DNA of 64,000 nt from Microglena sp. YARC (lineage: Eukaryota; Chlorophyta; Chlorophyceae; Chlamydomonadales; Chlamydomonadaceae): positions 10,256,027-10,320,026 of the forward strand of contig CM039466.1 of NCBI GenBank assembly GCA_022414725.1, in the 5' to 3' direction. Each line of letters begins with the position of its first letter. The stretch's first letter is position 1. Made by a program: the position numbers and the translations under genes. The notes under the pieces were generated by a model. The model was not told the DNA's origin. It made no database searches and saw only the letters and a list, made by a program, of their open reading frames with translations. Positions 1-64,000 of this stretch are shown in pieces.

Positions 1-3000
1 TCCCTCTACTCACTCCACGTGTTCCCCTCTACTCACTCCACGTGTTCCCCTCTACTCGTGTTCCCCTCTACTCACTCCACCGTGTTCCCCTCTACTCACT
101 CCACACCGTGTTTCCCCTCTACCTTCACTCCACCGTCCACTTGTGTTGTTCCCCTCTACTCACTCCACCGTGTTTCCCCTCTTACTCACTCCAGCCGTGT
201 TTCCCCTCTACGGGTCACTCCCCTCTACTGTGTTCCTCTACTCACTCCACCTTGTGTTCCCCTCTACTCACTCCACCGTGTTCCCGCTCTACTCACTCCA
301 CCGGTGTTCCCTCTACTCACTCCACGTGTTCCCCTCTTGTCACTCACTCCACCGTGTTCCCCTCTACTCACTCCACCGTGTTCCCTCTCACTCACTCCAT
401 GTTTCCCTCACTCACTCCACCGTGTTCCCCTCTCTACTTCCACCTCTGTTCCCACTTCTAAGGCTTCACTCACTCCACTCCCCTCTATTCACTTACCGTG
501 TTCCCCTCTTACCTCACTTCCCACCGTGTTCCCGCTCTCACACTCCACCGTGTTCCCTCTTACTCACTTCCCACGTGTTCCCCTCTACGCTCACGTCCCT
601 CTGCAACGTGTTTGCCCCTCTATTTCCTCCGTGTTCCCTCTACCGTTTCCTCTCACCGTGTTCCCCCCTCTACCTCTACTTCCACCGTGTTCCCTTTCTC
701 TACCTCACTCCCCACCGTGTTCCCCTCTGACTCATATCCAACCGTGTTCCCTCTACTCACTACACCGAGTCCCTCTACACTCACTCCACCGTGTGCCCCT
801 CTAACCTCACGTGTGTTCCCCTCTACTCACTCCACTGTGTTCCCCTCTACTCACTGGGTTCCACCGTGTTCCCCTCTACTCACTCCACCGTTTCCCCTCT
901 ACTCACTCCACCGGTTCCCCTCTACTCATCACGCGTGTTCCCCTCTACTCACTCCACCGTGTTCCCCTCTACTCACTCCACCGTGTTCCCCTCTACTCAC
1001 TCCACCGTGTTCCCCTCTACCTCACTCCACCGTGTTCCCCTCTAGCCTCACTCGTGTTCCCTCTACATCCACTGTGTGTTTCCCCTCTACTCACTCAACT
1101 CCACGTGTTCCTCTACTCACGTGCCACCGTGTTCCCCTCTACTCACTCACACCCGTGTTCCCTCTACTCACTGTTCCCTCTACTCACTCCACCGTGTTCC
1201 CCTCTACTCACTCCACCGTGTTCCCCTCTACTCACTCCACCCTGTTTCCTCTACTCACTCCACGTGTTCCCCTCTACTCAACTGTTCCCCTCTAAACCGT
1301 GTTCCCTCTACTCACTCCACCGTGTTCCCCTCTACTCACTCCACCATGTTCCCCTCTCTCACTCCACTGTGTTCCCCTCTACTCACTCCCCTCTACCGTG
1401 TTCCCCTCTACTCACTCCACCGTGTTCCCCTCTAACCTCACTCCTCCACCTGTTCCCTCTACTTCGTGTTCCCCTCTACTCACTCCACCGTGTTCCCTCT
1501 ACTCACTCCACCGTGTTCCCCTCTACTGCACGTGTTCCCCTCTACTCCACCGTCACTCTGTTCCCTTACTCACCCACTGTTTTCCCCTCTACTCACTCCA
1601 CGTGTTCCTCTACTCACTTCCACCCACCGTGTTCCTCTACTCACTCCAACCGTGTTTCCCCTCTACTCACTCCACCCTGTTCCCCTCTACTCACTCCACA
1701 CCTATTGTGTTCCCCTCTACTCACTCCACCGTGTTCCCCTCTACCTCAACTCCACCCTGTGTTCCCCTCTACTCACTCCACCGTGTTCCCTCTACTCACT
1801 CCACCTGTTCCCCTCTACTCACTCCACCGTGTTCCCCTCTACTCACTCCACACCTCACTCCACCGTGTTCCCTCTACTCACTCCACCGTGTTCCCCTCTA
1901 CTCACTCCACGTGTTCCCCTCTACTCACTCCACCGTGTTCCCTCTACTCACCCACTGTGTTCCCCTCTACTCACTCCACCGTGTTCCAATTCTCTACTCA
2001 CTCCCCTCTACCGTGTTTCCCTCTACCTCACTCCCATCCGTGTTCCCCTCTACTCACTCCACCGTGTTCCCCTCTACTCACTCCACCGTGTTCCCCTCTA
2101 CCTCACTCCACCGTGTTCCCCTCTACTCACTCCACCCACTCACTCCACCGTGTCCCCTCTACTTCACTCCACGTGTTCCCCTCTACTCACTCCACCGTGT
2201 TCCCCTCTACCTCACTCCACCGTGTTCCCTCTACTCACTCACTGTTCCCCTCTACTCACTCCACCGTGTTCCCCTCTACTCACTCCACCCTGTTCCCCTC
2301 TACCTCACTCCACCGTGTTCCCCTCTACTCACTACACCGTGTTCCCCTCTACTCACTCCACCCTGTTCCCCTCTACTCACTCCACCGTGTTCCCTCTACT
2401 CACTCCACGTGTTCCCTCTAACTCCATCGTGTTCCACTCTCCACGTCTACTCACTCACCCATGTTCCCCTCTACTCACTCCACCCTGTTCCCCTCTACTC
2501 ACTCCACCGTGTTCCCCTCTACTCACTCCAACCGTGTTCCCTCTACTCACTCCACCGTGTTCCCATCTACTCCTCCCACCGTGTCCCTCTACTCACTCCA
2601 CTGTGTTCCCTCTACTCACTCCAGTGTCCCCTCTACTCACTCGTGTTCCCTCTACTCACTCCAACCGTGTTCCCCTCTACCACTCCACTGTGTTCCCCTC
2701 TACCTCACTCCACCGTGTTCCCCTCTACTCACTCCACCGTGTTCCCCTCTACTCACTCCACCGTGTTCCCCTCTACTCACCACTCACTCGGTTCCCTCTA
2801 CTCACTCCACCGTGTCCCCTCTAACCGTGTTCCCCTCTACCTCACTCCACGTGTTCCCCTCTACTCACTCCACCGTGTTCCCCTCTACCTCACTCCACCG
2901 TGTTCCCCTCTACCCCTCTACTCACTCCACCGTGTTCCCCTCTACTCACTCCACCGTGTTCCCCTCTACTCACTCCACCGTGTTCCCCTCTACTCACTAC

Positions 3001-3341
3001 CGTGTTTCTCCACCGTGGGTTCCCTCTACTCACCGTGTTCCCCTCTACTTCACTCACTCCCTACCGTACCGTTCCCCTCTACTCACTCCACCCACCGTGT
3101 TCCCCTCTACTGTTCCCCTCTACTCACTCCACTGTGTTCCCTCTCCACCGTACTCACTCCACCACTCCACCGTGTTCCCCTCTACTCACTCCAGTCCGTG
3201 TTCCCTCTACTCACGCCACCGTCCCCTCTACCACTCCAACGTGTTCCCTCTACTCACTCCACCGTGTTCCCCTCTACTCACTCCAACTCACCGTGTTCCC
3301 CTCTACTCACTCCACCCACCGTGTTCCCCTCTACCTCACAG
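1..3341. repeat. 24-bp minisatellite (GTGTTCCCCTCTACTCACTC type)
   Basis: More than 130 imperfect copies of a unit of about 24 bp fill the first 3.3 kb. Copies differ mostly by small insertions and deletions, which could be real decay or long-read error. Because the unit is a multiple of three and poor in stops, all three plus frames give long open frames rich in F, P, S, T, H and L; these are not genes. The array ends in CCTCACAG, which serves as the acceptor of the first recognisable exon of gene 1, so it lies at the end of an intron. Confidence 0.95.
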
Positions 3342-3450
3342 CTTAAACCTCACAGTGGACCTGACAACGAATGCACCAGAAGTGTACTGGCCCAACTGGC
3401 TATATTTCAAGTCATTGGATGGAACCAATGGTTGGAACTCGATTCAGGAG
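3342..3450 (+). CDS. Gene 1 exon a
   Basis: Begins right after the CAG that ends the 24-bp minisatellite and stops at GAG before GTACCA. The leading C completes a codon from an upstream exon outside the window or hidden in the array. It encodes 36 residues including [14 protein letters not shown] and ends WNSIQE, the first half of a discoidin-like domain. It joins in phase to the next exon. Confidence 0.6.
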
Positions 3451-4029
3451 GTACCATCTTACGATTTCTGTTTGAATTTAAATTTAAAATTTGCTTGTAT
3501 AGATCTTGATATTATTCGTGTGTATCCGGATGTATATCCCAATATTTTTATTATTTTTATTATGGACCACATTTTTAAAATTATGGATCTCACATTATTT
3601 GGCTGTCCCTGGACTGTAACATACCTATTCCTGGACTTATTGCTTTGGCTACCCATTATTGCTTTGGAAACCCATTATCGCTTTGGCAACCCATTATTGC
3701 TTTGGCTACCCATTATTGCTTTGGCAACCCATTATTGCTTTGGCAACCCATTATTGCTTTGGCAACCCATTATTGCTTTGGCTGCCCCTTGACAGCAACT
3801 TACCATTTTACATATATACATCCGGTTAATTGTAACCACCATAATTTGGGCATGTAATCAAAAATATGTTGTTGACACTGTTGGATCGTTTTTTCATGCA
3901 TATTAAACATTATAACATGTCTGTATATGTGATCACAGTTTGTCAGCATGTCTTGTAGACCAAGCAAGAGTAGCGGTATATGTATAAGATTGACTACAAG
4001 GGACTTACTCAGCGGCCCACATGGATAAA

Positions 4030-4067
<38 letters not shown>

Positions 4068-7000
4068 GCCTGCCTGCCTGCCTGCCTGCCTGTCTGTCTG
4101 CCTGCCTGCCTGCCTGCCTGCCTGTCTGTCTGTCTGTCGTTTGTCGTCTGTCTGTCTGTGTCTGTCTGTCTGTCTGTATGTATGTATGTATGTATGTAAC
4201 TTGTCCAACCTGGAATATATATATATAATGCATGAATAGAATAAGAGCTATGGTACATAAGCCACTCGTAGTGTGCCTATCACTCGTAGTGTGCCTATCA
4301 AAATCAAATGTAATGCATTTCAGCAAATCAAATCAGCAGTAGCAGCAGCTGCAGCAGCTACTTTCTGCACCCACCCAATGACTGACCCACTCACTCACCC
4401 ACTATAGCCGCATCATCCACCCACCGCACTTATGCACCCACCAGTCAACCCTGCAAACACTCACGCACTTGATGCAGCAGCTCTAACCATGCCTACTGAT
4501 TCAACCAATTTTCAACCTTTGCCAGATTTATGACATGGATCAGAAGGGGATGGGATTCGATTATGGGGAGCAGCTCAACCTACCAGTGTCACATGAGATT
4601 CCAAGCAGAAGGTTCGTTTTTTCTCATTGGAATGATTGTTTTTAAATTGCATCACCTACGACAGTTATACTCTCACATTAATTTATTTGGTACCGTTGAA
4701 TGAAACAATGTGTATGGTAGTTATGCATTCATTTGCCTGTTCCTCTTTATGAGCATTTGATGTATATGCGTTGTTCTGCTTCTGTTTATAATTGTGCTTG
4801 TGTGCACGCTTGTGTCTGTTTATAATTTTTCTTGTGTACGCGCTTGTGTCTGTTCATAATTGTGCTTGTGTGCACGCTTGTGTCTGTTTATAATTTTACT
4901 TGTGTACGCACTTGTGTCTGTTTATAATTGCGTGCACGTCTCTGTCTGATACTAATTGTGCTTGTGTGCATGCTTGTGTCTGTTTATAATTTAACTTGTG
5001 TACGCGCTTGTGTCTCTTTATAATTACGTGAAAGTTTCTGTCTGTTTATAATTGTGCTTGTATGCCCGCTTGTGTCTGTATATACCCAACCCAACCTAAC
5101 CCAACCCAACCCAACCCAACCCAACCCAACCCAACCCAACCCAACCCAACCCAACCCAACCCAACCCAATCTGACCCATACCCTGACCCAACCCAACCCA
5201 ACCCAACTGTACCCAATCTGACCCATACCTGACCCGAACCCAACCCAACCCAACCCAACCAACTGTAACCAATCTGACCCATACCTGGACCCGAACCCAA
5301 CCCAACCCAACCCAACCCAACTGTACCCAATCTGACCCATACCTGACCCGAACCCAACCCAACCCATGTATGTAACTAGGTTATACCCTGATGTTTTCTT
5401 TCGAACGAAACTTGTCGGTTCTTGTAATCTATTATTCTCCCTTTCCTGTCGCCACTTTTCAACTGTTGATATCTCGTCTCGAGAAAATTTTTTCAACCTA
5501 GACCTTAGACCATAGATCCCCTGCCCGGAAAGAATCTTTACCCCCCCCCCCCCCCCCCTCCTCCCGCAGGTTCCGTGTACGGGTCATGGGCATCACTGGG
5601 GACACATTCCAGGAGGGGTACAAGTACATGTGCCAGCCTTTGAAGCTGATCGACAAAGACACAGGTGTGATTTTATTTCTCCCCTCCACTTAGACGTCTT
5701 GGGAGGGACAGAGGAGCGGATAGAGTACATTGGAGTCACTGAGCATTGCCCATGGCCTCAAAAAAACATTCAATCCAGGCGAATGGAGCAAAGCATTCCT
5801 ACCACCCACCCACCACCACCTACCACCACCACACCACCACCAACACTCCTCCCACACCACCCACACCTCCACCTACCACCACCCATGCCACCACCCACAC
5901 CCACACCTCCACCTGTCACCACCCATGCAGTCAAGTCCAACGGCAGCGGATGAGCATGTCAAGGCAAAACATTGAGGTCCTAAAGCCTAAAACCCTATGT
6001 GTATTGAGAATCTTGTTAGGGGAATGCCAATATCCCTAGTTACCTTTATGGCACACTTATCCAACCTACCCTCAACTACCGGTGTGAAGTGTGGGCTCCA
6101 GACTGTCTGGGTAATGTTAATACTTCTTACGGTCTTGAAGGAAAATATGAAACTATTCAGAATAAGTTTATGAAAAGGGATCTTGGCATCAAAGATAACA
6201 CCTTTACCAACTTGGTCCTCAATGAACTCGATACATCACCTACATAGGCTCAATGGTTGAGACAATGCATTGGATTTTGGAGTAAAATCGTTGAACGCAT
6301 GGACGATGATTTTGTGAAAAGAGCCTTGCTGGAGATTGTTCCAATGGAAACCAGAGATAGTAACAAACAATGCTGGTCTTATGGATTACTAAGATGCATT
6401 CAGATATTACATGGTCTGACACGTGTTTTGCCTATGAGGTTGTAGAGTCGGCTGGGCATGTCCCTGGCGTGCGTAGGATTGAACACATAGTCTCGACAGC
6501 CTGGACACGTGGCATCTGAATTATGGTCAACCGCTGGCATTCAAACCACTAGGCAACTAAACCCTGATATATTATGTGTTACAGTTAATATTGGTAACAT
6601 AATATAATAGAATATAATATAAATTATGTGTTACAGTTAATATATTATGTGTTACAGTTAATATTAGTAACATAATATAATATATATTACGTGTTACAGT
6701 TAATATTAGTAACATAATATAATATAATATATATTATGTGTTACAGTTAATATTAGTAACATAATATAATATAATATGATATATATTATGTGTTACAGTT
6801 AATATATTATTACGTGTTACAGAACATTTCTCTGATATTATTCAAGATAACCACTACCAGTAGGTAGGTGAATGTATTGGAACATAGGAATGTGGGAATT
6901 TGAGTGTGGAATGTGTGGATGAGAGAATGCACATGTGGGATGAAGGGCAGGAGAGTTTATACTTGGTAGAGTATGGTAAAGTATGGTATGATATGGTATA

Positions 7001-10000
7001 GTATAGTATAGTATAGTATAGTATAGTATAGTATAGTATAGTATAGTATAATATAGTTTAGTATAGTATAGTAAAGTATAGTATAGTATAGTATAGTATA
7101 GTTATATGTATAGTATAGTATAGTGTGGTATGGTATAGTATAGTATAGTATAGTATGGTATGTCATAGTGTCGTATTGCATTATATTGCATTGTATTGTG
7201 TAGTGTAGTGTAGTATATATACTACATATACAGGAACGATGACATTCCTGATCCTGGTGCTGCCACTCAGCAGGGTACTTCAAATGGCCAAATTGGCCAG
7301 CGCTTTAGCGCACTTGAAAACAAAAAAACTGTGCTTTGTAGTGCAAAATGCGCAAAAATGCTTGCAGCGCCCACAAGGGGTTGCAAAAAACTGCGCTTAA
7401 AGCGCAGAGGGGGTCAAAAAGTCAGCGCTCAAAAGCGCAAAAGCGCGCGCTTTGAATTACCCTGCCACTCAGAGACAAAACCTTGTTGTTTGCAAATGTT
7501 TTATTGCAGGGGAAAACATTGTTGCCCCAGGCAAGGGCTACTGGAAAGCTGCAGGCGAACGAATGGGTTGCCTCGGCTTCTCCCACTGGTAAGTTCCCCT
7601 TGCCCTGTGTGTGTATGTTACAGTCCAGGGGTAGCCAAATAGGCTAAACGGACTTTTCAAACCTCTAACCATCAAGGTCACCTCAACCTAGCTTAACCAT
7701 CAAGGTCACCCCAAACAACCTCAACCAAGCTCTACCATCAAGGTCAACCCCACCAACCTCAACCAACCTCAACCAACCTCAACCATCAAGGTCACCTCTA
7801 GATTACCAGGAAGGGCTACCTGAAATTACTTTTTATTGAACTAGTTCCCAACAAATCCAAAGCATTATGGATACGCTGTAGGACCTAAGTTCGAGTGTGC
7901 TTCAGATGTTTCAAATCTCCTCACTATACTCCCTCACAAACGAGAATATATTGCCTCCTGTACCAGCATTCTTGCCATACCCATCACAACTATTACCAAT
8001 CTCTCCACCTCACAAATCAGTCGTGAACACGTAGACAAACTCTTCTCTAAGCTGCACAGAAAATATATTGCCTCCTGTACCAGTCTTCTTGCCACATGTC
8101 ACATGAAGGGGTCCCTACCGCCTGGAGGGTGACACTTAATATGTCTGCCATGGTGACTTTCCCCAGCTGCGGCGTACAGGAGGGTCTCCTTAACACCATG
8201 CCCCTCCAGGCGTAATCTTATTCCCCCCTCACAAATCCTTATTTAAATCACTCCATCTCAAATCCTCATGCTGGTCTATTTTGGGGGTATTTATATGAGC
8301 ATCAGATTTTGACAGCTCCCTGGGCCATCCGCTGGGCTAGGAACCAAGATTTAAGTAGTGCTAGGAAAGATTTTATGTCAGCTTTTGGGTGCAGGAGCTT
8401 GCTTTAGGTTACGCAGAATAGCCAACCAGACCAGCGGCCTAAAATGTTAAAGTTTTTTGTTGTTTTTCATGAAACCTGATAATGTTGTTTTGTGACGGAC
8501 GGACGGACGGACGGACATTTTTATTGGGGTAATCCCTTCTTCATTTTTTTCCATCCTGCTGTTCATAGGGAGAATGAGTGAAAGCGACTCATATCCCCTT
8601 TAAACCTTCCCATCCCCTCACACTCCCTTGCACCCCCACACATCTGCTTCCAAACAGTAACCATTTGTCTGGATTTTAATCTTGGATTTTGAATGTCAGG
8701 TGTGGCCCACCCCCCACCCCCCACACACCACCCCACACACACCACCCACACACCACCCCACACACCACACACCACACACCCCACACCACCCCACACACCA
8801 CACACACACACCACACACCCACACACCACACACCACACACCACACATACTTGTTTCTCTTCCCACTCTCACCTCTAACCCCCACTCGTTCTCACCCCCAC
8901 CCCCAAAACACACACCCAACACATCCTTCTTCTCACCCCCCACACCCAACACATACTTCTTTTCTGCCCACTCTCACCTCTAACCCCCACTCGTTCTCAC
9001 CCCCACCCCCAACACACACACCCAACACATCCTTCTTCTCACCCCCCACCATGTCAGGTGTGGACCCAAGCAGTACTCCTGGATAGAGTGGCTTGTTCCA
9101 GACGACCAACCGCCTGTGGTCATCTCACACGCAGGAGTGCATGTGAATGCAAGGCATTGCATTGTCGAGGTCCTTCCAGTCAGTGAATGGCCAAACCATG
9201 GAGAGGCTCTCAAAGAGTATCAGGTACTTCCAAATCAAACAAAATAACACAAAGATATAATTAAGGAGTCCATCCTGTCGTGTGCACTGCACTGGTGCTG
9301 ACCAGGGCACTGCATTGTTGAATTCCTTCCAGTCAGGGAATGGCCCAACCATGGAGAGGCTCTCAAAGAGTATCAGGTACTTCCAAATCAAACAAAAGAA
9401 CACAAAGATATAATTAAGGAGTCCATCCTGTCGTGTGCACTGCACTGGTGCTGACCAGGGCATTGCATTGTTGAGTTCCTTCCAGTCAGGGAATGGCCCA
9501 ACCATGGAGAGGCTCTCAAAGAGTATCAGGTACTTCCAAATCAAACAAAAGAACACAAAGATATAATTAAGGAGTCCATCCTGTCGTGTGCACTGCACTG
9601 GTGCTGACCAGGGCATTGCATTGTTGAGTTCCTTCCAGTCAGGGAATGGCCCAACCATGGAGAGGCTCTCAAAGAGTATCAGGTACTACCAAATCAAACA
9701 AAAGAACGCAAAGATATAATTAAGGAGTTTGGCCTGTTGGCCTACACGGCAGTTGACCACGGCCCAATCGGTGAGGAGAGGGGAAAGGTTCCCCTCCCCC
9801 CCCTCTTCTTTTCATCCTCATCCACCTTATCCTATCCGACCCCACACCCCTCATCCCTCACCCCACACCCACACCCCTCACCCACACCCACCACTGTTTA
9901 GGTCTTGGGATTTGATGGAATCTCAAGCATCAATGTCAGCATGGCCCAGAAGGAGCCAAAGTGGGTGACCCTACATGAGTGTAAGGCCCTGGATCCAACT

Positions 10001-13000
10001 ACGGCCGCCTACCCAGAAGGGTGTCATCTGCCTGACAGGTAAGTATGACAAAGGAAATGAAAAAACAAATGAAAATAAATTAACAAAAAGACAGATATGA
10101 GCTTATACTGGTATGTGTGTATATTACAGTCAGTCCAGGGTAGCCTGCTAGGCTAAAGGAACTTGCCTGACCTATAAATATCAGGAAACATTTTGTAGAT
10201 CAACCAGAGTGGCAAATTGAAATAACAGGGTGCCCTGGTTGGTCCCCTGGGCGTTGGACCTGGGGCTCGTGTGTTGTTGCTGACTTGTGTTTAAGTATGT
10301 GGCAGGGAGCAAACGAATTGCCGCCTATAGGGGTACAGGTTTGAGCTGTGCAGCTTTAGCATACACACGATTTGGGACGCGATGAATTGATGGACGGTGT
10401 GCCGGAGGAACAGGGATTGGTACATAGCTACTCCGTGACTGCCGCAATTCGAGGTGTAGAGCTAGGAGTAAGGTCGGTAAGGTTGGTAAGTTCGTTATGC
10501 ATTATGCAGTACAGGTGAATATTAAAATTATTTATTTTATTTATTTTATATGAGTCCATGCAGGTTCATGGGATATTAAAATTATTTATTTTATTTATTT
10601 TATATGAGTTCATGCAGGTTCATGGGATATTAAAATTATATATTTTATTTATTTTATATGAGTTCATGCAGGTTCATGGGATATTAAAATTATATATTTT
10701 ATTTATTTTATATGAGTTCATGCAGGTTCATGGGATATTAAAATCCTTTATGTTGTTTATATTTTTATTTAATTGAAGTGATGTCAAGTGATTTGATGAT
10801 ACTGGAGTTAGATAAATCAAATGAGATAACTCAAATCGCTTATTCGTGAGTCTGAATTTGGAATTGTTTGAATTTGAATTCGTGAGTTGAATTTGTATGA
10901 AGGGTAAAGAGAAAGCTTTAAAGCGAGTTTGAATTCGTGAGTTGAATTTGTATAAAGGGTAAAGAGAAAGCTTTTGTATGAAGGGTAAAGAGAAAGGAGG
11001 GGCATGGTATTAAGGGAGCCCTGTCTTACGGCGGTAGAACAGGCTGCTACTTTACCTTGAAAAAGCTACCATGGCCGACAGCGACCGTGGACAGTGACCG
11101 CAGTCTATATGAAGGGCACCACCTTCAAGTTCACAATGCAAGGTTTCATTCAATAGCTTGTATGTCCAAACAACCCAAGTATGCCCATAGAGATTACATT
11201 TCAAAAAGGGCGAAAAAGGACTGTACTGCAGTACTTAAACAGTGCTGACCGGATGTAATATAAAGATCACGTAAACCGTATTAAGATTATGTATAATAAT
11301 ATCATATATATTAAGGTATATAAGGGTTTAGGCTTTATAGTCATTTCGTTGCGTCTCACAGGGGTGGAGAAAAAGAGGGGGGGGGGGGGGGTAGGGTTTA
11401 TGGATTAGGGTTCTGGTATGAGATAAGATACTGGTCGAATGAGCTTACGCTGGTGAGGTCATGATCTCTGCATGGTTAGGCAAGTCCCTTTAGCCTATTT
11501 GTCCTACCCTTGATCTTTAACATACAAACATTATGCTGGTAAGGCCATGATCTCATACTGGTATGAGCTGGTGAAAATACATCTAACACTTAGCCGAGCA
11601 CTGAACCTTCAGATTTGAGGTGCCACAGGAAAGTGAACTAGATCTATCTAGGGGTTCAAAATATTGATCTCTGGAACTTGGGTGCTGATCATTGGTCTGC
11701 AGTTCCCCTAAATATTGATGTCTGGAACTTGGGTGCTGATCATTTGTCTGCAGTTCCCCTAAATATTGATCTCTGGAACTTGGTTGCTGATCATTTGTTT
11801 GCAGTTCCCCCTAAATTGAACCCTACTGATATATTATTGCTAGGGACCAGCATATCATGTGTGTGTGTGTGTGTGCAAGGGGTGGTCTATAATAAGGGGT
11901 ACATATCCTCAGCATCTGCCTCTACCCTGCAACATGTGTGTGTGTGTGTGAGGGTGCGTGTGTGTGTGTGTGTGAGGGTGCGTGTGTGTGTGTGTGTGCG
12001 TGCGTGTGTGCGTGTGCGTGCGTGTGTGTGTGTGTGTGTACAAGGGGTAGTCTATAAGTAGAGACCAGCGTATCATATGATGTTAACCAAATGCGAGTAT
12101 GATATCATATGATATCATGCAAACTGCATCATATGATATTGTATATACATGGTAACTGTAGCCTAGTCATACTGCCGGCATCATATGATATCATATGATG
12201 GCATTAAATAAAATGATATCATATTGCTGTTCTTACTTATTGCTGTTCTTACTTATTGCCTCCTACATGTTCCCTTTTGCAGCTCCCCGGCTTGCTCAAT
12301 GTTCCGCGTCCGCTTCCTGGGCACCCAGGACAAGACAGCTAAAGTGGTCGCTGCAAAGATCCACTTGAACGTCAGTCATTGTTTTATTATATATTTAATC
12401 ACATATACAGTTGTTTATATATATATATATATATATATATATTTCGCACATGATATTTCAATATATATTCATCACATATTTAACGGCTTTGAAGTAGTTT
12501 GTGTGACTCTGTTGCTTAGTCATTGTGTGTGTATGTGGCAGCTTTTGTGTGGAATGTTTAGCCCACATTTGTCTTGAGCCAACTACATATAATGAGCTAG
12601 CCCCTTTCAGTGATATACAATGGTCTAGTGGTAGACCAGATTGCTTGAGGATGAAGAGTCAGGGGGTCGACTCCCCCTTCGGTCGCTCTTGCCGTAGCAG
12701 GTCGTTGTCAACCGCGATGGTAGCTTGTCCAGTTGAGGTAGGAGACTACTCCCCACCCGCGTACGACCGGCTCCCTTAACACCACGCCCCACCAGGCGTT
12801 ATCATTACCTTATAATGAGCTTGGTGTGCCTAACAGTTTAGCACTTTTCTAGCTACATTCCTGCCTATTATCAGGGATTTGTTTCTGCTACATTTAGCAA
12901 TCGCTACTTTTGACCCCGTTTTGGCCTAAATTATCGCTATAAAATTAAGTACAAAAAGTCGTTTTTGTTTTGTGCCCCAAATAGCCCTAATAGGCTATAA

Positions 13001-15969
13001 CAAGCTATAAAAGCTATAAAGAGCTTTATAACGCTGTCCCTGGAGGAGGCCTAAAACTATGAAGCTAGAAAAAGCCAACTTTCAGATTTGAAAAAACATC
13101 CCTGTCTATTATGGACGAATGATGACACGAGAACAACTGCCCCCACCCACTCACCCACCCACCCACCCACCCCATCCCACCCAGGCATGGGAGTGCTCCC
13201 CCCCCATATACAGCCCTGCTTATTATGGACGAATGGTGACAGGAGAACAAGTGCTACCTATTTGATCCATCACATTAACAGAACAAGAGCCTGTTTTAGA
13301 AACCGCGAAACATCCAACCACCATCATTCAATTACAGCGAATGACGCACTCAACCATTCAAAGCTTTCTTCCTCTTAGGGGCTCAATTAGTCACAGCAAC
13401 AGAACAAGAGCCTGTTTTTGAATGTGAGAAACATCCAACCACCATCATTCAATTACAGCGAATGATGCACTCATCCATTTCAAAGCTTTCTTCCCCTGTG
13501 TGTTTATACACTCTAGCCGGTCAAGGCGTAGCCAAATAGGCTAAATATACTTGCCCAACCTCAACATTGGGAAGGGCTGTATACAAAACAAGCATTCGTG
13601 AACTGGACCCCAACAAATAGTAAAGTGCAGGGGCCCAGAGTTCTTGCAGATGAGATAATTGATCACGCGAGTAACTCAAAGTGGTAGAGCGCGATATATA
13701 AAGGTTCTCTACAAGCCAGACTCGTGAACTGGACCCCAACAAATCATAAAGTGCAGGGGCCCAGAGTTCGTGCTATACAGATGATTCAACCTCATGGAAT
13801 TGATCACATGAGTAACTCATAGTATGAGGTGGGGTAGGATTGGGTTGGTTGGGGTTGGGGTTGGTGGAATGGGGTTGTGGGGACGGTGGGAGGTGAAGGG
13901 ACTGTGGTCCTGAATTCTACTACAACACTGGTGGCAGCATTACAAACAGTGACTGGGGTCTGTGGACATCAAGCAAGTGGATAGGGATGGGGGTGAGGGT
14001 GAGAGAAGAAGGGACGGTGATCCTGAATCATACTATAACACTGCGCTGGTAGAGCGGGGTATATAAAGGTTCTCCACAAGCCAGACGTCTTGGATTAAAA
14101 TCCTGGTGTTTACACGCCAGGGTACTACATTTTGTCATTTTGGGTTGCACTTTTGACTCAACTGAAATCGGAAATCTGCGTGGTGCGCCCGGAGGGGGGG
14201 TTAAAAATTGTGTTAATCACACAGTCAGGCTCCAAAAACTTGCGTTCTTGTGAGCAATAGTGCGCGTCATGTAGTACGCTGTTACACCGTGAGGAAACAT
14301 TGCATTCAGCAGACGCTCAGATGCCTTCGGTCATACAGAACCTTGTAATACATATTTTTCTATCATCACATTAACAATCACCTTAACAGAATGAATCAGA
14401 AATGACGGGGGACTGGATTTCGAGCTCTGCAGATGATTTAACCCCAGGGAACAAGTCATTCCCTGTTCAACAAATGGCTCAATGGCTGAGCTCCTTGAAC
14501 GACGAAGGTGCTGGGTTCGAATCCCCACGGGTGCGCCTTAGTGTTCGCGGTTGCTGTCAACCGCCATTGTAGCTTTGTCCAGTGAGTAACAGCCCGTTTC
14601 CTACCGCCGTAAGACGGGGCTCCCTTAATACCACACCCCACCAGACTTTATCATTACTTACTTTTTAAACCTCAGGGAATTGAGGAGCGATATCACACTA
14701 TATCACATTAACATAATGACTTCTTAACCATCACATTAACATAATGATAGCCCATGTAACGTTGTGCAAGACCACTAGGTGTATCGAAAGACGTCAAGTT
14801 ACTGAGCGTATCCAAAGACAGGCAACTCTAGATGTCCAGATACTGAGTCTTAGGTATTATTTAGAGTAGTAGCAGACTTACCCTGCTACACCCCATCTAT
14901 TTAAAAACTAATAAACATCCAACCCCATAAGTATCAAAGATTCATCCTTTCCAAACAAAATAAACCAAACATGGTAGCCATTCTCCAGTTTGTACAAATG
15001 CATGCAAACGGGAGGGTTCCCTCAATCTCACGTCCTGTGGCAGCTCGTACTAATTTTCAAAAACATTCAATCTTCCCAGGGTTTCTTCTCTGAGGGCCTA
15101 TATCCCATTGGAGGGGGTCAGATCAGCGGCAGTGGTGGTGACACTGAAGCCGAAGACACGGCACCAGCCCTCGCGTTTGACGGGGATGATCAGACACGTT
15201 GGGTGGATGTGCACGGAGGGGGAATTGGAAATACGTCCAGGCTGGTTTATGAACACCCTGAAGAGGTGGGCCCCTAAATTCCAAGGCTAATGTTTTTTGG
15301 TGGAGCACCCCCTTCTGGGGGGTGGGAGCCCCCAGAGTCACCACGTAGTCCGTTTGTCCAGTGTGTCCACATCCGCCCGACCACACGAAGCCAACTGACT
15401 GTCTCGTAAACCCTGGCTTTGGTCTGCTGCACTCGATTCCAGTGCCACCTGTCGCTCCGATAGCCAATACTCTCCGTCAATTTCCCGCGTCGCTTGCGAC
15501 GCAGCGTAGGACTTGTCCTCACCACACCAAAGTGCTTCAATCTGTGTACCCATACGATACCCACGTTTACTAAGTCTCAGAAGAGGTGAGTTCTATACAT
15601 TCGAAGGCTGATGATCACTGTAGCATGAACTCAGGGCCCCCATCTATAAAAATATTGTTTGGGGTTCAGTTCATACATGGTTTTTCTTTTGAAGCCCTTC
15701 CTATCACGGTTGAGCAAGTCCCTTTAGCCTATTTGGCCTACCCCTGGACTGTAACATACATACATGGTTTGTGTGTGTTTTCAGGTGTGCGTTGAGGAGT
15801 ACAGCATTACCACCCAGATGTACGCCCTCTCCTCCTATCACAGTCACCTGAATGGGGCTCCAAGGGACTGGACTCTACAAGCAAAGGCAGCTGACACAGG
15901 TAAGCTGTTAGATTAGCTATGCTAGACTTAACGTGATGAGTTTCCATGCCAAGTTGTTTGTGATTTTTT

Positions 15970-16006
<37 letters not shown>

Positions 16007-19000
16007 AATCGTCTGAAAATGTTGTCATTTTTGACACAAGTTAGCTGTTATATTAGCTATGCTAGACTATACGTGATGAGTTTCCACGTCAACTTGTTTG
16101 TGAGTTTGGGAAGGGGTGGGGTGGGGGGAGAATTGTCTGAAATGTTCTCCTTTCGACACAGGTTAGCTGTAGGGCACTCAGGATGATATTAGGGGTATTA
16201 CAGATACAAATACAAATTTCCTAACAGGCTGCGGGGCAGGGGGCGAGGGGCAGGGGGCACTCAGGGGGTTGGAGGCAGGAGGCAAGGGGCTAGGGGCACT
16301 CAGGGGGTAGGAGGCAAGGGGCAGGGGAAAGGGGTCAGGAGGCAAGGGGCGGGGGGCACTCAGGGGTAGGAGGTAGGAGGCAAGGGGCGGGGGGCACTCA
16401 GGGGGTAGGAGGCAGAAGGCAAGGGGTGGGGGGCACTCAGGGGGTAGGAGGCAGGAGGCAAGGGGCGGGGGCACTCAGGGGTTAGGAGGCAGGAGGCAAG
16501 GGGCAGGGGAAAGGGGTCATGAGGCAAGGGGTAGGGGGCACTCAGGATGATATTAGGGGTATTACAGATACAAATACAAACTTCCTAACAGGCTGCGGGG
16601 CAGGGGGCGAGGGGCAGGGGGCACTCAGGGGGTCGAAGGCAGGAGGCAAGAGGCAGGGGAAAAGGGGCAGGAGGCAAGGATCAGGGGGAAGGGCAGTACA
16701 TTTTATGCTGTATCATTAGCAGCTCCCTCTTTGCCTGCTTGGCTCACCTTGGACTGCATTACAGACCCATGTATTTTGTGCGCAGATGAGTGGGTGGTGG
16801 TGGATCAGCAGACGTATGTCTACTTCACAAATCACCAGGAGAAGAAGACGTTCATTGTCAAGAACCCGTGCAAGGCATCAGCCTACATGCTGGAGTTCAC
16901 AGCTGTCTCTGCTGGATGCGCATCAAGGTCAATCCAGGTACTTCTCAGAAAATTGAAAATTGGAAATTGTGTTGCCTTGCCACGGGGCGTGAGGTTGAAG
17001 GAACCTTCCCGTTCACTTGCACTGGGGAATGGTTTTTGATTTCACAGACCGCTATTGCGCCTGAGCTTGGACTACCGCACAAAAGCACAAAGGAAAGTCA
17101 TCGCCAGCTTTCAAGGCGGCAGGTCGGAAATCATGAAGCTAGCGGCGGGTTCAAATTCAAATCGTAAACCTAGCAGCAGGTTCAAATTCAAATTCAAATC
17201 GTGAACCTAGCAGCGGGTTCGAACCCCCGAGCTGCCATACAAAGCTGGTGCTACCGTATCAATATAGGATACCTGTGTACGCCCTTGTGACTACATACTG
17301 TACTCAGGAGTGTGATGTATTAGTGGTTATGCTACCCATGTTTACTCCGACCACAGCTGTCTAGGCTGGCTGCACGTCCAGATCAATCAAGGTACATCTA
17401 TTGGCTCACTGCAAGGTGCGAGTACATGGGGGTAGCTGTAAGGTAGCTGCTGGGCTATTGTTGTTCAACTAGTGGTTTCTGGTGCGATTTGATAGGGCCA
17501 AAAATCTGGCTGCGCATCCACATCAATCCAGGCACTTGTATTGGCTCACTGCAAGGTGCGAGGACATGGGGGTAGCTGTAAGGTAGCTGCTGGGCTATTG
17601 TTGTCCAACTAGGGGTTTCTGGTGTGATTTGATAGGGCCCAAAAGGTGGCTGCACACCCAGATCTATCCAGGTACTGCATGGTGTGAGTTCAGCTACCGC
17701 CCTGTACTCGCACCATCCAGGTACTTATCTTGGCTCACTGCAAGGTGCAAGTACATGGGTGTAGCTGTAAGGTAGCTGCTGGGCTATTGTTGTTCAACTA
17801 GTGGTTTGCGGTGCGATTTGATAGGGCCCAAAAGGTGGCTGCACACCCAGATCAATCCAGGTACTGCATGGTGTGAGTACAGCTACCGCCCTGTACTCAC
17901 ACCATCCAGGTTCTTCTATTGGCTCACTGCATGGTGCAAGTACATGGGTGTAGCTGTAAGGTAGCTGCTGGGAAACTAGCGGTGCACAGTGCGATTCCAC
18001 CCAGGTTATGGTTGATCAACTAGTGGTTTGTGGTGCAATTTGTTAGGGCCAAAATGCTAGCCGCGCATCCACACCATCCAGGTACTTCTGTTGGCTCACT
18101 GCATGGTGCAAGTACATGGGGGTAGCTGTAAGGTAGCTGCTGGGAAACTAGCGGTTCACAGTGCCATCCCACCCATGCTTTGGTTGTTCAACTATCACTG
18201 GCAGAGAAAATCGAAACATGGCTCATTAAATCAGAAAAACCAGAAACATTCATCTGTACTAACGCCCATGGCTAAAACCCTTAAAATATGTGTGGCAAAA
18301 ATGTAAAAAAATTAAACACACATCTCAAGCCCAGCATGGGCCTGAACAGTCAAGTTAGGTGGTGCTGAAAAAAAAAGATCCCGACAAGATAGTTCACTCA
18401 GCAAGTTGCATATCTTTAGAGAAGGCAACTAAGGATGGCAATTCGGCAATCTTGCCTTCTGAGAGTCGTCATGAACTCGAGCATTAGCGCTCGAGCAGTG
18501 CCCCGCACCCAGCCTCATCCCACATGGTCGTGACCCCCATATATGCAATGCATGAAAAACGCGACAGTGCCAATGGACTCACCTCACCGAGACGCTTTGA
18601 TTTGTCGATGTCCGAAGGGAAATGAATCACTCAGTAAAACATTAGCAAAAGGTCCCCAAAATATAATTCGGCCTTGTGTGTGAGTGGGTGTGAGGGTGGG
18701 TGTCTGTGTGGGTGTGGGTGTGTGTGTGTGGGGGGGGGGGGGGGGGTAAGGCTCGAATCCGACCTTGTAAGACTTTCTTAAGACCGTCAGGAATCAACAG
18801 GAAATTGGCCCTCCTTTAAATTTCCAGTATTGTTATTATACGTACCAGGATGTTCCAAGCAGTCATTGTAATTGCCCCCTCCTGGTCTATATATACACTA
18901 GATATATCTTCTCCTGATACTCGTTTTGACGAATGGCTCCATGGTAGAGCTCGTTGAAACAAGAAGGTGTGGGGTTTAAATCCCTACGGGAGCGCTTAGG

Positions 19001-22000
19001 TGTTCGGGGTCGCTGTCAACCGCCATGGTAGCTTTGTCCAGGTAAAGTTGCAGCCCATTATCTACCACTGTAAGATGGGTCTCCCTTCATACCATGCCCC
19101 ACCAGGTGTTTTCATTACTCCTCTCCTCCGTGCTTCTTTTTTCAAATCTGAATGTGGGGTTTTTCTAGCTTTATGGCTTTAGGCCTCCACCAGAGACAGC
19201 GTTTTAGTGTGTTTTAAAGCTTCGTGTAGCTTTTATATACCTTTTTGTAGCTTTGGGGGGGCATTTAGGGCTAAAATAATAAAAATCACTTTTTGTGTTC
19301 TTTTTTATAGTGATAATTTTGATAAAACGAGGTCAAAACTAGCGATCGCTATAGAGAGCAAGAAAATGAATCCCTGCTTCTCCTCAAACTCCCAGCTAGT
19401 GGGCTAAGTCTAATGTTATCAGCAGTCTTGTAAATCTGGTTACCGTATGTTTGCTTCCATTTGCATTGTATATGTTGCTTTGGGTTAACATGAATTTCTA
19501 GCCAGGGGAGCTGCCTAGAATCTGACTAGCATATCCAGACAGATGTAACAGTGACCGAATTGCCTCCCAAACCCCATCAAGCATTCCTCAACTGACCTAC
19601 GACCTCACAACCCTACAACCCGATTCACACACAGCTTGGCATACATTGTTCCTATGTATGTGTTATTCCTATTCACTATAACCCTACAACCCAATTCACA
19701 CATAGGTTGGCATAATTGTATTTTGTCCCTTTGTATGTGTTAATCCTATTCACTATAACCCTACAACCCGATTCAGAAATAGGTTGGCATGGTTGTATTT
19801 TGTTTCTATGTAAGTGTTCTTCAACTGCCCTATGACCTCACAACCCCACAACCCAATGCACACATAGGTTGGCATTGGCACACCATTTTTTCTTCTTCTT
19901 TGTTTTTGTTTTGTTCATGACCCCCCCCCCCCCCCCCCCATCACAACCCTATTTGCGCATAGGTTGGCATGGTTGAGCTGTACGCTCGTCAGTCCGAGGG
20001 GGCAAGGGACCTTCTAAGCCACCAACTTGTACTGCTGTCGTCGGCGTATAACAGCAAGGTTTCCGATGTGGATGCCTTCAAATCCACCACCCAGCTAGCA
20101 CCAGCATGGGGGCTTGAGTGGGCCAGCCCATCTCAACTACAAGTGCAGATTCCTGGACACCCGGATTTTGAGCAGGTACTTGAAGAAACATTTATATAAA
20201 CCCTAAACCCTAAAACCCTAAACCCTAAACCCTAAACATTTATGCACAGTAAACATGAGAAGCATAAATACTCCCGCTATGCTAGTCAACTACTTTTGGC
20301 GGGAGTATTATACTACTAGTCAACTACTTATGGCGGGAGTGTTATACTACTAGTCCACTACTCATGGCGGGAGTGTTATACTACTAGTCAACTACTTATG
20401 GCGGGAGTGTTATACTACTAGTCAACTACTTATGGCGGGAGTGTTATACTACTAGTCAACTACTTATGGCGGGAGTGTTATACTACTAGTCAACTACTTA
20501 TGGCGGGAGTGTTATAGTACTAGTCAACTACTTTTTCTGATTTTCATCGGTGGTATTGGTAGTGGTGGGGATAAAGCTTGGCTTATAAATTGTCTCCAAA
20601 TCCCAGTCATGGGTTCAAATCCACTTAGTGTGCACCCTGGTTTCTGTGGGTACTGCACGGGGGGACAGGGAATTGGAAGACGATGAGCGGCCTATAGTTG
20701 GCTGAAAACCCATGGTACGATTAAATTCAATTGAATTCTGCATGAATGAACACAAATGCTCATTTTTCTTCATTCATAGTATTTTGCTGTCTGGGTCAAC
20801 CCTTTGACATTCAACATACATGTGGCTTGGCTTGATGCTAGGTTGCACTCCCACTGCTTGCTCACTGTTCAACCCTTTGACATTCAACATACAGGTGGCT
20901 TGGCTTGATGCTAGGTTGCACTCCCACTGCTTGCTCACTGTTCAACCCTTTGACATTCAACATACAGGTGGCTTGGCTTGATGCTAGGTTGCACTCCCAC
21001 TGTTTACTCACTGTTCAACCCTTTGACATTCAACATACAGGTGGCTTGGCTTGATGCTGGGTTGCACTCCCACTGCTTGCTCACTGTTCAACCCTTTGAC
21101 ATTCAACACACAGGTGGCTTGGCTTGATGCTAGGTTGCACTTCCACTGCTTGCTCACTGTTAAACCCTTTGACATTCAACATACATGCACTGTGCCACAA
21201 ACATGGAGGTAAATGTAGCTGAATATGCATGTAGCTTAACTTACATGTAGCTGAATGTACATGCACTGTGCGATGGTCCTGGAGCTACATGTAGCTGAGC
21301 ATACATGTAGCTGAATATACATGTAGCTGAACGTGCATGAAGCTGAATATACATGCACTGTGCGATTATCCTGGACCTGCATGTAGCTGAACGTATCTGT
21401 AGCTGAATATGCATGCACTGTGCTATGAAGTTAGAGCTACATGTAGCTGAACATACATGTAGCATAATATGCATGTAGCTGAACATAAATGCAATGTGCC
21501 ATGAATATTGAGCTACATGTAGCTGAATAGGTATGTATCTAAATATACATGCATTGTGCCATGAACCTGGAGCTGCATGTAGCTGTATATACATGTAGCT
21601 GTACATGCATGTACCTGAATATGCATGTAGCTGAACATACATGCACTGTGCCATGAACCTGAAGCTATATGTAGCTAAACATACATGGAGCTGAACATAC
21701 ATGCACTTAAACATATATGTTTCTGAACATATATGTAGCTGAACATACATGTAGCTGAACATACATGTAGCTGAACATGCATGTATCTGAACATACATGC
21801 ACTTAAACATATATGTTTCTGAACATACATGCAGCTGAACATACATGCAGCTGAACATACATGTAGCTGAACATGCATGGAGCAGAACATACATGCACTT
21901 AAACATATATGTTTCTGAACATACATGCAGCTGAACATACATGTAGCTGAACATGCATGTAGCTGAACATATATGTTTCTGAACATACATGCAGCTGAAC

Positions 22001-25000
22001 ATACATGTAGCTGAACATGCATGTAGCTGAACATACATGCACTTAAACATATATGTTTCTGAACATACATGCAGCTGAACATACATGTAGCTGAACATGC
22101 ATGTAGCTGAACATACATGCACTTAAACATATATGTTTCTGAACATACATGCACCTGAACATACATGTAGCTGAACATGCATGTAGCTGAACATAAATGC
22201 ACTTAAACATATATGTTTCTGAACATACATGCAGCTAAACATACATGTAGCTGAACATACATGTAGCTGAACAAAAATGCACTGTGCCCTGAATCTTGAG
22301 CTACAGGCGGGCAGTGAGGTGGCTGGTGGTGGAGAGAAGCTGTGCATGGTTAAGGGTGGCAAGCTTGGATGGGTGATTGGGGAAGGACGAGTCAGCAACT
22401 GGTATGACCACCCCGTGGAGATAGACATGCTTCCCAAGGTGAGGTGAAGAGCTGTGTATGTGCTTGTTTGTGGACTTCATGTGTGTGTGTATGTGTATAA
22501 GAGCATGTGTGCCTGTGTGTGTGCTATGTGTATTTGCAAGATTGCTTTGGATGGGAGATAGACACATCAACCAATGATTGGTCCTTGAGCAGCTGCTCGC
22601 ACTTCAGCACCATGCATTCCTCATCAACACCCCACCCACCAGAGTTTCTTTCAATTTCCTCCTCCTGGTAATCTAGGGTTTAGGGTTTAGGGTTTTAGGG
22701 TTTAGGGTTTTAGGGTTTAAAACCCTTTCAATTTCCTCCTCCTGGTTATCTAGAGGTGATCTCGATTGTTCGGGGTTGGGCAAGTCCCTTTAGCCTATTT
22801 ACCGCCCTCAATGTAGGAGAGGCTCCACGGTCACACCGGTCACACTGGAAGAGCCACTTAACCCTAAAGGGTTCGCGTCAGAATAATTGAATGCGCCTGG
22901 ACTAAGATACATTTGAATATGCAGAACAATACACGGTATACAGTGCAATGTGAGCCTCACAAAGATGAGCGGTTCCTGAGTCACTCCTGTTGAATAATGG
23001 ACAAACGTACAAGCATGCATGCCTAGGGACTGGCATATCATATGATGTAGACCAATGGCGAGTATGCTATCATACACACTGCATCATATGATATTGTATA
23101 TAAATTGTAAGTATAGCCTAGTCAGACTGCCGGCATCATATGATATCATATGATGACATGACATCATATGATATCATATTGCCATTCCCTACACGTACCC
23201 AACCCAGGTGACTCCAGAGCAGCCCGACTGTGTGGCTGAGACAAGAGCTATGTTGGTCGTTCGCCCACGCAAGGAAGCTATGCTTGTCGACGAAGTGCAC
23301 CATGTGTCTTTCAGGAGTGCCTACCCAGATGGAGAAGCTGAGCTTGTGTACCATCACCCGAGGTACAGTTTGTTGTGTGTGTTTGTGGGGGGCGGGCTGA
23401 TCTTGCGTACCATCACCCGAGGTACAGTTTGTTGTGTGTGTTTGTGGGGGGCGGGCTGAGCTTGTGTACCATCACCCGAGGTACAGTTTGTTGTGTGTGT
23501 TTGTGGGGGGCGGGCTGATCTTGCGTACCATCACCCGAGGTACAGTTTGTTGTGTGTGTTTGTGGGGGGCGGGCTGATCTTGCGTACCATCACCCGTGGT
23601 ACAGTTTGTTGTGTGTGCTTGTGGGGGGCGGGCTGATCTTGCGTACCATCACCCGAGGTACAGTTTGTAGCGTGTGCTTGTGGGTGGCGGGGGGGTAATT
23701 TGGAGGACATAAGTGCTTGGTGATGGTGGTGGGGGTGGGGGTGGGGGGTGGGGTGGGGGGGGGGGGGAGTAAACAGGTGGAATGCATGGCTGGGTGCATG
23801 TGTGCATGCGGGTGTGAGTATGTTGGAGTGTTAGCGGGTGAATCAGAAGGTGGGTGGGTGAATGAGTGGGAGGGCTAGGTATGAAAACTACCATTGAGGA
23901 TCGCATGTTTTCATCATCTCTTTTGGGGGCTATGCATACACTCCCAGCCAGCTCCATTCGCCAGCCCCTGGGTCAAACCCAAAGCTTCTAGCTGCATTGG
24001 GATACTCATCAGATACACTGTCTAGCTTCAGATTTTACCCAAGGACAGCAATGGGGAGCTGCCTAGAAGCTGTTACGCATAGCCCAAGCAAGAGACCGTG
24101 GCATGCCATGTCCAGGCCCCCATCATTTACAATTTGTTGGGGTCCAGTTCAACAGCGCTTGTTTTTTAAACTGACTTTCCTCTTTTAAAGGTTGGGCAAG
24201 TTATTTTTGCCTATTTGGCTCCCCCTGGACTGTAAAATACATACATACATACATACATACATACATACATACATACATACATCTGTATAGTGGCATGCTC
24301 TCACAATGTTTCTGCCAACAAACCACCAACACCACAACCTCACCACCACCACAACCACCACCACACCACCTCCACAATAACAACAACACAACCACCACCA
24401 CACCACGACCACAATAACAACAACACAACCACCACCACCTGCTTATCTTGCCCCTCAGAGCATTTGTGATGAAGGCTTACTGCTTCAGGAGTTCCGGCAA
24501 TTACGTGCGTGGTGATCCTAGAAGCTGGGTATTGCACGGTGAGATGGAATCAGGTTAGATGAAGGTGTGTGTACGTGCATGTTTGGTGATGAAGGTGTGT
24601 GTGTGCATGGATGGGGATGGGTGTGTATGTGTATGTATGGGGATGGGTGTGTATGTTTGGAGATGAAGGTGTATGTGTATGCTTTATTGTTTGGAGATGA
24701 AGGTGGATGTGTTTGGGTGGGGATGAGTGTATGTGTGTGTATGTCTGGAGATTATGAAGGTGGATGTGTATGGGTGGGGATAAGTGTGTGTGTTTGTGTA
24801 TGTTTGGAGATGAAGGTTGATGTGTATGGGTGTATGGGTGGGGGTGGGTGGGCATGTGTATGTGCACGTTTGTAGATGCAAGTGTATGTGTGTATGTGTA
24901 TGTTAGGAGATAAAGTTGTTTGTTTGTGTACTGCATGTGCTTGAGTGTGTACTGCATGTGCTTGAGTGTGTACTGCATGTGCTTGAGTGTGTACTGCATG

Positions 25001-28000
25001 TGCTTGAGTGTGTACTGCATGTGCTTGAGTGTGTACTGCATGTGCTTGAGTGTGTACTGCATGTGCTTGTTTGTGTACTGCATGTGATTGAGTGTGTACT
25101 GCATGTGCTTGAGTGTGTACTGTGTGAGTGTGCATGTGTGTGTGTATGTGTGCAGGTTTTATGTGTGTTTGTTAAAGAGCTTTATATAATGCTTTGGAAG
25201 CTGACCCAGAAGCCAAGGATTACAAGGTATGATAGAACCAGATAAGTTGACAACTGTGCAGATTCTGCATGTTTGTGTGCTTGCATGTTATGTGTTATGT
25301 TGTGTGTGTGTACTCGGGAGCTCTGGTGAGTTTATTTTGTGTCAAGCCTCAATGTCTGATTATTCGTGGATTTTGCTGGGGGGGGCAGATGTATGTCTGC
25401 ACCAACCGCTCAGTGTTTTTTTATTTCAGATTGATGTAGGCTACTCAAGCCTGATTTCAGATTGATGTGGGCCAATATGAGTAGCTACTTGGGCTACTCA
25501 ATCCTGATTTCAGATTGATGTGGGCCAATATGAGAAGCTACTTGGGCTACTCAATCCTGATTTCAGATTGATGTGGGCCAATATGAGTAGCTACTTGGGC
25601 TACTCAATCCTGATTTCAGATTGATGTGGGCCAATAAGAGAAACTACTTGGGCTACTCAATCCTGATTTCAGATTGATGTGGGCCAATATGAGTAGCTAC
25701 TTGGGCTACTCAATCCTGATTTCAGATTGATGTGGGCCAATATGAGAAGCTACTTGGGCTACTCAATCCTGATTTCAGATTGATGTGGGCCAATATGAGA
25801 AGCAACTTGGGCTGCTCAAACCTGATTCCAGGATTGTTGCGTAGCCATCGCAGGGTAGTGTGCATGGTGGAGCACGAAGCGCAGAGCCCGAGGGGTTTGG
25901 GGCAGCGCCCAACCCATGCGTTGCCATGCACTGACAGAATGACGATTGGCAATGCAGTTGCAACATGCCTTGTCTTGTCTTGTCTTGTGCCAATAATGGC
26001 CTGCCGATGACAATGTATGGAATTGTAATCCAATGTAATGTTATGCAATACAATGTAATGTAGTGCAATGTAATGTAATGCAATGTAATTCAATGTAATG
26101 AAATTTAATGCAATGAAAAATGATGTTATGTAATGCAGTGTAATGTCATAAGTCAATAACCTGCTTTTCAATATCATGATGTGTGGACAGGAGGTGAAGA
26201 TGATGCAAGTGGCGGGGACAGCAGGTGGTGCCCCCTTCATGAGGTCAAAAACTTTCTGTTTCCGGATCGATTGGCCCAAGCTCACTTCTACCTGCTAGAC
26301 AACACAAGGGCTTTCAGCAGGTGTGGATGATGGTGTGGGGTAGGGGACATTCAAACATGTTGTTGTCTCAAGTAGACAAAACAAGGGCTTTCAGCAGGTG
26401 TGGATGATAAGCTATTGTTCAGATAATGGTTCATCATTTCACTGGACTGAAGAAGCTGCTGGGTTTGAATCCCTATGGATGTGCTTAAGTGTAAGCGGTT
26501 GCTGTGAACCGCCATGGTAGCACTGCCCAGGTAAAGTAGCAGCCCGTTCTCTACCACCGTAAGAAAGGGCTACCTTAGTACCATGCCCCACCAGGCGGTA
26601 TCATTACTTATTTACTTTCATTACTGTTAAGATATGATAATGCTAAGACACTGTTTTTGTTTTAGCCGTGCGTAGCAGTTTCTAGTCAGCTCCCTTTCCC
26701 CATCCTTCGGCAGAACCAAAAGCTAGCTATCATAGCATGTCTTAAAGCTGGCATGGCAGGTCTTCCAATCAGGGTATTACCGGGGGTACTACACGACACA
26801 CGCTACCGCGCAAGGTTTGGGAGTCCGACTGCACGATTGACACAATTGAAGCAATAACCCCCCTCTGGGCGCAGCGCGCAGATTTCAGTTTTCAGTTGAG
26901 TCAAAAGCGCAACCCAAAAGGACAAAATGTAGTACCCAGCTTCCAATGCAGCTGGAAGCTTTGGGCTTGACCCAGTGGCTGGCTAATGGATCTGGCTGGA
27001 ACGTGCCATGCGCAGCCCAAAAAGATAAACAGTGATGATAACTGATAAGACACTTGAACGGTACACCGGCGTGCGACTAGGCAGAAGAGAAGAGACAGGG
27101 ATGTATTTAGACTGATATTTAGGGAACGGCAATATGATATCATATGATTCTGGCAGTCTGACTAGGCTACAGTTACCATGTATATACAATATCCAGACAA
27201 TATCATATGATACATTTTGTATGATATCATATCATATCATACTGGCCTTAGGTAAACATCACATGATACGCCAGTCCCTGCTGATATGGAATGGGGGATG
27301 CATTTTTGTGGAAGTTGTCAAGGGTATTTCACCCCCAGGAGGTGGGTCTCCCGACACAAACCAGCGACACCAAGGATTTAGTTTTGAATGGCACCACTCC
27401 TTGATTGGTTGCGGTGGGGCATGTCCCCATAGCCTATTTGTGAATCCTTGGACTGGATCACACACACACACAGACGCACACATATAAATTAAAGTATACG
27501 TATTAGAGTTTTGGTTAGTCCCCTTAGCCTATTTCTCTATTTGGCTACACTGCACTGCATTTCGACACAGACACATGCATGTGTATTTTGTAACAGTACA
27601 GGGGTAGCCAATAATGTGTTCTCTATTTGGCCACCCATATTCGACACAGACACATGCTTGTGTAACAGTACAGGGGTAGCCAATAAGTATGAAGGGGGTA
27701 AGGGACTTGCTAAACATAAAAATCCGAGATAACTTTAGACTGCCAGGATACAGTTTTCTATGAAATGGCTCAAGGTAGAGCTCGTCATAACAAGAAGGTG
27801 CGGGTTTGATTCCCTGCGGGTGCGCTTTAATGTTTGCGGTCGCTGTCAACCGCCATGGTAGCTTTGTCAAGGTAAAGTAGCGGCCCCGCTATCACAGCTG
27901 TTTAGACGGGGTTCCCTTTATGCCACACCCCACAAGGCATTCTCATTACATCTAGACTGCCAAAACTCATACGTACTTCCAAGACTCATACGTGCTGCCA

Positions 28001-30551
28001 GGACTCATACATACTGCCGAACTCATTACATACTACCCAGGACTCATACGTACTGCCAGGACTCGTACTTACTGCCAGGACTCTATACATACGTCAGTAT
28101 ATTTATCCAATCTTCAGTGACAGACCAATAATAATAATCAATCCTCACTTGACCTATCTTTTCTTGCTGCTGTTATCAACCATTCCAATGGTTGGCCTCT
28201 TGCACCTCTCTTACTTCCTGCTTCTGGTGCCCATGCAGGTACTGCCTGGTGATGACTGAGATGAATGCGATGGTTGGCCTCTTGCACCTCTCTGACTTCG
28301 TACTTCTGGTGCACATGCAGGTACCGCCTGGTGATGACTGAGATGAATGCGATGGTTGGCCTCTTGCACCTCTCTGACTTCGTAATTCTGGTGCACATGC
28401 AGGTACCGCCTGGTGATGACTGAGATGAATGCGATGGTTGGCCTCTTGCACCTCTCTGACTTCGTACTTCTGGTGCACATGCAGGTACCGCCTGGTGATG
28501 ACTGAGATGAATGCGATGGTTGGCCTCTTGCACCTCTCTGACTTCGTACTTCTGGTGCACATGCAGGTACCGCCTGGTGATCACTGAGATGAATGCGATG
28601 GTTGGCCTCTTGCACCTCTCTGACTTCGTCCTGTACAAGTATGCCAGCGAGGACGACAATGGGGAGGTTGACGATGAGGCTATTGTGGAACACAGAGAAC
28701 TTGCCCATGTGACCATGAAGATGAAGCCACGTGAAGAAAAGGGAAGACAGGTGAGTCAAGACATAATCATTGTCATAATCACATATTAGACTCGTGTCAT
28801 ATGCAAGCTGCATGTTGATCAGTTTGTGTGTGTGTTTCAGCTTACCAAAGTGGTTGCGTGAGTGTGAGAGGCGATGTTGCTTTGTAGGTGTATTTATGTA
28901 TGTATGTTATTCTGGATCTTGGAAACCTCGGTTGGTTGCATGCCTTGCCTTGCTTACCTTACTTTCAACCTGGAGACCCATGGTGCAGTGTTAATAAGAC
29001 TATCATCTGCTACAACAATTATAACCTGTCGGTACAACTATAACCCTATCAGTACACCCAATTATAACCCTATCGGTACACCATGGGCAGCAGATGACTA
29101 GGTCAGGTCTTAACAACGGGAGTACTCTAGTATTCATTCATTTTTGTTAGCCTCACGTTGCACTGATCACTGTGTTTTGTTCTGCCTATTAAAATGTATG
29201 CATGTTGCAGTCCAGGGGTAGCCAATTAGGCGGAAGGTGCTTTCCCATCCCCAAATTTGATAATCAAGATGCTTCTAGACTAGATCTTTTATCTTGATCA
29301 TATTAGATAATGAAGATGATTCTAGACTAGATCTTATGAATGATCCGGAGGATCCATTACTAAGTATGTTAAGAACTGGTACCCAGCAAAATGTAGTGAT
29401 ATGACGAAGGCCCTGAGATCAAGCACTGTTAGATCGATTAACTTTATGTTAACATATCCAGTTGTAATTATCAGGGGACATACACGTATTCCTTGCGTTC
29501 AGATTTGGAGCCCCAAAATGCATAATGAATCCACAACAGACCATAGAGCAATGCAATGATTACGCCTGGTGGGGCATGGTATTAAGGGAGCCCCGTCTTA
29601 TGGCGGTAGGGAACGGGCTGTTACTTAACTACTGGACAAAGCTACCATGGCAGTTAACAGCGATCGCAAACAGCGCGCCTGTGAGGATTCGAACCCGGCA
29701 CCTTCTTCGTTCAAGGAGCTCTGCCGTTGAGCCATTCGTCAAAACGGGGATATTATGCAGTACCATAATGGATCAACAACAGATCATGGACCACCAACCA
29801 AACTGAGATATTCACCCCGCCTTACTTCCTCAAAAGTAGGGGTCGGCTATGTTATATAATAGCAGTGAATAAATAATATTATATAATATTGTACACTAAT
29901 AGTCAGACGAGCCGTCTCACCAGAATTTCGAATTTATTTGAAAAACTAATATTGTTGTGACACTATAATAATATTAGTTAATATTAGTTTTTCAAACACT
30001 AATATTAGTTGCCGTTCCCTACTCAATGGGCATTATCATTAACGATGCATATTCAGCATTGGCATTCGCCAATACATGCAAAGGTAATGATAACGCCTGG
30101 TGGGGTGTGGTGTTAAGGGAGCCTGTCGAACGCGGGTGGGGAGCGGTCTCCTACCTCAACTGGACAAGCTACCATCGTGTTTGGCAACGACCTGCAACGA
30201 CAAGAGCGACCGAAGGGGGAGTCGAACCCCCGACTCTTCATCCTCAAGGGATCTGGTCTACATGCAAATATATTTGAAAACATCTGGCAGGAGCCATGTA
30301 ACCAATCAAGCTCTAGTTCAAGATATGTACATTATTGATTAAATCGGTTGCACATGCTTTACTTGCGTTGTTTTCAAAGTGTAAAGAGTTCCTATCCTAC
30401 TTATCTACAACCATACCTGAATTCCTGGTGACGAATTTCATGGCAGGTGCGATTGGGTCACTATCGAGTTGAGCCACTGGACAGAGATGGTCCCATGGAT
30501 GCTGCGCCTGTCCAGTGGACACTGGAGGGTTTCACCTCAGAGTATCAGTGA
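3342..30551 (+). CDS. Gene 1: multi-domain discoidin / F5/8 type C-like protein (19 exons, 5' partial)
   Basis: Assembled here from exons 3342-3450, 4526-4611, 5570-5664, 7510-7588, 9058-9223, 9902-10038, 12283-12370, 15080-15265, 15785-15899, 16786-16937, 19963-20175, 20780-20821, 22307-22438, 23208-23362, 24459-24553, 25180-25226, 26191-26320, 28567-28750 and 30447-30551, about 770 codons. All junctions keep frame except 25226 to 26191, where a small exon may be missing. The clearest domain runs from [12 protein letters not shown] through [20 protein letters not shown] and VGMVELYA. A second runs from YCFRSSGN through [20 protein letters not shown] and [20 protein letters not shown]. This order (D-x-T-x-W, R-D-P-x-x-W-x-L, a bulky hydrophobic beta strand, then L-x-x-x-x-L-Y) is typical of discoidin / F5/8C-like sandwiches. 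Two more degenerate copies precede them. No signal peptide, membrane segment or enzyme motif is visible, and the start lies upstream. Such domains bind glycans, lipids or proteins; the ligand is unknown. No name is assigned. Confidence 0.7.
3630..3792. repeat. 19-bp tandem repeat (CCCATTATTGCTTTGGCAA)
   Basis: About eight near-perfect copies of a 19-bp unit lie in the intron between exons a and b. Because 19 is not a multiple of three, a reading frame through it cycles three peptides. Confidence 0.9.
4029..4200. repeat. (CTGT/CTGC/GTAT)n microsatellite
   Basis: Tetranucleotide tract changing from CTGT to CTGC, back to CTGT and then to GTAT. Cys-rich plus-strand and Gln/Asp/Arg-rich minus-strand open frames here are simple-repeat artefacts. 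Confidence 0.95.
4526..4611 (+). CDS. Gene 1 exon b
   Basis: Acceptor TTTGCCAG, donor GTTCGT. It encodes [20 protein letters not shown] and about eight further residues and ends in phase 2 (AG), which joins the G of exon c to make Arg. It continues the first discoidin-like domain. Confidence 0.65.
4780..5085. repeat. Tandem repeat (TGTGTCTGTTTATAATT...)
   Basis: About eight diverged copies of a unit of 35-45 bp alternating TTATAATTNTGCTTGTGT and ACGCTTGTGTCTG. It is intronic, with no coding signal. Confidence 0.8.
5088..5370. repeat. (CCCAA)n pentanucleotide array
   Basis: A pure CCCAA run at about 5090-5168 followed by three or four longer units that carry CTGTACCCAATCTGACCCAT. Minus-strand Gly/Trp/Val open frames ([10 protein letters not shown]) come only from this repeat. 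Confidence 0.95.
5570..5664 (+). CDS. Gene 1 exon c
   Basis: A poly-C tract and CCCGCAG form the acceptor; the donor is GTGTGA. It encodes [20 protein letters not shown] and then [11 protein letters not shown], the closing strands of the first discoidin-like domain. It ends in phase 1. Confidence 0.7.
5800..5930. repeat. CAC/CCA-rich low-complexity tract
   Basis: Runs of CCACCCACCACCACC give His/Pro/Thr-rich spurious frames. It lies in the intron after exon c. Confidence 0.9.
6020..6446 (+). pseudogene. LINE reverse-transcriptase C-terminal fragment
   Basis: Reading from about 6041, the frame gives [20 protein letters not shown], then [16 protein letters not shown], a stop (TAG) near 6245, and then [20 protein letters not shown] and RALLEI up to about 6445. 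L-x-x-P-x-L-x-Y-x-x-E-V-W followed by a Q-N-K-F-x-[KR]-R-x-L-G motif and a W-L-R-x-x-x-G-F-W block is the usual layout of the region after the RT domain in non-LTR retrotransposons. No catalytic YxDD part, endonuclease or 5' half is present, so this is a dead 3' fragment inside a gene 1 intron. The clade cannot be fixed by eye. Confidence 0.7.
6570..6825. repeat. AT-rich tandem repeat (ATTATGTGTTACAGTTAATA)
   Basis: Five or six copies of a unit of about 50-65 bp. Every unit contains TGTTACAG, an acceptor-like string, but no coding sequence follows. Confidence 0.85.
6970..7215. repeat. (AGTAT)n pentanucleotide array
   Basis: A long GTATA repeat. Reverse frames give tyrosine/isoleucine/leucine-rich artefacts. 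Confidence 0.95.
7271..7464. mobile_element. hAT-like MITE, 194 bp, with 8-bp target duplication
   Basis: Starts CAGGGTACTTCAAA and ends TTTGAATTACCCTG, inverted repeats with one mismatch in 14. It is flanked on both sides by CCACTCAG (7263-7270 and 7465-7472), an 8-bp target-site duplication. CAGGG termini and 8-bp duplications are hallmarks of hAT transposons. The interior holds several GCGCTT/AAGCGC palindromes and no transposase. A close sister copy is at 57517-57711. It lies just upstream of exon d. Confidence 0.88.
7510..7588 (+). CDS. Gene 1 exon d
   Basis: Acceptor TTATTGCAG, donor GTAAGT. It encodes [20 protein letters not shown] followed by CLGFSHW. Phases 1 to 2 fit exon c and exon e. 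Confidence 0.72.
7618..7800. repeat. GTCCAGGGGTAGCC-family end plus AACCATCAAGGTCACC minisatellite
   Basis: The first 40 bp match the left end of the interspersed family annotated at 13505-13655. They are followed by about six copies of a 20-35-bp AACCATCAAGGTCA unit. No gene is seen between 7589 and 9057 apart from a degenerate SINE tail near 8120-8222. Confidence 0.7.
8120..8222 (+). mobile_element. Degenerate SINE tail
   Basis: Contains GCCATGGTGACTTTCCCCAG and then CTCCTTAACACCATGCCCC with CCAGGCGTAATC, matching the body and tail of the tRNA-derived SINE family found elsewhere in the window. The tRNA-like head is not recognisable. Confidence 0.5.
8699..9050. repeat. CA-rich tract and 107-bp duplication
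   Basis: CACACACC-type low complexity to about 8850, then two copies of a 107-bp unit with CACTCTCACCTCTAACCCCC at about 8862 and 8969. Thr/His/Pro frames here are spurious. Confidence 0.85.
9058..9223 (+). CDS. Gene 1 exon e
   Basis: Acceptor CATGTCAG, donor GTACTT. It encodes [20 protein letters not shown], then [20 protein letters not shown] and ends EALKEYQ in phase 0. The last 77 bases and the donor are the seed of the 153-bp array that follows. Confidence 0.75.
9147..9730. repeat. 153-bp tandem array spanning the exon e donor
   Basis: GAGAGGCTCTCAAAGAGTAT recurs at 9201, 9354, 9507 and 9660, exactly 153 bp apart. Each unit carries the end of exon e, the GTACTTCC (last copy GTACTACC) donor and about 75 bp of intron. 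On the minus strand the 153-bp period (51 codons) gives a repeated open frame that is an artefact. Confidence 0.95.
9902..10038 (+). CDS. Gene 1 exon f
   Basis: Acceptor CACTGTTTAG, donor GTAAGT. It encodes [20 protein letters not shown] and [20 protein letters not shown] and ends in phase 2. E-P-K-W-V-T-L fits the W-x-x-L strand of a discoidin-like domain. Confidence 0.75.
10507..10745. repeat. 54-bp tandem repeat
   Basis: CAGGTTCATGGGATATTAAA recurs at 10561, 10615, 10669 and 10723. AT-rich and intronic. Confidence 0.95.
10835..11000. repeat. About 50-bp tandem repeat (GAATTCGTGAGTTGAATTTG)
   Basis: Three imperfect copies ending in AAGGGTAAAGAGAAAG. No gene is seen. Confidence 0.75.
10995..11098 (-). 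mobile_element. Truncated tRNA-derived SINE (minus)
   Basis: GGGGCATGGTATTAAGGGAG, then TTACGGCGGTAGAACAGGCT and AAGCTACCATGGCCGACAGC match the reverse complement of the SINE body. The tRNA-like head is missing. Confidence 0.7.
11655..11815. repeat. About 53-bp triplication
   Basis: AATATTGATCTCTGGAACTT and CTGCAGTTCCCC occur three times in a row. Intronic. Confidence 0.85.
11840..12050. repeat. (GT)n-rich microsatellite with a 170-bp duplication
   Basis: AGGGACCAGCATATCAT followed by (GT)n and GGGGTGGTCTATAATAAG, repeated near 12040 as GGGGTAGTCTATAAGTAGAG. It looks like a GT expansion inside a fragment of the adjacent TIR element. Confidence 0.7.
12060..12231. mobile_element. AT-rich palindromic MITE (ATATCATATGATAT family), copy 1
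   Basis: Starts AGACCAGCGTATCATATGAT and ends ATATCATATTGCTGTTC. Shared internal landmarks with the copies at 23025, 27121 and 42116 are GTATATACATGGTAACTGTA and GCCTAGTCA...CTGCCGGCATC. It is a non-autonomous inverted-repeat element about 50 bp upstream of exon g. Confidence 0.75.
12283..12370 (+). CDS. Gene 1 exon g
   Basis: Acceptor CCTTTTGCAG, donor GTCAGT. It encodes [20 protein letters not shown] and VVAAKIHLN, the closing strand of the second discoidin-like domain, parallel to [10 protein letters not shown] in exon c. Phase 0 out. Confidence 0.75.
12610..12810 (+). mobile_element. tRNA-derived SINE, subfamily B
   Basis: Head with TGGTCTAGTGG (A-box-like, 12621) and GGTCGACTCC (B-box-like, about 12665). 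The body has TGTCAACCGCGATGGTAGCT and the tail has CCCTTAACACCACGCCCCAC with CAGGCGTTATCATTA. The tRNA head differs from the commoner subfamily but matches the copy at 30090-30262. Confidence 0.8.
12872..13104. mobile_element. hAT-like MITE, 233 bp
   Basis: Begins CAGGGATTTGTTTCTGC and ends AAAAACATCCCTG. It is flanked by CCTATTAT (12864-12871) and TCTATTAT (13105-13112), an 8-bp duplication with one change. The interior (GCTATAAAAGCTATAAAGAG, TTTTGACCCCGTTTTGGC) matches, in reverse, the sequence at 19128-19385. Confidence 0.8.
13140..13200. repeat. CCCACC-rich tract
   Basis: CACCCACTCACCCACCCACC low complexity inside an intron. Confidence 0.85.
13275..13500. repeat. 121-bp duplication
   Basis: ACAGAACAAGAGCCTGTTTT to CCATTCAAAGCTTTCTTCC occurs twice, at about 13277 and 13398. 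Confidence 0.85.
13505..13655 (+). mobile_element. Interspersed GTAGCCAAATAGGCTAAA family element
   Basis: Runs from GCGTAGCCAAATAGGCTAAA through TTGCCCAACCTCAACATTGG to GAACTGGACCCCAACAAA and GCAGGGGCCCAGAGTT. The same order is seen at 33527-33670 and, reversed, at 15622-15765 and 24108-24240. Shorter ends occur at 7618, 10133, 22775, 27510, 27600, 29208, 33015 and 58935. It has no coding capacity; the class is unknown. Confidence 0.7.
14118..14281. mobile_element. hAT-like MITE, 164 bp (GGGTACTACA family)
   Basis: Begins CAGGGTACTACATTTTGTC and ends CATGTAGTACGCTG. The flanks TTACACGC and TTACACCG are a likely 8-bp duplication. It is the same family as the element at 26770-26939, sharing TTGACTCAACTGAAA. 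Confidence 0.8.
14466..14658 (+). mobile_element. tRNA-derived SINE, subfamily A
   Basis: Head AATGGCTCAATGGCTGAGCT, then GGGTTCGAATCCCC (a perfect B box at about 14513) and GCGGTTGCTGTCAACCGCCA. The tail CTCCCTTAATACCACACCCC ends in CAGACTTTATCATTAC. Pol III boxes are visible; there is no target duplication I can delimit. Confidence 0.85.
15080..15265 (+). CDS. Gene 1 exon h
   Basis: Acceptor ATCTTCCCAG, donor GTGGGC. It encodes 62 residues including [20 protein letters not shown] and [25 protein letters not shown]-x-x-T-R-W is the classic N-terminal signature of discoidin / F5/8C-like domains. Phase 0 at both ends. Confidence 0.82.
15294..15530 (+). mobile_element. Interspersed repeat (family X), copy 1
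   Basis: GGTGGAGCACCCCCTTCTGG, GACCACACGAAGCCAACTG, TCGTAAACCCTGGCTTTGGT and TTGCTTGCGACGCAG-like ends recur in reverse at 33095-33430 and forward at 58040-58345. Frames through it are broken, so it is treated as a non-coding dispersed element of unknown class. Confidence 0.7.
15622..15765 (-). mobile_element. GTAGCCAAATAGGCTAAA family element (reverse)
   Basis: GGGCCCCCATCTATAAAAAT, GGGGTTCAGTTCATACATGG, GAGCAAGTCCCTTTAGCCTA and CCCCTGGACTGTAACATACA are the reverse complement of the element at 33527-33670. It ends about 20 bp before the acceptor of exon i. Confidence 0.75.
15785..15899 (+). CDS. Gene 1 exon i
   Basis: Acceptor GTTTTCAG, donor GTAAGC. It encodes [20 protein letters not shown] and [18 protein letters not shown]. 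The A-P-R-D-W-T-L motif is the central strand of the domain begun in exon h. Phase 1 out. Confidence 0.82.
15965..16006. repeat. Poly-T/poly-G run and local duplication
   Basis: A G homopolymer of nearly 40 bp. The sequence around it (GTTAGCTGTTATATTAGCTATG, TACGTGATGAGTTTCCA) occurs at 15902, 16041 and 16161. Confidence 0.9.
16160..16700. repeat. G-rich minisatellite (GGCAAGGGGCAGGGGGCACTC)
   Basis: Many copies of a unit of 30-60 bp built from GGAGGCAGGAGGCAAGGGG and GGGGGCACTCAGGGGG. GATATTAGGGGTATTACAGA occurs at both ends (16184 and 16548), so the array is itself duplicated. Pro-rich minus frames are artefacts. Confidence 0.9.
16786..16937 (+). CDS. Gene 1 exon j
   Basis: Acceptor TGTGCGCAG, donor GTACTT. 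It encodes [40 protein letters not shown] and ends IQ. The tyrosine-to-phenylalanine strand Y-M-L-E-F-T-A is typical of the penultimate strand of a discoidin-like domain. A diverged inverted copy of its middle lies at 42916-43004. Confidence 0.82.
17368..18140. repeat. Tandem array derived from the exon j donor
   Basis: GGCTGCGCATCCACATCAAT followed by CCAGGTACTT and TTGGCTCACTGCAAGGTGCG recurs about seven times (17368, 17510, 17645, 17835, 18060 and shorter copies) with GTAGCTGTAAGGTAGCTGCT. The first part copies the last 25 bases of exon j with its donor. Units vary from about 60 to 190 bp. Confidence 0.85.
18150..18925. other. Intronic stretch without recognised gene
   Basis: A (TG)n and poly-G tract at 18675-18745 is the only clear structure. 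Short palindromes such as CTCGAGCATTAGCGCTCGAG at about 18475 are present. I see no coding signal or named element. Confidence 0.6.
18930..19118 (+). mobile_element. tRNA-derived SINE, subfamily A
   Basis: GACGAATGGCTCCATGGTAG head, GGGGTTTAAATCCC B-box region with two changes, TGTCAACCGCCATGGTAGCT body and CATACCATGCCCCACCAGGT tail. Confidence 0.8.
19128..19385. mobile_element. MITE related to 12872-13104 (reverse)
   Basis: TTTTTTCAAATCTGAATGTG, GGCCTCCACCAGAGACAGCG, AAAATCACTTTTTGTG, TTTTGATAAAACGAGGTC and AATGAATCCCTG match the 12.9-kb element in the opposite orientation. Its left terminus has lost CAGGG. Confidence 0.65.
19560..19962. repeat. Tandem array carrying the exon k acceptor
   Basis: Four or five units of about 75-110 bp with CCTACAACCCGATTCACAC followed by ATAGGTTGGCAT. 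The last unit ends in CATAG and GTTGGCATGG, the acceptor and first codons of exon k, so the array repeats that junction. A C homopolymer sits near 19921-19939. Confidence 0.85.
19963..20175 (+). CDS. Gene 1 exon k
   Basis: Acceptor TTTGCGCATAG, donor GTACTT. It encodes [20 protein letters not shown], then a 50-residue linker ending [14 protein letters not shown] is the C-terminal strand of the domain made by exons h-j. Phase 0 at both ends. Confidence 0.78.
20196..20240. repeat. Interstitial telomere-like repeat (CCCTAAA)n
   Basis: Five or six copies of CCCTAAA/CCCTAAAA just after exon k. It is intrachromosomal, so not a chromosome end. Confidence 0.9.
20262..20540. repeat. 34-bp tandem repeat
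   Basis: Eight copies of GTTATACTACTAGTCAACTA plus CTTATGGCGGGAGT. Confidence 0.95.
20780..20821 (+). CDS. Gene 1 exon l (tentative boundaries)
   Basis: Acceptor TTCATTCATAG; it encodes [14 protein letters not shown]. The donor GTGGCT is weak, but it is the only in-phase choice before a stop, and it lies in the 73-bp array whose other copies read CAG/GTGGCT. Confidence 0.4.
20795..21185. repeat. 73-bp tandem array over the exon l end
   Basis: GTTCAACCCTTTGACATTCA starts at 20867, 20940, 21013, 21086 and 21159, exactly 73 bp apart. The first copy (20795) is exonic and lacks one T. Since 73 is not a multiple of three, the array cannot be read through. Confidence 0.95.
21185..22295. repeat. 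12-bp minisatellite (ACATGTAGCTGA)
   Basis: About 90 units of ACATGNAGCTGA in higher-order groups, some with CACTTAAACATATATGTTTC. The minus-strand open frame of 293 codons ([16 protein letters not shown]) is a repeat artefact. Confidence 0.95.
22307..22438 (+). CDS. Gene 1 exon m
   Basis: Acceptor GAGCTACAG, donor GTGAGG. It encodes [20 protein letters not shown] and [20 protein letters not shown]. Phase 0 at both ends. It links two discoidin-like domains. Confidence 0.75.
22675..22718. repeat. Interstitial telomere-like repeat (TTTAGGG)n
   Basis: TTTAGGG and TTTTAGGG alternate about six times. Confidence 0.9.
23025..23190. mobile_element. AT-rich palindromic MITE (ATATCATATGATAT family), copy 2
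   Basis: AGGGACTGGCATATCATATG at the left and ATATCATATTGCCATTCCCT at the right form imperfect inverted termini. TA on each side could be a 2-bp target duplication. It ends 17 bp before exon n, so its right end lies in the acceptor region. Confidence 0.82.
23208..23362 (+). CDS. Gene 1 exon n
   Basis: Acceptor CCAACCCAG, donor GTACAG. It encodes [40 protein letters not shown] and ends HHP plus two bases. Confidence 0.78.
23345..23690. repeat. 59-bp tandem array over the exon n donor
   Basis: ACCATCACCCGAGGTACAG recurs six times at 59-bp spacing, joined by TTTGTTGTGTGTGTTTGTGG. Every copy keeps the exon end, AG and the GTACAG donor. Confidence 0.93.
23690..23880. repeat. G-rich low-complexity tract
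   Basis: GGTGGGGGTGGGGG runs, with a TGGGTGGGTGAATGAGTGGG stretch. Confidence 0.85.
23925..24090. mobile_element. TIR element (GGGCTACGNNTAGCAGCTTC family), copy 1
   Basis: Left end GGGCTATGCATACACTCCCA, right end GGGAGCTGCCTAGAAGCTGT followed by TACGCATAGCCC; the termini are inverted copies. Related copies are at 26657-27022, 45296-45475 and 50761-51650. Confidence 0.72.
24108..24240 (-). mobile_element. GTAGCCAAATAGGCTAAA family element (reverse)
   Basis: GGCCCCCATCATTTACAATT, TTGGGGTCCAGTTCAACAGC and CCCCTGGACTGTAAAATACA are present. It abuts the previous element and an ACAT microsatellite (24240-24285). Confidence 0.75.
24240..24445. repeat. (ACAT)n and CAACCACCACAC-rich tracts
   Basis: Microsatellite followed by a CCACCACAACAACAACA-type low-complexity stretch just before exon o. 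Confidence 0.9.
24459..24553 (+). CDS. Gene 1 exon o
   Basis: Acceptor TGCCCCTCAG, donor GTTAGA. It encodes [20 protein letters not shown] and [23 protein letters not shown] is an excellent match to the central discoidin strand. The RGD is probably fortuitous, being part of the domain core. Confidence 0.82.
24560..25160. repeat. TG-rich repeats including a 21-bp array
   Basis: GGATGGGTGTGTATG-type repeats to 24900, then about ten copies of GTGTACTGCATGTGCTTGAGT (21 bp) from 24933 to 25125. Confidence 0.92.
25180..25226 (+). CDS. Gene 1 exon p (tentative)
   Basis: Acceptor TTAAAGAG, donor GTATGA. It encodes [16 protein letters not shown] in the phase expected from exon o. It ends in phase 0, whereas exon q needs one extra base, so either a short exon is missed or this boundary is wrong. 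Confidence 0.5.
25430..25825. repeat. 53-bp tandem array with acceptor-like junction
   Basis: Seven copies of GATTTCAGATTGATGTGGGC followed by CAATATGAG. Each reads TTTCAG then ATTGATGTGGGCCAATATGA (IDVGQYE), like an exon start, so the missing exon between p and q may be one of these copies. Confidence 0.9.
25970..26150. repeat. (AATGT)n-like tract
   Basis: TGTAATGCAATGTAATG pentamer-like repeat, preceded by TTGTCTTGTCTTG. Confidence 0.88.
26191..26320 (+). CDS. Gene 1 exon q
   Basis: Acceptor GTGTGGACAG, donor GTGTGG. Read in the frame that joins exon r, it encodes [20 protein letters not shown] and [11 protein letters not shown]. The alternative frame hits TAG. The W-x-x-L and R-x-F/Y pattern fits the strands after R-D-P-x-S-W in exon o. 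Confidence 0.75.
26422..26614 (+). mobile_element. tRNA-derived SINE, subfamily A
   Basis: GGGTTTGAATCCCTATGG B-box region, TGAACCGCCATGGTAGCA, TACCATGCCCCACCAGGCGG and TATCATTACTTA. Confidence 0.8.
26657..27022. mobile_element. TIR element (GGGCTACG family), copy 2, split by a MITE
   Basis: Left part GCCGTGCGTAGCAGTTTCTA to GGCATGGCAGGTCTTCCAAT; right part GCAGCTGGAAGCTTTGGGCT to GCCATGCGCAGCCCAAAAA. The uninterrupted order is seen at 45296-45475. The insert is the hAT-like MITE at 26770-26939. Confidence 0.78.
26770..26939. mobile_element. hAT-like MITE, 170 bp, nested, perfect 8-bp duplication
   Basis: Starts CAGGGTATTACC and ends ATGTAGTACCCAG. CTTCCAAT is present at 26762-26769 and 26940-26947. 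In reverse it matches the element at 14118-14281. Confidence 0.9.
27121..27279. mobile_element. AT-rich palindromic MITE, copy 3 (reverse)
   Basis: AGGGAACGGCAATATGATAT at the left, GATACGCCAGTCCCT at the right, with GCAGTCTGACTAGGCTACAG inside, the reverse of copies 1, 2 and 4. Confidence 0.8.
27318..27460. mobile_element. Interspersed fragment (CCGACACAAACCAGCGACACC)
   Basis: CCCAGGAGGTGGGTCTCCCG, CACAAACCAGCGACACCAAG and TTGAATGGCACCACTCC recur at 30605-30695 and, reversed, at 32845-32935. It continues into a GTAGCC-family end. Confidence 0.6.
27764..27952 (+). mobile_element. tRNA-derived SINE, subfamily A
   Basis: AAATGGCTCAAGGTAGAGCT head, CGGGTTTGATTCCCTGCG B-box region, CGCTGTCAACCGCCATGGTA and CACACCCCACAAGGCATTCT tail. 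Confidence 0.8.
27955..28090. repeat. 20-bp repeat (CCAGGACTCATACGTACTG)
   Basis: Six or seven imperfect copies. Confidence 0.88.
28186..28648. repeat. 82-bp tandem array over the exon r acceptor
   Basis: CAGGTACCGCCTGGTGATGA repeats with unit starts at 28239, 28321, 28403, 28485 and 28567, exactly 82 bp apart. Each copy has GCACATGCAG, the first 60 bases of exon r and no donor. Only the last copy continues into the full exon. Confidence 0.96.
28567..28750 (+). CDS. Gene 1 exon r
   Basis: Acceptor GCACATGCAG, donor GTGAGT. It encodes [20 protein letters not shown], then [20 protein letters not shown] and ends EEKGRQ. Y-R-L-V-I-T-E and L-H-L-S-D-F-V-L-Y are textbook C-terminal strands of a discoidin-like domain, followed by an acidic linker. 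Confidence 0.85.
29557..29745 (-). mobile_element. tRNA-derived SINE, subfamily A (reverse)
   Basis: On the minus strand: GACGAATGGCTCAACGGCAG, GGGTTCGAATCC, GCCATGGTAGCTTTGTCCAG and ACCATGCCCCACCAGGCGTA. A and B boxes are both intact. Confidence 0.85.
29820..30025. other. AT-rich inverted-repeat region
   Basis: TATTAGTTTTTCAAACACTAATATTAG and TTGAAAAACTAATATT form inverted repeats. It ends in GTTGCCGTTCCCT like the palindromic MITE family, but the left end is not found. Confidence 0.4.
30090..30262 (-). mobile_element. tRNA-derived SINE, subfamily B (reverse)
   Basis: GATAACGCCTGGTGGGGTGT, TAAGGGAGCCTGTCGAACGC and GAAGGGGGAGTCGAACCCCC match the reverse of the copy at 12610-12810. Confidence 0.8.
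30447..30551 (+). CDS. Gene 1 exon s (apparent last exon)
   Basis: Acceptor TTTCATGGCAG; it reads [20 protein letters not shown], then [14 protein letters not shown] and TGA. G-H-Y-R-V...P-V-Q-W-T-L-E-G resembles the opening strands of another discoidin-like domain, so the stop may truncate it. A GTGACA overlapping the stop could be a weak donor. Confidence 0.65.
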   Translation: MRLGHYRVEPLDRDGPMDAAPVQWTLEGFTSEYQ

Positions 30552-31420
30552 CATATGCGTTATTGCATGTGTGCAATACATGTAGCACTACGAGTTTTTG
30601 TGCAGTTGTGAAAGGAATTTCACCCCTGAAGGTGGGTATACCGACACAAACCAGCGACACCAAGGATTCAGTTTGAATGGCGTTGCCACTCCTACAAAAG
30701 AGTAGGCGCACTTACGGTCGGTGGGAGATGATGATATGGTACATGCTAATATATTGCTTCTTGTTCTGCTCAGAAGATGGTTGGAACTTGGGTTTGCATG
30801 CTTATGACAGTGCATCAGACTGCGTCTAGATTGAAACCTACTAGTTCTTCCGAACAATCCGATACAATACAAACATGTCTGGGTAGCCATGCAGTCATTT
30901 ACTCAACCCGCTTGATTGCTTTTAAAATGTAAACAGATTAATCAGAGAGATTTGAGGCGACATTGGCAAATCGTAGTACTATGGTTTTTTATTATATGGC
31001 CTATCAGCTTCCAGGCAGTCAGGCAGCCCATCGTGCGTCTGCTGTTGGAGTCACTATTTATCAATAGTTGTTGAATCTGATGGGGGTACCTCTGTCATCC
31101 CCCTGGAGGAGGGTTTTTCATGCTCGGAGTTCGGATACTGCAGAGGCTCTTGTAGGAGATGCTACTTCTGTTACAGAGATGTAGTATAAGATGATTTGTA
31201 TCACCTGGATCAAGCTGATGAAGGAGAGATGGCGGCAGCACAGTTGGGTACTGCATAGTGGTGCACGTGGCCATAGCTGGCAACGGCACTGCGGGGAGCA
31301 CATCAGGGACTAAGACCTGTATGGTCTAGGTCACTCTAGAGACGGCATATAAGCCGGACTATAACAGGGTTTTAGTCCTTTTCCATGTGTCGTCTGTGAC
31401 AATGGACTGGAAGGAGACAG
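30552..31420. other. Intergenic sequence with one repeat fragment
   Basis: A CCGACACAAACCAGCGACACC fragment lies at 30605-30695. The rest shows no coding signal that I trust on either strand; minus-strand frames of 60-100 codons have no recognisable motif. Confidence 0.5.
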
Positions 31421-31429
31421 TGGCATTGG

Positions 31430-31645
31430 TGTGAAGGAGACAGTGGCATTGGTGTGAAGTTGGGTGCAGAGTTTGAGGGTGGAAGGAGGGTGGAAGGTGG
31501 AAGGAGGGTGGAAGTTTGAGGGTGGAAGGAGGGTGGAAGGAGGATGGAAGGAGGGTGGAAGGAGGGTGGAAGTTTGAGGGTGGAAGGAGGATGGAAGGAG
31601 GGTGCAAGGAGGGTGGAAGGTGGAAGGAGGGTGGAAGTTGGAAGG
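31430..31645. repeat. Purine minisatellite (GGGTGGAAGGAGGATGGAAG)
   Basis: About twelve units of GGAGGGTGGAAG. GGAGACAGTGGCATTGGTGT is also duplicated at its left edge. Confidence 0.92.
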
Positions 31646-31850
31646 GGACAGTGGCATTGGTGTGATGTCGGGTGCAGAGCTTGAGGGTGGCTACTTTGGA
31701 GATGCCTACCCGGGTGACGTTGGGAAGTGCATTGATGGGTATGGTCCCTGTGATACCCAACTGAGTATTTAAATTAAATATCCCTGATCTGTCAGAGCCT
31801 GCGATAGAGTCTTGTGCCGATTCCCTTTTCCCACATATTTAACCGAGTAG

Positions 31851-31864
31851 TTGGTGTCAGAGCA
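31851..31864 (+). other. Possible LTR-retroelement primer-binding site
   Basis: TTGGTGTCAGAGCA differs by one base from TGGTATCAGAGC, the usual initiator-Met-tRNA site of plant-type LTR retrotransposons. No LTR pair, gag or pol was found around it. Confidence 0.25.
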
Positions 31865-32624
31865 GTAGCCGACTTCCACTATGTGGATGGGGGGGGCATG
31901 AGGTGGGAGTGGGGCAGGTGTGTTTATCTGGGGTCAAGAAGAGATCTGGTCTGAGTTTGTCCCAGGTCAGTTGGGTCAGGGGGGTCAGGGGGGTTCAGCC
32001 AAGAGGGCGGCCTGTTCCCCAGTACCCCACTGGGGAAAACCTCCAGTTTGCCAGCGTCCATATATAAGAGTTTCCCCCTTTGGACACTGCTTTCTTCATT
32101 AATTTTACTGCAAGGTTGTGCCGATTAATATACATGCCAGTTAAGTTTGTGTGCTTGCAGCGTGCCAGCATGTGACTAGCCCCATCTTGGTATGTCAGTA
32201 TGTGTGACAAATGGGGCAAGTGTATATATGATGAGGGTGGGTGGGGGTTATCGCCATATATCATTTTCCATCGATAGGCCAGCTTCTTGTTCCATAGGCG
32301 GCCCCACCTAACCTTATGGATTTTTATCTTCTTCCATCAGGGGACGAATGCCTCCTGCCAAAAGTGGTGGCTACCCGATCCGAGGGATGGGCGGTGTGTC
32401 TTTCGTTTGCTGTGTGCTTAGTATGTGGGACCATGAAGAGGGTGCGAGCTCGGAGTGAGTGAGTTAGTGCTACCTTGGCACGGGTGAGTGGCTGAGTGCC
32501 CATCTGACAGCCTTGTGGGCTTCCTTGGCATCCTGCAGAGAGTGTATGCTTATCTAAATAGGATAAATACAAAGACAAAGACGCATAACTGTATTAGTAT
32601 GATTTTACAGTGTATGGGCACTCA

Positions 32625-32680
32625 TATATGTAATGTAATGTTATGTAATGTAATGTTATGTAATGTAATGTAATGTAATA
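32625..32680. repeat. (TAATG)n tract
   Basis: TGTAATGTTATGTAATG repeat. Confidence 0.9.
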
Positions 32681-32844
32681 TCTATGGCTTCTTTCTAGAC
32701 CGGGTCAAAGATAATATAGTATCTTACATGTAACTGATGTAAGAACAAAATGTACCGCTATCCAAGTTGTCTCAATACCAACCGGACCCAACAGGCTGGC
32801 CTCCAAGCCACTTCCGCTCCCTTGCCCACATCCCCTCGGTTACA

Positions 32845-32935
32845 TTCCATTCCTATTCGAACTGAATCCTCGGAGTCGCTGTTTTGTGTCTGGAGACCCA
32901 CCTCCTGAGGTGAAAATCCTTTCACAACTAAAAAA
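32845..32935 (-). mobile_element. Interspersed fragment (CACAAACCAGCGACACC family, reverse)
   Basis: CGAACTGAATCCTCGGAGTC, TTTTGTGTCTGGAGACCCAC and CCTGAGGTGAAAATCCTTTC. Confidence 0.55.
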
Positions 32936-33094
32936 AATATTATTTATCAAGCGGGTTAGAGGACTCCCTGCATAACATATAGAGACCTTTATACTTGCAT
33001 ATGTGTGCAGTGTCACAGTCCAGGGGCTACAGGGGCTTTCCCACACTCGAATATTAATAATAACAGTTGAGTCTAGACTACCAGGAGGGACTAC

Positions 33095-33430
33095 GGTATA
33101 CACCTCCTTGCGGCGTCCCAAGCGCGAAACGAAAAATGGGCAGAGAATGTTGGCTATCGGAGCGACAGATGGCAAACTGGCAGCGGAATCGAGTGCAGCG
33201 GACCAAAGCCAGGGTTTACGAGACAGTCAAGGGCAGGGTTACTTGGCTTCGTGTCATCGTGTGGTCGGACAGACGGACAACGCGGTGACCTTGGGGGCGC
33301 CTGGGGGCTTCCTAATTCCGAGCCTAGAGCTGGAACGGAGGTTATGCCAATGGACACGTTATTTCCGGGGTGAGGGTCGTCTGGCGGGGGCGGGGGTCGT
33401 CGGAAGGGGGGGCTCCGCCAAAACGCAAGC
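33095..33430 (-). mobile_element. Interspersed repeat (family X), reverse copy
   Basis: TGTTGGCTATCGGAGCGACA, ACCAAAGCCAGGGTTTACGA, GTGTGGTCGGACAGACGGAC and GGGGGCTCCGCCAAAA are the reverse complement of the copy at 15294-15530. A minus-strand GCC-rich frame runs through it, as it does in copy 1, but without conserved coding. Confidence 0.7.
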
Positions 33431-33526
33431 GCTCGGTGACCTGGTGGGCCCACACTCAATTGTGAGAAACTGAGATCAGGTACCACGTGGAAATTTTAAT
33501 TTCGAGTCATTCCTCACACATTTTAT

Positions 33527-33670
33527 GTATTTTTGCAGTCCATGGGTATCCAACTAGGCTAAAGTGACTTGCCCAACCTTAAACACAGGAAAGGCAGTTT
33601 AAAAAACAAGCACTACGGTGGTGAACTGAACCCCAAAAATTGTAAATGGCGGGGGCCAGAGTTTGTGCTA
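33527..33670 (+). mobile_element. GTAGCCAAATAGGCTAAA family element
   Basis: CAGTCCATGGGTATCCAACT, TGACTTGCCCAACCTTAAAC, GTGAACTGAACCCCAAAAAT and GGCGGGGGCCAGAGTTTGTG. Confidence 0.75.
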
Positions 33671-33923
33671 AGCAGATAATTTAAATCGCAAAAATTGATT
33701 TCAGATTTTTTTAAGATCCCTCACCCCCAGAAGGTGGGAATGTGGAACCCCTTCCACAAAAAGCACCACAGCGGACATATAAATATTGAGAACGTGTCCA
33801 AGAAGCTATTTGGATTAGATGGCCCATGAGTGTATGGTAGAGATGTTAGTTTTGTTGTGTGCTTCATTTCTGGCCATACAACTGTAAATAGAGTACAACA
33901 AATCGGGGCTCAATCTGAACCAA

Positions 33924-33970
33924 AGAAGAAGAAGAAGACGAAGAAGAAGAAGAAGAAGAAGAAGAAGAAG

Positions 33971-34000
<30 letters not shown>
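33924..34000. repeat. (GAA)n microsatellite
   Basis: About 25 GAA/AAG triplets, one interrupted by GACGAAG. Confidence 0.97.
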
Positions 34001-34001
<1 letters not shown>

Positions 34002-34004
34002 TCA

Positions 34005-34419
34005 GATAAGAACCAGGCTCACTGCCCTAGTAAGAACCCCAGAAACACTGCCTGGTCTCAGCTCTCGAAGTCCATGTCGAGACATTCGCCAGCCAGGGTC
34101 AACAAAATTCTCGTCTCTGGACGCGTCCGAGCCCGCACGAACATCGCGCACTCTCATATTGATTCAGGAGCTTCTTTGCCTACGATACGATCCTTTACAT
34201 TCCCACTCCGAGTCGCAGCGTTTTATTGACATGGCTATGGTTTTGGTGCCCATCGCATTCTAACCGAGTCTCGCTGCTCATTACAGTCATAGCTCGATTA
34301 CGGACCTGAGAAGTTACTTGATAAGATAGGCACTGCGAATACTCCGAATTTCTCGCAACTTTCTCACTCACTCTTATGAACCTCGCCTAGTCAGTCTTAG
34401 GGGGTATTCCCCCTAAGCC
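34005..34419 (+). promoter_or_regulatory. Probable promoter and 5' UTR of gene 2
   Basis: Unlike the surrounding DNA, this 415-bp stretch is free of tandem repeats and has balanced composition. It ends in CCCTAAGCCATGG: TAA is in frame just before the ATG and the ATG has a good GCC-ATG-G context. No TATA box or transcription start can be fixed by eye. Confidence 0.4.
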
Positions 34420-34570
34420 ATGGAGCAAACCGCAAGCGATGATGGCTTCGATTTGGAAGCAGAGTGGGAGAAGGAGCTCGACCAGATTGGGGACGATACT
34501 TCAGACGGGGGAGATGACCTGGGATTTGACGACCTGGGCCTAAAGTTCACACCTGGTGATGACTCAGAAG
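34420..34570 (+). CDS. Gene 2 exon 1
   Basis: ATG with an in-frame TAA three bases upstream of its GCC; donor GTATTG. It encodes MEQTASDDGFDLEAEWEKEL and DQIGDDTSDGGDDLGFDDLG and ends TPGDDSE plus one base. The codon for Asp is completed by exon 2. Confidence 0.78.
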
Positions 34571-37500
34571 GTATTGACCAGCTTCTCACATCCCATTCGA
34601 AGCCCATTAGGCATTCCTAAAACGTGCCAGTCCAGGCCTGGGAGTGAGGGAGCTTGGCCCTCCCTGTGTATGTGCAGCGGTGACTGCCTCTCATAAAAGC
34701 TCATGTACCCCCCTGTACTTGCTAGCTGTGCTGCTGCTACCGCCAGTGCCTCTTCGTAATTCAAATCTGCATGGGCTGGATGCCGTGGGGAATCTAGCTT
34801 CATGTTTGGTGTCCCCCTGTGGCACTCATAAGCTCCTTCACACTCCGGGGCTCCTGTGCAGTACCTGGGCTGCATGCTGTCCGTGGTGCTCCGTGGGGGT
34901 GAAAAGCTGGTCAGTTACGTAGCACTGTGGTGCTGCTTAGGGCTACTGAAGGCAGCCAAAAGATTCCTTTATGTAGCACCTCCAAAACACCCAAATCCCT
35001 TATGTAGCACTTGTAATTGTAGGAGCACCTAACAAAAGAACTGATGTTGTCGGCCAATAGGCTGCTATGTGGATACATGGTGTGCAGCATGTGCGGGTTG
35101 TTTGAACACTGAATGTTGCGACAATTCCCTCATGGTGTGAGGCACCGGGTTTTGAATCATGATGTGGCATTCAAAAACAAGTCCGCATAGTAAGTTAACA
35201 ACAGTCAAACTCAGATGCTAGGCCGAATGAATCATGTATATGATTTGTTGGGGATGAGTACAACAAATTTTTCTTTACATTTGTTGGGGATCAGTACATC
35301 AAGGAAACCCTTTGTGGTGTTACAAACATAGATTAATAAAGTGGTGTCCACGCAAGTGGTGTTACATATAAAAAACTAATAAAGTGGTGTCCATACAAGT
35401 GGTCTTACATACACATAGATTAATGAAGTGGTGTCCATGCAAGTGGTGTAACATAAATAAACTAATAAAGTGGTGTCCATGCTGGTGGTGTTACATACAT
35501 AAACTAGTAAAGTGGTGTCCATGCAAGTGGTGTTACATACATAAACTAGTAAAGTGGTGTAACATAAATATACTTATAAAGTGGTGTCCATGCAAGTGGT
35601 GTTACTAACATAGATTAATAAAGTGGTGTCCATGCAAGTGGTGTTACAAAAATAAACTAATAAAGTGGTGTCCATGCAGGTGGTGTTACATACATAGATT
35701 AATAAGTGGTGTCCATGCAAGTGGTGTTACATACATAAACTAGCAAAGTGGTGTTACATAAATATACTCATAAAGTGGTGTCCATGCAAGTGGTGTTACA
35801 AACATAGATTAATAAAGTGGTGTCCATGCAAGTGGTGTTACAAACATAGATTAATAAAGTGGTGTCCATGCAAGTGGTGTTACATAAATAAACTAATAAA
35901 GTGGTGTCCATGCAGGTGGTGTTAAATACGTAGATTAATAAGTGGTGTCCATGCAAGTGGTGTTACATGCATTAACTAGTAAAGTGGTGTTACATAAATA
36001 TACTAATAAAGTGGTGTCCATGCAAGTGGTGTTACATGCATAGATTAATAAAGTGGTGTCCATGCAAGTGGTGTAACATAAATAAGCTAATAATCGGTGT
36101 CCATGCAAGTGGTGTTACATACATATCAATTAATGACGTGGTGTCCATGCAGGTGGTGTTACATACATAAACTAGTAAAGTGGTGTTACATAAATAATCT
36201 TATAAAGTGGTGTCCATGCAAGTGGTGTTACATGCATAGATTAATAAAGTGGTGTCCATGCAAATGGTGTAACATAAATAAGCTAATAATTGGTGTCCAT
36301 GCAAGTGGTGTTACATACATATCAATTAATGACGTGGTGTCCATGCAGGTGGTGTTACATACATAAACTAGTAAAGTGGTGTTACATAAATAATCTTATA
36401 AAGTGGTGTCCATGAAAGTTGTGTTACATACATAAACTAATGAAGTGGTGTCCATGCAAGTGGTGTCACATAAATATACTAATAAAGTGGTGTCCATGCA
36501 AGTGGTGTTACATACATAGATTAATAAAGTGGTGTCCATGCAAGGGGGGTTACATAAATAGATTAATAAAGTGGTGTCCATGCAAGTGGTGTTACATACA
36601 TATCGATTAATAAAGTGGTGTCCATGCAAGTGGTGTTACATACATATCGATTAATAAAGTGGTGTCCATGCAAGTGGCGCTAAATAAATAAATACATAAG
36701 TAATGTGGTATTAAATATATAAACACATACATACATGTTTTGCCTTTTGAGGAGGCGTGAGGTTGAGGGGGCAAGCCCATTTGCATGCTCTTGAGCCAAC
36801 CACCAAGAGTGGTATTATTTTGTATGCACAATGTTTTCAAAGCGTTTGTGTTTGGTCTGTGCATGGTCTGCACTGCCGTGTAGGTGTGGTTAAGTCTTTA
36901 TTAATAAAATTGAATTTTATTTCTGCAGATGATGGTGATGACGACGAACAGGAGCCAGAGTCCCTTGAAGCATTTAGAGAGGCCATGCAAAATTGTATTG
37001 TATGAATTATATCAAATTATTGTATTCATCATATTCTAATATATTTTTCTTCCGCAGATGCTGATGGCGAAGATGACGAGGAGGAGCTGCATATAGGCAA
37101 TTCAACATTGTATTTGATAACTTAAATTACGATACTGTGTTCATAACATTTATTTTATTTCCGCAGATGATGATGGCGAAGACGAGGAGGAGGAGCCGGA
37201 GTCCCTCGCAGCATTCAGAGAGGCAATGCGAAAGCGGGATGCAAAGAACGACGAATTTGATCTGGACCTGACCACGACAAGAGCCACAGTGGCAGATCAG
37301 GCAGCACGAGAAGAAGAACAAAGTGATGGGCGGCAGCAGCAGCAGCAGCAGCAGGGGGAAGAAGACGGGTCGCAGCCTGCGGCTTTTGGTCAGGATGGGG
37401 TCGGTGAGTACCTAGGTCTAAACCCACACCCAACACCAGACCTCGGTGCATGGCAACCACCCCCCAACCTAACCCAAACCAAAAGTCCTCCACCCTCCAA

Positions 37501-40500
37501 CCCAACCCAACCCAACCCAACCCAACCCGACCCAACCCAACCCAACCCAACACCAATTGTCTTTGCTCCAGTTACCAATTGTCCCGTTACCAACCTCCAC
37601 CCCCCAACGCAACCCACCCCCAGTTGTCCCGTTTCCAATCGACCTCCACCCCTAACCCAACCCACCCCCAATTGTCCTCGCTCCAGTCCTGCTAAGGACA
37701 TTGACACACACAAATTTCAATTTTGCAGTTGACCCATCAGTTTCGATTTTAAATTCAAATCCAAATTTCCAGGTGACTCATTGGGCAGCACAGCAGGGAA
37801 GCCTGTTTTGGGAGGGGTGGATGACCAGTCCTGTTAATAACCCTGAAAGCCCCTGCTGACCTTGGCATTGACAATGACATTTGCCCCTGCTGAAACTGAC
37901 ACAAACTAATTTCAATTTTGCAGGTGTCCCATCAGTTTCAATTTCAAATTCAAATTCAAATTTCCAGGTGACCCATCGGGCAGCACAGCAGGGAAGCCTA
38001 TTTTGGGTGGTGTGGATGACCAGTCCTGTTAATGACCCTGAAAACCCTTGCTGGCCTTGGCCCCTGCTGACTTTGACACACGCTAATTTCAAATCCGCTG
38101 GTGACTCACGAATCAGCACAGCAGGGAAGCTGCCAACCTTGGGAGGGGTGGATGACGAGATCCGCATGATGCAGGCAACAAGTGCCCCCCCCCCTCCTAC
38201 CCCCAAACACCAAACACCAACCCACACCAACCTACACCCCCAAACACCTCCCCAAACACCAACCCACATCCTCAAACACCAACCCCAAACAACCAAACCG
38301 CTGTGGTACATGCCATAGCAGATCGTGCCCCCTGGTGGATGACGTGATCCCCAGGATGCAGGCTACAAGTGTCCCTTACCCCCCCCCCCCCCCCCCCCCC
38401 CCTCCCCCTCCCCTCCTACCCAAACAACAATCCACACCAATCTACACCCCCAAACATCAACCCAAACCCCAAACCGCTGTGGTACATGCCATCGAAGATT
38501 GTGGTCCTTTTTTCTTCTTCTTCTTTTCCTGCACCTTTTCCTGCACCCCCCCACTCCCCAACTCCCCAACCCACCCCCAAACACCAAATCACTGTGGTGC
38601 ATGCCATCGCAGATCGTGGCCCCATGGTGGATGTCGTGATCCGCAGGATGCAGGCAGCAAGTGTCTCCCCCCCCCCTCCTCCCCCAAACAACTACCCCCC
38701 CAATCTACACCCACCAACCCAACCCCAAACACCAAATCACGGTGGTGCATGCCATCGTAGATCGTGGCCCCATGGTGGATGTCGTGATCCGCAGGATGCA
38801 GGCAGCAAGTCCCCCCCCCCCCCCCCCCCCCTCCTCCCCAAACAACCCCCCCCCCCCCCCCCCCCACTCCCCCAACCCAACCCCAAACACCAAATCACTG
38901 TGGTGCATGCCATCGTAGATCGTGGCCCCATGGTGGATGTCGTGATCCGCAGGATGCAGGCAGCAAGTGTCTCCCCCCCCCCCCCTCCTCCCCCAAACAA
39001 CACCCCCCCCCAATCTACACCCCCAACCCAACCCCAAACACCAAATCACTGTGGTGCATGCCATCGCAGATCGTGGCCCTGTGGTGGATGACATGATCCG
39101 CATGATGCAGGGGAGATTGCAGCTAGGACCCTGAAAGCCACCACACTGACATACGCTAATTTCAAATCCGCAGGTGATGCATCAGGCAGCACAGTCGGGA
39201 AGCAGCCAACCTTAAGAGGGGTGGATGACGTGATCCGCATGATGTAGGCAACAAGTACTACCCCCCCCCCCCCCCCCCCCCCCCCCAACACCAACACCAA
39301 CACCAAGACCAACACCAACACCAACACCAACCTAATCCCCCAAACACCACCCCCAAACACCGAACCGTTGTGGTACACGCCATTGCAGATCGTGGCCCTG
39401 TGGTGGATGACGTGATCCGCTTGATGCAGGAAAGATTGCAGCAGCAGCAGCAGCAGGCTGGTACTGGTGCTGATGGCGATGCTGATGGGGAGGGGGATGG
39501 GGAGGGGGCAAGTGCTCCAACTGCTGCGGAGCCTGATGGGTATGCGCAGGCAGTACTGGATAGGGAGGAGCAGTACAAGCAGTACCGTGCGTTGGAAGAG
39601 CAGCGTGAGCATGAGAAGGAGCAGATGAAGCAGCAGCAGCAGAAGGAGGAGCAGAAGAGGGCGGAAGAGGCTGAGGTGTGTGAGGTGTAGGGTTGTGTTT
39701 GAGTTTGTGTTTGTGAGTGCTTGTGTGTGTGTTTGTGTGTGTTTATGTGTATTTTGGGTTGTCTATATCGTCCTACTTCCAATATAGTAGTTCCATCGTG
39801 CGTTGGAAGAGCAGCGTGAGAGAGAGGGAGCAGATGAAGCAGCAGCAGGAGGAGGAGGAGCAGAGGAGGGCGGGGGAGGCTGAGGTGTGTGATGTGTAGG
39901 ATTGTGTGTGTTTGTGAGTGCTTGTGGGTGTGCTTGTGCATGTGTGTCTGTGTGTGTGTGGTTGTCAATATCGTCCTAGTTCCAAGATTATCGTGCATTG
40001 GAAGAGCAGCGTGAGAGAGAGGGAGCAGATGAAGAAGCAGCAGGAGGAGGAGCAGAAAAGGGCGGAGGAGGCTGAGGTGTGTGATGTGTAGGGTTGTGTG
40101 TGTGTTTGTGAGTGCTTGTGGGTGTGCATGTGTGTGTCTGTGTGTGTGTTATGTGTGGTTGTGGTTATCTAGATCGTCCTAGTTCCAAGATTATTGTGCA
40201 TTGGAAAAGCAGCGTGAGAGAGAGGGAGCAGATGAAACAGCAGCAGGAGGAGGAGGAGCAGAAAAGGGCGGGGGAGGCTGAGGTGTGTGCGGTGTGGGGT
40301 TGTGTGTGTGCTTGTGCATATGTGTGTGTTTGTGTTTTTGCATGTGTGTGTTTGTGCATATGTGTGTTTATGTTTGTCAAAGCGTCATATTTCCAAGATT
40401 ATCGTGCGATATATCATACAATATCATACAATATATTATGTGTACCCTGGGCATCTAGGGATGTAATGGCTCTCAAGGAGGTTGTATAGCTCTTCGGCAC

Positions 40501-43500
40501 ACACAATTATCACCAACACACACTACACACAAACGCAGCACACACATGACACACAAACTCAACATACACACACACACGCGACACACACAAACACAACATA
40601 CACACACACAACACACACAAACTCAACATACACACACACGACACACACAAACGCAACATACACACACATGACACACACAAATGCAACATACACGCACACA
40701 CACAACACACACAAACGCAACATACGCACACTCAACACACACAAACGCAACATACACACACACACGACTCACACAAGCGCAATATGCAAACACACACAAC
40801 ACACACAAACGCAACATGCAGACACACACGACACACACAAACGCAACATACACACACAAACGCAACACGCATACACCCAACACACGTACACACACACACA
40901 GCACAAAAACGCAAAAAACAGCACACGCACAACACAACACACAAACATAAAACACACAACCCACAAACGCAACACACACACGCAACACACACAAACGCAA
41001 CACATACACAACACACAGGCCAAGGCCAAGGCAGAGGAGGAGGCTTTGTTGCGCCAGCACGCCCTTGCCACACACAAACGCAACACATACACAACACACA
41101 GGCCAAGGCCAAGGCAGAGGAGGAGGCTTTGCTGCGCCAGCACGCCCTTGCCGCCGCCGCATTAGAGGCCGCCGCCGCTGCTGCTGAGCAGGATCGTGAG
41201 CGTGAGGAGGTGGAGGCTGCTGCACTTTCTGCTAGGATGAAGGAGGAAACAAGGTTGATGGAGGAGCGGCGTGCACTGATGGTGCGTAATGTGTGATAGT
41301 GGGCATAGGTGTGTGTGTGGTGAGTTTGTGTGTGTATGTGGGCGGAGGCTGCTGCTCTTTCTACTAGGATGAAGGAGGACACACGGTCGATGGAGGAACG
41401 GCATGCCCTGATGGTGCGTAATGTGTGGCAGTGGGCATAGGTGTGTTTGTGGTGAGTGTGTGTGTGTATGTGGGCGGAGGCTGCTGCTCTTTCTGCTAGG
41501 ATGAAGGAGGACACACGGTCGATGGAGGAACGGCATGCACTGATGGTGCGTAATGTGTGGCAGTGGGCATGTGTGTGTGTGTGGTAGGTGTGTGTGTTTA
41601 AGTGGGCAAAGGCTGCTGCACTTATGCTAGGATGAAGGAGGACACACGGTTGATGGAGGAGCGGCGTGCACTAATGGTATGGCATGTACGGCAGTGGGTA
41701 TGGGTGTGTGTGTGGTAGGTGTGTGTGTAGGTGGGCGGAGGCTGCTGCAATTTCTGCAAAGATGAAGGAGAACACACGGTTGATGGAGGAAAGGCGTGCA
41801 CTGATGGTGCGTTATGTGTGGCAGTGGGCATGTGTGTGTGTGGTAGGTGTGGGGCGGTGGGTGTGGTAGGTGGGTGGGCGTGGTAGGCGTGGGTGTGGTG
41901 TGGGTGGGTGCGGGTAGGAAGCTGACTTTAGGCATGGATGGCATCTGTTGTGGTTAGGAGGCAGGGGGGCTGGGCTGAGGTGGGTTGCCTTGGTTAAGGT
42001 AGGGTTGGGTCGGGTAGGGTTGTGTAGGGTTGCACTGGGTTGGTTTGTGTTGGGTAGTGTTGGTTTGTTTTGGTGTGCGTAGGGTTGGGTTGGGTTGGGT
42101 TGGGTGCATATATGTAGGGACTGGCATATCATATGATGTTGACCAAAGGCAAGTATGATATCATACTTGGTATTGTATATACATGGTTACTTAAGCCTAG
42201 TCAGACTGCCAGCATCATATGCTATCATATGCTATCATATGATGGCATGATATCATATTGCTGTTCCCAACATATATGCAGGAGCGTCACGACACTTGAC
42301 AGACATGGATTCTGTGAAGTCCATTGACAACTTGTCTCTCTTGTCTGCGTGCTGTCGTGGTTGGCCCCAGTGCAAGCAAACGGGCTGGCCTCTACAACCT
42401 CACGCCTCGTACTAAGTCGTACTATTGATTGAGTTGTGCTGTCCATTGTATTCTGAGCTCAGGCGCAGTAGCAGTCTTCGAAAGCAAAACCCACAGTCAC
42501 CTTCCCCAGTGCAAGATAAACGGACAGGTTCCTTCAATCTCATACCCCTTGGCAGGGCGTAACAATTTCCTTTTTTGTTTGTTGAGAAGTACCTAGATTG
42601 ATCTTGATGCGCACTTAGCCAGGGTACTACATTTTGTCAAATTGGTCAGCGCTTAAAGCGCACAAACGTCAAATTGGTCAGCGCTTAAAGCGCACAAACG
42701 TCAAATTGGTCAGCGCTTAAAGCGCACAAACGTCAAATTGGTCAGCGCTTAAAGCGCACAAACGCCAAATTGGTCAGCGCTTTGTAGTGCCAAAAAGCGC
42801 AAAAACTGCGCGCTGCACCCACACTACAGGGGACGAAAAACTGTGCAAAATGCGCAGTGGGGCTCAAAAAGCGTGCGCAAAATCGCACTGCCGCGCGCGC
42901 TTTGTAGCACCCTGCCCCCAGCAGAGACAGCTGTGAAGTCAAGCATGTAGGCTGATGCCTTGCGCGAGTTCTTGACAATGAGCGTCGTCTTCTCCATACT
43001 CCGTGGCAAGGCGTAACAATGTTAACTTTTCATGCTTCATTTTTGTGCGCAGGCTGCAGATCAGTTGAAGAGAGAAGCTGCGATGGAGGCCATGCAACAA
43101 GAGCTCAACCAGCAGGTGGCAACTCAAGCACACCAACGGCTGTGTGTTAAGCGCATCTCTCGCGCGTGGTTGGCTTACCGAGAAGGTCCTACTCGATCCT
43201 TGAAAATGCAGGGCATCCTGTACATGCAGGTATGTTAGGGTTTAGGGTTTAGGGTATGGAGGCCCTCCCCCCCCCCCCCCCCTGGCATAATGTTACGTGT
43301 GTATATGAAAATGCAGGGCATCCTGTACATGCAGGTATGTTAGGGTTTAGGGGGTAGGGTTTGTTGCGTGTGTAACATGCAGGTATGTTAGGGGGTAGGG
43401 TTTGTTGCGTGTGTAAAATGCAGGTATGTTAAGTTTTATGGTTTAGGGTTTGTTGCGTGTGTAACCTGGAGCTATGTTAGGTTTGATGGTTTAAGGTTTG

Positions 43501-46500
43501 TTGCATGTGTAACCTGGAGTTATGTTAGGGTTTATGGTTCAGGGTTTGTTGTGTGTGTAACATGCAGGTATGTGTAGATTCTGAAGGGGGAGGGGAGAGG
43601 GGAGGGGGCTGTCTTGCTTTAGATTGGACGGATGAAACTTTGCTGTGGAGGCCATGCGACAAGAGCTGGAGCTGCAGGTGGCTACCCAAGTGCAGGAGTG
43701 TGTAAACTCTGATGGTGTGTGTGTTGGGAAGGGTGGGTGGGTGGGTGGTGGTGGTGGTGGTGGGGGGCTGTGTTGCTTTAGATTGGATGGATAAAACTGC
43801 CGTGGAGGCCATGCGATAAGAGCTGGACCAGCAGGTGGCTACCCAAGTGCAGGTGTGTGTAAACTCTGATGGTGTGTGTGTTGGGAGGGGTGGGGTGTGT
43901 GGGGGGGGGCTGTGTTGCTTTAGATTGGACCGATGAATCTCTGCTGTGCTGTGCTCTGCTCTGCTCTACCCCACTTTGACCCTCTTGGCCTTTCTGTATC
44001 CTGACCTGCCCCTCTGGCACCAGGCTGCCGTGAGGGCCTACTTCTTGTGAAATAAGTGCAAGGTTGTGAAAGGTGAACATGATGTGATGAAAATCCTGTC
44101 CTGCCCTGCCCTGCTCTGCCTGCACTTCCTGTATCCTGACCTGCCCCCCTGACACCAGGCTGCCGTGAGTGCCTACTTAGTGCGAAAGAAGGACAAGGTT
44201 GCTGAAGCAGAACATGATGTGATGAAAAGCCTGCCCTGCCCTGCCCTGCTTGCACTTCCTGTATCCTGACCTGCCCCTCTGGCACCAGGCTGCCGTGAGT
44301 GCCTACTTAGTGCGAAAGAAGGACAAGGTTGCTGAAGCTGAACATGATGTGATGAAAAGCCTGCCCTGCCCTGCCCTGCTTGCACTTCCTGTATCCTGAC
44401 CTACCCCTCTGGCACCAGGCTGCCGTGAGTGCCTACTTAGTGCGAAAGAAGGACAAGGTTGCTGAAGCAGAACATGATGTGATGAAAAGCCTGCCCTGCC
44501 CTGCCCTGCTTGCACTTCCTGTATCCTGACCTACCCCTCTGGCACCAGGCTGCCGTGAGTGCCTACTTAGTGCGAAAGAAGGACAAGGTTGCTGAAGCTG
44601 AACATGATGTGATGAAAAGCCTGCCCTGCCCTGCCCTGCTTGCACTTCTTGTATCCTGACCTACCCCTCTGGCACCAGGCTGCCGTGAGTGCCTACTTAG
44701 TGCGCAAGAAGGACAAGGTTGCTGAAGCTGAACATGATGTGATGAAAAGCCTGCCCTGCCCTGCCCTGCCCTGCTTGCACTTCCTGTATCCTGACCTACC
44801 CCTCTGACACCAGGCTGCCGTAAGAGCCTACTTCGCACGAAAGAAGTACAAGGTTGCGAAAGCTGAACATGACGTGATGAGAAGCCTGGAGGAAGCTGCG
44901 AGCAGTGGAATGTTGGAGGCGGTGAAAGCAGCAGCAGAGAAAGCAAAGAGCATGGGTAGGTTTCAGTTTTGTTTTCAGCTTTCTGGAGGTCCAGTTGTGG
45001 AGCAAAGTTGCGATGCAAGCCCGATTTCAGGATTGTGGCGTAGCACGGTATAGGGTAGAGCGCGAAGTGCTGAGTTCCGTGGGGGTTGGGGGGCAGCACA
45101 TCGCGCTGGGGTTGCACCAAGTCGCTCACTTTGCGACGCGTCGCACAAAAAATGATAGTATGTTTCCATGCCTATCTGCCCCCACCCATACTTATCAGCC
45201 CACCTAAATATTCTCATCTTGATCCGAGTATCTTTCTTATACTTCAAGACCATAACCAAAACCAATATCCATTTGCAACTGGCCATTGTTTCTTATTTGG
45301 GCTACGTGTAGCAGCTTCTTGGCAGCTTCTTTCCCTCGTCCTTGGGCCCAAACTGGAGCTAGCTAGTGTGTCTGAAATCTGACATGACAGGTATTCTAAT
45401 GAAGCTGGAAGCTCTGGGCTTGACCCAGTGGCTGGTCATTGAAGCTGGCTGGAAGCTGCCATGCGTAGCTGGAAAGAGAAATAGTGCACATAGTTGGGTG
45501 CAGCCCTAGCCAGAGCTGTATCCATAGGTGTAAGCCAAAGCCATATCCAGGGGTCCACGCACCCGTTTTCATAAACAATCAATATCCATGTGCATATAGT
45601 TAGGTGCAGCCACAGCCACAGCCGTAGTTACAGCCAAAGCTAGAGCCGTAGACACAGCCACAGCCACAGCCACTGCCAAAACCAGAGCCACAGCTAGAGC
45701 CGTAGATTCAGCCACAGCCAGAGCCACAGCCACTGCCAAAACCAGAGCCACAGCTTGAGCCGTAGATTCAGCCACAGCCAGAGCCACAGCCACTGCCAAA
45801 ACCAGAGCCACAGCTTGAGCCGTAGATTCAGCCACAGCCAGAGCCACAGCCACTGCCAAAAACCAGAGCCACAGCTTGAGCCGTAGATTCAGCCACAGCC
45901 AGAGCCACAGCCACTGCCAAAACCAGAGCCACAGCTTGAGCCGTAGATTCAGCCACAGCCAGAGCCACAGCCACTGCCAAAACCAGAGCCGCAGCTTGAG
46001 CCGTAGATTCAGCCACAGCCAGAGCCACTGCCAAAACCAGAGCCACAGCTAGAGCCGTAGATTCAGCCACAGCCAGAGCCACAGCCACTGCCAAAACCAG
46101 AGCCACAGCTTGAGCCGTAGATTCAGCCACAGCCAGAGCCACAGCCACTGCCAAAACCAGAGCCACAGCTTGAGCCGTAGATTCAGCCACAGCCAGAGCC
46201 ACAGCCACTGCCAAAACCAGAGCCACAGCTTGAGCCGTAGATTCAGCCACAGCCAGAGCCACAGCCACTGCCAAAATCAGAGCCACAGCTTGAGCCGTAG
46301 ATTCAGCCACAGCCAGAGCCACAGCCACTGCCAAAACCAGAGCCACAGCTTGAGCCGTAGATTCAGCCACAGCCAGAGCCACAGCCACTGCCAAAACCAG
46401 AGCCACAGCTAGAGCCGTAGATTCAGCCACAGCCAGACCCACAGCCACTGCCAAAACCAGAGCCACAGCTTGAGCCGTAGATTCAGCCACAGCCAGAGCC

Positions 46501-49500
46501 ACAGCCACTGCCAAAACCAGAGCCGCAGCTTGAGCCGTAGATTCAGCCACAGCCAGAGCCACAGCCACTGCCAAAACCAGAGCCACAGCTAGAGCCGTAG
46601 ATTCAGCCACAGCCAGAGCCACAGCCACTGCCAAAACCAGAGCCACAGCTTGAGCCGTAGATTCAGCCACAGCCAGAGCCACAGCCACTGCCAAAACCAG
46701 AGCCACAGCTTGAGCCGTAGATTCAGGGGTCCACGCACCCGTTGTCATAGTAAGGAATGATAACGCCTGGGGCAAGGCGTGGTATTAAGGGAGACCCGTC
46801 TTACGACGGTAGAGAACGGGCTGCTACTTTACCTGGGCAAAGCTACCATGGCGGTTGACAGCGACCGCAAACACTACATCCCAACTGTAGGGATTCGAAC
46901 CCAGCACCTTCTTCGGTCTTGCCTAATGATCGACCAGTGAGCCATTCTCCGAACCGGGTCCCGTTGTCATAAACAATCAATATCTACGTGTACATAGTTG
47001 GGTGCAGCCACAGCCACAGCCGTATCCATAGGTGTAAGCCAAAGCTATATTCAGGGGTCCATGCACCCGTTGTGATAAACAATCAATATCCATGTGCACA
47101 TAGTTGGGTGCAGCCACAGCCAGAGCCACAGCCAGAGCCACAGCCGTAGTTACAGCCACAGCTGAAGCAATAGGCACAGCCACAGCCAGAACCACAGCTA
47201 GAGCCGTAGCCACAGCCACAGCAAGAACCACAGCCACAGCTAGAGCCGTAGCCACAGCCAGAACCACAGCCACAGTCAGAACCATAACCACAGCCAGAAC
47301 CACAGCCAAAGCCGTATCCACAGCCATAGCCACAGCCACAGCCAGAACCACAGCCACAGCCAGAGCCGTAGCCATAGCCATAGCCACAGCCACAGCCACA
47401 GCCACAGCCACAGCCAGAACCACAGCCACAGCCAGAGCCGTAGCCATAGCCACAGCCAGAGCCACAGCCACAGCCATAGCCACAGCCACAGCCAGAGCCG
47501 TAGCCATAGCCACAGCCATAGCCACAGCCAGAACCACAGCCACAGCCAGAACCACAGCCACAGCCAGAACCATAACCACAGCCATAACCACAGCCACAGC
47601 CAGATTCACAGCCACAGCCAGAGCCGTAGCCATAGCCACAGCCATAGCCACAGCCACAGCCAGAACCACAGCCACAGCCAGAGCCGTAGCCACAGCCAGA
47701 ACCACAGCCACAGCCAGAACCACAGCCACAGCCAGATTCACAGCCACAGCCACAGCCAGAGCCGTAGCCACAGCCACAGAGAGAACCACAGCCACATACA
47801 GAGCTGAAGCCACAGCCAGAGCCACAGCCAGAGCCACAGCCAGAGCCAGAGCCGTAGCCACAGCCAGAACTACAGCCACAGCCACAGCCAGAACCACAGC
47901 CACAGCCAGATTCACAGCCACAGCCAAAGCCGTAGCCACAGCCACAGACAGAACACAGCCACAGACAGAGCCGTAGCCACAGCCACAGCCAGAACCACAG
48001 CCACAGCCCTAGCCACAGCCACAGCCTCAGCCAGAGCCGTTGCCACAACCAGAGCCACAGCCAGAGCCAGAGCCACAGCCACAGCCTGACCTAGAACCAC
48101 AGCCAGAGCTGTAGCCACAGCCAGAACCAAAGCCAGAGCCGTAGCCACAGCCAGAACCACAGCCACAGCCAGAGCCAGAATCACAGCCATAACCACAACC
48201 ACAGCTAGAGCCAGAACCACAGCCACTGCCAGATCCGTAGCCACAGCCAGAACCACAGCCAGAGCCACAGCCAGAACCACAGCCACAGCTGTAGCCACAG
48301 CCAGAACCACAGCCAGAGCCACAGCCACAGCTGTAGCCACAGCCAGAACCACAGCCACAGCCAGAGCCAGAACCACATAGTCACAGCCACAGCCAGAACC
48401 ACAGCCACAGCCAGAGCCGTAGCCACAGCCAGAACCACAGCCAGAGCCAGAGCCAGAGCCAGAGCCGCAGCCAGAGCCGTAGTCATATCCACAGCCAGAA
48501 CCACAGCTTTAGCCAGAGCTAGAGCCGTAATCACAGCCACAGCCAGAGCAGTAGCCACAGCCAGAGGAACAGCCACAGCAACAGCAACAGCTGTAGACAC
48601 AGCCATAGCCACAGCCGTAGCCACAGCAACAGCTACAGCCGTAGCTACAGCCGTAGCTACAGCCAGAGCCACAGCCACAGCTAGAGCCGTAATCATAGCC
48701 ACAGGCAGAACCACAGCCAGAGCCACAGCCACAGCCTGAGCCAGAGACACAGCCAGAGCGGTAGCCACAGCCAGAACCACAGCCAGAGCCACAGCCTCAG
48801 CCACAGCCTCAGCCGCAGCCTGAGCCAGAGACACAGCCAGAGCGGTAGCCACAGCCAGAGACACAGCCACAGCCTGAGCCAGAGACACAGCCAGAACCAC
48901 AGCCAGAGCCAGAGCCGTAGCCACAGACGGAGCTACAGCCATAGCCTGAGCCAGAGACACAGCCACAGCCAGAGCCAGAGCGGTAGCCACAGCCTGAGCC
49001 AGAGACACAGCCAGAACCACAACCAGAGCCAGAGCGGTAGCCACAGCCAGAGCTACAGCCATAGCCTGAGCCAGAGACACAGCCACAGCCAGAGCCAGAG
49101 CGGTAGCCACAGCCAGAGCTACAGCCAGGGCCAGAGCGGTAGCCAGAGACACAGCCACAGCTAGAGCTTTAGATTCAGCCACAGCCAGAGCCGTAGCCAC
49201 AGCGACAGCTAGAGCCGTAGATTCAGCCACAGCCAGAGCTGTAGCCACAGCCACAGCCACAGCCGTAGCCACAGCCAGAACCACAGCCACAGCCTCAGCC
49301 GCAGCCACAGCCTCAGCCACAGCCTCAGCCGCAGCCTGAGCCAGAGACACAGCCAGAGCGGTAGCCACAGCCAGAGCCGCAGCCACAGCCTGATCCAGAG
49401 ACACAGCCAGAACCACAGCCAGAGGCAGAGCGGTAGCCACAGCCAGAGCTACAGTCATAGCCTGAGCCAGAGACACAGACACAGCCAGAGCCAGAGCTAC

Positions 49501-52500
49501 AGCCAGGGCCAGAGCGGTAGCCAGAGCCAGAGCCACAGCTAGAGCTGTAGATTCAGCCACAGCCAGAGACGTAGCCACAGCCACAGCTAGAGCCGTAGAT
49601 TCAGCCACAGCCAGAGCTGTAGCCACAGCCACCGCCAGAACCGTAGATTCAGCCAGAGCCGTAGCCACAGCCAGAACCACAGCCACAGCCACAGTCGTAG
49701 CCACAGCCACAGCTAGAGCCGTAGATTCAGCCACAGCAACAGCCGTAGCCACAGCCAGAGCTGTATCTGTGGACGGGGATTCCAAGGTGGCTGCTCCAGC
49801 AATTCAGTCCAAGGCAGCTGTTGACCAACCCATATCCATGCCGATGCTTTTAAGCCTATGCCAGTTTTAATGTGTCTTTTTTCATGCTCCTGCGCCAATG
49901 GTCAGGCTTGTCTGTGGACGGTGATACCAAGGTAGTCGCTCTAGGGACTCAAACCAAGACATCTGCTGACTAACTCATATCCATGCTGATGCTTGTGTGC
50001 CCATGCTCATTTGTTTAGGCCTACGCCAGTGTGTATGTACCTATTCTCGTGTTCCTGCGCCAATGGTCTGGTCTGTCGGTGAACGGTGATGCCAAGGTAG
50101 CCGCTCTAGCGACTCAAACCAAGACAGCTGCTAACCAACTAATATCCATGCTGATGCTTGTGTGCCCATGCTCATTTCTTTAGGCCTATGCCAGTGTTAA
50201 TGTGCCTTTGCTCATGCTCCTGCGCCTATGCTCAGGTCTGTCTGTGGACGGTGATGCCAAGGTAGCCGCTCTAGAGACCCAGTCAAAAGCAGCCGCTGAC
50301 AAACTTGTTCATTCGGCTCAAAACGAAACCCACATTGGCTTCACGACCGCCCTTCAAGCAGCGCAGCGCTACCGCCACCTGGCCGGGGTGGTGGCCCAGT
50401 GCGAGGAGGTTTTTGGACAAAGGAGGGCTGCGACCGAAGCTGCCCTCCAGAGGGCGGCTGAGAATGAGCCCATGCGCAAGTGTGTGGCTCAGCTGGAGGC
50501 TGCTGCACAGCTAAGGTCTGAGCCAGCCATGTTGTCTGCGGTTTTGGACGGCGTGCGCAAGCGAGATGCGTCTATTGGTGCGGCCCTGCTGGTGAGGCTA
50601 GGGTGTAGGGTTGGAGGGCCCAGTGGGGAGGGCTTAGAGGGGAGGTTTGTTTTTGATTGGTGGCACAGGTTTGCTTTTTCAGAAAGCTTTTGGCTGCTGC
50701 TCAGCTAAGGTCTGAGCTAGCCATGATATCTGCGGTTTGTATGGCGTGCGCAACATAGCTTTTCGTTTCCGCTACGAGCAGCAGCTTCTAGGCAGCTCCC
50801 CTGGCTTGCTTTCCAGCTAGACCTATTGCAACATAGTGCATCTCTTAGCTGACAAAATCATCCGTCCAATACTGTTGACATCTTGGGGACTACCACAGTG
50901 GCTGGCTCAAGGAGCTGCCTAGAAGCTGTTGAAAGATTAGGGACTAGCTCAGTGGCTGGCTCAAGGGGCTGCCTAGGAGCTGTTGAAAGATTAGGGACTA
51001 GCTCAGTGGCTGGCTCAAGGAGCTGCCTAGAAGCTGTTGAAAGATTAGGGTCTAGCTCAGTGGCTGGCTCAAGGAGCTGCCTAGAAGCTGTTGAAAGATT
51101 AGGGTCTAGCTCAGTGGCTGGCTCAAGGGGCTGCCTAGAATCTGTTGAAAGATTAGGGTCTAGCTCATTGGCTGGCTCAAGGAGCTGCCTAGAATCTGTT
51201 GAAAGATTAGGGTCTAGCTCAGTGGCTGGCTTATGGGGCTGCCTAGAAGCTGTTGAAAGATTAGGGACTAGCACAGTGGCTGGCTCAAGGAGCTGCCTAG
51301 GAGCTGTTGAAAGATTAGGGTCTAGCTCAGTGGCTGGCTCAAGGGGCTGCCTAGAAGCTGTTGAAAGATTAGGGACTAGCACAGTGGCTGGCTCAAGGAG
51401 CTGCCTAGAAGCTGTTGAAAGATTAGGGTCTAGCTCAGTGGCTGGCTCAAGGGGCTGCCTAGAAGCTGTTGAAAGATTAGGGACTAGCTCAGTGGCTGGC
51501 TCAAGGAGCTGCCTAGAAGCTGTTGAAAGATTAGGGTCTGGCTCAGTGGCTGGCTCAAGGAGTTGCCTAGAAGCTGTTGAAAGATTAGGGTCTAGCACAG
51601 TGGCTGGCTCAAGGAGCTGCTTAGAAGCTTCTGCTCGTAGCGGAAAAGAATTGGAATACATGGTGCGAAAGCGAGGATGCTTATATTGGTGCGGCCCCGC
51701 AGGTGAGGCTAGGGTGTAGGGTTGGAGGGCCTATTGGAGGGCCCAGAGGAGGGCCCTTTGGGGGGCCTAGAGGTGAAACAGTCTGGCACACAGATCCCCC
51801 CCCTCCCCCCCCCCCCCCCCCCCCCCCCCACGTCCACACCCCCACGTCCACACCCTCAGACCCAACCACCCATCGACCCATTTGTAGGTAGCTGCCAGTG
51901 CGAATCCCTACGATCCGGTTGCCTTTCAGCTGTTGATTAAGAGGGCTGGAGATCCCACCACCCACCACCACCACACCACAAAAAACCACCACAACACAAC
52001 ACACATATCTTCCTCCCCCCCCTCCCCCCAACACCCCGCATCCACATCCGCTGACCCAACCACCCACCTACCCATTTGTAGGAAGCTGCCAGTGCGAACC
52101 CCTACGATCCAATTGCCTTCCAGTTGTTGAGTAAGAGGGCTGGAGATCTAGGATTCGGCGGTGATGCTGCTGCAGCCAGGAGCATCGTGGACAAGAGGAG
52201 GCGTGTGTTTGCCAATCAGTTGCCTACACAGGCACAAGACGCTTCAGCCGAGACCATGCAAGCCCTAATTTCCGAGGCTCGGCTGCTAGGCCTGGATCGT
52301 GAGGCTCAGAATTTGACAGCTCAGCTGTCCTCTCAGCGATCCGCCTTGGTAGCGGCCCTGGACAGTGCTGCTACCGCGGGGAGGCAGGCCCAATTTGATG
52401 CGCTGATGATCAAGGTGGAGCATCTAGGGCTTGGGGGTTCAGATGAGCTGGCCAAGGCGGCTGACAAGCTGGCAGCCAGCCAGCACGCTCTTGCCTCGAC

Positions 52501-55272
52501 CTTGTCGGAGGCTGCTGCTAGGGGGACCTTTGCTGAGTACCGAACAGCCAGGTGTGTTCTATGTATATATGCATGTATGTATGAATGTATGTTACCAACC
52601 AGGCCTCATTGATACGAGCACCTTGGGCGCATACCTGCTTTGTGCTTTCTGCTCGTTGCGCTGCCTGATTTTGCCTGCAATTTTTCACTTGAATGTATGT
52701 ATGTAGGTATGTAGGTAGGTATGAATGTTTGCATTTATGTATGTATGTAGGTGTGTATTTATGTATGAACGTATATTAGGCTCACGTTGCACTGCTCACT
52801 GTGTATTGTTCTGCCTATTCAAATGTATGTATGTACATATGTATGGTCCACCGGCTTTTCCTGGGCCGCCAGCTTTTCCTGGACCACCGACTCTTCCAGG
52901 ACCTCCCCCACAACCACTCACGGGACCCCTCACTGAAAGAGTGAGACTAGTAACGGTCCTTCCCACTGCAGGGTACCAGCTCACTAGGTAGGACCATCTT
53001 GTCTCACATTGCCCTGCAGGTCCTCAAGGGTGGAAGCAAAGGAGTCTCACGCATTGGGGGTTCCCACTTCTATGGGAGACTAGACTCCCAGGGTGGATGG
53101 GTGTGTGTGTGTGGTGGGGGGGGGGGTCCTGGGGGTACCCACTGTCCATGGGAAACTAGACTCCCAGGGTGTGTGTGTGTGTGGGTGGGTGGGTGGGGTG
53201 GGGTGGGGGGGGGTCCTGGGGTACCCACTTCCATGGGAGACTAGACTCCCAGGGTGGGTGGGTGGGTCCTGGGGGGTACCCCCTTTAATGGGAGAATAAA
53301 CTCCCAGGGGATGCTGGGGGGGTCCTGGGGAACTACAATATACATACATTTAAATGACGAACAAATAACAACACATAAACAATAATAAACAAAATCGCCG
53401 TATGGTGTTTTTCTAACAATACAGTCTTGTTTCTACCAGTTACTGATCACGCCTCACTTCTGGCCCCACCCCCTTCTTCTGACCACTCTCCCACCTCCCC
53501 CCCCAAACCCCCCAACCCCAACCCCAACCCACCTCACTCCCCCCCCCACCCCCCCGTTCCCCCGACCCCACTCCCACCTCCAACCCCCTCCCCCCCCACC
53601 CCCCCTCCCCCCCCGCCCTAACCCCAACCCACCTCGCTCCCCCCCCCCCAACCCCCCACCCCCCCCCCCCCCCCCCCCCCCCGACCCCACTCCTTCCCCG
53701 ACCTCTCGACCCCCACCCACCCACCCACCCACCTCACCCCACCCCCCACCCCCCTACTCCACTCCCACCTCCCGACCCTACTCCCACCTCCACCCCTGAC
53801 CCCCGACCTCAACCCCCAACCCCAACCCAACCCCAACCCACTCCTAACCCCTGACCCCAACCCACCCCGACCCCACCCCAAACCCCCACCTCAACCCCAA
53901 CCCCAATCCCCTCACCCCAACCCCTACCTCAACCCTCACCCCAACCCCACTCCCACCCCATGCAGGCGACAAGCCATCCGGAGTGGCTGCCACAGCGAAG
54001 TAGATCTAGCCCAGCGTTCCATGGAGGCACGGAGGCAGGCCTCAGGCCAACAGCTCTCAGTTGCCCTGAGAGCCTTGTGGGCTGCCACTGCACCCCTCAA
54101 CCCACACGCCAGCTCCCGCTCCCCCCGCGCCTCCGCACCTAACCCCAACGCCTCCCAGGCCCTACAGCAGCTGCTGAAGCTCACTATGACCATGTCAGCC
54201 GCCCTAGGTCTAGGCTGGGACCTAAACGTCAGCCTCGTAGGGTCTGGAGGGGACTTCAGCGTTCCCGAGGGTCCCTCCACCTCCTATGCCAGCTCATCGC
54301 CACCCGGTAGGCTGGCGCCCTCCCCCCCGGCTGCTCCTCGGACACAGGGACAGGCCCACAAGCGGAGTCTGTCCATGGTCCCGGCCAGGCCCTCCTTGGA
54401 GGGCAAGAGCCATACCCTGGCTGGGGCCACGCCACCAAAGGAAGTGAACCAAGCCATTCAGGACCTCCAGGCTGTCGCTGGCTCTGTTCCTGGCGCTGTT
54501 GCTAACGCTGACTTGATAGGTGAAAGCTTGAAAACGTCAGCCCTTGACTTGTGGCAGGCCCTGGTGCTATCCCATGATTTGGGCATGCTTGGCAATGCAC
54601 AGTCGGCCTTGGCAGCAGCGCAGCTGCACTTGAAGGTACAGTTGGCAGAAGGGTCTTTCTATACAGCCCAGGCTCTGGTGGCACGTGACTACTGGGGCAG
54701 GCCCTCGCTGCCAGCCTGGCCAGCTGTGTCAGACAGCCTGGCAGCAGCAGCAGCAGCAGCTCCAGATGAGCTGTCAATCTACTGGGTGGCAGATGAGTGG
54801 GCGCTGAATCGCACGTACTGCAGCAGTACACCCACTGTTGCTGAGGTGGACACGATAGCAGCCAGGGTGGCGGACTTAGCTTCAGAGGGCAAGGCTAAGG
54901 GGATGGTACCCTTGTGGCCTCCTCTTCCCCAGTCTGTGTTCAGCCCCCTGAGCAGGCCCCCCCTGCCAGCCGCCCTCCCGCCCCCTGCTGCAATGTCAGC
55001 CCTAGCTGCTGGGCGGCAGAACCCAGGAGCTGGGAAAGGAGCTGTTGGTGGACAGGTGTTGAGTGAAGCCATGTTGCACTCTAACTCTCCAGGCAGTGAC
55101 CTGGCGGCAGTTTCCCGACTGGATTTGGGGCTGGAACGGCCTCACCAGCCTGGCCTGGGTCTGTACTTGTGGTGCCCAAAATTGGAGGTAAAGCCCTAGC
55201 TGGGTGTGTGTCTGGGTTGGGTCTCTCACTAGTAAGATAACCACGGCAATTTGACCCTTGTTTTGGCCTAAT

Positions 55273-55308
<36 letters not shown>

Positions 55309-58300
55309 AACAACTGGTCAATCAACGGTCGACCTACCCTTAGAAAGCAACCGCCACCGGTATATTTTTGTTGCAATTGTCCCAGTGTCTTGGCTGGGTC
55401 TCAGCTAATATGATTTGATCAACTTCGGATCACATTGACGGACGGGCAGGCCCCTGGGTCTCTGGGATAGGTCTCTGGGATGGGTCTCTGCACTGGGATA
55501 GGCTGGGGCTGGGGTTGGGGCTGGGAGGGTCTCTGGACTGGTTCTCTCACATTTCATTTTTTGTATCAGAGTTGGCGGTCTGCTCTGGAATGAGCTGGGG
55601 CTAGGCGGGTCTCTGGACTGTTTCTCTTACATTGCTATTTTTTAGCGGAGGTGGCGATTGTGGTGCAGGGGGGGAGGGGGGGGGGGGGAGATCGAAATGG
55701 GAATTTGATAAAATCTGCTTTATTCTTCTATCCTGAACTGGCTGAATTCTACTACACAGGACCAGATGTGAACTGATCAGACCTCTCCTTTCCTGCCCTT
55801 ACCTGGGCTGCCTGGCCTAGTATTGACCTATTTCTAAAACTCATGCCTGATGTTATTCAGCACAACCTAATGGTTTCCTAATCCTTGCCTGGTAGACGCT
55901 GCTTTCCAATGTGAACTTTCCTAGCCTTTACCTACTCCTGCCTGATGTTATTAAGCGCAACCTAATGGTTTCCTGGTTTTGCTTGTAGACGCTCCTTTTC
56001 AATGTGAACTTGCCTAGCCTTGACCTATTACCCCCCGTGCGATGACCACAATAGACTAGCTTTGGCTTATTTCTATCTAATTGCCTTGTAGACGCTGCTT
56101 TCCAATGTGATCTGTTCCAGTACAATGTAATGGTTTCCTGTCCCTTGCCTGTCCTATTCCTTGTAGACGCTGGTTGACAATGTGAACTGGCTTGGTGGCC
56201 TCCAAGGCCTGGCGGGTTATTATACCTATCCTTTCCTTAGCCTTGACCTATTCCTGTCTGATCTGTTTCAGTACAACCTTATGCTTTCCTGTCCTACTCC
56301 TTGTAGACACTGGTTGCCAATGTGAGCTCGCTTGGTGGCCTCCAAGGCCTGGCGGGTTATTATACCTATCCTTTCCTGGCCTATCCTGGCTTAGCCTTGA
56401 TCTATTCCTGTCTGATCTGTTTCAGCACAACCTTATGCTTTCCTGTCCTATTCCTTGTAGACGCTGGTTGCCAATGTGAACTCGCTTGGTGGCCTCCAAG
56501 GCCTGGCGGGCTGGTCCAGGCTAGTCCTGGCTAAAACAGGCTAGTCCAGGAACTTTTCCTGTCTGATATTTTTCAGTATAATCTAATGGTCTCCTGTTCC
56601 TTTCCTGTCCTATTTTCTTGTAACGCTGGTTGCCAACGTGAACTCGCTTGGTGGCCTCCAAGGCCTTGCGGGTCTAGGCGCCCTCCAGGAGCTCAGTTTG
56701 AAAGAGAACCGACTTGTCAGCCTGGAGCTGCCTGGCGGCCAGGCTGTCATCCAGGGCCTACCTCAGCTCAGGCATCTCATGGTGGATGCCAACATGCTTG
56801 ACAGCCTGGCAGGGCTTGCCACTGGCTGGTGTCCAGTGCTGCACACCTTCAGTGCCTCAGACAACCGGATCAACTCCCTCCTGCTGCCAGCTGGCGAGGG
56901 CGCAGCCCCCCCTCAGGACCCCCTCTCACACTCCGCCCTTGCTGCCTGCGCTGCCAGCCTGTCCGTACTGCAACTCAGTGGCAACTGCCTCACCTCCCTT
57001 CAGGGTTTACAAGCCTGTACTGCCCTGACTTCGCTAGATGTCAGTCGGAACAGATTGCAGACCCTAGCTGGCCTCGAGCGCTGCCACATGCTCCAGTACC
57101 TGGATGTCACGGCAAATGAGTTAGGTGGTGCTGGGGGGGGTGCAGGCGGTATGAGAGCCTCTGTAGGCGCTGTGCCGGTGCTGCTGCTGCCCCTCAGAGG
57201 TGACGGAGCTCACAAAGGCCTCCTCACACTCCGGACACTGAAGATGGGTGAAAACCGTGTGATGTCGTTTTCTGAGCTACCCTGCATGCCGTCCCTGGAG
57301 ACGCTGGTGCTTACGGTCAGCTGTTGCTTTGCTCCTGCTGGTTGGGGCAGTAGCAGGGGGCAGTGGCGGGGTGGGGTTGCGAGTGGTAGCGGTGATAGGT
57401 GGGGGATGGGGGCGACTCTGAGGACACTCAAGATGGGCGAACAACGTGTGATGTCATTTTCTGAGGTACCTTACATGCCGTCCCTGAAGACGCTGGTGCT
57501 TACGGTGCGTTACCTCCAGGGTACTTCAAATGGCCAAATTGGCCAGTGCTTTAGCGCACTTGGAAACAAAAAAAACTGCGCTTTGTAGTGCAAAAACGCA
57601 AAAAAATTGCTTGCAGCGCCCACAAGGGTTGCAAAAACTGCGCTTAAAGCGCAGAGGGGACAAAAAGTCAGCGCTCAAAAGCTCAAAAAGCGCGCGCTTT
57701 GAATTACCCTGGTTTACCTTCCTCCTGCTTGGTTGGGCACAGTAGCAGCAGCAGTAGTGTGTGTGTGTGTGTGGGGGGGGGGGGGGGCGGGGGGGGGGCG
57801 CGTTGTTAGCGGTAATGGGTGGGGGATGGGGGCGACTCTGAGAGACACTCAAGATGGGCAAACAACGTGAGATGTCATATTCTGAGCTACCCTACATGCC
57901 GTCCCTGGAGGCGCTGGTGCTTACGGTGTGTTACCTCCTACTGCTGGTTGGGGTAGGAGCAGCGGCAGTGTGTGTATATGTGTGTGTGTGTGTGTGGTGG
58001 GGGGGGGGGGGGGCAACATGATGGGCATTCCACTGTTTTGGCGGAGCCTCCCCATCTGGGGGGCGAGAGCCTCTAGATTCACCCCGTTGCAGGGTACTAC
58101 TTATTGCCAAATTGACGAGCGCTTAAAGCGCACAAACGTCAAATTGGTCAGCGCTTTTTAGCCTTTTGCCTGACCGACCGACAACCAACCGAACAACCGA
58201 ACAACCGGGACGAAGCCTGACACGTCAGCCAACTGTCACATAACTAACTGGCTTTGGTCAGCTCCATTGTTGCCACCTGTTGTTCCGTTGCCAACAATCT

Positions 58301-61300
58301 CCGCCAATTTTCCGTGTTGCTTGCGACGCAGAATAGGATTTGTTTATTTTGGGGCATGCTGTTCGTACGTACCCCTTGCCTCGGCCAAGCTGCGGGCACA
58401 TTTGAACTCCAGTAGGGCACCAGGAAAAATGTAATCATCATCACCATCATCATCATCATCATCATCATAACTGCGGGTGACATCTTTGGTCTTCGCCTGA
58501 TGACTAGCTAATGGAGCTGGCAGGAAGCTGCCATGCGTAGTCCAACAGTGGAACAGTTCCTCTTCCTGCTTTTGCTGTGCAGGATAAGCGCATTACACAG
58601 GGTCACCCCCTCCACCACCATCACCACCACCACCACCACCACCATCACCACCATCTGATGACCTCTTCCTGCGTTTGATGTGCAGGATAAGCGCATTACA
58701 CAGGGTCACCCCCTCCACCACCACCATCACCACCACCACCATTACCACTACCATCTGATAAGCTCTTTCCACCTTTGCTGTGCAGGATAACCGCATTAGT
58801 GAGTTGGCTGAGATACCTGCAATGCCACAGCTGAAGGACTTGGACCTGTCGTTCAATAACCTGCAGCACCTCCGACAAGTAAGCTGCAGATTTTTAGTTC
58901 AGTTCATCAGTTTTTTCGTTTTAGCCCCTCCTGATAGCATGGTTGGGCGAATCCCTTTAGCCTGTTTGGCCTACCCATATAAGTGGTGGTGGTGGTAGCT
59001 GCTGGTGGTAACTGGTGGTGGTAGCTGCTGCTGGTAATTGGTGGTTGTAGCTGCTGCTGGTGGTAGCTGCTAGTGGTGGTAGCTGCTGGTGGTAGCTGCT
59101 GCTGGTAGCTGCTGCTGGTAATTGGTGGTTGTAGCTGCTGCTGGTGGTAGCTGCTAGTGGTGGTAGCTGCTGGTGGTAACTGGTGATTGTAGCTGCTGCT
59201 GATGGTAGCTGCTGGTTTTAGCTGGTGGTGGTAGCTGGTGTTGGCAGCTGCTGGTGGTAGCTGGTGGCAGCTGGTAGTAGCTGTTGGGGGTTGTAGCTGC
59301 TGCTGGTGGTAGCTGGTGGCAGCACCTTCAACATGTAAGCTGCTGATGGTGGTAGCTGGTGGCAGCTGGTAGTAGCTGTTGGGGGTTGTATCTGCTGTTG
59401 GTGGTAGCTGGTGGCAGCACCTTCAACATGTAAGCTGCTGATGGTATTCTAGCCCCACCCCGTGTAGATGCAACCCCTAAACCCTATTCCTGCAATCTTG
59501 AGTCACAAAGCAGCAAGCAGACTCGGGGTCCCGGATTCCTCATCATTGTATCTTGAGTCACAAAGCAGCAAGCAGACAAATAGACAAAGCTGGATCTGTT
59601 GCTGATCAGACTCGGGGTCCCGGATTCCTCATCATTTAATCTTGAGTCACAAAGCAGCAAGCAGACTCGGGGTCCCGGATTCCTCATCATTGTATCTTGA
59701 GTCACAAAGCAGCAAGCAGACTCGGGGTCCCGGATTCCTCATCATTGTATCTTGAGTCACAAAGCAGCAAGCAGACTCGGGGTCCCGGATTCCTCATCAT
59801 TGTATCTTGAGTCACAAAGCAGCAAGCAGACTCGGGGTCCCGGATTCCTCATCATTGTATCTTGAGTCACAAAGCAGCAAGCAGACAAATAGACAAAGAT
59901 ATATAGTCATATAGATGAATATACGAAGATACAAAACGACAAGCAAGTTATCTAAATACCAATTCTCGTTAGATACTGATGCGCATTAGATACTGATTCT
60001 CGAAAGTCCAGTTACCCGCAATCCCTCCTGTACTAAGGGAGGTGTCTCGAGCTGGGGTCGAGGCTGGGGCAATGGTTGGGGTTGAGGTGTCTCAATGTGG
60101 GGTCGAGGTAGGTCGAGGGGTTTCCCCAGGCCCTAGATTTGCAGTAGATTCGCCACGGGTGGCCATCATAAGTTCATAACTGCAAAACGTTATAGATTGA
60201 CATCCCCCTCCCACCTGTCATACTTAGAAGGTCCAGATTCTGACTCTGAACATTTTGTAACATAGCATAGCATAGCATAGCTTATCACAACACAACACAA
60301 TATCTGTGTGTCAGGACCTAGAAAAGGGTATGTGAGAGTAAGAAAGCAACATAGCAAACCACAGCTTAACATAGCATAGCTTATCACAACACAACACAAC
60401 ATCCGTGTGTCAGGAGGAACTGGAGAAAGGTACGTGAGCGTACGAAAGTAACAGAGCATAACACAACACAACATAGCATAGCATAGCTTACCACAACACA
60501 ACACAACATCCGTGTGTCAGGAGGAACTGGAGAAAGGTACGTGAGCGTACGAAAGGAACAGAGCATAACACAACACAACATAGCATAGCATAGCTTATCA
60601 CAACACAACACAACATCCGTGTGTCAGGACCTGGAAAAGGGCATGTGAGTGTACAAAAGCAACATAACAAACCACAGCATAACATAGCATAGCTTATCAC
60701 AACGCAACACCCCAATGGCCTTCAGTCCCCCATGGTCTACGTGTAGCTACGTTCTTGGAGAGTTTGGGTCAGGGGCCCGTTCATCTTCCTCTTGACGTCC
60801 AAGACACAGGCAAACTCCTCATGAACATGATCATGTAGAACATCTTCCAGGGGCGAATTCCCGTGCACTTCCTTGTGCTCATCTTTCAGCAGCTGCATGA
60901 GCCTGTGCAGGATTAAAGAGCTCCAGATTTTGACTCTAAACCCAACAAGCTTAAATTACCCTAGCTTTTGTGGCTTGGTCCTAATCGTGTATCAGTCGGG
61001 GTATAGAATAAACTGTACCGTTTCATATGTACTGCCTCATATGCATATGTACTGTCTCATATGTACAAGTGTCTCAAGTCTAAATATTCCCTGGCTGTGA
61101 GGAATAGGAAGAAGAGAGACACAACTGTTTTAATGCTTCAATGCTCATTGTCAAAAAAAAATGAAAAAGAAAAAGAAAAAAGAAAAAATGAAAAGGAGAG
61201 AGACACAAATGTTTTAATGCTTCAATGCACATTGTCAAAAAAATGAAAAAGAAAAAAAAAGGAAGAAGAGAGACACAACTGTTTTAATGCTTCAATGCAC

Positions 61301-64000
61301 ATTGTCAAAACAAATGAAAATAAAAAAATAAAAAATAAAAAGAAGAGAGACACAACTGTTTTAATGCTTCAATGCACATTCTCAAAAAAAAAAAAAAAAA
61401 AAAAAAAAGAGACACAAATGTTTTAATGCTTCAATGCACATTGTCAAAAAAAAGTGAAAAAGAAAAAGGAAAAAGAAAAAAATAAAAAATAAAAAAAGAA
61501 GAGAGACACAACTGTTTTAATGCTTCAATGCACGTTGTCCCCTGGACTGCTTGTGGGTGTGTGTCCTGTCAACCCTAGCTGGCAGCTTGCGCAGCCTGCA
61601 TCTGAACGACAGCCTCATGACACCAGACCCAATGAGCTTAAATTACCCACACCCCCTGGACTGCTTGTGGGTGTGCGTCCTGTCAACCCTAGCTGGCAGC
61701 TTGCGCAGCCTGCATCTGAACGACAGCCCCATGACACCAGACCCAATGAGCTTAAATTGCCCACACCCCCTGGACTGCTTGTGGGTGTGCGTCCTGTCAA
61801 CCCTAGCTGGCAGCTTGCGCAGCCTGCAGCTGAATGACAACCCCCTGACACTGGACCCAATGAGCTTAAATTACCCACATCCCCTGGTCTGCTTGTAGGT
61901 GTGTGTCCTGTCAACCCTAGCTGGCAGCTTGCGCAGCCTGCATCTGAACGACCGCCCCATGACACCAGACCCAATGAGCTTAAATTACCCACATCCCCTG
62001 GTCTGCTTGTAGGTGTGCGTCCTGTCAACCCTAGCTGGCAGCTTGCGCAGCCTGCAGCTGAATGACAACCCCCTTGAGGCTGATGCTCAGTACCAGAGTG
62101 TGGTTAGATCGGCACTCCCCTACTTGCAGGTGTGTGATGAGTTGATGCGCTTCTGCATTGTTTAGGGTTTGTTTTGAAATCGAACTTGGTTACGGGGCTC
62201 CAGCCAGCAATTTGGCTGCTCGCCTTCTTCGGCGACTTTGGGTTTGTTAGTGGTTTGATTAACACAAAGTTAAACTCTAGATCACTTAACCTTCCATGGA
62301 GCACAGAACCAGAGTGTGGTTAGTTCGGCGCTGCCCTACTTGCATGGGTGTTGTGAGATGTTGTGCACCTGCACAGTGTGGGGTTTTCGTGTTAATGGTG
62401 TGTTTTGAGTTGTTGTGCATCTGCACAGTATTAGATGTACGTGTTAATTGTGTGCTGTGAGTTGTTGCGCATCTGCTCAGTGTTGTTTTTTCGTGTTAAT
62501 GGTGTGCTGTGAGTTGTTGTGCATCTGCAAAGTTTGAATTGTGTGTTGTGAGTTGTTGTGCATCTGCAAAGTGTTAATTGTGTGTTGTGAGTTGTTGTGC
62601 ATCTGCAAAGTGTTAATTGTGTGTTGTGAGTTGTTGTGCATCTGCAAAGTGTTAATTGTGTGTTGTGAGTTGTTGTGCATCTGCAAAGTGTTAATTGTGT
62701 GTTGTGAGTTGTTGCGCATCTGAAAAGTGTTAATTGTGTGTTGTGAGTTGTTGCGCATCTGAATAGTGTTAATTGTGTGTTGTGAGTTGTTGTGCATCTG
62801 CAAAGTGTTAATTGTGTGTTGTAAGTTGTTGTGCATCTGCTCAGTTTTGATTATTCATGTAAATGGTGTGCTGTGAGTTTTTGTGCATCTGCTCAGAATT
62901 GGATTTTCGTGTTAATGGTGTGTTGTGAGTTGTTGTGCATCTGCTCAGTTTTACTTATTCATGTAAATGGTGTGCTGTGAGTTTTTGTGCATCTGCTCAG
63001 AATTGGATTTTCGTGTTAATGGTGAGTTGTGAGTTGTTGTGCATTTGCTCAGTGTTAGTTTTTCGTGTCAATGGTGTGTTGTGAGTTGTTGTGCATCTGC
63101 CCAGTGGTGGTCTTTGTGTTAATGGTGTGGTGTGAGTTGTTGTGCATCTGTCTATTGTTGTTTTTATGTGTTAATGGTGTGGTGTGAGTTGTTGTGCATC
63201 TGCACAGTGTTAAATGTACGTGTTAATGGTGTGTTGTGAATCGTTGTGAATCTGCTCAGTGGTGTTTTTTCGTGTTCATGGTGTGTTGTGAGTTGTTGCG
63301 AATCTGCTCAGTGGTGGGTTTTCGTGTTAGTGGTGTGTTTACTAAAACATGTACTCTAGAACGCTAAAACTAACACAGACACTGACACCAACACGATCAC
63401 ACATACAAACACGGACACTGACACCGACACGATCACAAAAACTAACACGAACACTGACACCGACACGATCACAAAAACTAACACAGACACTTACACCTAT
63501 ACCGGCACCAACACCGATACCAATACCAACACTGAAACTGACACCATCACAAACTGCCCCGGCCAACCTTCCTCACAAACTGCTCACACAGACATTAGAC
63601 CAAAGAGATCTTTCCGTCCAGGAGCAAGGCTATGTATTGCCCCAAGCATGCTCCACCACTAATACAAATACAAACACTGACACGGGCACTGACACTTTCA
63701 CATACTGCCCCTACCAACCTTCCTCACCTTCTGTTCATACAGACATTGGACCATAGAGAGCTTTCCGTCCAGGAGCAAGGCTATGCATTGACCCGAGCAT
63801 GCTCCACCTCCCCCCTCCTCGCCTTGTCCACCATGCGCATGCTGCGCTCGGCTGAATCAGCAGTGCTGACAGCGCCAGCTGCCGCCAGCATATGTGCCTG
63901 GTCAGCTGCCAAGGATGCAGCTGCAAGAGCTGCTGCCCCTCCTCCATCTGCTGCCCCTACAGCAATGGGGGCGGCTGCCACGGCTGCAGCTGCAGCTGCC
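34420..64000 (+). CDS. LRRIQ1: Gene 2: LRRIQ1-like leucine-rich repeat / IQ protein (13 exons, 3' partial)
   Basis: Assembled here from 34420-34570, 37167-37403, 39389-39675, 41102-41281, 43053-43229, 44814-44955, 50236-50591, 52082-52551, 53966-55187, 56623-57315, 58786-58878, 62013-62129 and 63743-64000; all phases agree and give 1461 codons without a stop. Residues 1-50 are acidic with LEAEWEKELDQI, close to the conserved N-terminus of animal LRRIQ1. About 130-285 form a Q/E/R-rich coiled coil. IQ-like helices lie near 325-340 (KRISRAWLAYRE) and 345-362 (AAVRAYFARKKYKV). About 392-1070 are Ala-rich helical sequence without a known domain. Leucine-rich repeats span about 1070-1375 (LQELSLKENRL, LSVLQLSGNCL, LTSLDVSRNRL, LKDLDLSFNNL, LRSLQLNDNPL) with a cap PYLQTLDHREL. 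Animal LRRIQ1 has the same order and a length of about 1700 residues and is linked to cilia. Other ciliary LRR/IQ proteins remain possible. Confidence 0.7.
34571..35330. other. First part of intron 1, no element recognised
   Basis: GTAGCACTT / TATGTAGCACCTCCAAAACA occurs two or three times near 34915-35010. A minus-strand frame with LNYEEALAVAAAQLAST looks coding-like over 20 codons but has no flanking support. Confidence 0.4.
35330..36720. repeat. About 39-bp tandem array (AAGTGGTGTCCATGCAAGTGG)
   Basis: Some 35 units of GTGGTGTTACATACATAAAC and TAATAAAGTGGTGTCCATGC, with higher-order blocks repeated (36097-36240 and 36290-36420). Cys/Trp/Lys open frames here are artefacts. Confidence 0.95.
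36929..37125 (+). pseudogene. Two decayed copies of the gene 2 exon 2 start
   Basis: TTTCTGCAG at 36928 precedes DGDDDEQEPESLEAFREAMQ, then TGA. TTCCGCAG at 37057 precedes DADGEDDEEELHIG. Both repeat the opening of exon 2 (DDDGEDEEEEPESLAAFREA) with the same upstream ATTTATTTT-like tract, but neither has an in-phase donor. Confidence 0.75.
37167..37403 (+). CDS. Gene 2 exon 2
   Basis: Acceptor ATTTCCGCAG, donor GTGAGT. It encodes DDDGEDEEEEPESLAAFREA, a charged helix, and then QQQQQQQ followed by GEEDGSQPAAFGQDGV. The CAG run is a polymorphism candidate. Confidence 0.82.
37430..37700. repeat. C-rich tract with CCCAA repeat
   Basis: (CCCAA)n at 37498-37550 and CACCCCCAATTGTCC units give Pro/Thr frames. 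Confidence 0.88.
37725..38160. repeat. Three copies of an exon-like unit (GTGACTCATTGGGCAGCACAG)
   Basis: CAG/GTGACCCATCGGGCAGCACA...GGGGTGGATGAC recurs at about 37771, 37966, 38098 and, more weakly, 39173. The 38.1-kb copy reads on to GAGATCCGCATGATGCAG but has CCGCTG instead of CCGCAG; the 39.2-kb copy has CCGCAG but ends in TAG. None fits as an exon. Confidence 0.75.
38165..39388. repeat. About 150-bp array carrying the exon 3 acceptor, with long C runs
   Basis: GCCATCGCAGATCGTGGCCC with GTGGTGGATG...GTGATCCGCAGGATGCAG recurs with copy starts at about 38322, 38494, 38613, 38761, 38919 and 39070, before the true exon at 39389. Each copy has an acceptor (two read TCGTAG) and DRGPMVDVVIRRMQ, but CAG is followed by GCAGCAAG, not a donor. 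Between copies lie C homopolymers and CCCCAAACACC. Confidence 0.9.
39389..39675 (+). CDS. Gene 2 exon 3
   Basis: Acceptor GCCATTGCAG, donor GTGTGT. It encodes DRGPVVDDVIRLMQERLQQQ, AGTGADGDADGEGDGEG, then LDREEQYKQYRALEEQREHE and KEQMKQQQQKEEQKRAEEAE. The second half is a strongly predicted coiled coil. Confidence 0.82.
39685..40300. repeat. Three about 200-bp decayed copies of the exon 3 end
   Basis: GTGCGTTGGAAGAGCAGCGTGAG is followed by AGAGAGG in place of the exon's CATGAGAAG, a 2-base loss that shifts frame in every copy (39790, 39997, 40195). The copies keep GAGGCTGAG/GTGTGT. TG-rich spacers separate them. Confidence 0.88.
40300..40480. other. TG-rich spacer
   Basis: (TG)n followed by a short AT-rich stretch with ATATCATACAATATCATACA. 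No gene seen. Confidence 0.6.
40498..41030. repeat. ACACACAAACGCAACAT repeat
   Basis: About 25 units of 20-30 bp. Thr/His plus frames and Cys/Val minus frames (up to 260 codons) are artefacts. Confidence 0.95.
41102..41281 (+). CDS. Gene 2 exon 4
   Basis: Acceptor AACACACAG, donor GTGCGT. It encodes AKAKAEEEALLRQHALAAAA, EQDREREEVEAAALSARMKE and ends METRL-like MEERRALM. Phase 0 at both ends. A 73-bp partial copy with the same acceptor lies just upstream (41029). Confidence 0.8.
41335..41830. repeat. 131-133-bp array over the exon 4 donor
   Basis: GGCGGAGGCTGCTGCTCTTT to CACTGATGGTGCGTAATGTG recurs four times; donors fall at 41414, 41546, 41677 and 41807. Each repeats the last 70 bases of exon 4 with its donor but has no acceptor. 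Confidence 0.93.
41985..42115. repeat. GGTTGGGT-rich tract
   Basis: GGTTG/GGTAGGGTT pentamer-like repeat. Confidence 0.85.
42116..42268. mobile_element. AT-rich palindromic MITE, copy 4
   Basis: AGGGACTGGCATATCATATG left end, ATATCATATTGCTGTTCCC right end, GCCTAGTCAGACTGCCAGCA inside. Confidence 0.83.
42500..42570. mobile_element. Short interspersed fragment (GGTTCCTTCAATCTCA)
   Basis: GGTTCCTTCAATCTCATACC with CCTTGGCAGGGCGTAACAAT. Related strings occur at 15015-15060 and, reversed, at 16965-17010 and 36745-36800. Confidence 0.5.
42620..42914. mobile_element. hAT-like MITE with internal 32-bp repeat
   Basis: Begins CAGGGTACTACATTTTGTC and ends GCTTTGTAGCACCCTG. Inside, TCAGCGCTTAAAGCGCACAA recurs four or five times with a 32-bp period. 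No clear target duplication. Related to 7271-7464 and 57517-57711. Confidence 0.75.
42916..43004 (-). pseudogene. Inverted copy of gene 1 exon j inside gene 2
   Basis: On the minus strand it reads EKTTLIVKNSRKASAYMLDF followed by TAVSAG, against [20 protein letters not shown] and TAVSAG in exon j (about 16849-16926). By eye about 70 of 78 bases match. It lies between a MITE and a CGTAACAAT repeat fragment and has no splice sites in place. Confidence 0.88.
43053..43229 (+). CDS. Gene 2 exon 5 (first IQ-like helix)
   Basis: Acceptor TTGTGCGCAG, donor GTATGT. It encodes AADQLKREAAMEAMQQELNQ, then CVKRISRAWLAYREGPTRSL and ends ILYMQ. R-I-S-R-A-W-L-A-Y-R is a degenerate IQ motif (the Gln is replaced). 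Phase 0 at both ends. Confidence 0.82.
43205..43585. repeat. Repeat of the exon 5 donor with TTTAGGG blocks
   Basis: CATGCAGGTATGTTAGGGTT recurs at 43225, 43329, 43376, 43421 and in weaker forms to 43570, with TTTGTTGCGTGTGTAA. The first two copies include ATGCAGGGCATCCTGTACATG from the exon. Confidence 0.88.
43620..43925. pseudogene. Two partial copies of exon 5 interior
   Basis: GTGGAGGCCATGCGACAAGA with GCTGCAGGTGGCTACCCAAG at 43645 and 43803 match GATGGAGGCCATGCAACAAG in exon 5. Both lack an intact frame and splice sites. Between them are GGGTGGG tracts. Confidence 0.8.
43935..44813. repeat. 130-bp array carrying the exon 6 acceptor
   Basis: CACCAG/GCTGCCGTGAGTGCCTA recurs with exon-like starts at 44024, 44159, 44289, 44419, 44549 and 44679, before the true exon at 44814. 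Each holds AAVSAYLVRKKDKVAEAEHD and then CTGCCCTGCCCTGC spacer. Minus-strand frames of 70 codons are artefacts. Confidence 0.96.
44814..44955 (+). CDS. Gene 2 exon 6 (second IQ-like helix)
   Basis: Acceptor TGACACCAG, donor GTAGGT. It encodes AAVRAYFARKKYKVAKAEHD followed by VMRSLEEAASSGMLEAVKAA. A-V-R-A-Y-F-A-R-K-K-Y has the spacing of an IQ helix. It ends in phase 1. Confidence 0.82.
45296..45475. mobile_element. TIR element (GGGCTACG family), copy 3, uninterrupted
   Basis: GGGCTACGTGTAGCAGCTTC to GAAGCTGCCATGCGTAGCTG, with CATGACAGGTATTCTAATGA and TGACCCAGTGGCTGG inside. It shows the pre-insertion order of the copy at 26657-27022. Confidence 0.78.
45595..46730. repeat. 60-bp satellite-like array
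   Basis: About 18 nearly identical 60-bp units of CAGCCACAGCCAGAGCCACA, CACTGCCAAAACCAGAGCC and GCTTGAGCCGTAGATT. The unit is a multiple of three, giving a minus-strand open frame of 315 codons (AVAVALAVAESTAQ). I consider it non-coding intron sequence. Confidence 0.95.
46755..46955 (-). mobile_element. tRNA-derived SINE, subfamily A (reverse)
   Basis: GATAACGCCTGGGGCAAGGC, AAGGGAGACCCGTCTTACGA, ATGGCGGTTGACAGCGACCG and GGGATTCGAACCCAGCACC. GGTCCACGCACCCGTTGTCATA lies on both sides of the block (about 46728 and 47058), so it sits inside a duplication. Confidence 0.85.
47100..49765. repeat. 2.7-kb CAGCCA/CAGCCAGAGCCGTAG array
   Basis: A hexamer-based array (CAGCCA, GAGCCA, GAACCA, GAGCCGTAGC) with higher-order blocks that carry CAGCCTGAGCCAGAGACAC. 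Minus-strand frames of 322 and 526 codons (Ala/Val/Leu) and a Gly/Cys frame all arise from it. It fills most of the intron before exon 7. Confidence 0.96.
49765..50235. repeat. Three about 155-bp copies of the exon 7 start
   Basis: TCTGTGGACGGTGATNCCAAGG...AAGNCAGCTG recurs at 49768, 49910 and 50070, before the true exon at 50236. Copies have changed or lost acceptors (GTCAGGCTTG, GTCTGGTCTG) and stops such as GACTAAC. Confidence 0.9.
50236..50591 (+). CDS. Gene 2 exon 7
   Basis: Acceptor TATGCTCAG, donor GTGAGG. It encodes LSVDGDAKVAALETQSKAAA, TALQAAQRYRHLAGVVAQCE and ends GVRKRDASIGAALL. Ala/Leu-rich helix with no named domain. Phase 0 out. Confidence 0.8.
50690..51720. repeat. Duplicated exon 7 end, split by an inserted element
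   Basis: 50690-50755 repeats CTAAGGTCTGAGC...GGCGTGCGCAA of exon 7, and 51660-51720 repeats GCGAAAGCGAGGATGCTTAT followed by GTGAGGCTAGGGTGTAGGGT, including the donor. The two halves together equal the last 100 bases of exon 7 plus its intron, separated by the element at 50761-51650. Confidence 0.85.
50761..51650. mobile_element. TIR element (GGGCTACG family), copy 4, with internal 54-bp array
   Basis: TTTCCGCTACGAGCAGCAGC at the left and GCTTCTGCTCGTAGCGGAAA at the right are inverted copies that extend through AGCTTCTAGGCAGCTCC. Inside are about 14 copies of GGCTGGCTCAAGGAGCTGCC and GAAAGATTAGGGTCTAGCTC (54 bp). Its open frames in both directions (267 and 278 codons) are repeat artefacts. 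Confidence 0.83.
51720..52081. repeat. C-rich tract and upstream copy of the exon 8 start
   Basis: TTGTAGGTAGCTGCCAGTGC to AAGAGGGCTGGAGATCCC at 51882-51955 copies the first 65 bases of exon 8 with its acceptor. The rest is CCACGTCCACACC and CCACCACCACACC. Confidence 0.88.
52082..52551 (+). CDS. Gene 2 exon 8
   Basis: Acceptor CCATTTGTAG, donor GTGTGT. It encodes EAASANPYDPIAFQLLSKRA, RSIVDKRRRVFANQLPTQAQ and SEARLLGLDREAQNLTAQLS, an Ala/Leu helical region. It ends in phase 2. Confidence 0.8.
52552..52850. repeat. (GTAT)n-like tract
   Basis: ATGTATGTATG repeats separated by unique sequence. Confidence 0.85.
53000..53335. repeat. About 70-bp G-rich repeat (GGGAGACTAGACTCCCAGGG)
   Basis: Four copies of CCATGGGAGACTAGACTCCC with GGGGGTCCTGGGGTACCCAC. 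The palindromic CTGGGAG/CTCCCAG ends are kept. Confidence 0.9.
53455..53960. repeat. Polypyrimidine C-rich tract before exon 9
   Basis: CCCCAACCCCAACCC and C homopolymers run for 500 bp up to CCCATGCAG, forming an extreme polypyrimidine tract. Confidence 0.92.
53966..55187 (+). CDS. Gene 2 exon 9 (long exon)
   Basis: Acceptor CCCATGCAG, donor GTAAAG. 1222 bases code without a stop: CHSEVDLAQRSMEARRQASG, a Pro/Ser-rich linker (SYASSSPPGRLAPSPPAAPR), KEVNQAIQDLQAVAGSVPGA, SALAAAQLHLKVQLAEGSFY and ending LWCPKLE. The final CPKLE starts the first leucine-rich repeat. The linker may be disordered; no enzyme motif is seen. Confidence 0.82.
55262..55312. repeat. (CAA)n microsatellite
   Basis: AACAACAACAACAACAAC, about 15 triplets. 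Confidence 0.96.
55430..55700. repeat. GGGTCTCTGGGATGGGTCTC repeat
   Basis: Six or seven imperfect copies of GGGTCTCTGG(GA/AC)TGG. Intronic. Confidence 0.75.
55790..56622. repeat. About 150-bp array carrying the exon 10 acceptor
   Basis: CTTGTAGACGCTGGTTGCCA, GTGAACTCGCTTGGTGGCCT and CCAAGGCCTGGCGG occur at 56161, 56300 and 56453, before the exon at 56623; weaker CTTGTAGACGCT ends are at 55890, 55982 and 56090. Each copy has TAG/ACGCTGG; the final one reads TTGTAACGCTGG. Confidence 0.9.
56623..57315 (+). CDS. Gene 2 exon 10 (leucine-rich repeats)
   Basis: 231 codons in phase: TLVANVNSLGGLQGLAGLGA, LQELSLKENRLVSLELPGGQ, LRHLMVDANMLDSLAGLA, LSVLQLSGNCLTSLQGLQAC, LTSLDVSRNRLQTLAGLERC and LRTLKMGENRVMSFSELP. 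The spacing (L-x-x-L-x-[LV]-x-x-N-x-[LI]) fits the SDS22-like LRR class. Donor GTCAGC. The base before ACG is not AG in this copy (see finding). Confidence 0.8.
57412..57930. repeat. Two copies of the exon 10 end and donor
   Basis: CTCAAGATGGGCGAACAACG to ACGCTGGTGCTTACGGTGCG at 57425-57510 and 57848-57931 copy the last 90 bases of exon 10 with its donor. The first ends 5 bp before a MITE. Confidence 0.9.
57517..57711. mobile_element. hAT-like MITE, 195 bp
   Basis: CAGGGTACTTCAAATGG to TTTGAATTACCCTG, the sister of 7271-7464 with the same TIR and interior. The flanks GTTACCTC and GTTTACCT look like a target duplication with one indel. Confidence 0.85.
58040..58345 (+). mobile_element. Interspersed repeat (family X), split by a truncated MITE
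   Basis: GGCGGAGCCTCCCCATCTGG, then from 58092 CAGGGTACTACTTATTGCCA with AGCGCTTAAAGCGCACAAAC, then GGCTTTGGTCAGCTCCATTG, GTTGTTCCGTTGCCAACAAT and GTGTTGCTTGCGACGCAG. The MITE piece (about 58092-58165) interrupts the order seen at 15294-15530. Confidence 0.7.
58435..58785. repeat. (CAT)n, CCACCA tracts and two copies of the exon 11 acceptor
   Basis: TGTGCAGGATAAGCGCATTA at 58577 and 58680 copies TGTGCAGGATAACCGCATTA at the start of exon 11. Both then read CACAGGGTCACCCCCTCCAC and CACCACCATC runs. The end of the GGGCTACG family (GGAAGCTGCCATGCGTAGTC) is at 58525. Confidence 0.88.
58786..58878 (+). CDS. Gene 2 exon 11 (leucine-rich repeats)
   Basis: Acceptor TGCTGTGCAG, donor GTAAGC. It encodes DNRISELAEIPAMPQLKDLD and LSFNNLQHLRQ, one and a half LRRs. 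Phase 0 at both ends. Confidence 0.85.
58980..59450. repeat. GGTGGTAGCTGCTGCTGGTA minisatellite
   Basis: About 30 units of GGTAGCTG(CTG/GTG)GTG. CAGCACCTTCAACATGTAAGCTGCTG, seen twice (59322, 59417), resembles the exon 11 end and donor (CAGCACCTCCGACAAGTAAGC), so the array probably grew from that junction. Confidence 0.88.
59496..59890. repeat. 55-bp tandem repeat
   Basis: TCTTGAGTCACAAAGCAGCA and GACTCGGGGTCCCGGATTCC recur seven times, mostly 55 bp apart, with one 90-bp unit. Confidence 0.95.
60240..60715. repeat. About 107-bp repeat (CATAGCTTATCACAACACAA)
   Basis: Four units containing CATCCGTGTGTCAGGA and CTGGAGAAAGGTACGTGAG with short CAACACAACA runs. Confidence 0.92.
60737..60902 (-). 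pseudogene. Coding-like antisense exon, 54 codons
   Basis: On the minus strand, TTTAATCCTGCACAG is followed by LMQLLKDEHKEVHGNSPLED and VLHDHVHEEFACVLDVKRKM and a TAG stop at 60737-60739. Length and frame suit a terminal exon with phase-1 entry. Codon use and composition look unlike the repeats around it. I do not recognise the family and see no upstream exon, so it may be a gene fragment. Confidence 0.35.
61085..61535. repeat. About 75-bp A-rich repeat (GAGACACAACTGTTTTAATG)
   Basis: Six copies of GAGAGACACAACTGTTTTAATGCTTCAATGC-type units (short part CTTCAATGCACATTGTC) separated by variable A-rich runs. Confidence 0.93.
61540..62012. repeat. 114-bp array carrying the exon 12 acceptor
   Basis: CTAGCTGGCAGCTTGCGCAG starts at 61575, 61689, 61803, 61917 and 62031, exactly 114 bp apart. 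Each reads VCVLSTLAGSLRSLHLND. Copies 1-3 have CTTGTGGGTGTG where copies 4-5 have CTTGTAGGTGTG. Confidence 0.97.
62013..62129 (+). CDS. Gene 2 exon 12 (last LRR)
   Basis: Acceptor TGCTTGTAG, donor GTGTGT. It encodes VCVLSTLAGSLRSLQLNDNP and LEADAQYQSVVRSALPYLQ. The chain SALPYLQ then TLDHREL in exon 13 is a typical LRR cap. Confidence 0.85.
62330..63345. repeat. 39-60-bp array (TGTGAGTTGTTGTGCATCTG)
   Basis: Perfect 39-bp units of GTTAATTGTGTGTTGTGAGT from 62535 to 62830, and longer units with TTTTCGTGTTAATGGTGTG elsewhere. A CGGCGCTGCCCTACTTGCAT copy of the exon 12 end lies at 62328. Confidence 0.94.
63355..63560. repeat. ACTGACACCGACACGATCAC repeat
   Basis: Five units of 30-42 bp; further ACACTGACAC strings are at 63670-63700. 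Confidence 0.9.
63565..63660 (+). pseudogene. Upstream copy of the exon 13 start
   Basis: CACACAGACATTAGACCAAAGAG...CAGGAGCAAGGCTATGTATTG...GCATGCTCCACC copies 63738-63812 with several changes and then diverges into ACTAATACAAATAC. The acceptor is kept. Confidence 0.85.
63743..64000 (+). CDS. Gene 2 exon 13 (runs off the window)
   Basis: Acceptor TTCATACAG. It encodes TLDHRELSVQEQGYALTRAC, MRMLRSAESAVLTAPAAASI and an Ala-rich stretch, open to the window end. It closes the LRR domain and begins the C-terminal region, where animal LRRIQ1 carries further IQ motifs. Confidence 0.8.

What the first reader, a model, noticed from the sequence alone, without database searches (positions are those of the whole stretch)
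36929..63742. Most gene 2 introns are tandem arrays of the neighbouring exon's own splice junction
Exons 2, 3, 4, 5, 6, 7, 8, 10, 11, 12 and 13 each have one to six adjacent tandem copies of one edge: acceptor plus exon start (2, 3, 4, 6, 7, 8, 10, 11, 12, 13) or exon end plus donor (3, 4, 5, 7, 10, possibly 11 and 12). Gene 1 shows the same at exons e, j, k, l, n and r. Unit length (53-200 bp) differs each time, so the arrays arose independently. Arrays seeded at splice sites, not at random, point to a recurrent process such as replication slippage or repair at AG/GT-rich junctions, or to selection that tolerates duplications only when a complete exon and outer splice site remain. Each array creates decoy splice sites.
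Basis: partly seen in the sequence, partly recalled or inferred. Interest (0 to 1): 0.88.

Follow-up and report, generated by a model that had tools for sequence, protein, structure and literature searches.

The report
Splice junctions with tandem decoy copies
In a genome that likely belongs to a green alga, 50 of 121 exon-intron junctions examined have extra tandem copies of themselves in the neighbouring intron, slightly fewer than random spots in the same introns, so these copies are likely the overspill of genome-wide tandem duplication that splicing is predicted to ignore.

Summary
Gene 2 reads as 13 exons in one open frame. Searching reversed introns, or introns of the other gene, gives none.

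The main interpretation fails. Arrays are not seeded at splice sites. Over five sets (the window's two genes, their flanks, two further genes of one family) 50 of 121 junctions (41%) have a junction-spanning copy, against 507 of 976 random points in the same introns (52%). Ten stretches spaced along two contigs are 39% tandem array. The junction lies inside the repeat unit in the 19 arrays measured, and none of these units holds a whole exon.

Best reading: tandem duplication saturates this genome. Copies reaching across an exon edge survive because splicing likely still uses the exon-proximal site; 51 of 57 window copies keep AG or GT, and using any of the 51 would bring an early stop. Such structures are known from lancelets as "mirages". 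New here are the lineage and the density. Whether decoys are ever spliced was not testable.

The parts
34420..64000 (+). Gene 2 (leucine-rich-repeat protein; 13 exons in the window, continues beyond it)
   Evidence: exons join to an open frame of 1461 codons; LRR families in Pfam; homologue in Chlamydomonas sp. UWO 241
36904..37087 (+). two copies of intron end + acceptor + start of exon 2
38297..39104 (+). six copies of acceptor + start of exon 3
   Evidence: TRF 38546-39111
39850..40305 (+). three copies of end of exon 3 + donor
40994..41053 (+). one copy of acceptor + start of exon 4 (period 83)
41381..41831 (+). four copies of end of exon 4 + donor (period 132)
43306..43544 (+). four copies of end of exon 5 + donor (shorter exon parts in three; one reads TT instead of GT)
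43999..44711 (+). six copies of acceptor + start of exon 6 (period 130)
49882..50105 (+). two copies of acceptor + start of exon 7; the hidden-source protein P0001 reads both as coding
51669..51727 (+). one copy of end of exon 7 + donor, 1.1 kb downstream
51863..51922 (+). one copy of acceptor + start of exon 8
56143..56495 (+). three copies of acceptor + start of exon 10
57891..57946 (+). copy of end of exon 10 + donor (a further one near 57415-57503 read by eye)
58560..58698 (+). two copies of acceptor + first bases of exon 11
61538..61933 (+). four copies of acceptor region + start of exon 12 (period 114; three read GG instead of AG)
62311..62366 (+). one copy of end of exon 12 (GG instead of GT at the donor)
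63567..63626 (+). one copy of acceptor + start of exon 13
9342..9707 (+). gene 1: three copies of end of exon d + donor (period 153)
17357..17399 (+). gene 1: copy of end of exon i + donor
19609..19875 (+). gene 1: 77-bp array with copies of acceptor + start of exon j
   Evidence: 29 of 40 bases
23396..23682 (+). gene 1: five copies of end of exon l + donor (period 59)
26373..26408 (+). gene 1: one copy of end of exon n + donor
28214..28519 (+). gene 1: four copies of acceptor + start of exon o (period 82)

Best explanation
The arrays are likely tandem duplications that happened to cross an exon edge in a genome whose introns are full of tandem duplications, and they likely persist because splicing still uses the intact exon's own site and removes the partial copies as intron. 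Shown: the copies, their equal or lower frequency at junctions than elsewhere in the same introns, their scarcity inside the window's exons, and that 51 of 57 keep AG or GT. Inferred: (1) the duplications arise by slippage or unequal exchange without regard to splice sites; (2) duplications inside an exon, or of a whole exon, are removed by selection; (3) the spliceosome picks the exon-proximal site by recognising the exon as a unit, because local splice signals often do not favour the real site over the decoys. The net effect would be intron growth.
For: Five sets together: 50 of 121 junctions have a spanning copy, 507 of 976 random points in the same introns do; 63.1 expected, P(sim<=obs) 0.003. 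Per set: window gene 1 6/28 vs 41%, gene 2 16/24 vs 61%, flanks 6/18 vs 50%, two carbamoyl-phosphate-synthase-family genes 9/26 vs 42% and 13/25 vs 66%. So the junction rate broadly follows the array density of the introns. Gene 2: rotation of junctions along the introns gives P(>=obs) 0.50-0.73 in 12 settings. TRF coverage rises away from exons in gene 2. Window exon interiors 29/737 points with copies. 10 spaced stretches of C5 and C6: 1,410 of 3,639 points with a copy, TRF 15,499 of 40,000 bases; shuffled 2 of 3,166. Exon half and intron half of the copies diverge alike (0.91 vs 0.90-0.91 identity), as expected if neither is constrained. 37 of 57 decoys score no more than 1 bit below the functional site, taking the best AG or GT in each copy. 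All 51 intact decoys would bring a stop if used: 50 in the enlarged exon itself, one in the next exon. Lancelet genes with the same anatomy are reported to splice normally (PMC3087553, PMC3902484; passages).
Against: No RNA data: which sites are used is inferred from open frames and homologues. A hot spot at junctions could be hidden by selection against junction duplications; the slight deficit shows only that no excess survives. In gene 2 alone junctions (67%) are not below random points (61%). In the C5 gene exon interiors have copies at 39 of 134 points, and array density does not rise away from exons (55% at 20-50 bp, 55% beyond 800 bp); in the C6 gene exon interiors are clean, 13 of 293. 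The analysis holds four genes on two contigs, two of them of one family. PMC3087553 describes cluster-boundary copies excluded from homogenisation; here decoy-decoy and decoy-functional identity are equal (0.889 and 0.892; decoy-decoy higher in 5 of 11 arrays), so the turnover mechanism is not resolved. Random points were filtered for low complexity and junction probes were not.
Confidence: 0.8

Rival explanations
1. Duplication is seeded at splice junctions, for example by slippage or repair at AG/GT-rich sequence.
For: 11 of 12 gene-2 introns hold a junction array; 67% of gene-2 junctions against 61% of random points, an excess that rotation does not find unusual.
Against: No excess in the other four sets and a deficit overall; coverage rises away from exons in gene 2; the junction lies well inside the unit, not at its edge, in the 19 arrays measured.
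Confidence: 0.06
2. The decoy arrays are kept because they do something, such as tuning splicing or delaying expression.
For: 51 of 57 decoys keep AG or GT, 89% against about 83% expected from 91% identity per base.
Against: Copies diverge evenly in exon and intron halves, and arrays are as dense or denser away from junctions.
Confidence: 0.04
3. The arrays are traces of intron birth by tandem duplication of exonic AG/GT (the Rogers model).
For: Units hold AG or GT junctions; PMC2891723 and PMC3087553 discuss this route (passages).
Against: The units already contain intron sequence beside the exon part (11 bp or more in the 19 measured), so an intron was there before; the model needs a duplicated purely exonic piece.
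Confidence: 0.05
4. Assembly artefact.
For: A small frame difference near 55,140 and a missing AG at exon 10 suggest residual base errors.
Against: Copies differ from each other (66-99% mean decoy-decoy identity per array), distances differ between junctions, and the same pattern occurs on another contig.
Confidence: 0.04

Closest known systems
[quoted passage not shown] PMC3087553 and PMC3902484, passages seen
   Same: Units span the boundary; acceptor and donor sides both occur; unit length differs between loci; many but not all copies keep AG or GT; copies 81-100% alike in BflGb6, about 91% to the functional copy here.
   Different: A likely green alga instead of a lancelet; 50 of 121 junctions in the genes examined; arrays are as dense or denser in the rest of the intron; the functional copy is not systematically the odd one out.
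[quoted passage not shown] PMC2891723 passages)
   Same: Tandem duplication involving AG/GT.
   Different: Here the units already contain intron; existing introns would grow, and no new intron is shown.
Tandem 90-bp exon arrays of Tetrahymena LRR genes (PMC6564038, passages)
   Same: Tandem units holding splice sites, in LRR genes.
   Different: There whole exons are repeated and used; here none of the 19 units measured holds a whole exon.
Introners (recalled, no call on them)
   Same: Repeated sequence tied to splice sites.
   Different: Introners share sequence between introns; here junction probes did not match the intron of the other gene they were tried on (0 of 52).

Membership tests
Mirage (lancelet) | Tandem repeat unit spans an exon-intron boundary | tested here: met
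   57 copies at 22 of 52 window junctions, 0 of 52 in two controls
Mirage (lancelet) | Both 5' and 3' boundaries of exons can be duplicated | tested here: met
   32 acceptor and 25 donor copies
Mirage (lancelet) | Unit length differs between loci | tested here: met
   nearest-copy distance 59-319 bp at 17 of 19 junctions
Mirage (lancelet) | Many, not all, copies keep the splice signal | tested here: met
   51 of 57: 28 of 32 acceptor and 23 of 25 donor copies
Mirage (lancelet) | Inner copies homogenised, boundary copies excluded | tested here: inconclusive
   decoy-decoy identity higher than decoy-functional in 5 of 11 arrays
Mirage (lancelet) | Regular splicing not disturbed (RT-PCR) | not testable with these tools
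   no transcript data held
Mirage (lancelet) | Copy number differs between haplotypes or cells | not testable with these tools
   one assembly only
Intron gain by tandem duplication | Duplicated segment is exonic and becomes the intron | tested here: not met
   units include intron sequence in the 19 arrays measured
Introner | Introns in different genes share sequence | tested here: not met
   0 of 52 junction probes match the length-matched intron of the other gene; two genes only

The most novel reading that the evidence does not exclude
This genome is a natural saturation experiment on splice-site choice: about four in ten junctions compete with tandem decoys, up to a dozen or more and often near-identical, all ruinous if used, so the spliceosome of an alga must find exons by exon definition alone; and tandem duplication across and between junctions is the engine that makes introns of this lineage long.
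Probability: 0.35. Interest if true: 0.75.

Novelty: new member of a known kind. Interest (0 to 1): 0.5.

Why it matters
The papers found here describe junction duplications in a few lancelet genes; in this genome they sit at 21-67% of the junctions of each set examined. That makes it possible to ask how a spliceosome tells a real site from near-identical neighbours, and offers a candidate mechanism for long introns: PMC8226300 says of Chlamydomonas relatives that whatever mechanism drives their intron length is likely ancient (passages); whether this genome belongs to that group is not known. It also warns annotators: the hidden-source protein P0001 reads two decoy copies of exon 7 as coding sequence.

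Tried and rejected
Rfam and tRNA search gave nothing. A codon-usage gene finder found few gene-1 exons, but gave exon 1 of gene 2; gene-1 exons came from homologues instead. One short exon between m and n of gene 1 is missing from my model, and the exon near 3356 was not used in the window sets. A peptide of a dispersed element was searched to name the organism; it matched 14 proteins from JGI or ENA without an organism name. A DNA piece of the element was not found in viral contigs. Comparison of decoys with the functional copy to see the direction of growth was uninformative. Breakpoint context was printed and showed no clear rule; microhomology was not resolved. Four further families (TIGR00422, TIGR00344, TIGR03346, TIGR00392) could not be searched because the tool was busy.

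Full report
What is there. Gene 2 was rebuilt from the sequence. Thirteen exons, with AG acceptors and GT donors except for one acceptor (exon 10), join into one frame of 1461 codons without a stop. It encodes a leucine-rich-repeat protein with a homologue in Chlamydomonas sp. UWO 241 (34% identity over 47% of the query). Gene 1 has homologues in Haematococcus, Edaphochlamys and Sanguina (36-45%); with them 15 exons of the window were placed and used. The window lies on contig C5 of a genome of 568,105,699 bases in 2,390 contigs.

Junction copies. A 60-base probe (35 exon, 25 intron) at each of 52 window junctions was aligned with its flanking intron. 22 junctions have at least one copy that spans the junction, 57 copies in all: 16 of 24 junctions in gene 2 and 6 of 28 in gene 1. 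With the intron reversed, or with a length-matched intron of the other gene, none of 52 does.

Are junctions special? Four tests say no. First, near-copies of 40-base words within 2.5 kb: exon interior 29 of 737 points, exon within 20 bp of an edge 78 of 216, intron within 20 bp 72 of 204, intron 400-800 bp away 1,530 of 3,126, beyond 800 bp 983 of 1,886. There is no peak at the junction. Second, rotating the junctions along the introns of gene 2 gives as many hits by chance in the 12 settings tried (P(>=obs) 0.50-0.73); in gene 1 the junctions tend to have fewer (P(<=obs) 0.03-0.14). Third, Tandem Repeats Finder arrays of period 25 or more cover 29% of gene-2 intron within 50 bp of a junction and 77% beyond 800 bp; in gene 1 the figures are 17% and 19%, with up to 31% between. 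Fourth, on new data, I took flanking exons of both genes and the two genes matched by a carbamoyl-phosphate synthase family, chosen before their arrays were seen. Over all five sets 50 of 121 junctions have a spanning copy and 507 of 976 random points of the same introns do; 63.1 junctions would be expected at the intron rate and P(simulated <= observed) is 0.003. One search counted 6 of 19 flank junctions; one search used 18 of these (one acceptor has no full intron). Reversed introns gave 0 of 19, 0 of 26 and 0 of 25.

Results that fit less well. In gene 2 alone the junction rate (67%) is not below the random rate (61%). In the C5 gene exon interiors have near-copies at 39 of 134 points, and intron density is flat (55% at 20-50 bp, 55% beyond 800 bp); in the C6 gene exon interiors have 13 of 293. 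The short exons of these genes may let edge copies reach deep into them, which I did not test.

The genome as a whole. Ten stretches of 4 kb spaced along C5 and C6 have near-copies at 1,410 of 3,639 points and 15,499 of 40,000 bases in arrays; the stretches vary from 0 to 98%. Shuffled, 2 of 3,166 points have copies. Tandem duplication is thus widespread on these contigs, not a property of these introns alone.

Anatomy. In the 19 of 22 junction arrays with a good nearest copy, the exon part is 25-90 bp (median 60) and the junction lies inside the unit; none of the 19 holds a whole exon. The exon and intron halves of the copies are equally diverged. 51 of 57 copies keep AG or GT: 23 of 25 donors, and 28 of 32 acceptors after realigning (24 of 32; three of the difference are exon-10 copies whose real counterpart lacks the G). 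37 of 57 score no more than 1 bit below the real site, and at 16 of 22 junctions a decoy scores at least as well, exon 10 included (best AG or GT inside each copy). Using a decoy would shift the frame in 34 of 51 cases and bring a stop in all 51, 50 of them within the enlarged exon.

Mechanism. Shown: arrays fill introns, reach across exon edges at about the intron rate or a little less, and are scarce in the window's exon interiors. Inferred: duplications form without regard to splice sites; selection removes those that alter the exon; partial copies of an exon edge are harmless because the splicing machinery picks the site next to the complete exon. Exon definition is the natural candidate, since local signals often do not favour the real site and gene-2 introns (1.4-5.3 kb) are mostly much longer than its exons. 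In lancelets RT-PCR suggests normal splicing despite the same anatomy (PMC3087553, passages; PMC3902484, passage).

Known or new. The anatomy is that of lancelet 'mirages'. Paper listings for tandem repeats at splice junctions or intron-exon boundaries with algae, intron gain, minisatellites, mirages or Dunaliella (two searches listed 20 of 23 and 15 of 31) showed no report from a green alga that I could recognise from titles and abstract starts; most subscription journals are not held. The scale here, 41% of the junctions examined, is the new part.

Limits. Four genes, no RNA, one assembly, gene models by homology and reading frame; junctions of the two extra genes were placed by a score trained on the window.

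Noticed in passing
56613-56630: The acceptor of exon 10 reads TTGTA|ACG without AG, while its three nearest upstream copies read TTGTAG|ACG; protein P0001 joins here as if the site were normal. A base error in the assembly is likely.
   Followed up: partly
55128-55165: P0001 differs from the window's translation over about seven residues by a compensated frame difference, next to a leucine-rich repeat; again possibly a sequence error.
   Followed up: partly
49884-50243: P0001 (source hidden) starts inside a decoy copy of exon 7 and reads two copies as coding, joined by cryptic sites; exons 1-6 are missing from that model.
   Followed up: yes
7260-7465, 42636-42910, 57520-57710, 58090-58160: A dispersed element with AAATTGG(T/C)CAGCGCTT and CGCTTAAAGCGC motifs (partly read by eye); its peptide matches 14 proteins from JGI or ENA, up to 86% identical.
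   Followed up: partly
20197-20237, 22674-22719, 43230-43573: Interstitial CCCTAAA/TTTAGGG-type tracts inside introns (TRF for the first two, read by eye for the third).
   Followed up: no
12070-12220, 23030-23180, 27120-27260, 42120-42280: A family rich in ATCATATGAT palindromes at four places, read by eye.
   Followed up: no
45607-49761: Intron 6 of gene 2 holds about 4 kb of CAGCCA-type and 60-bp arrays, with long open frames on both strands that look like artefacts of the repeat.
   Followed up: no
1-3340: A 3.3-kb array of TGTTCCCCTCTACTCACTCCACCG inside an intron of gene 1, which continues upstream of the window (exon matches to about 19 kb upstream).
   Followed up: partly
L006:6474-6606: Copies of the end of P0001's coding sequence also follow its last exon, so arrays reach into the likely 3' untranslated region.
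   Followed up: no
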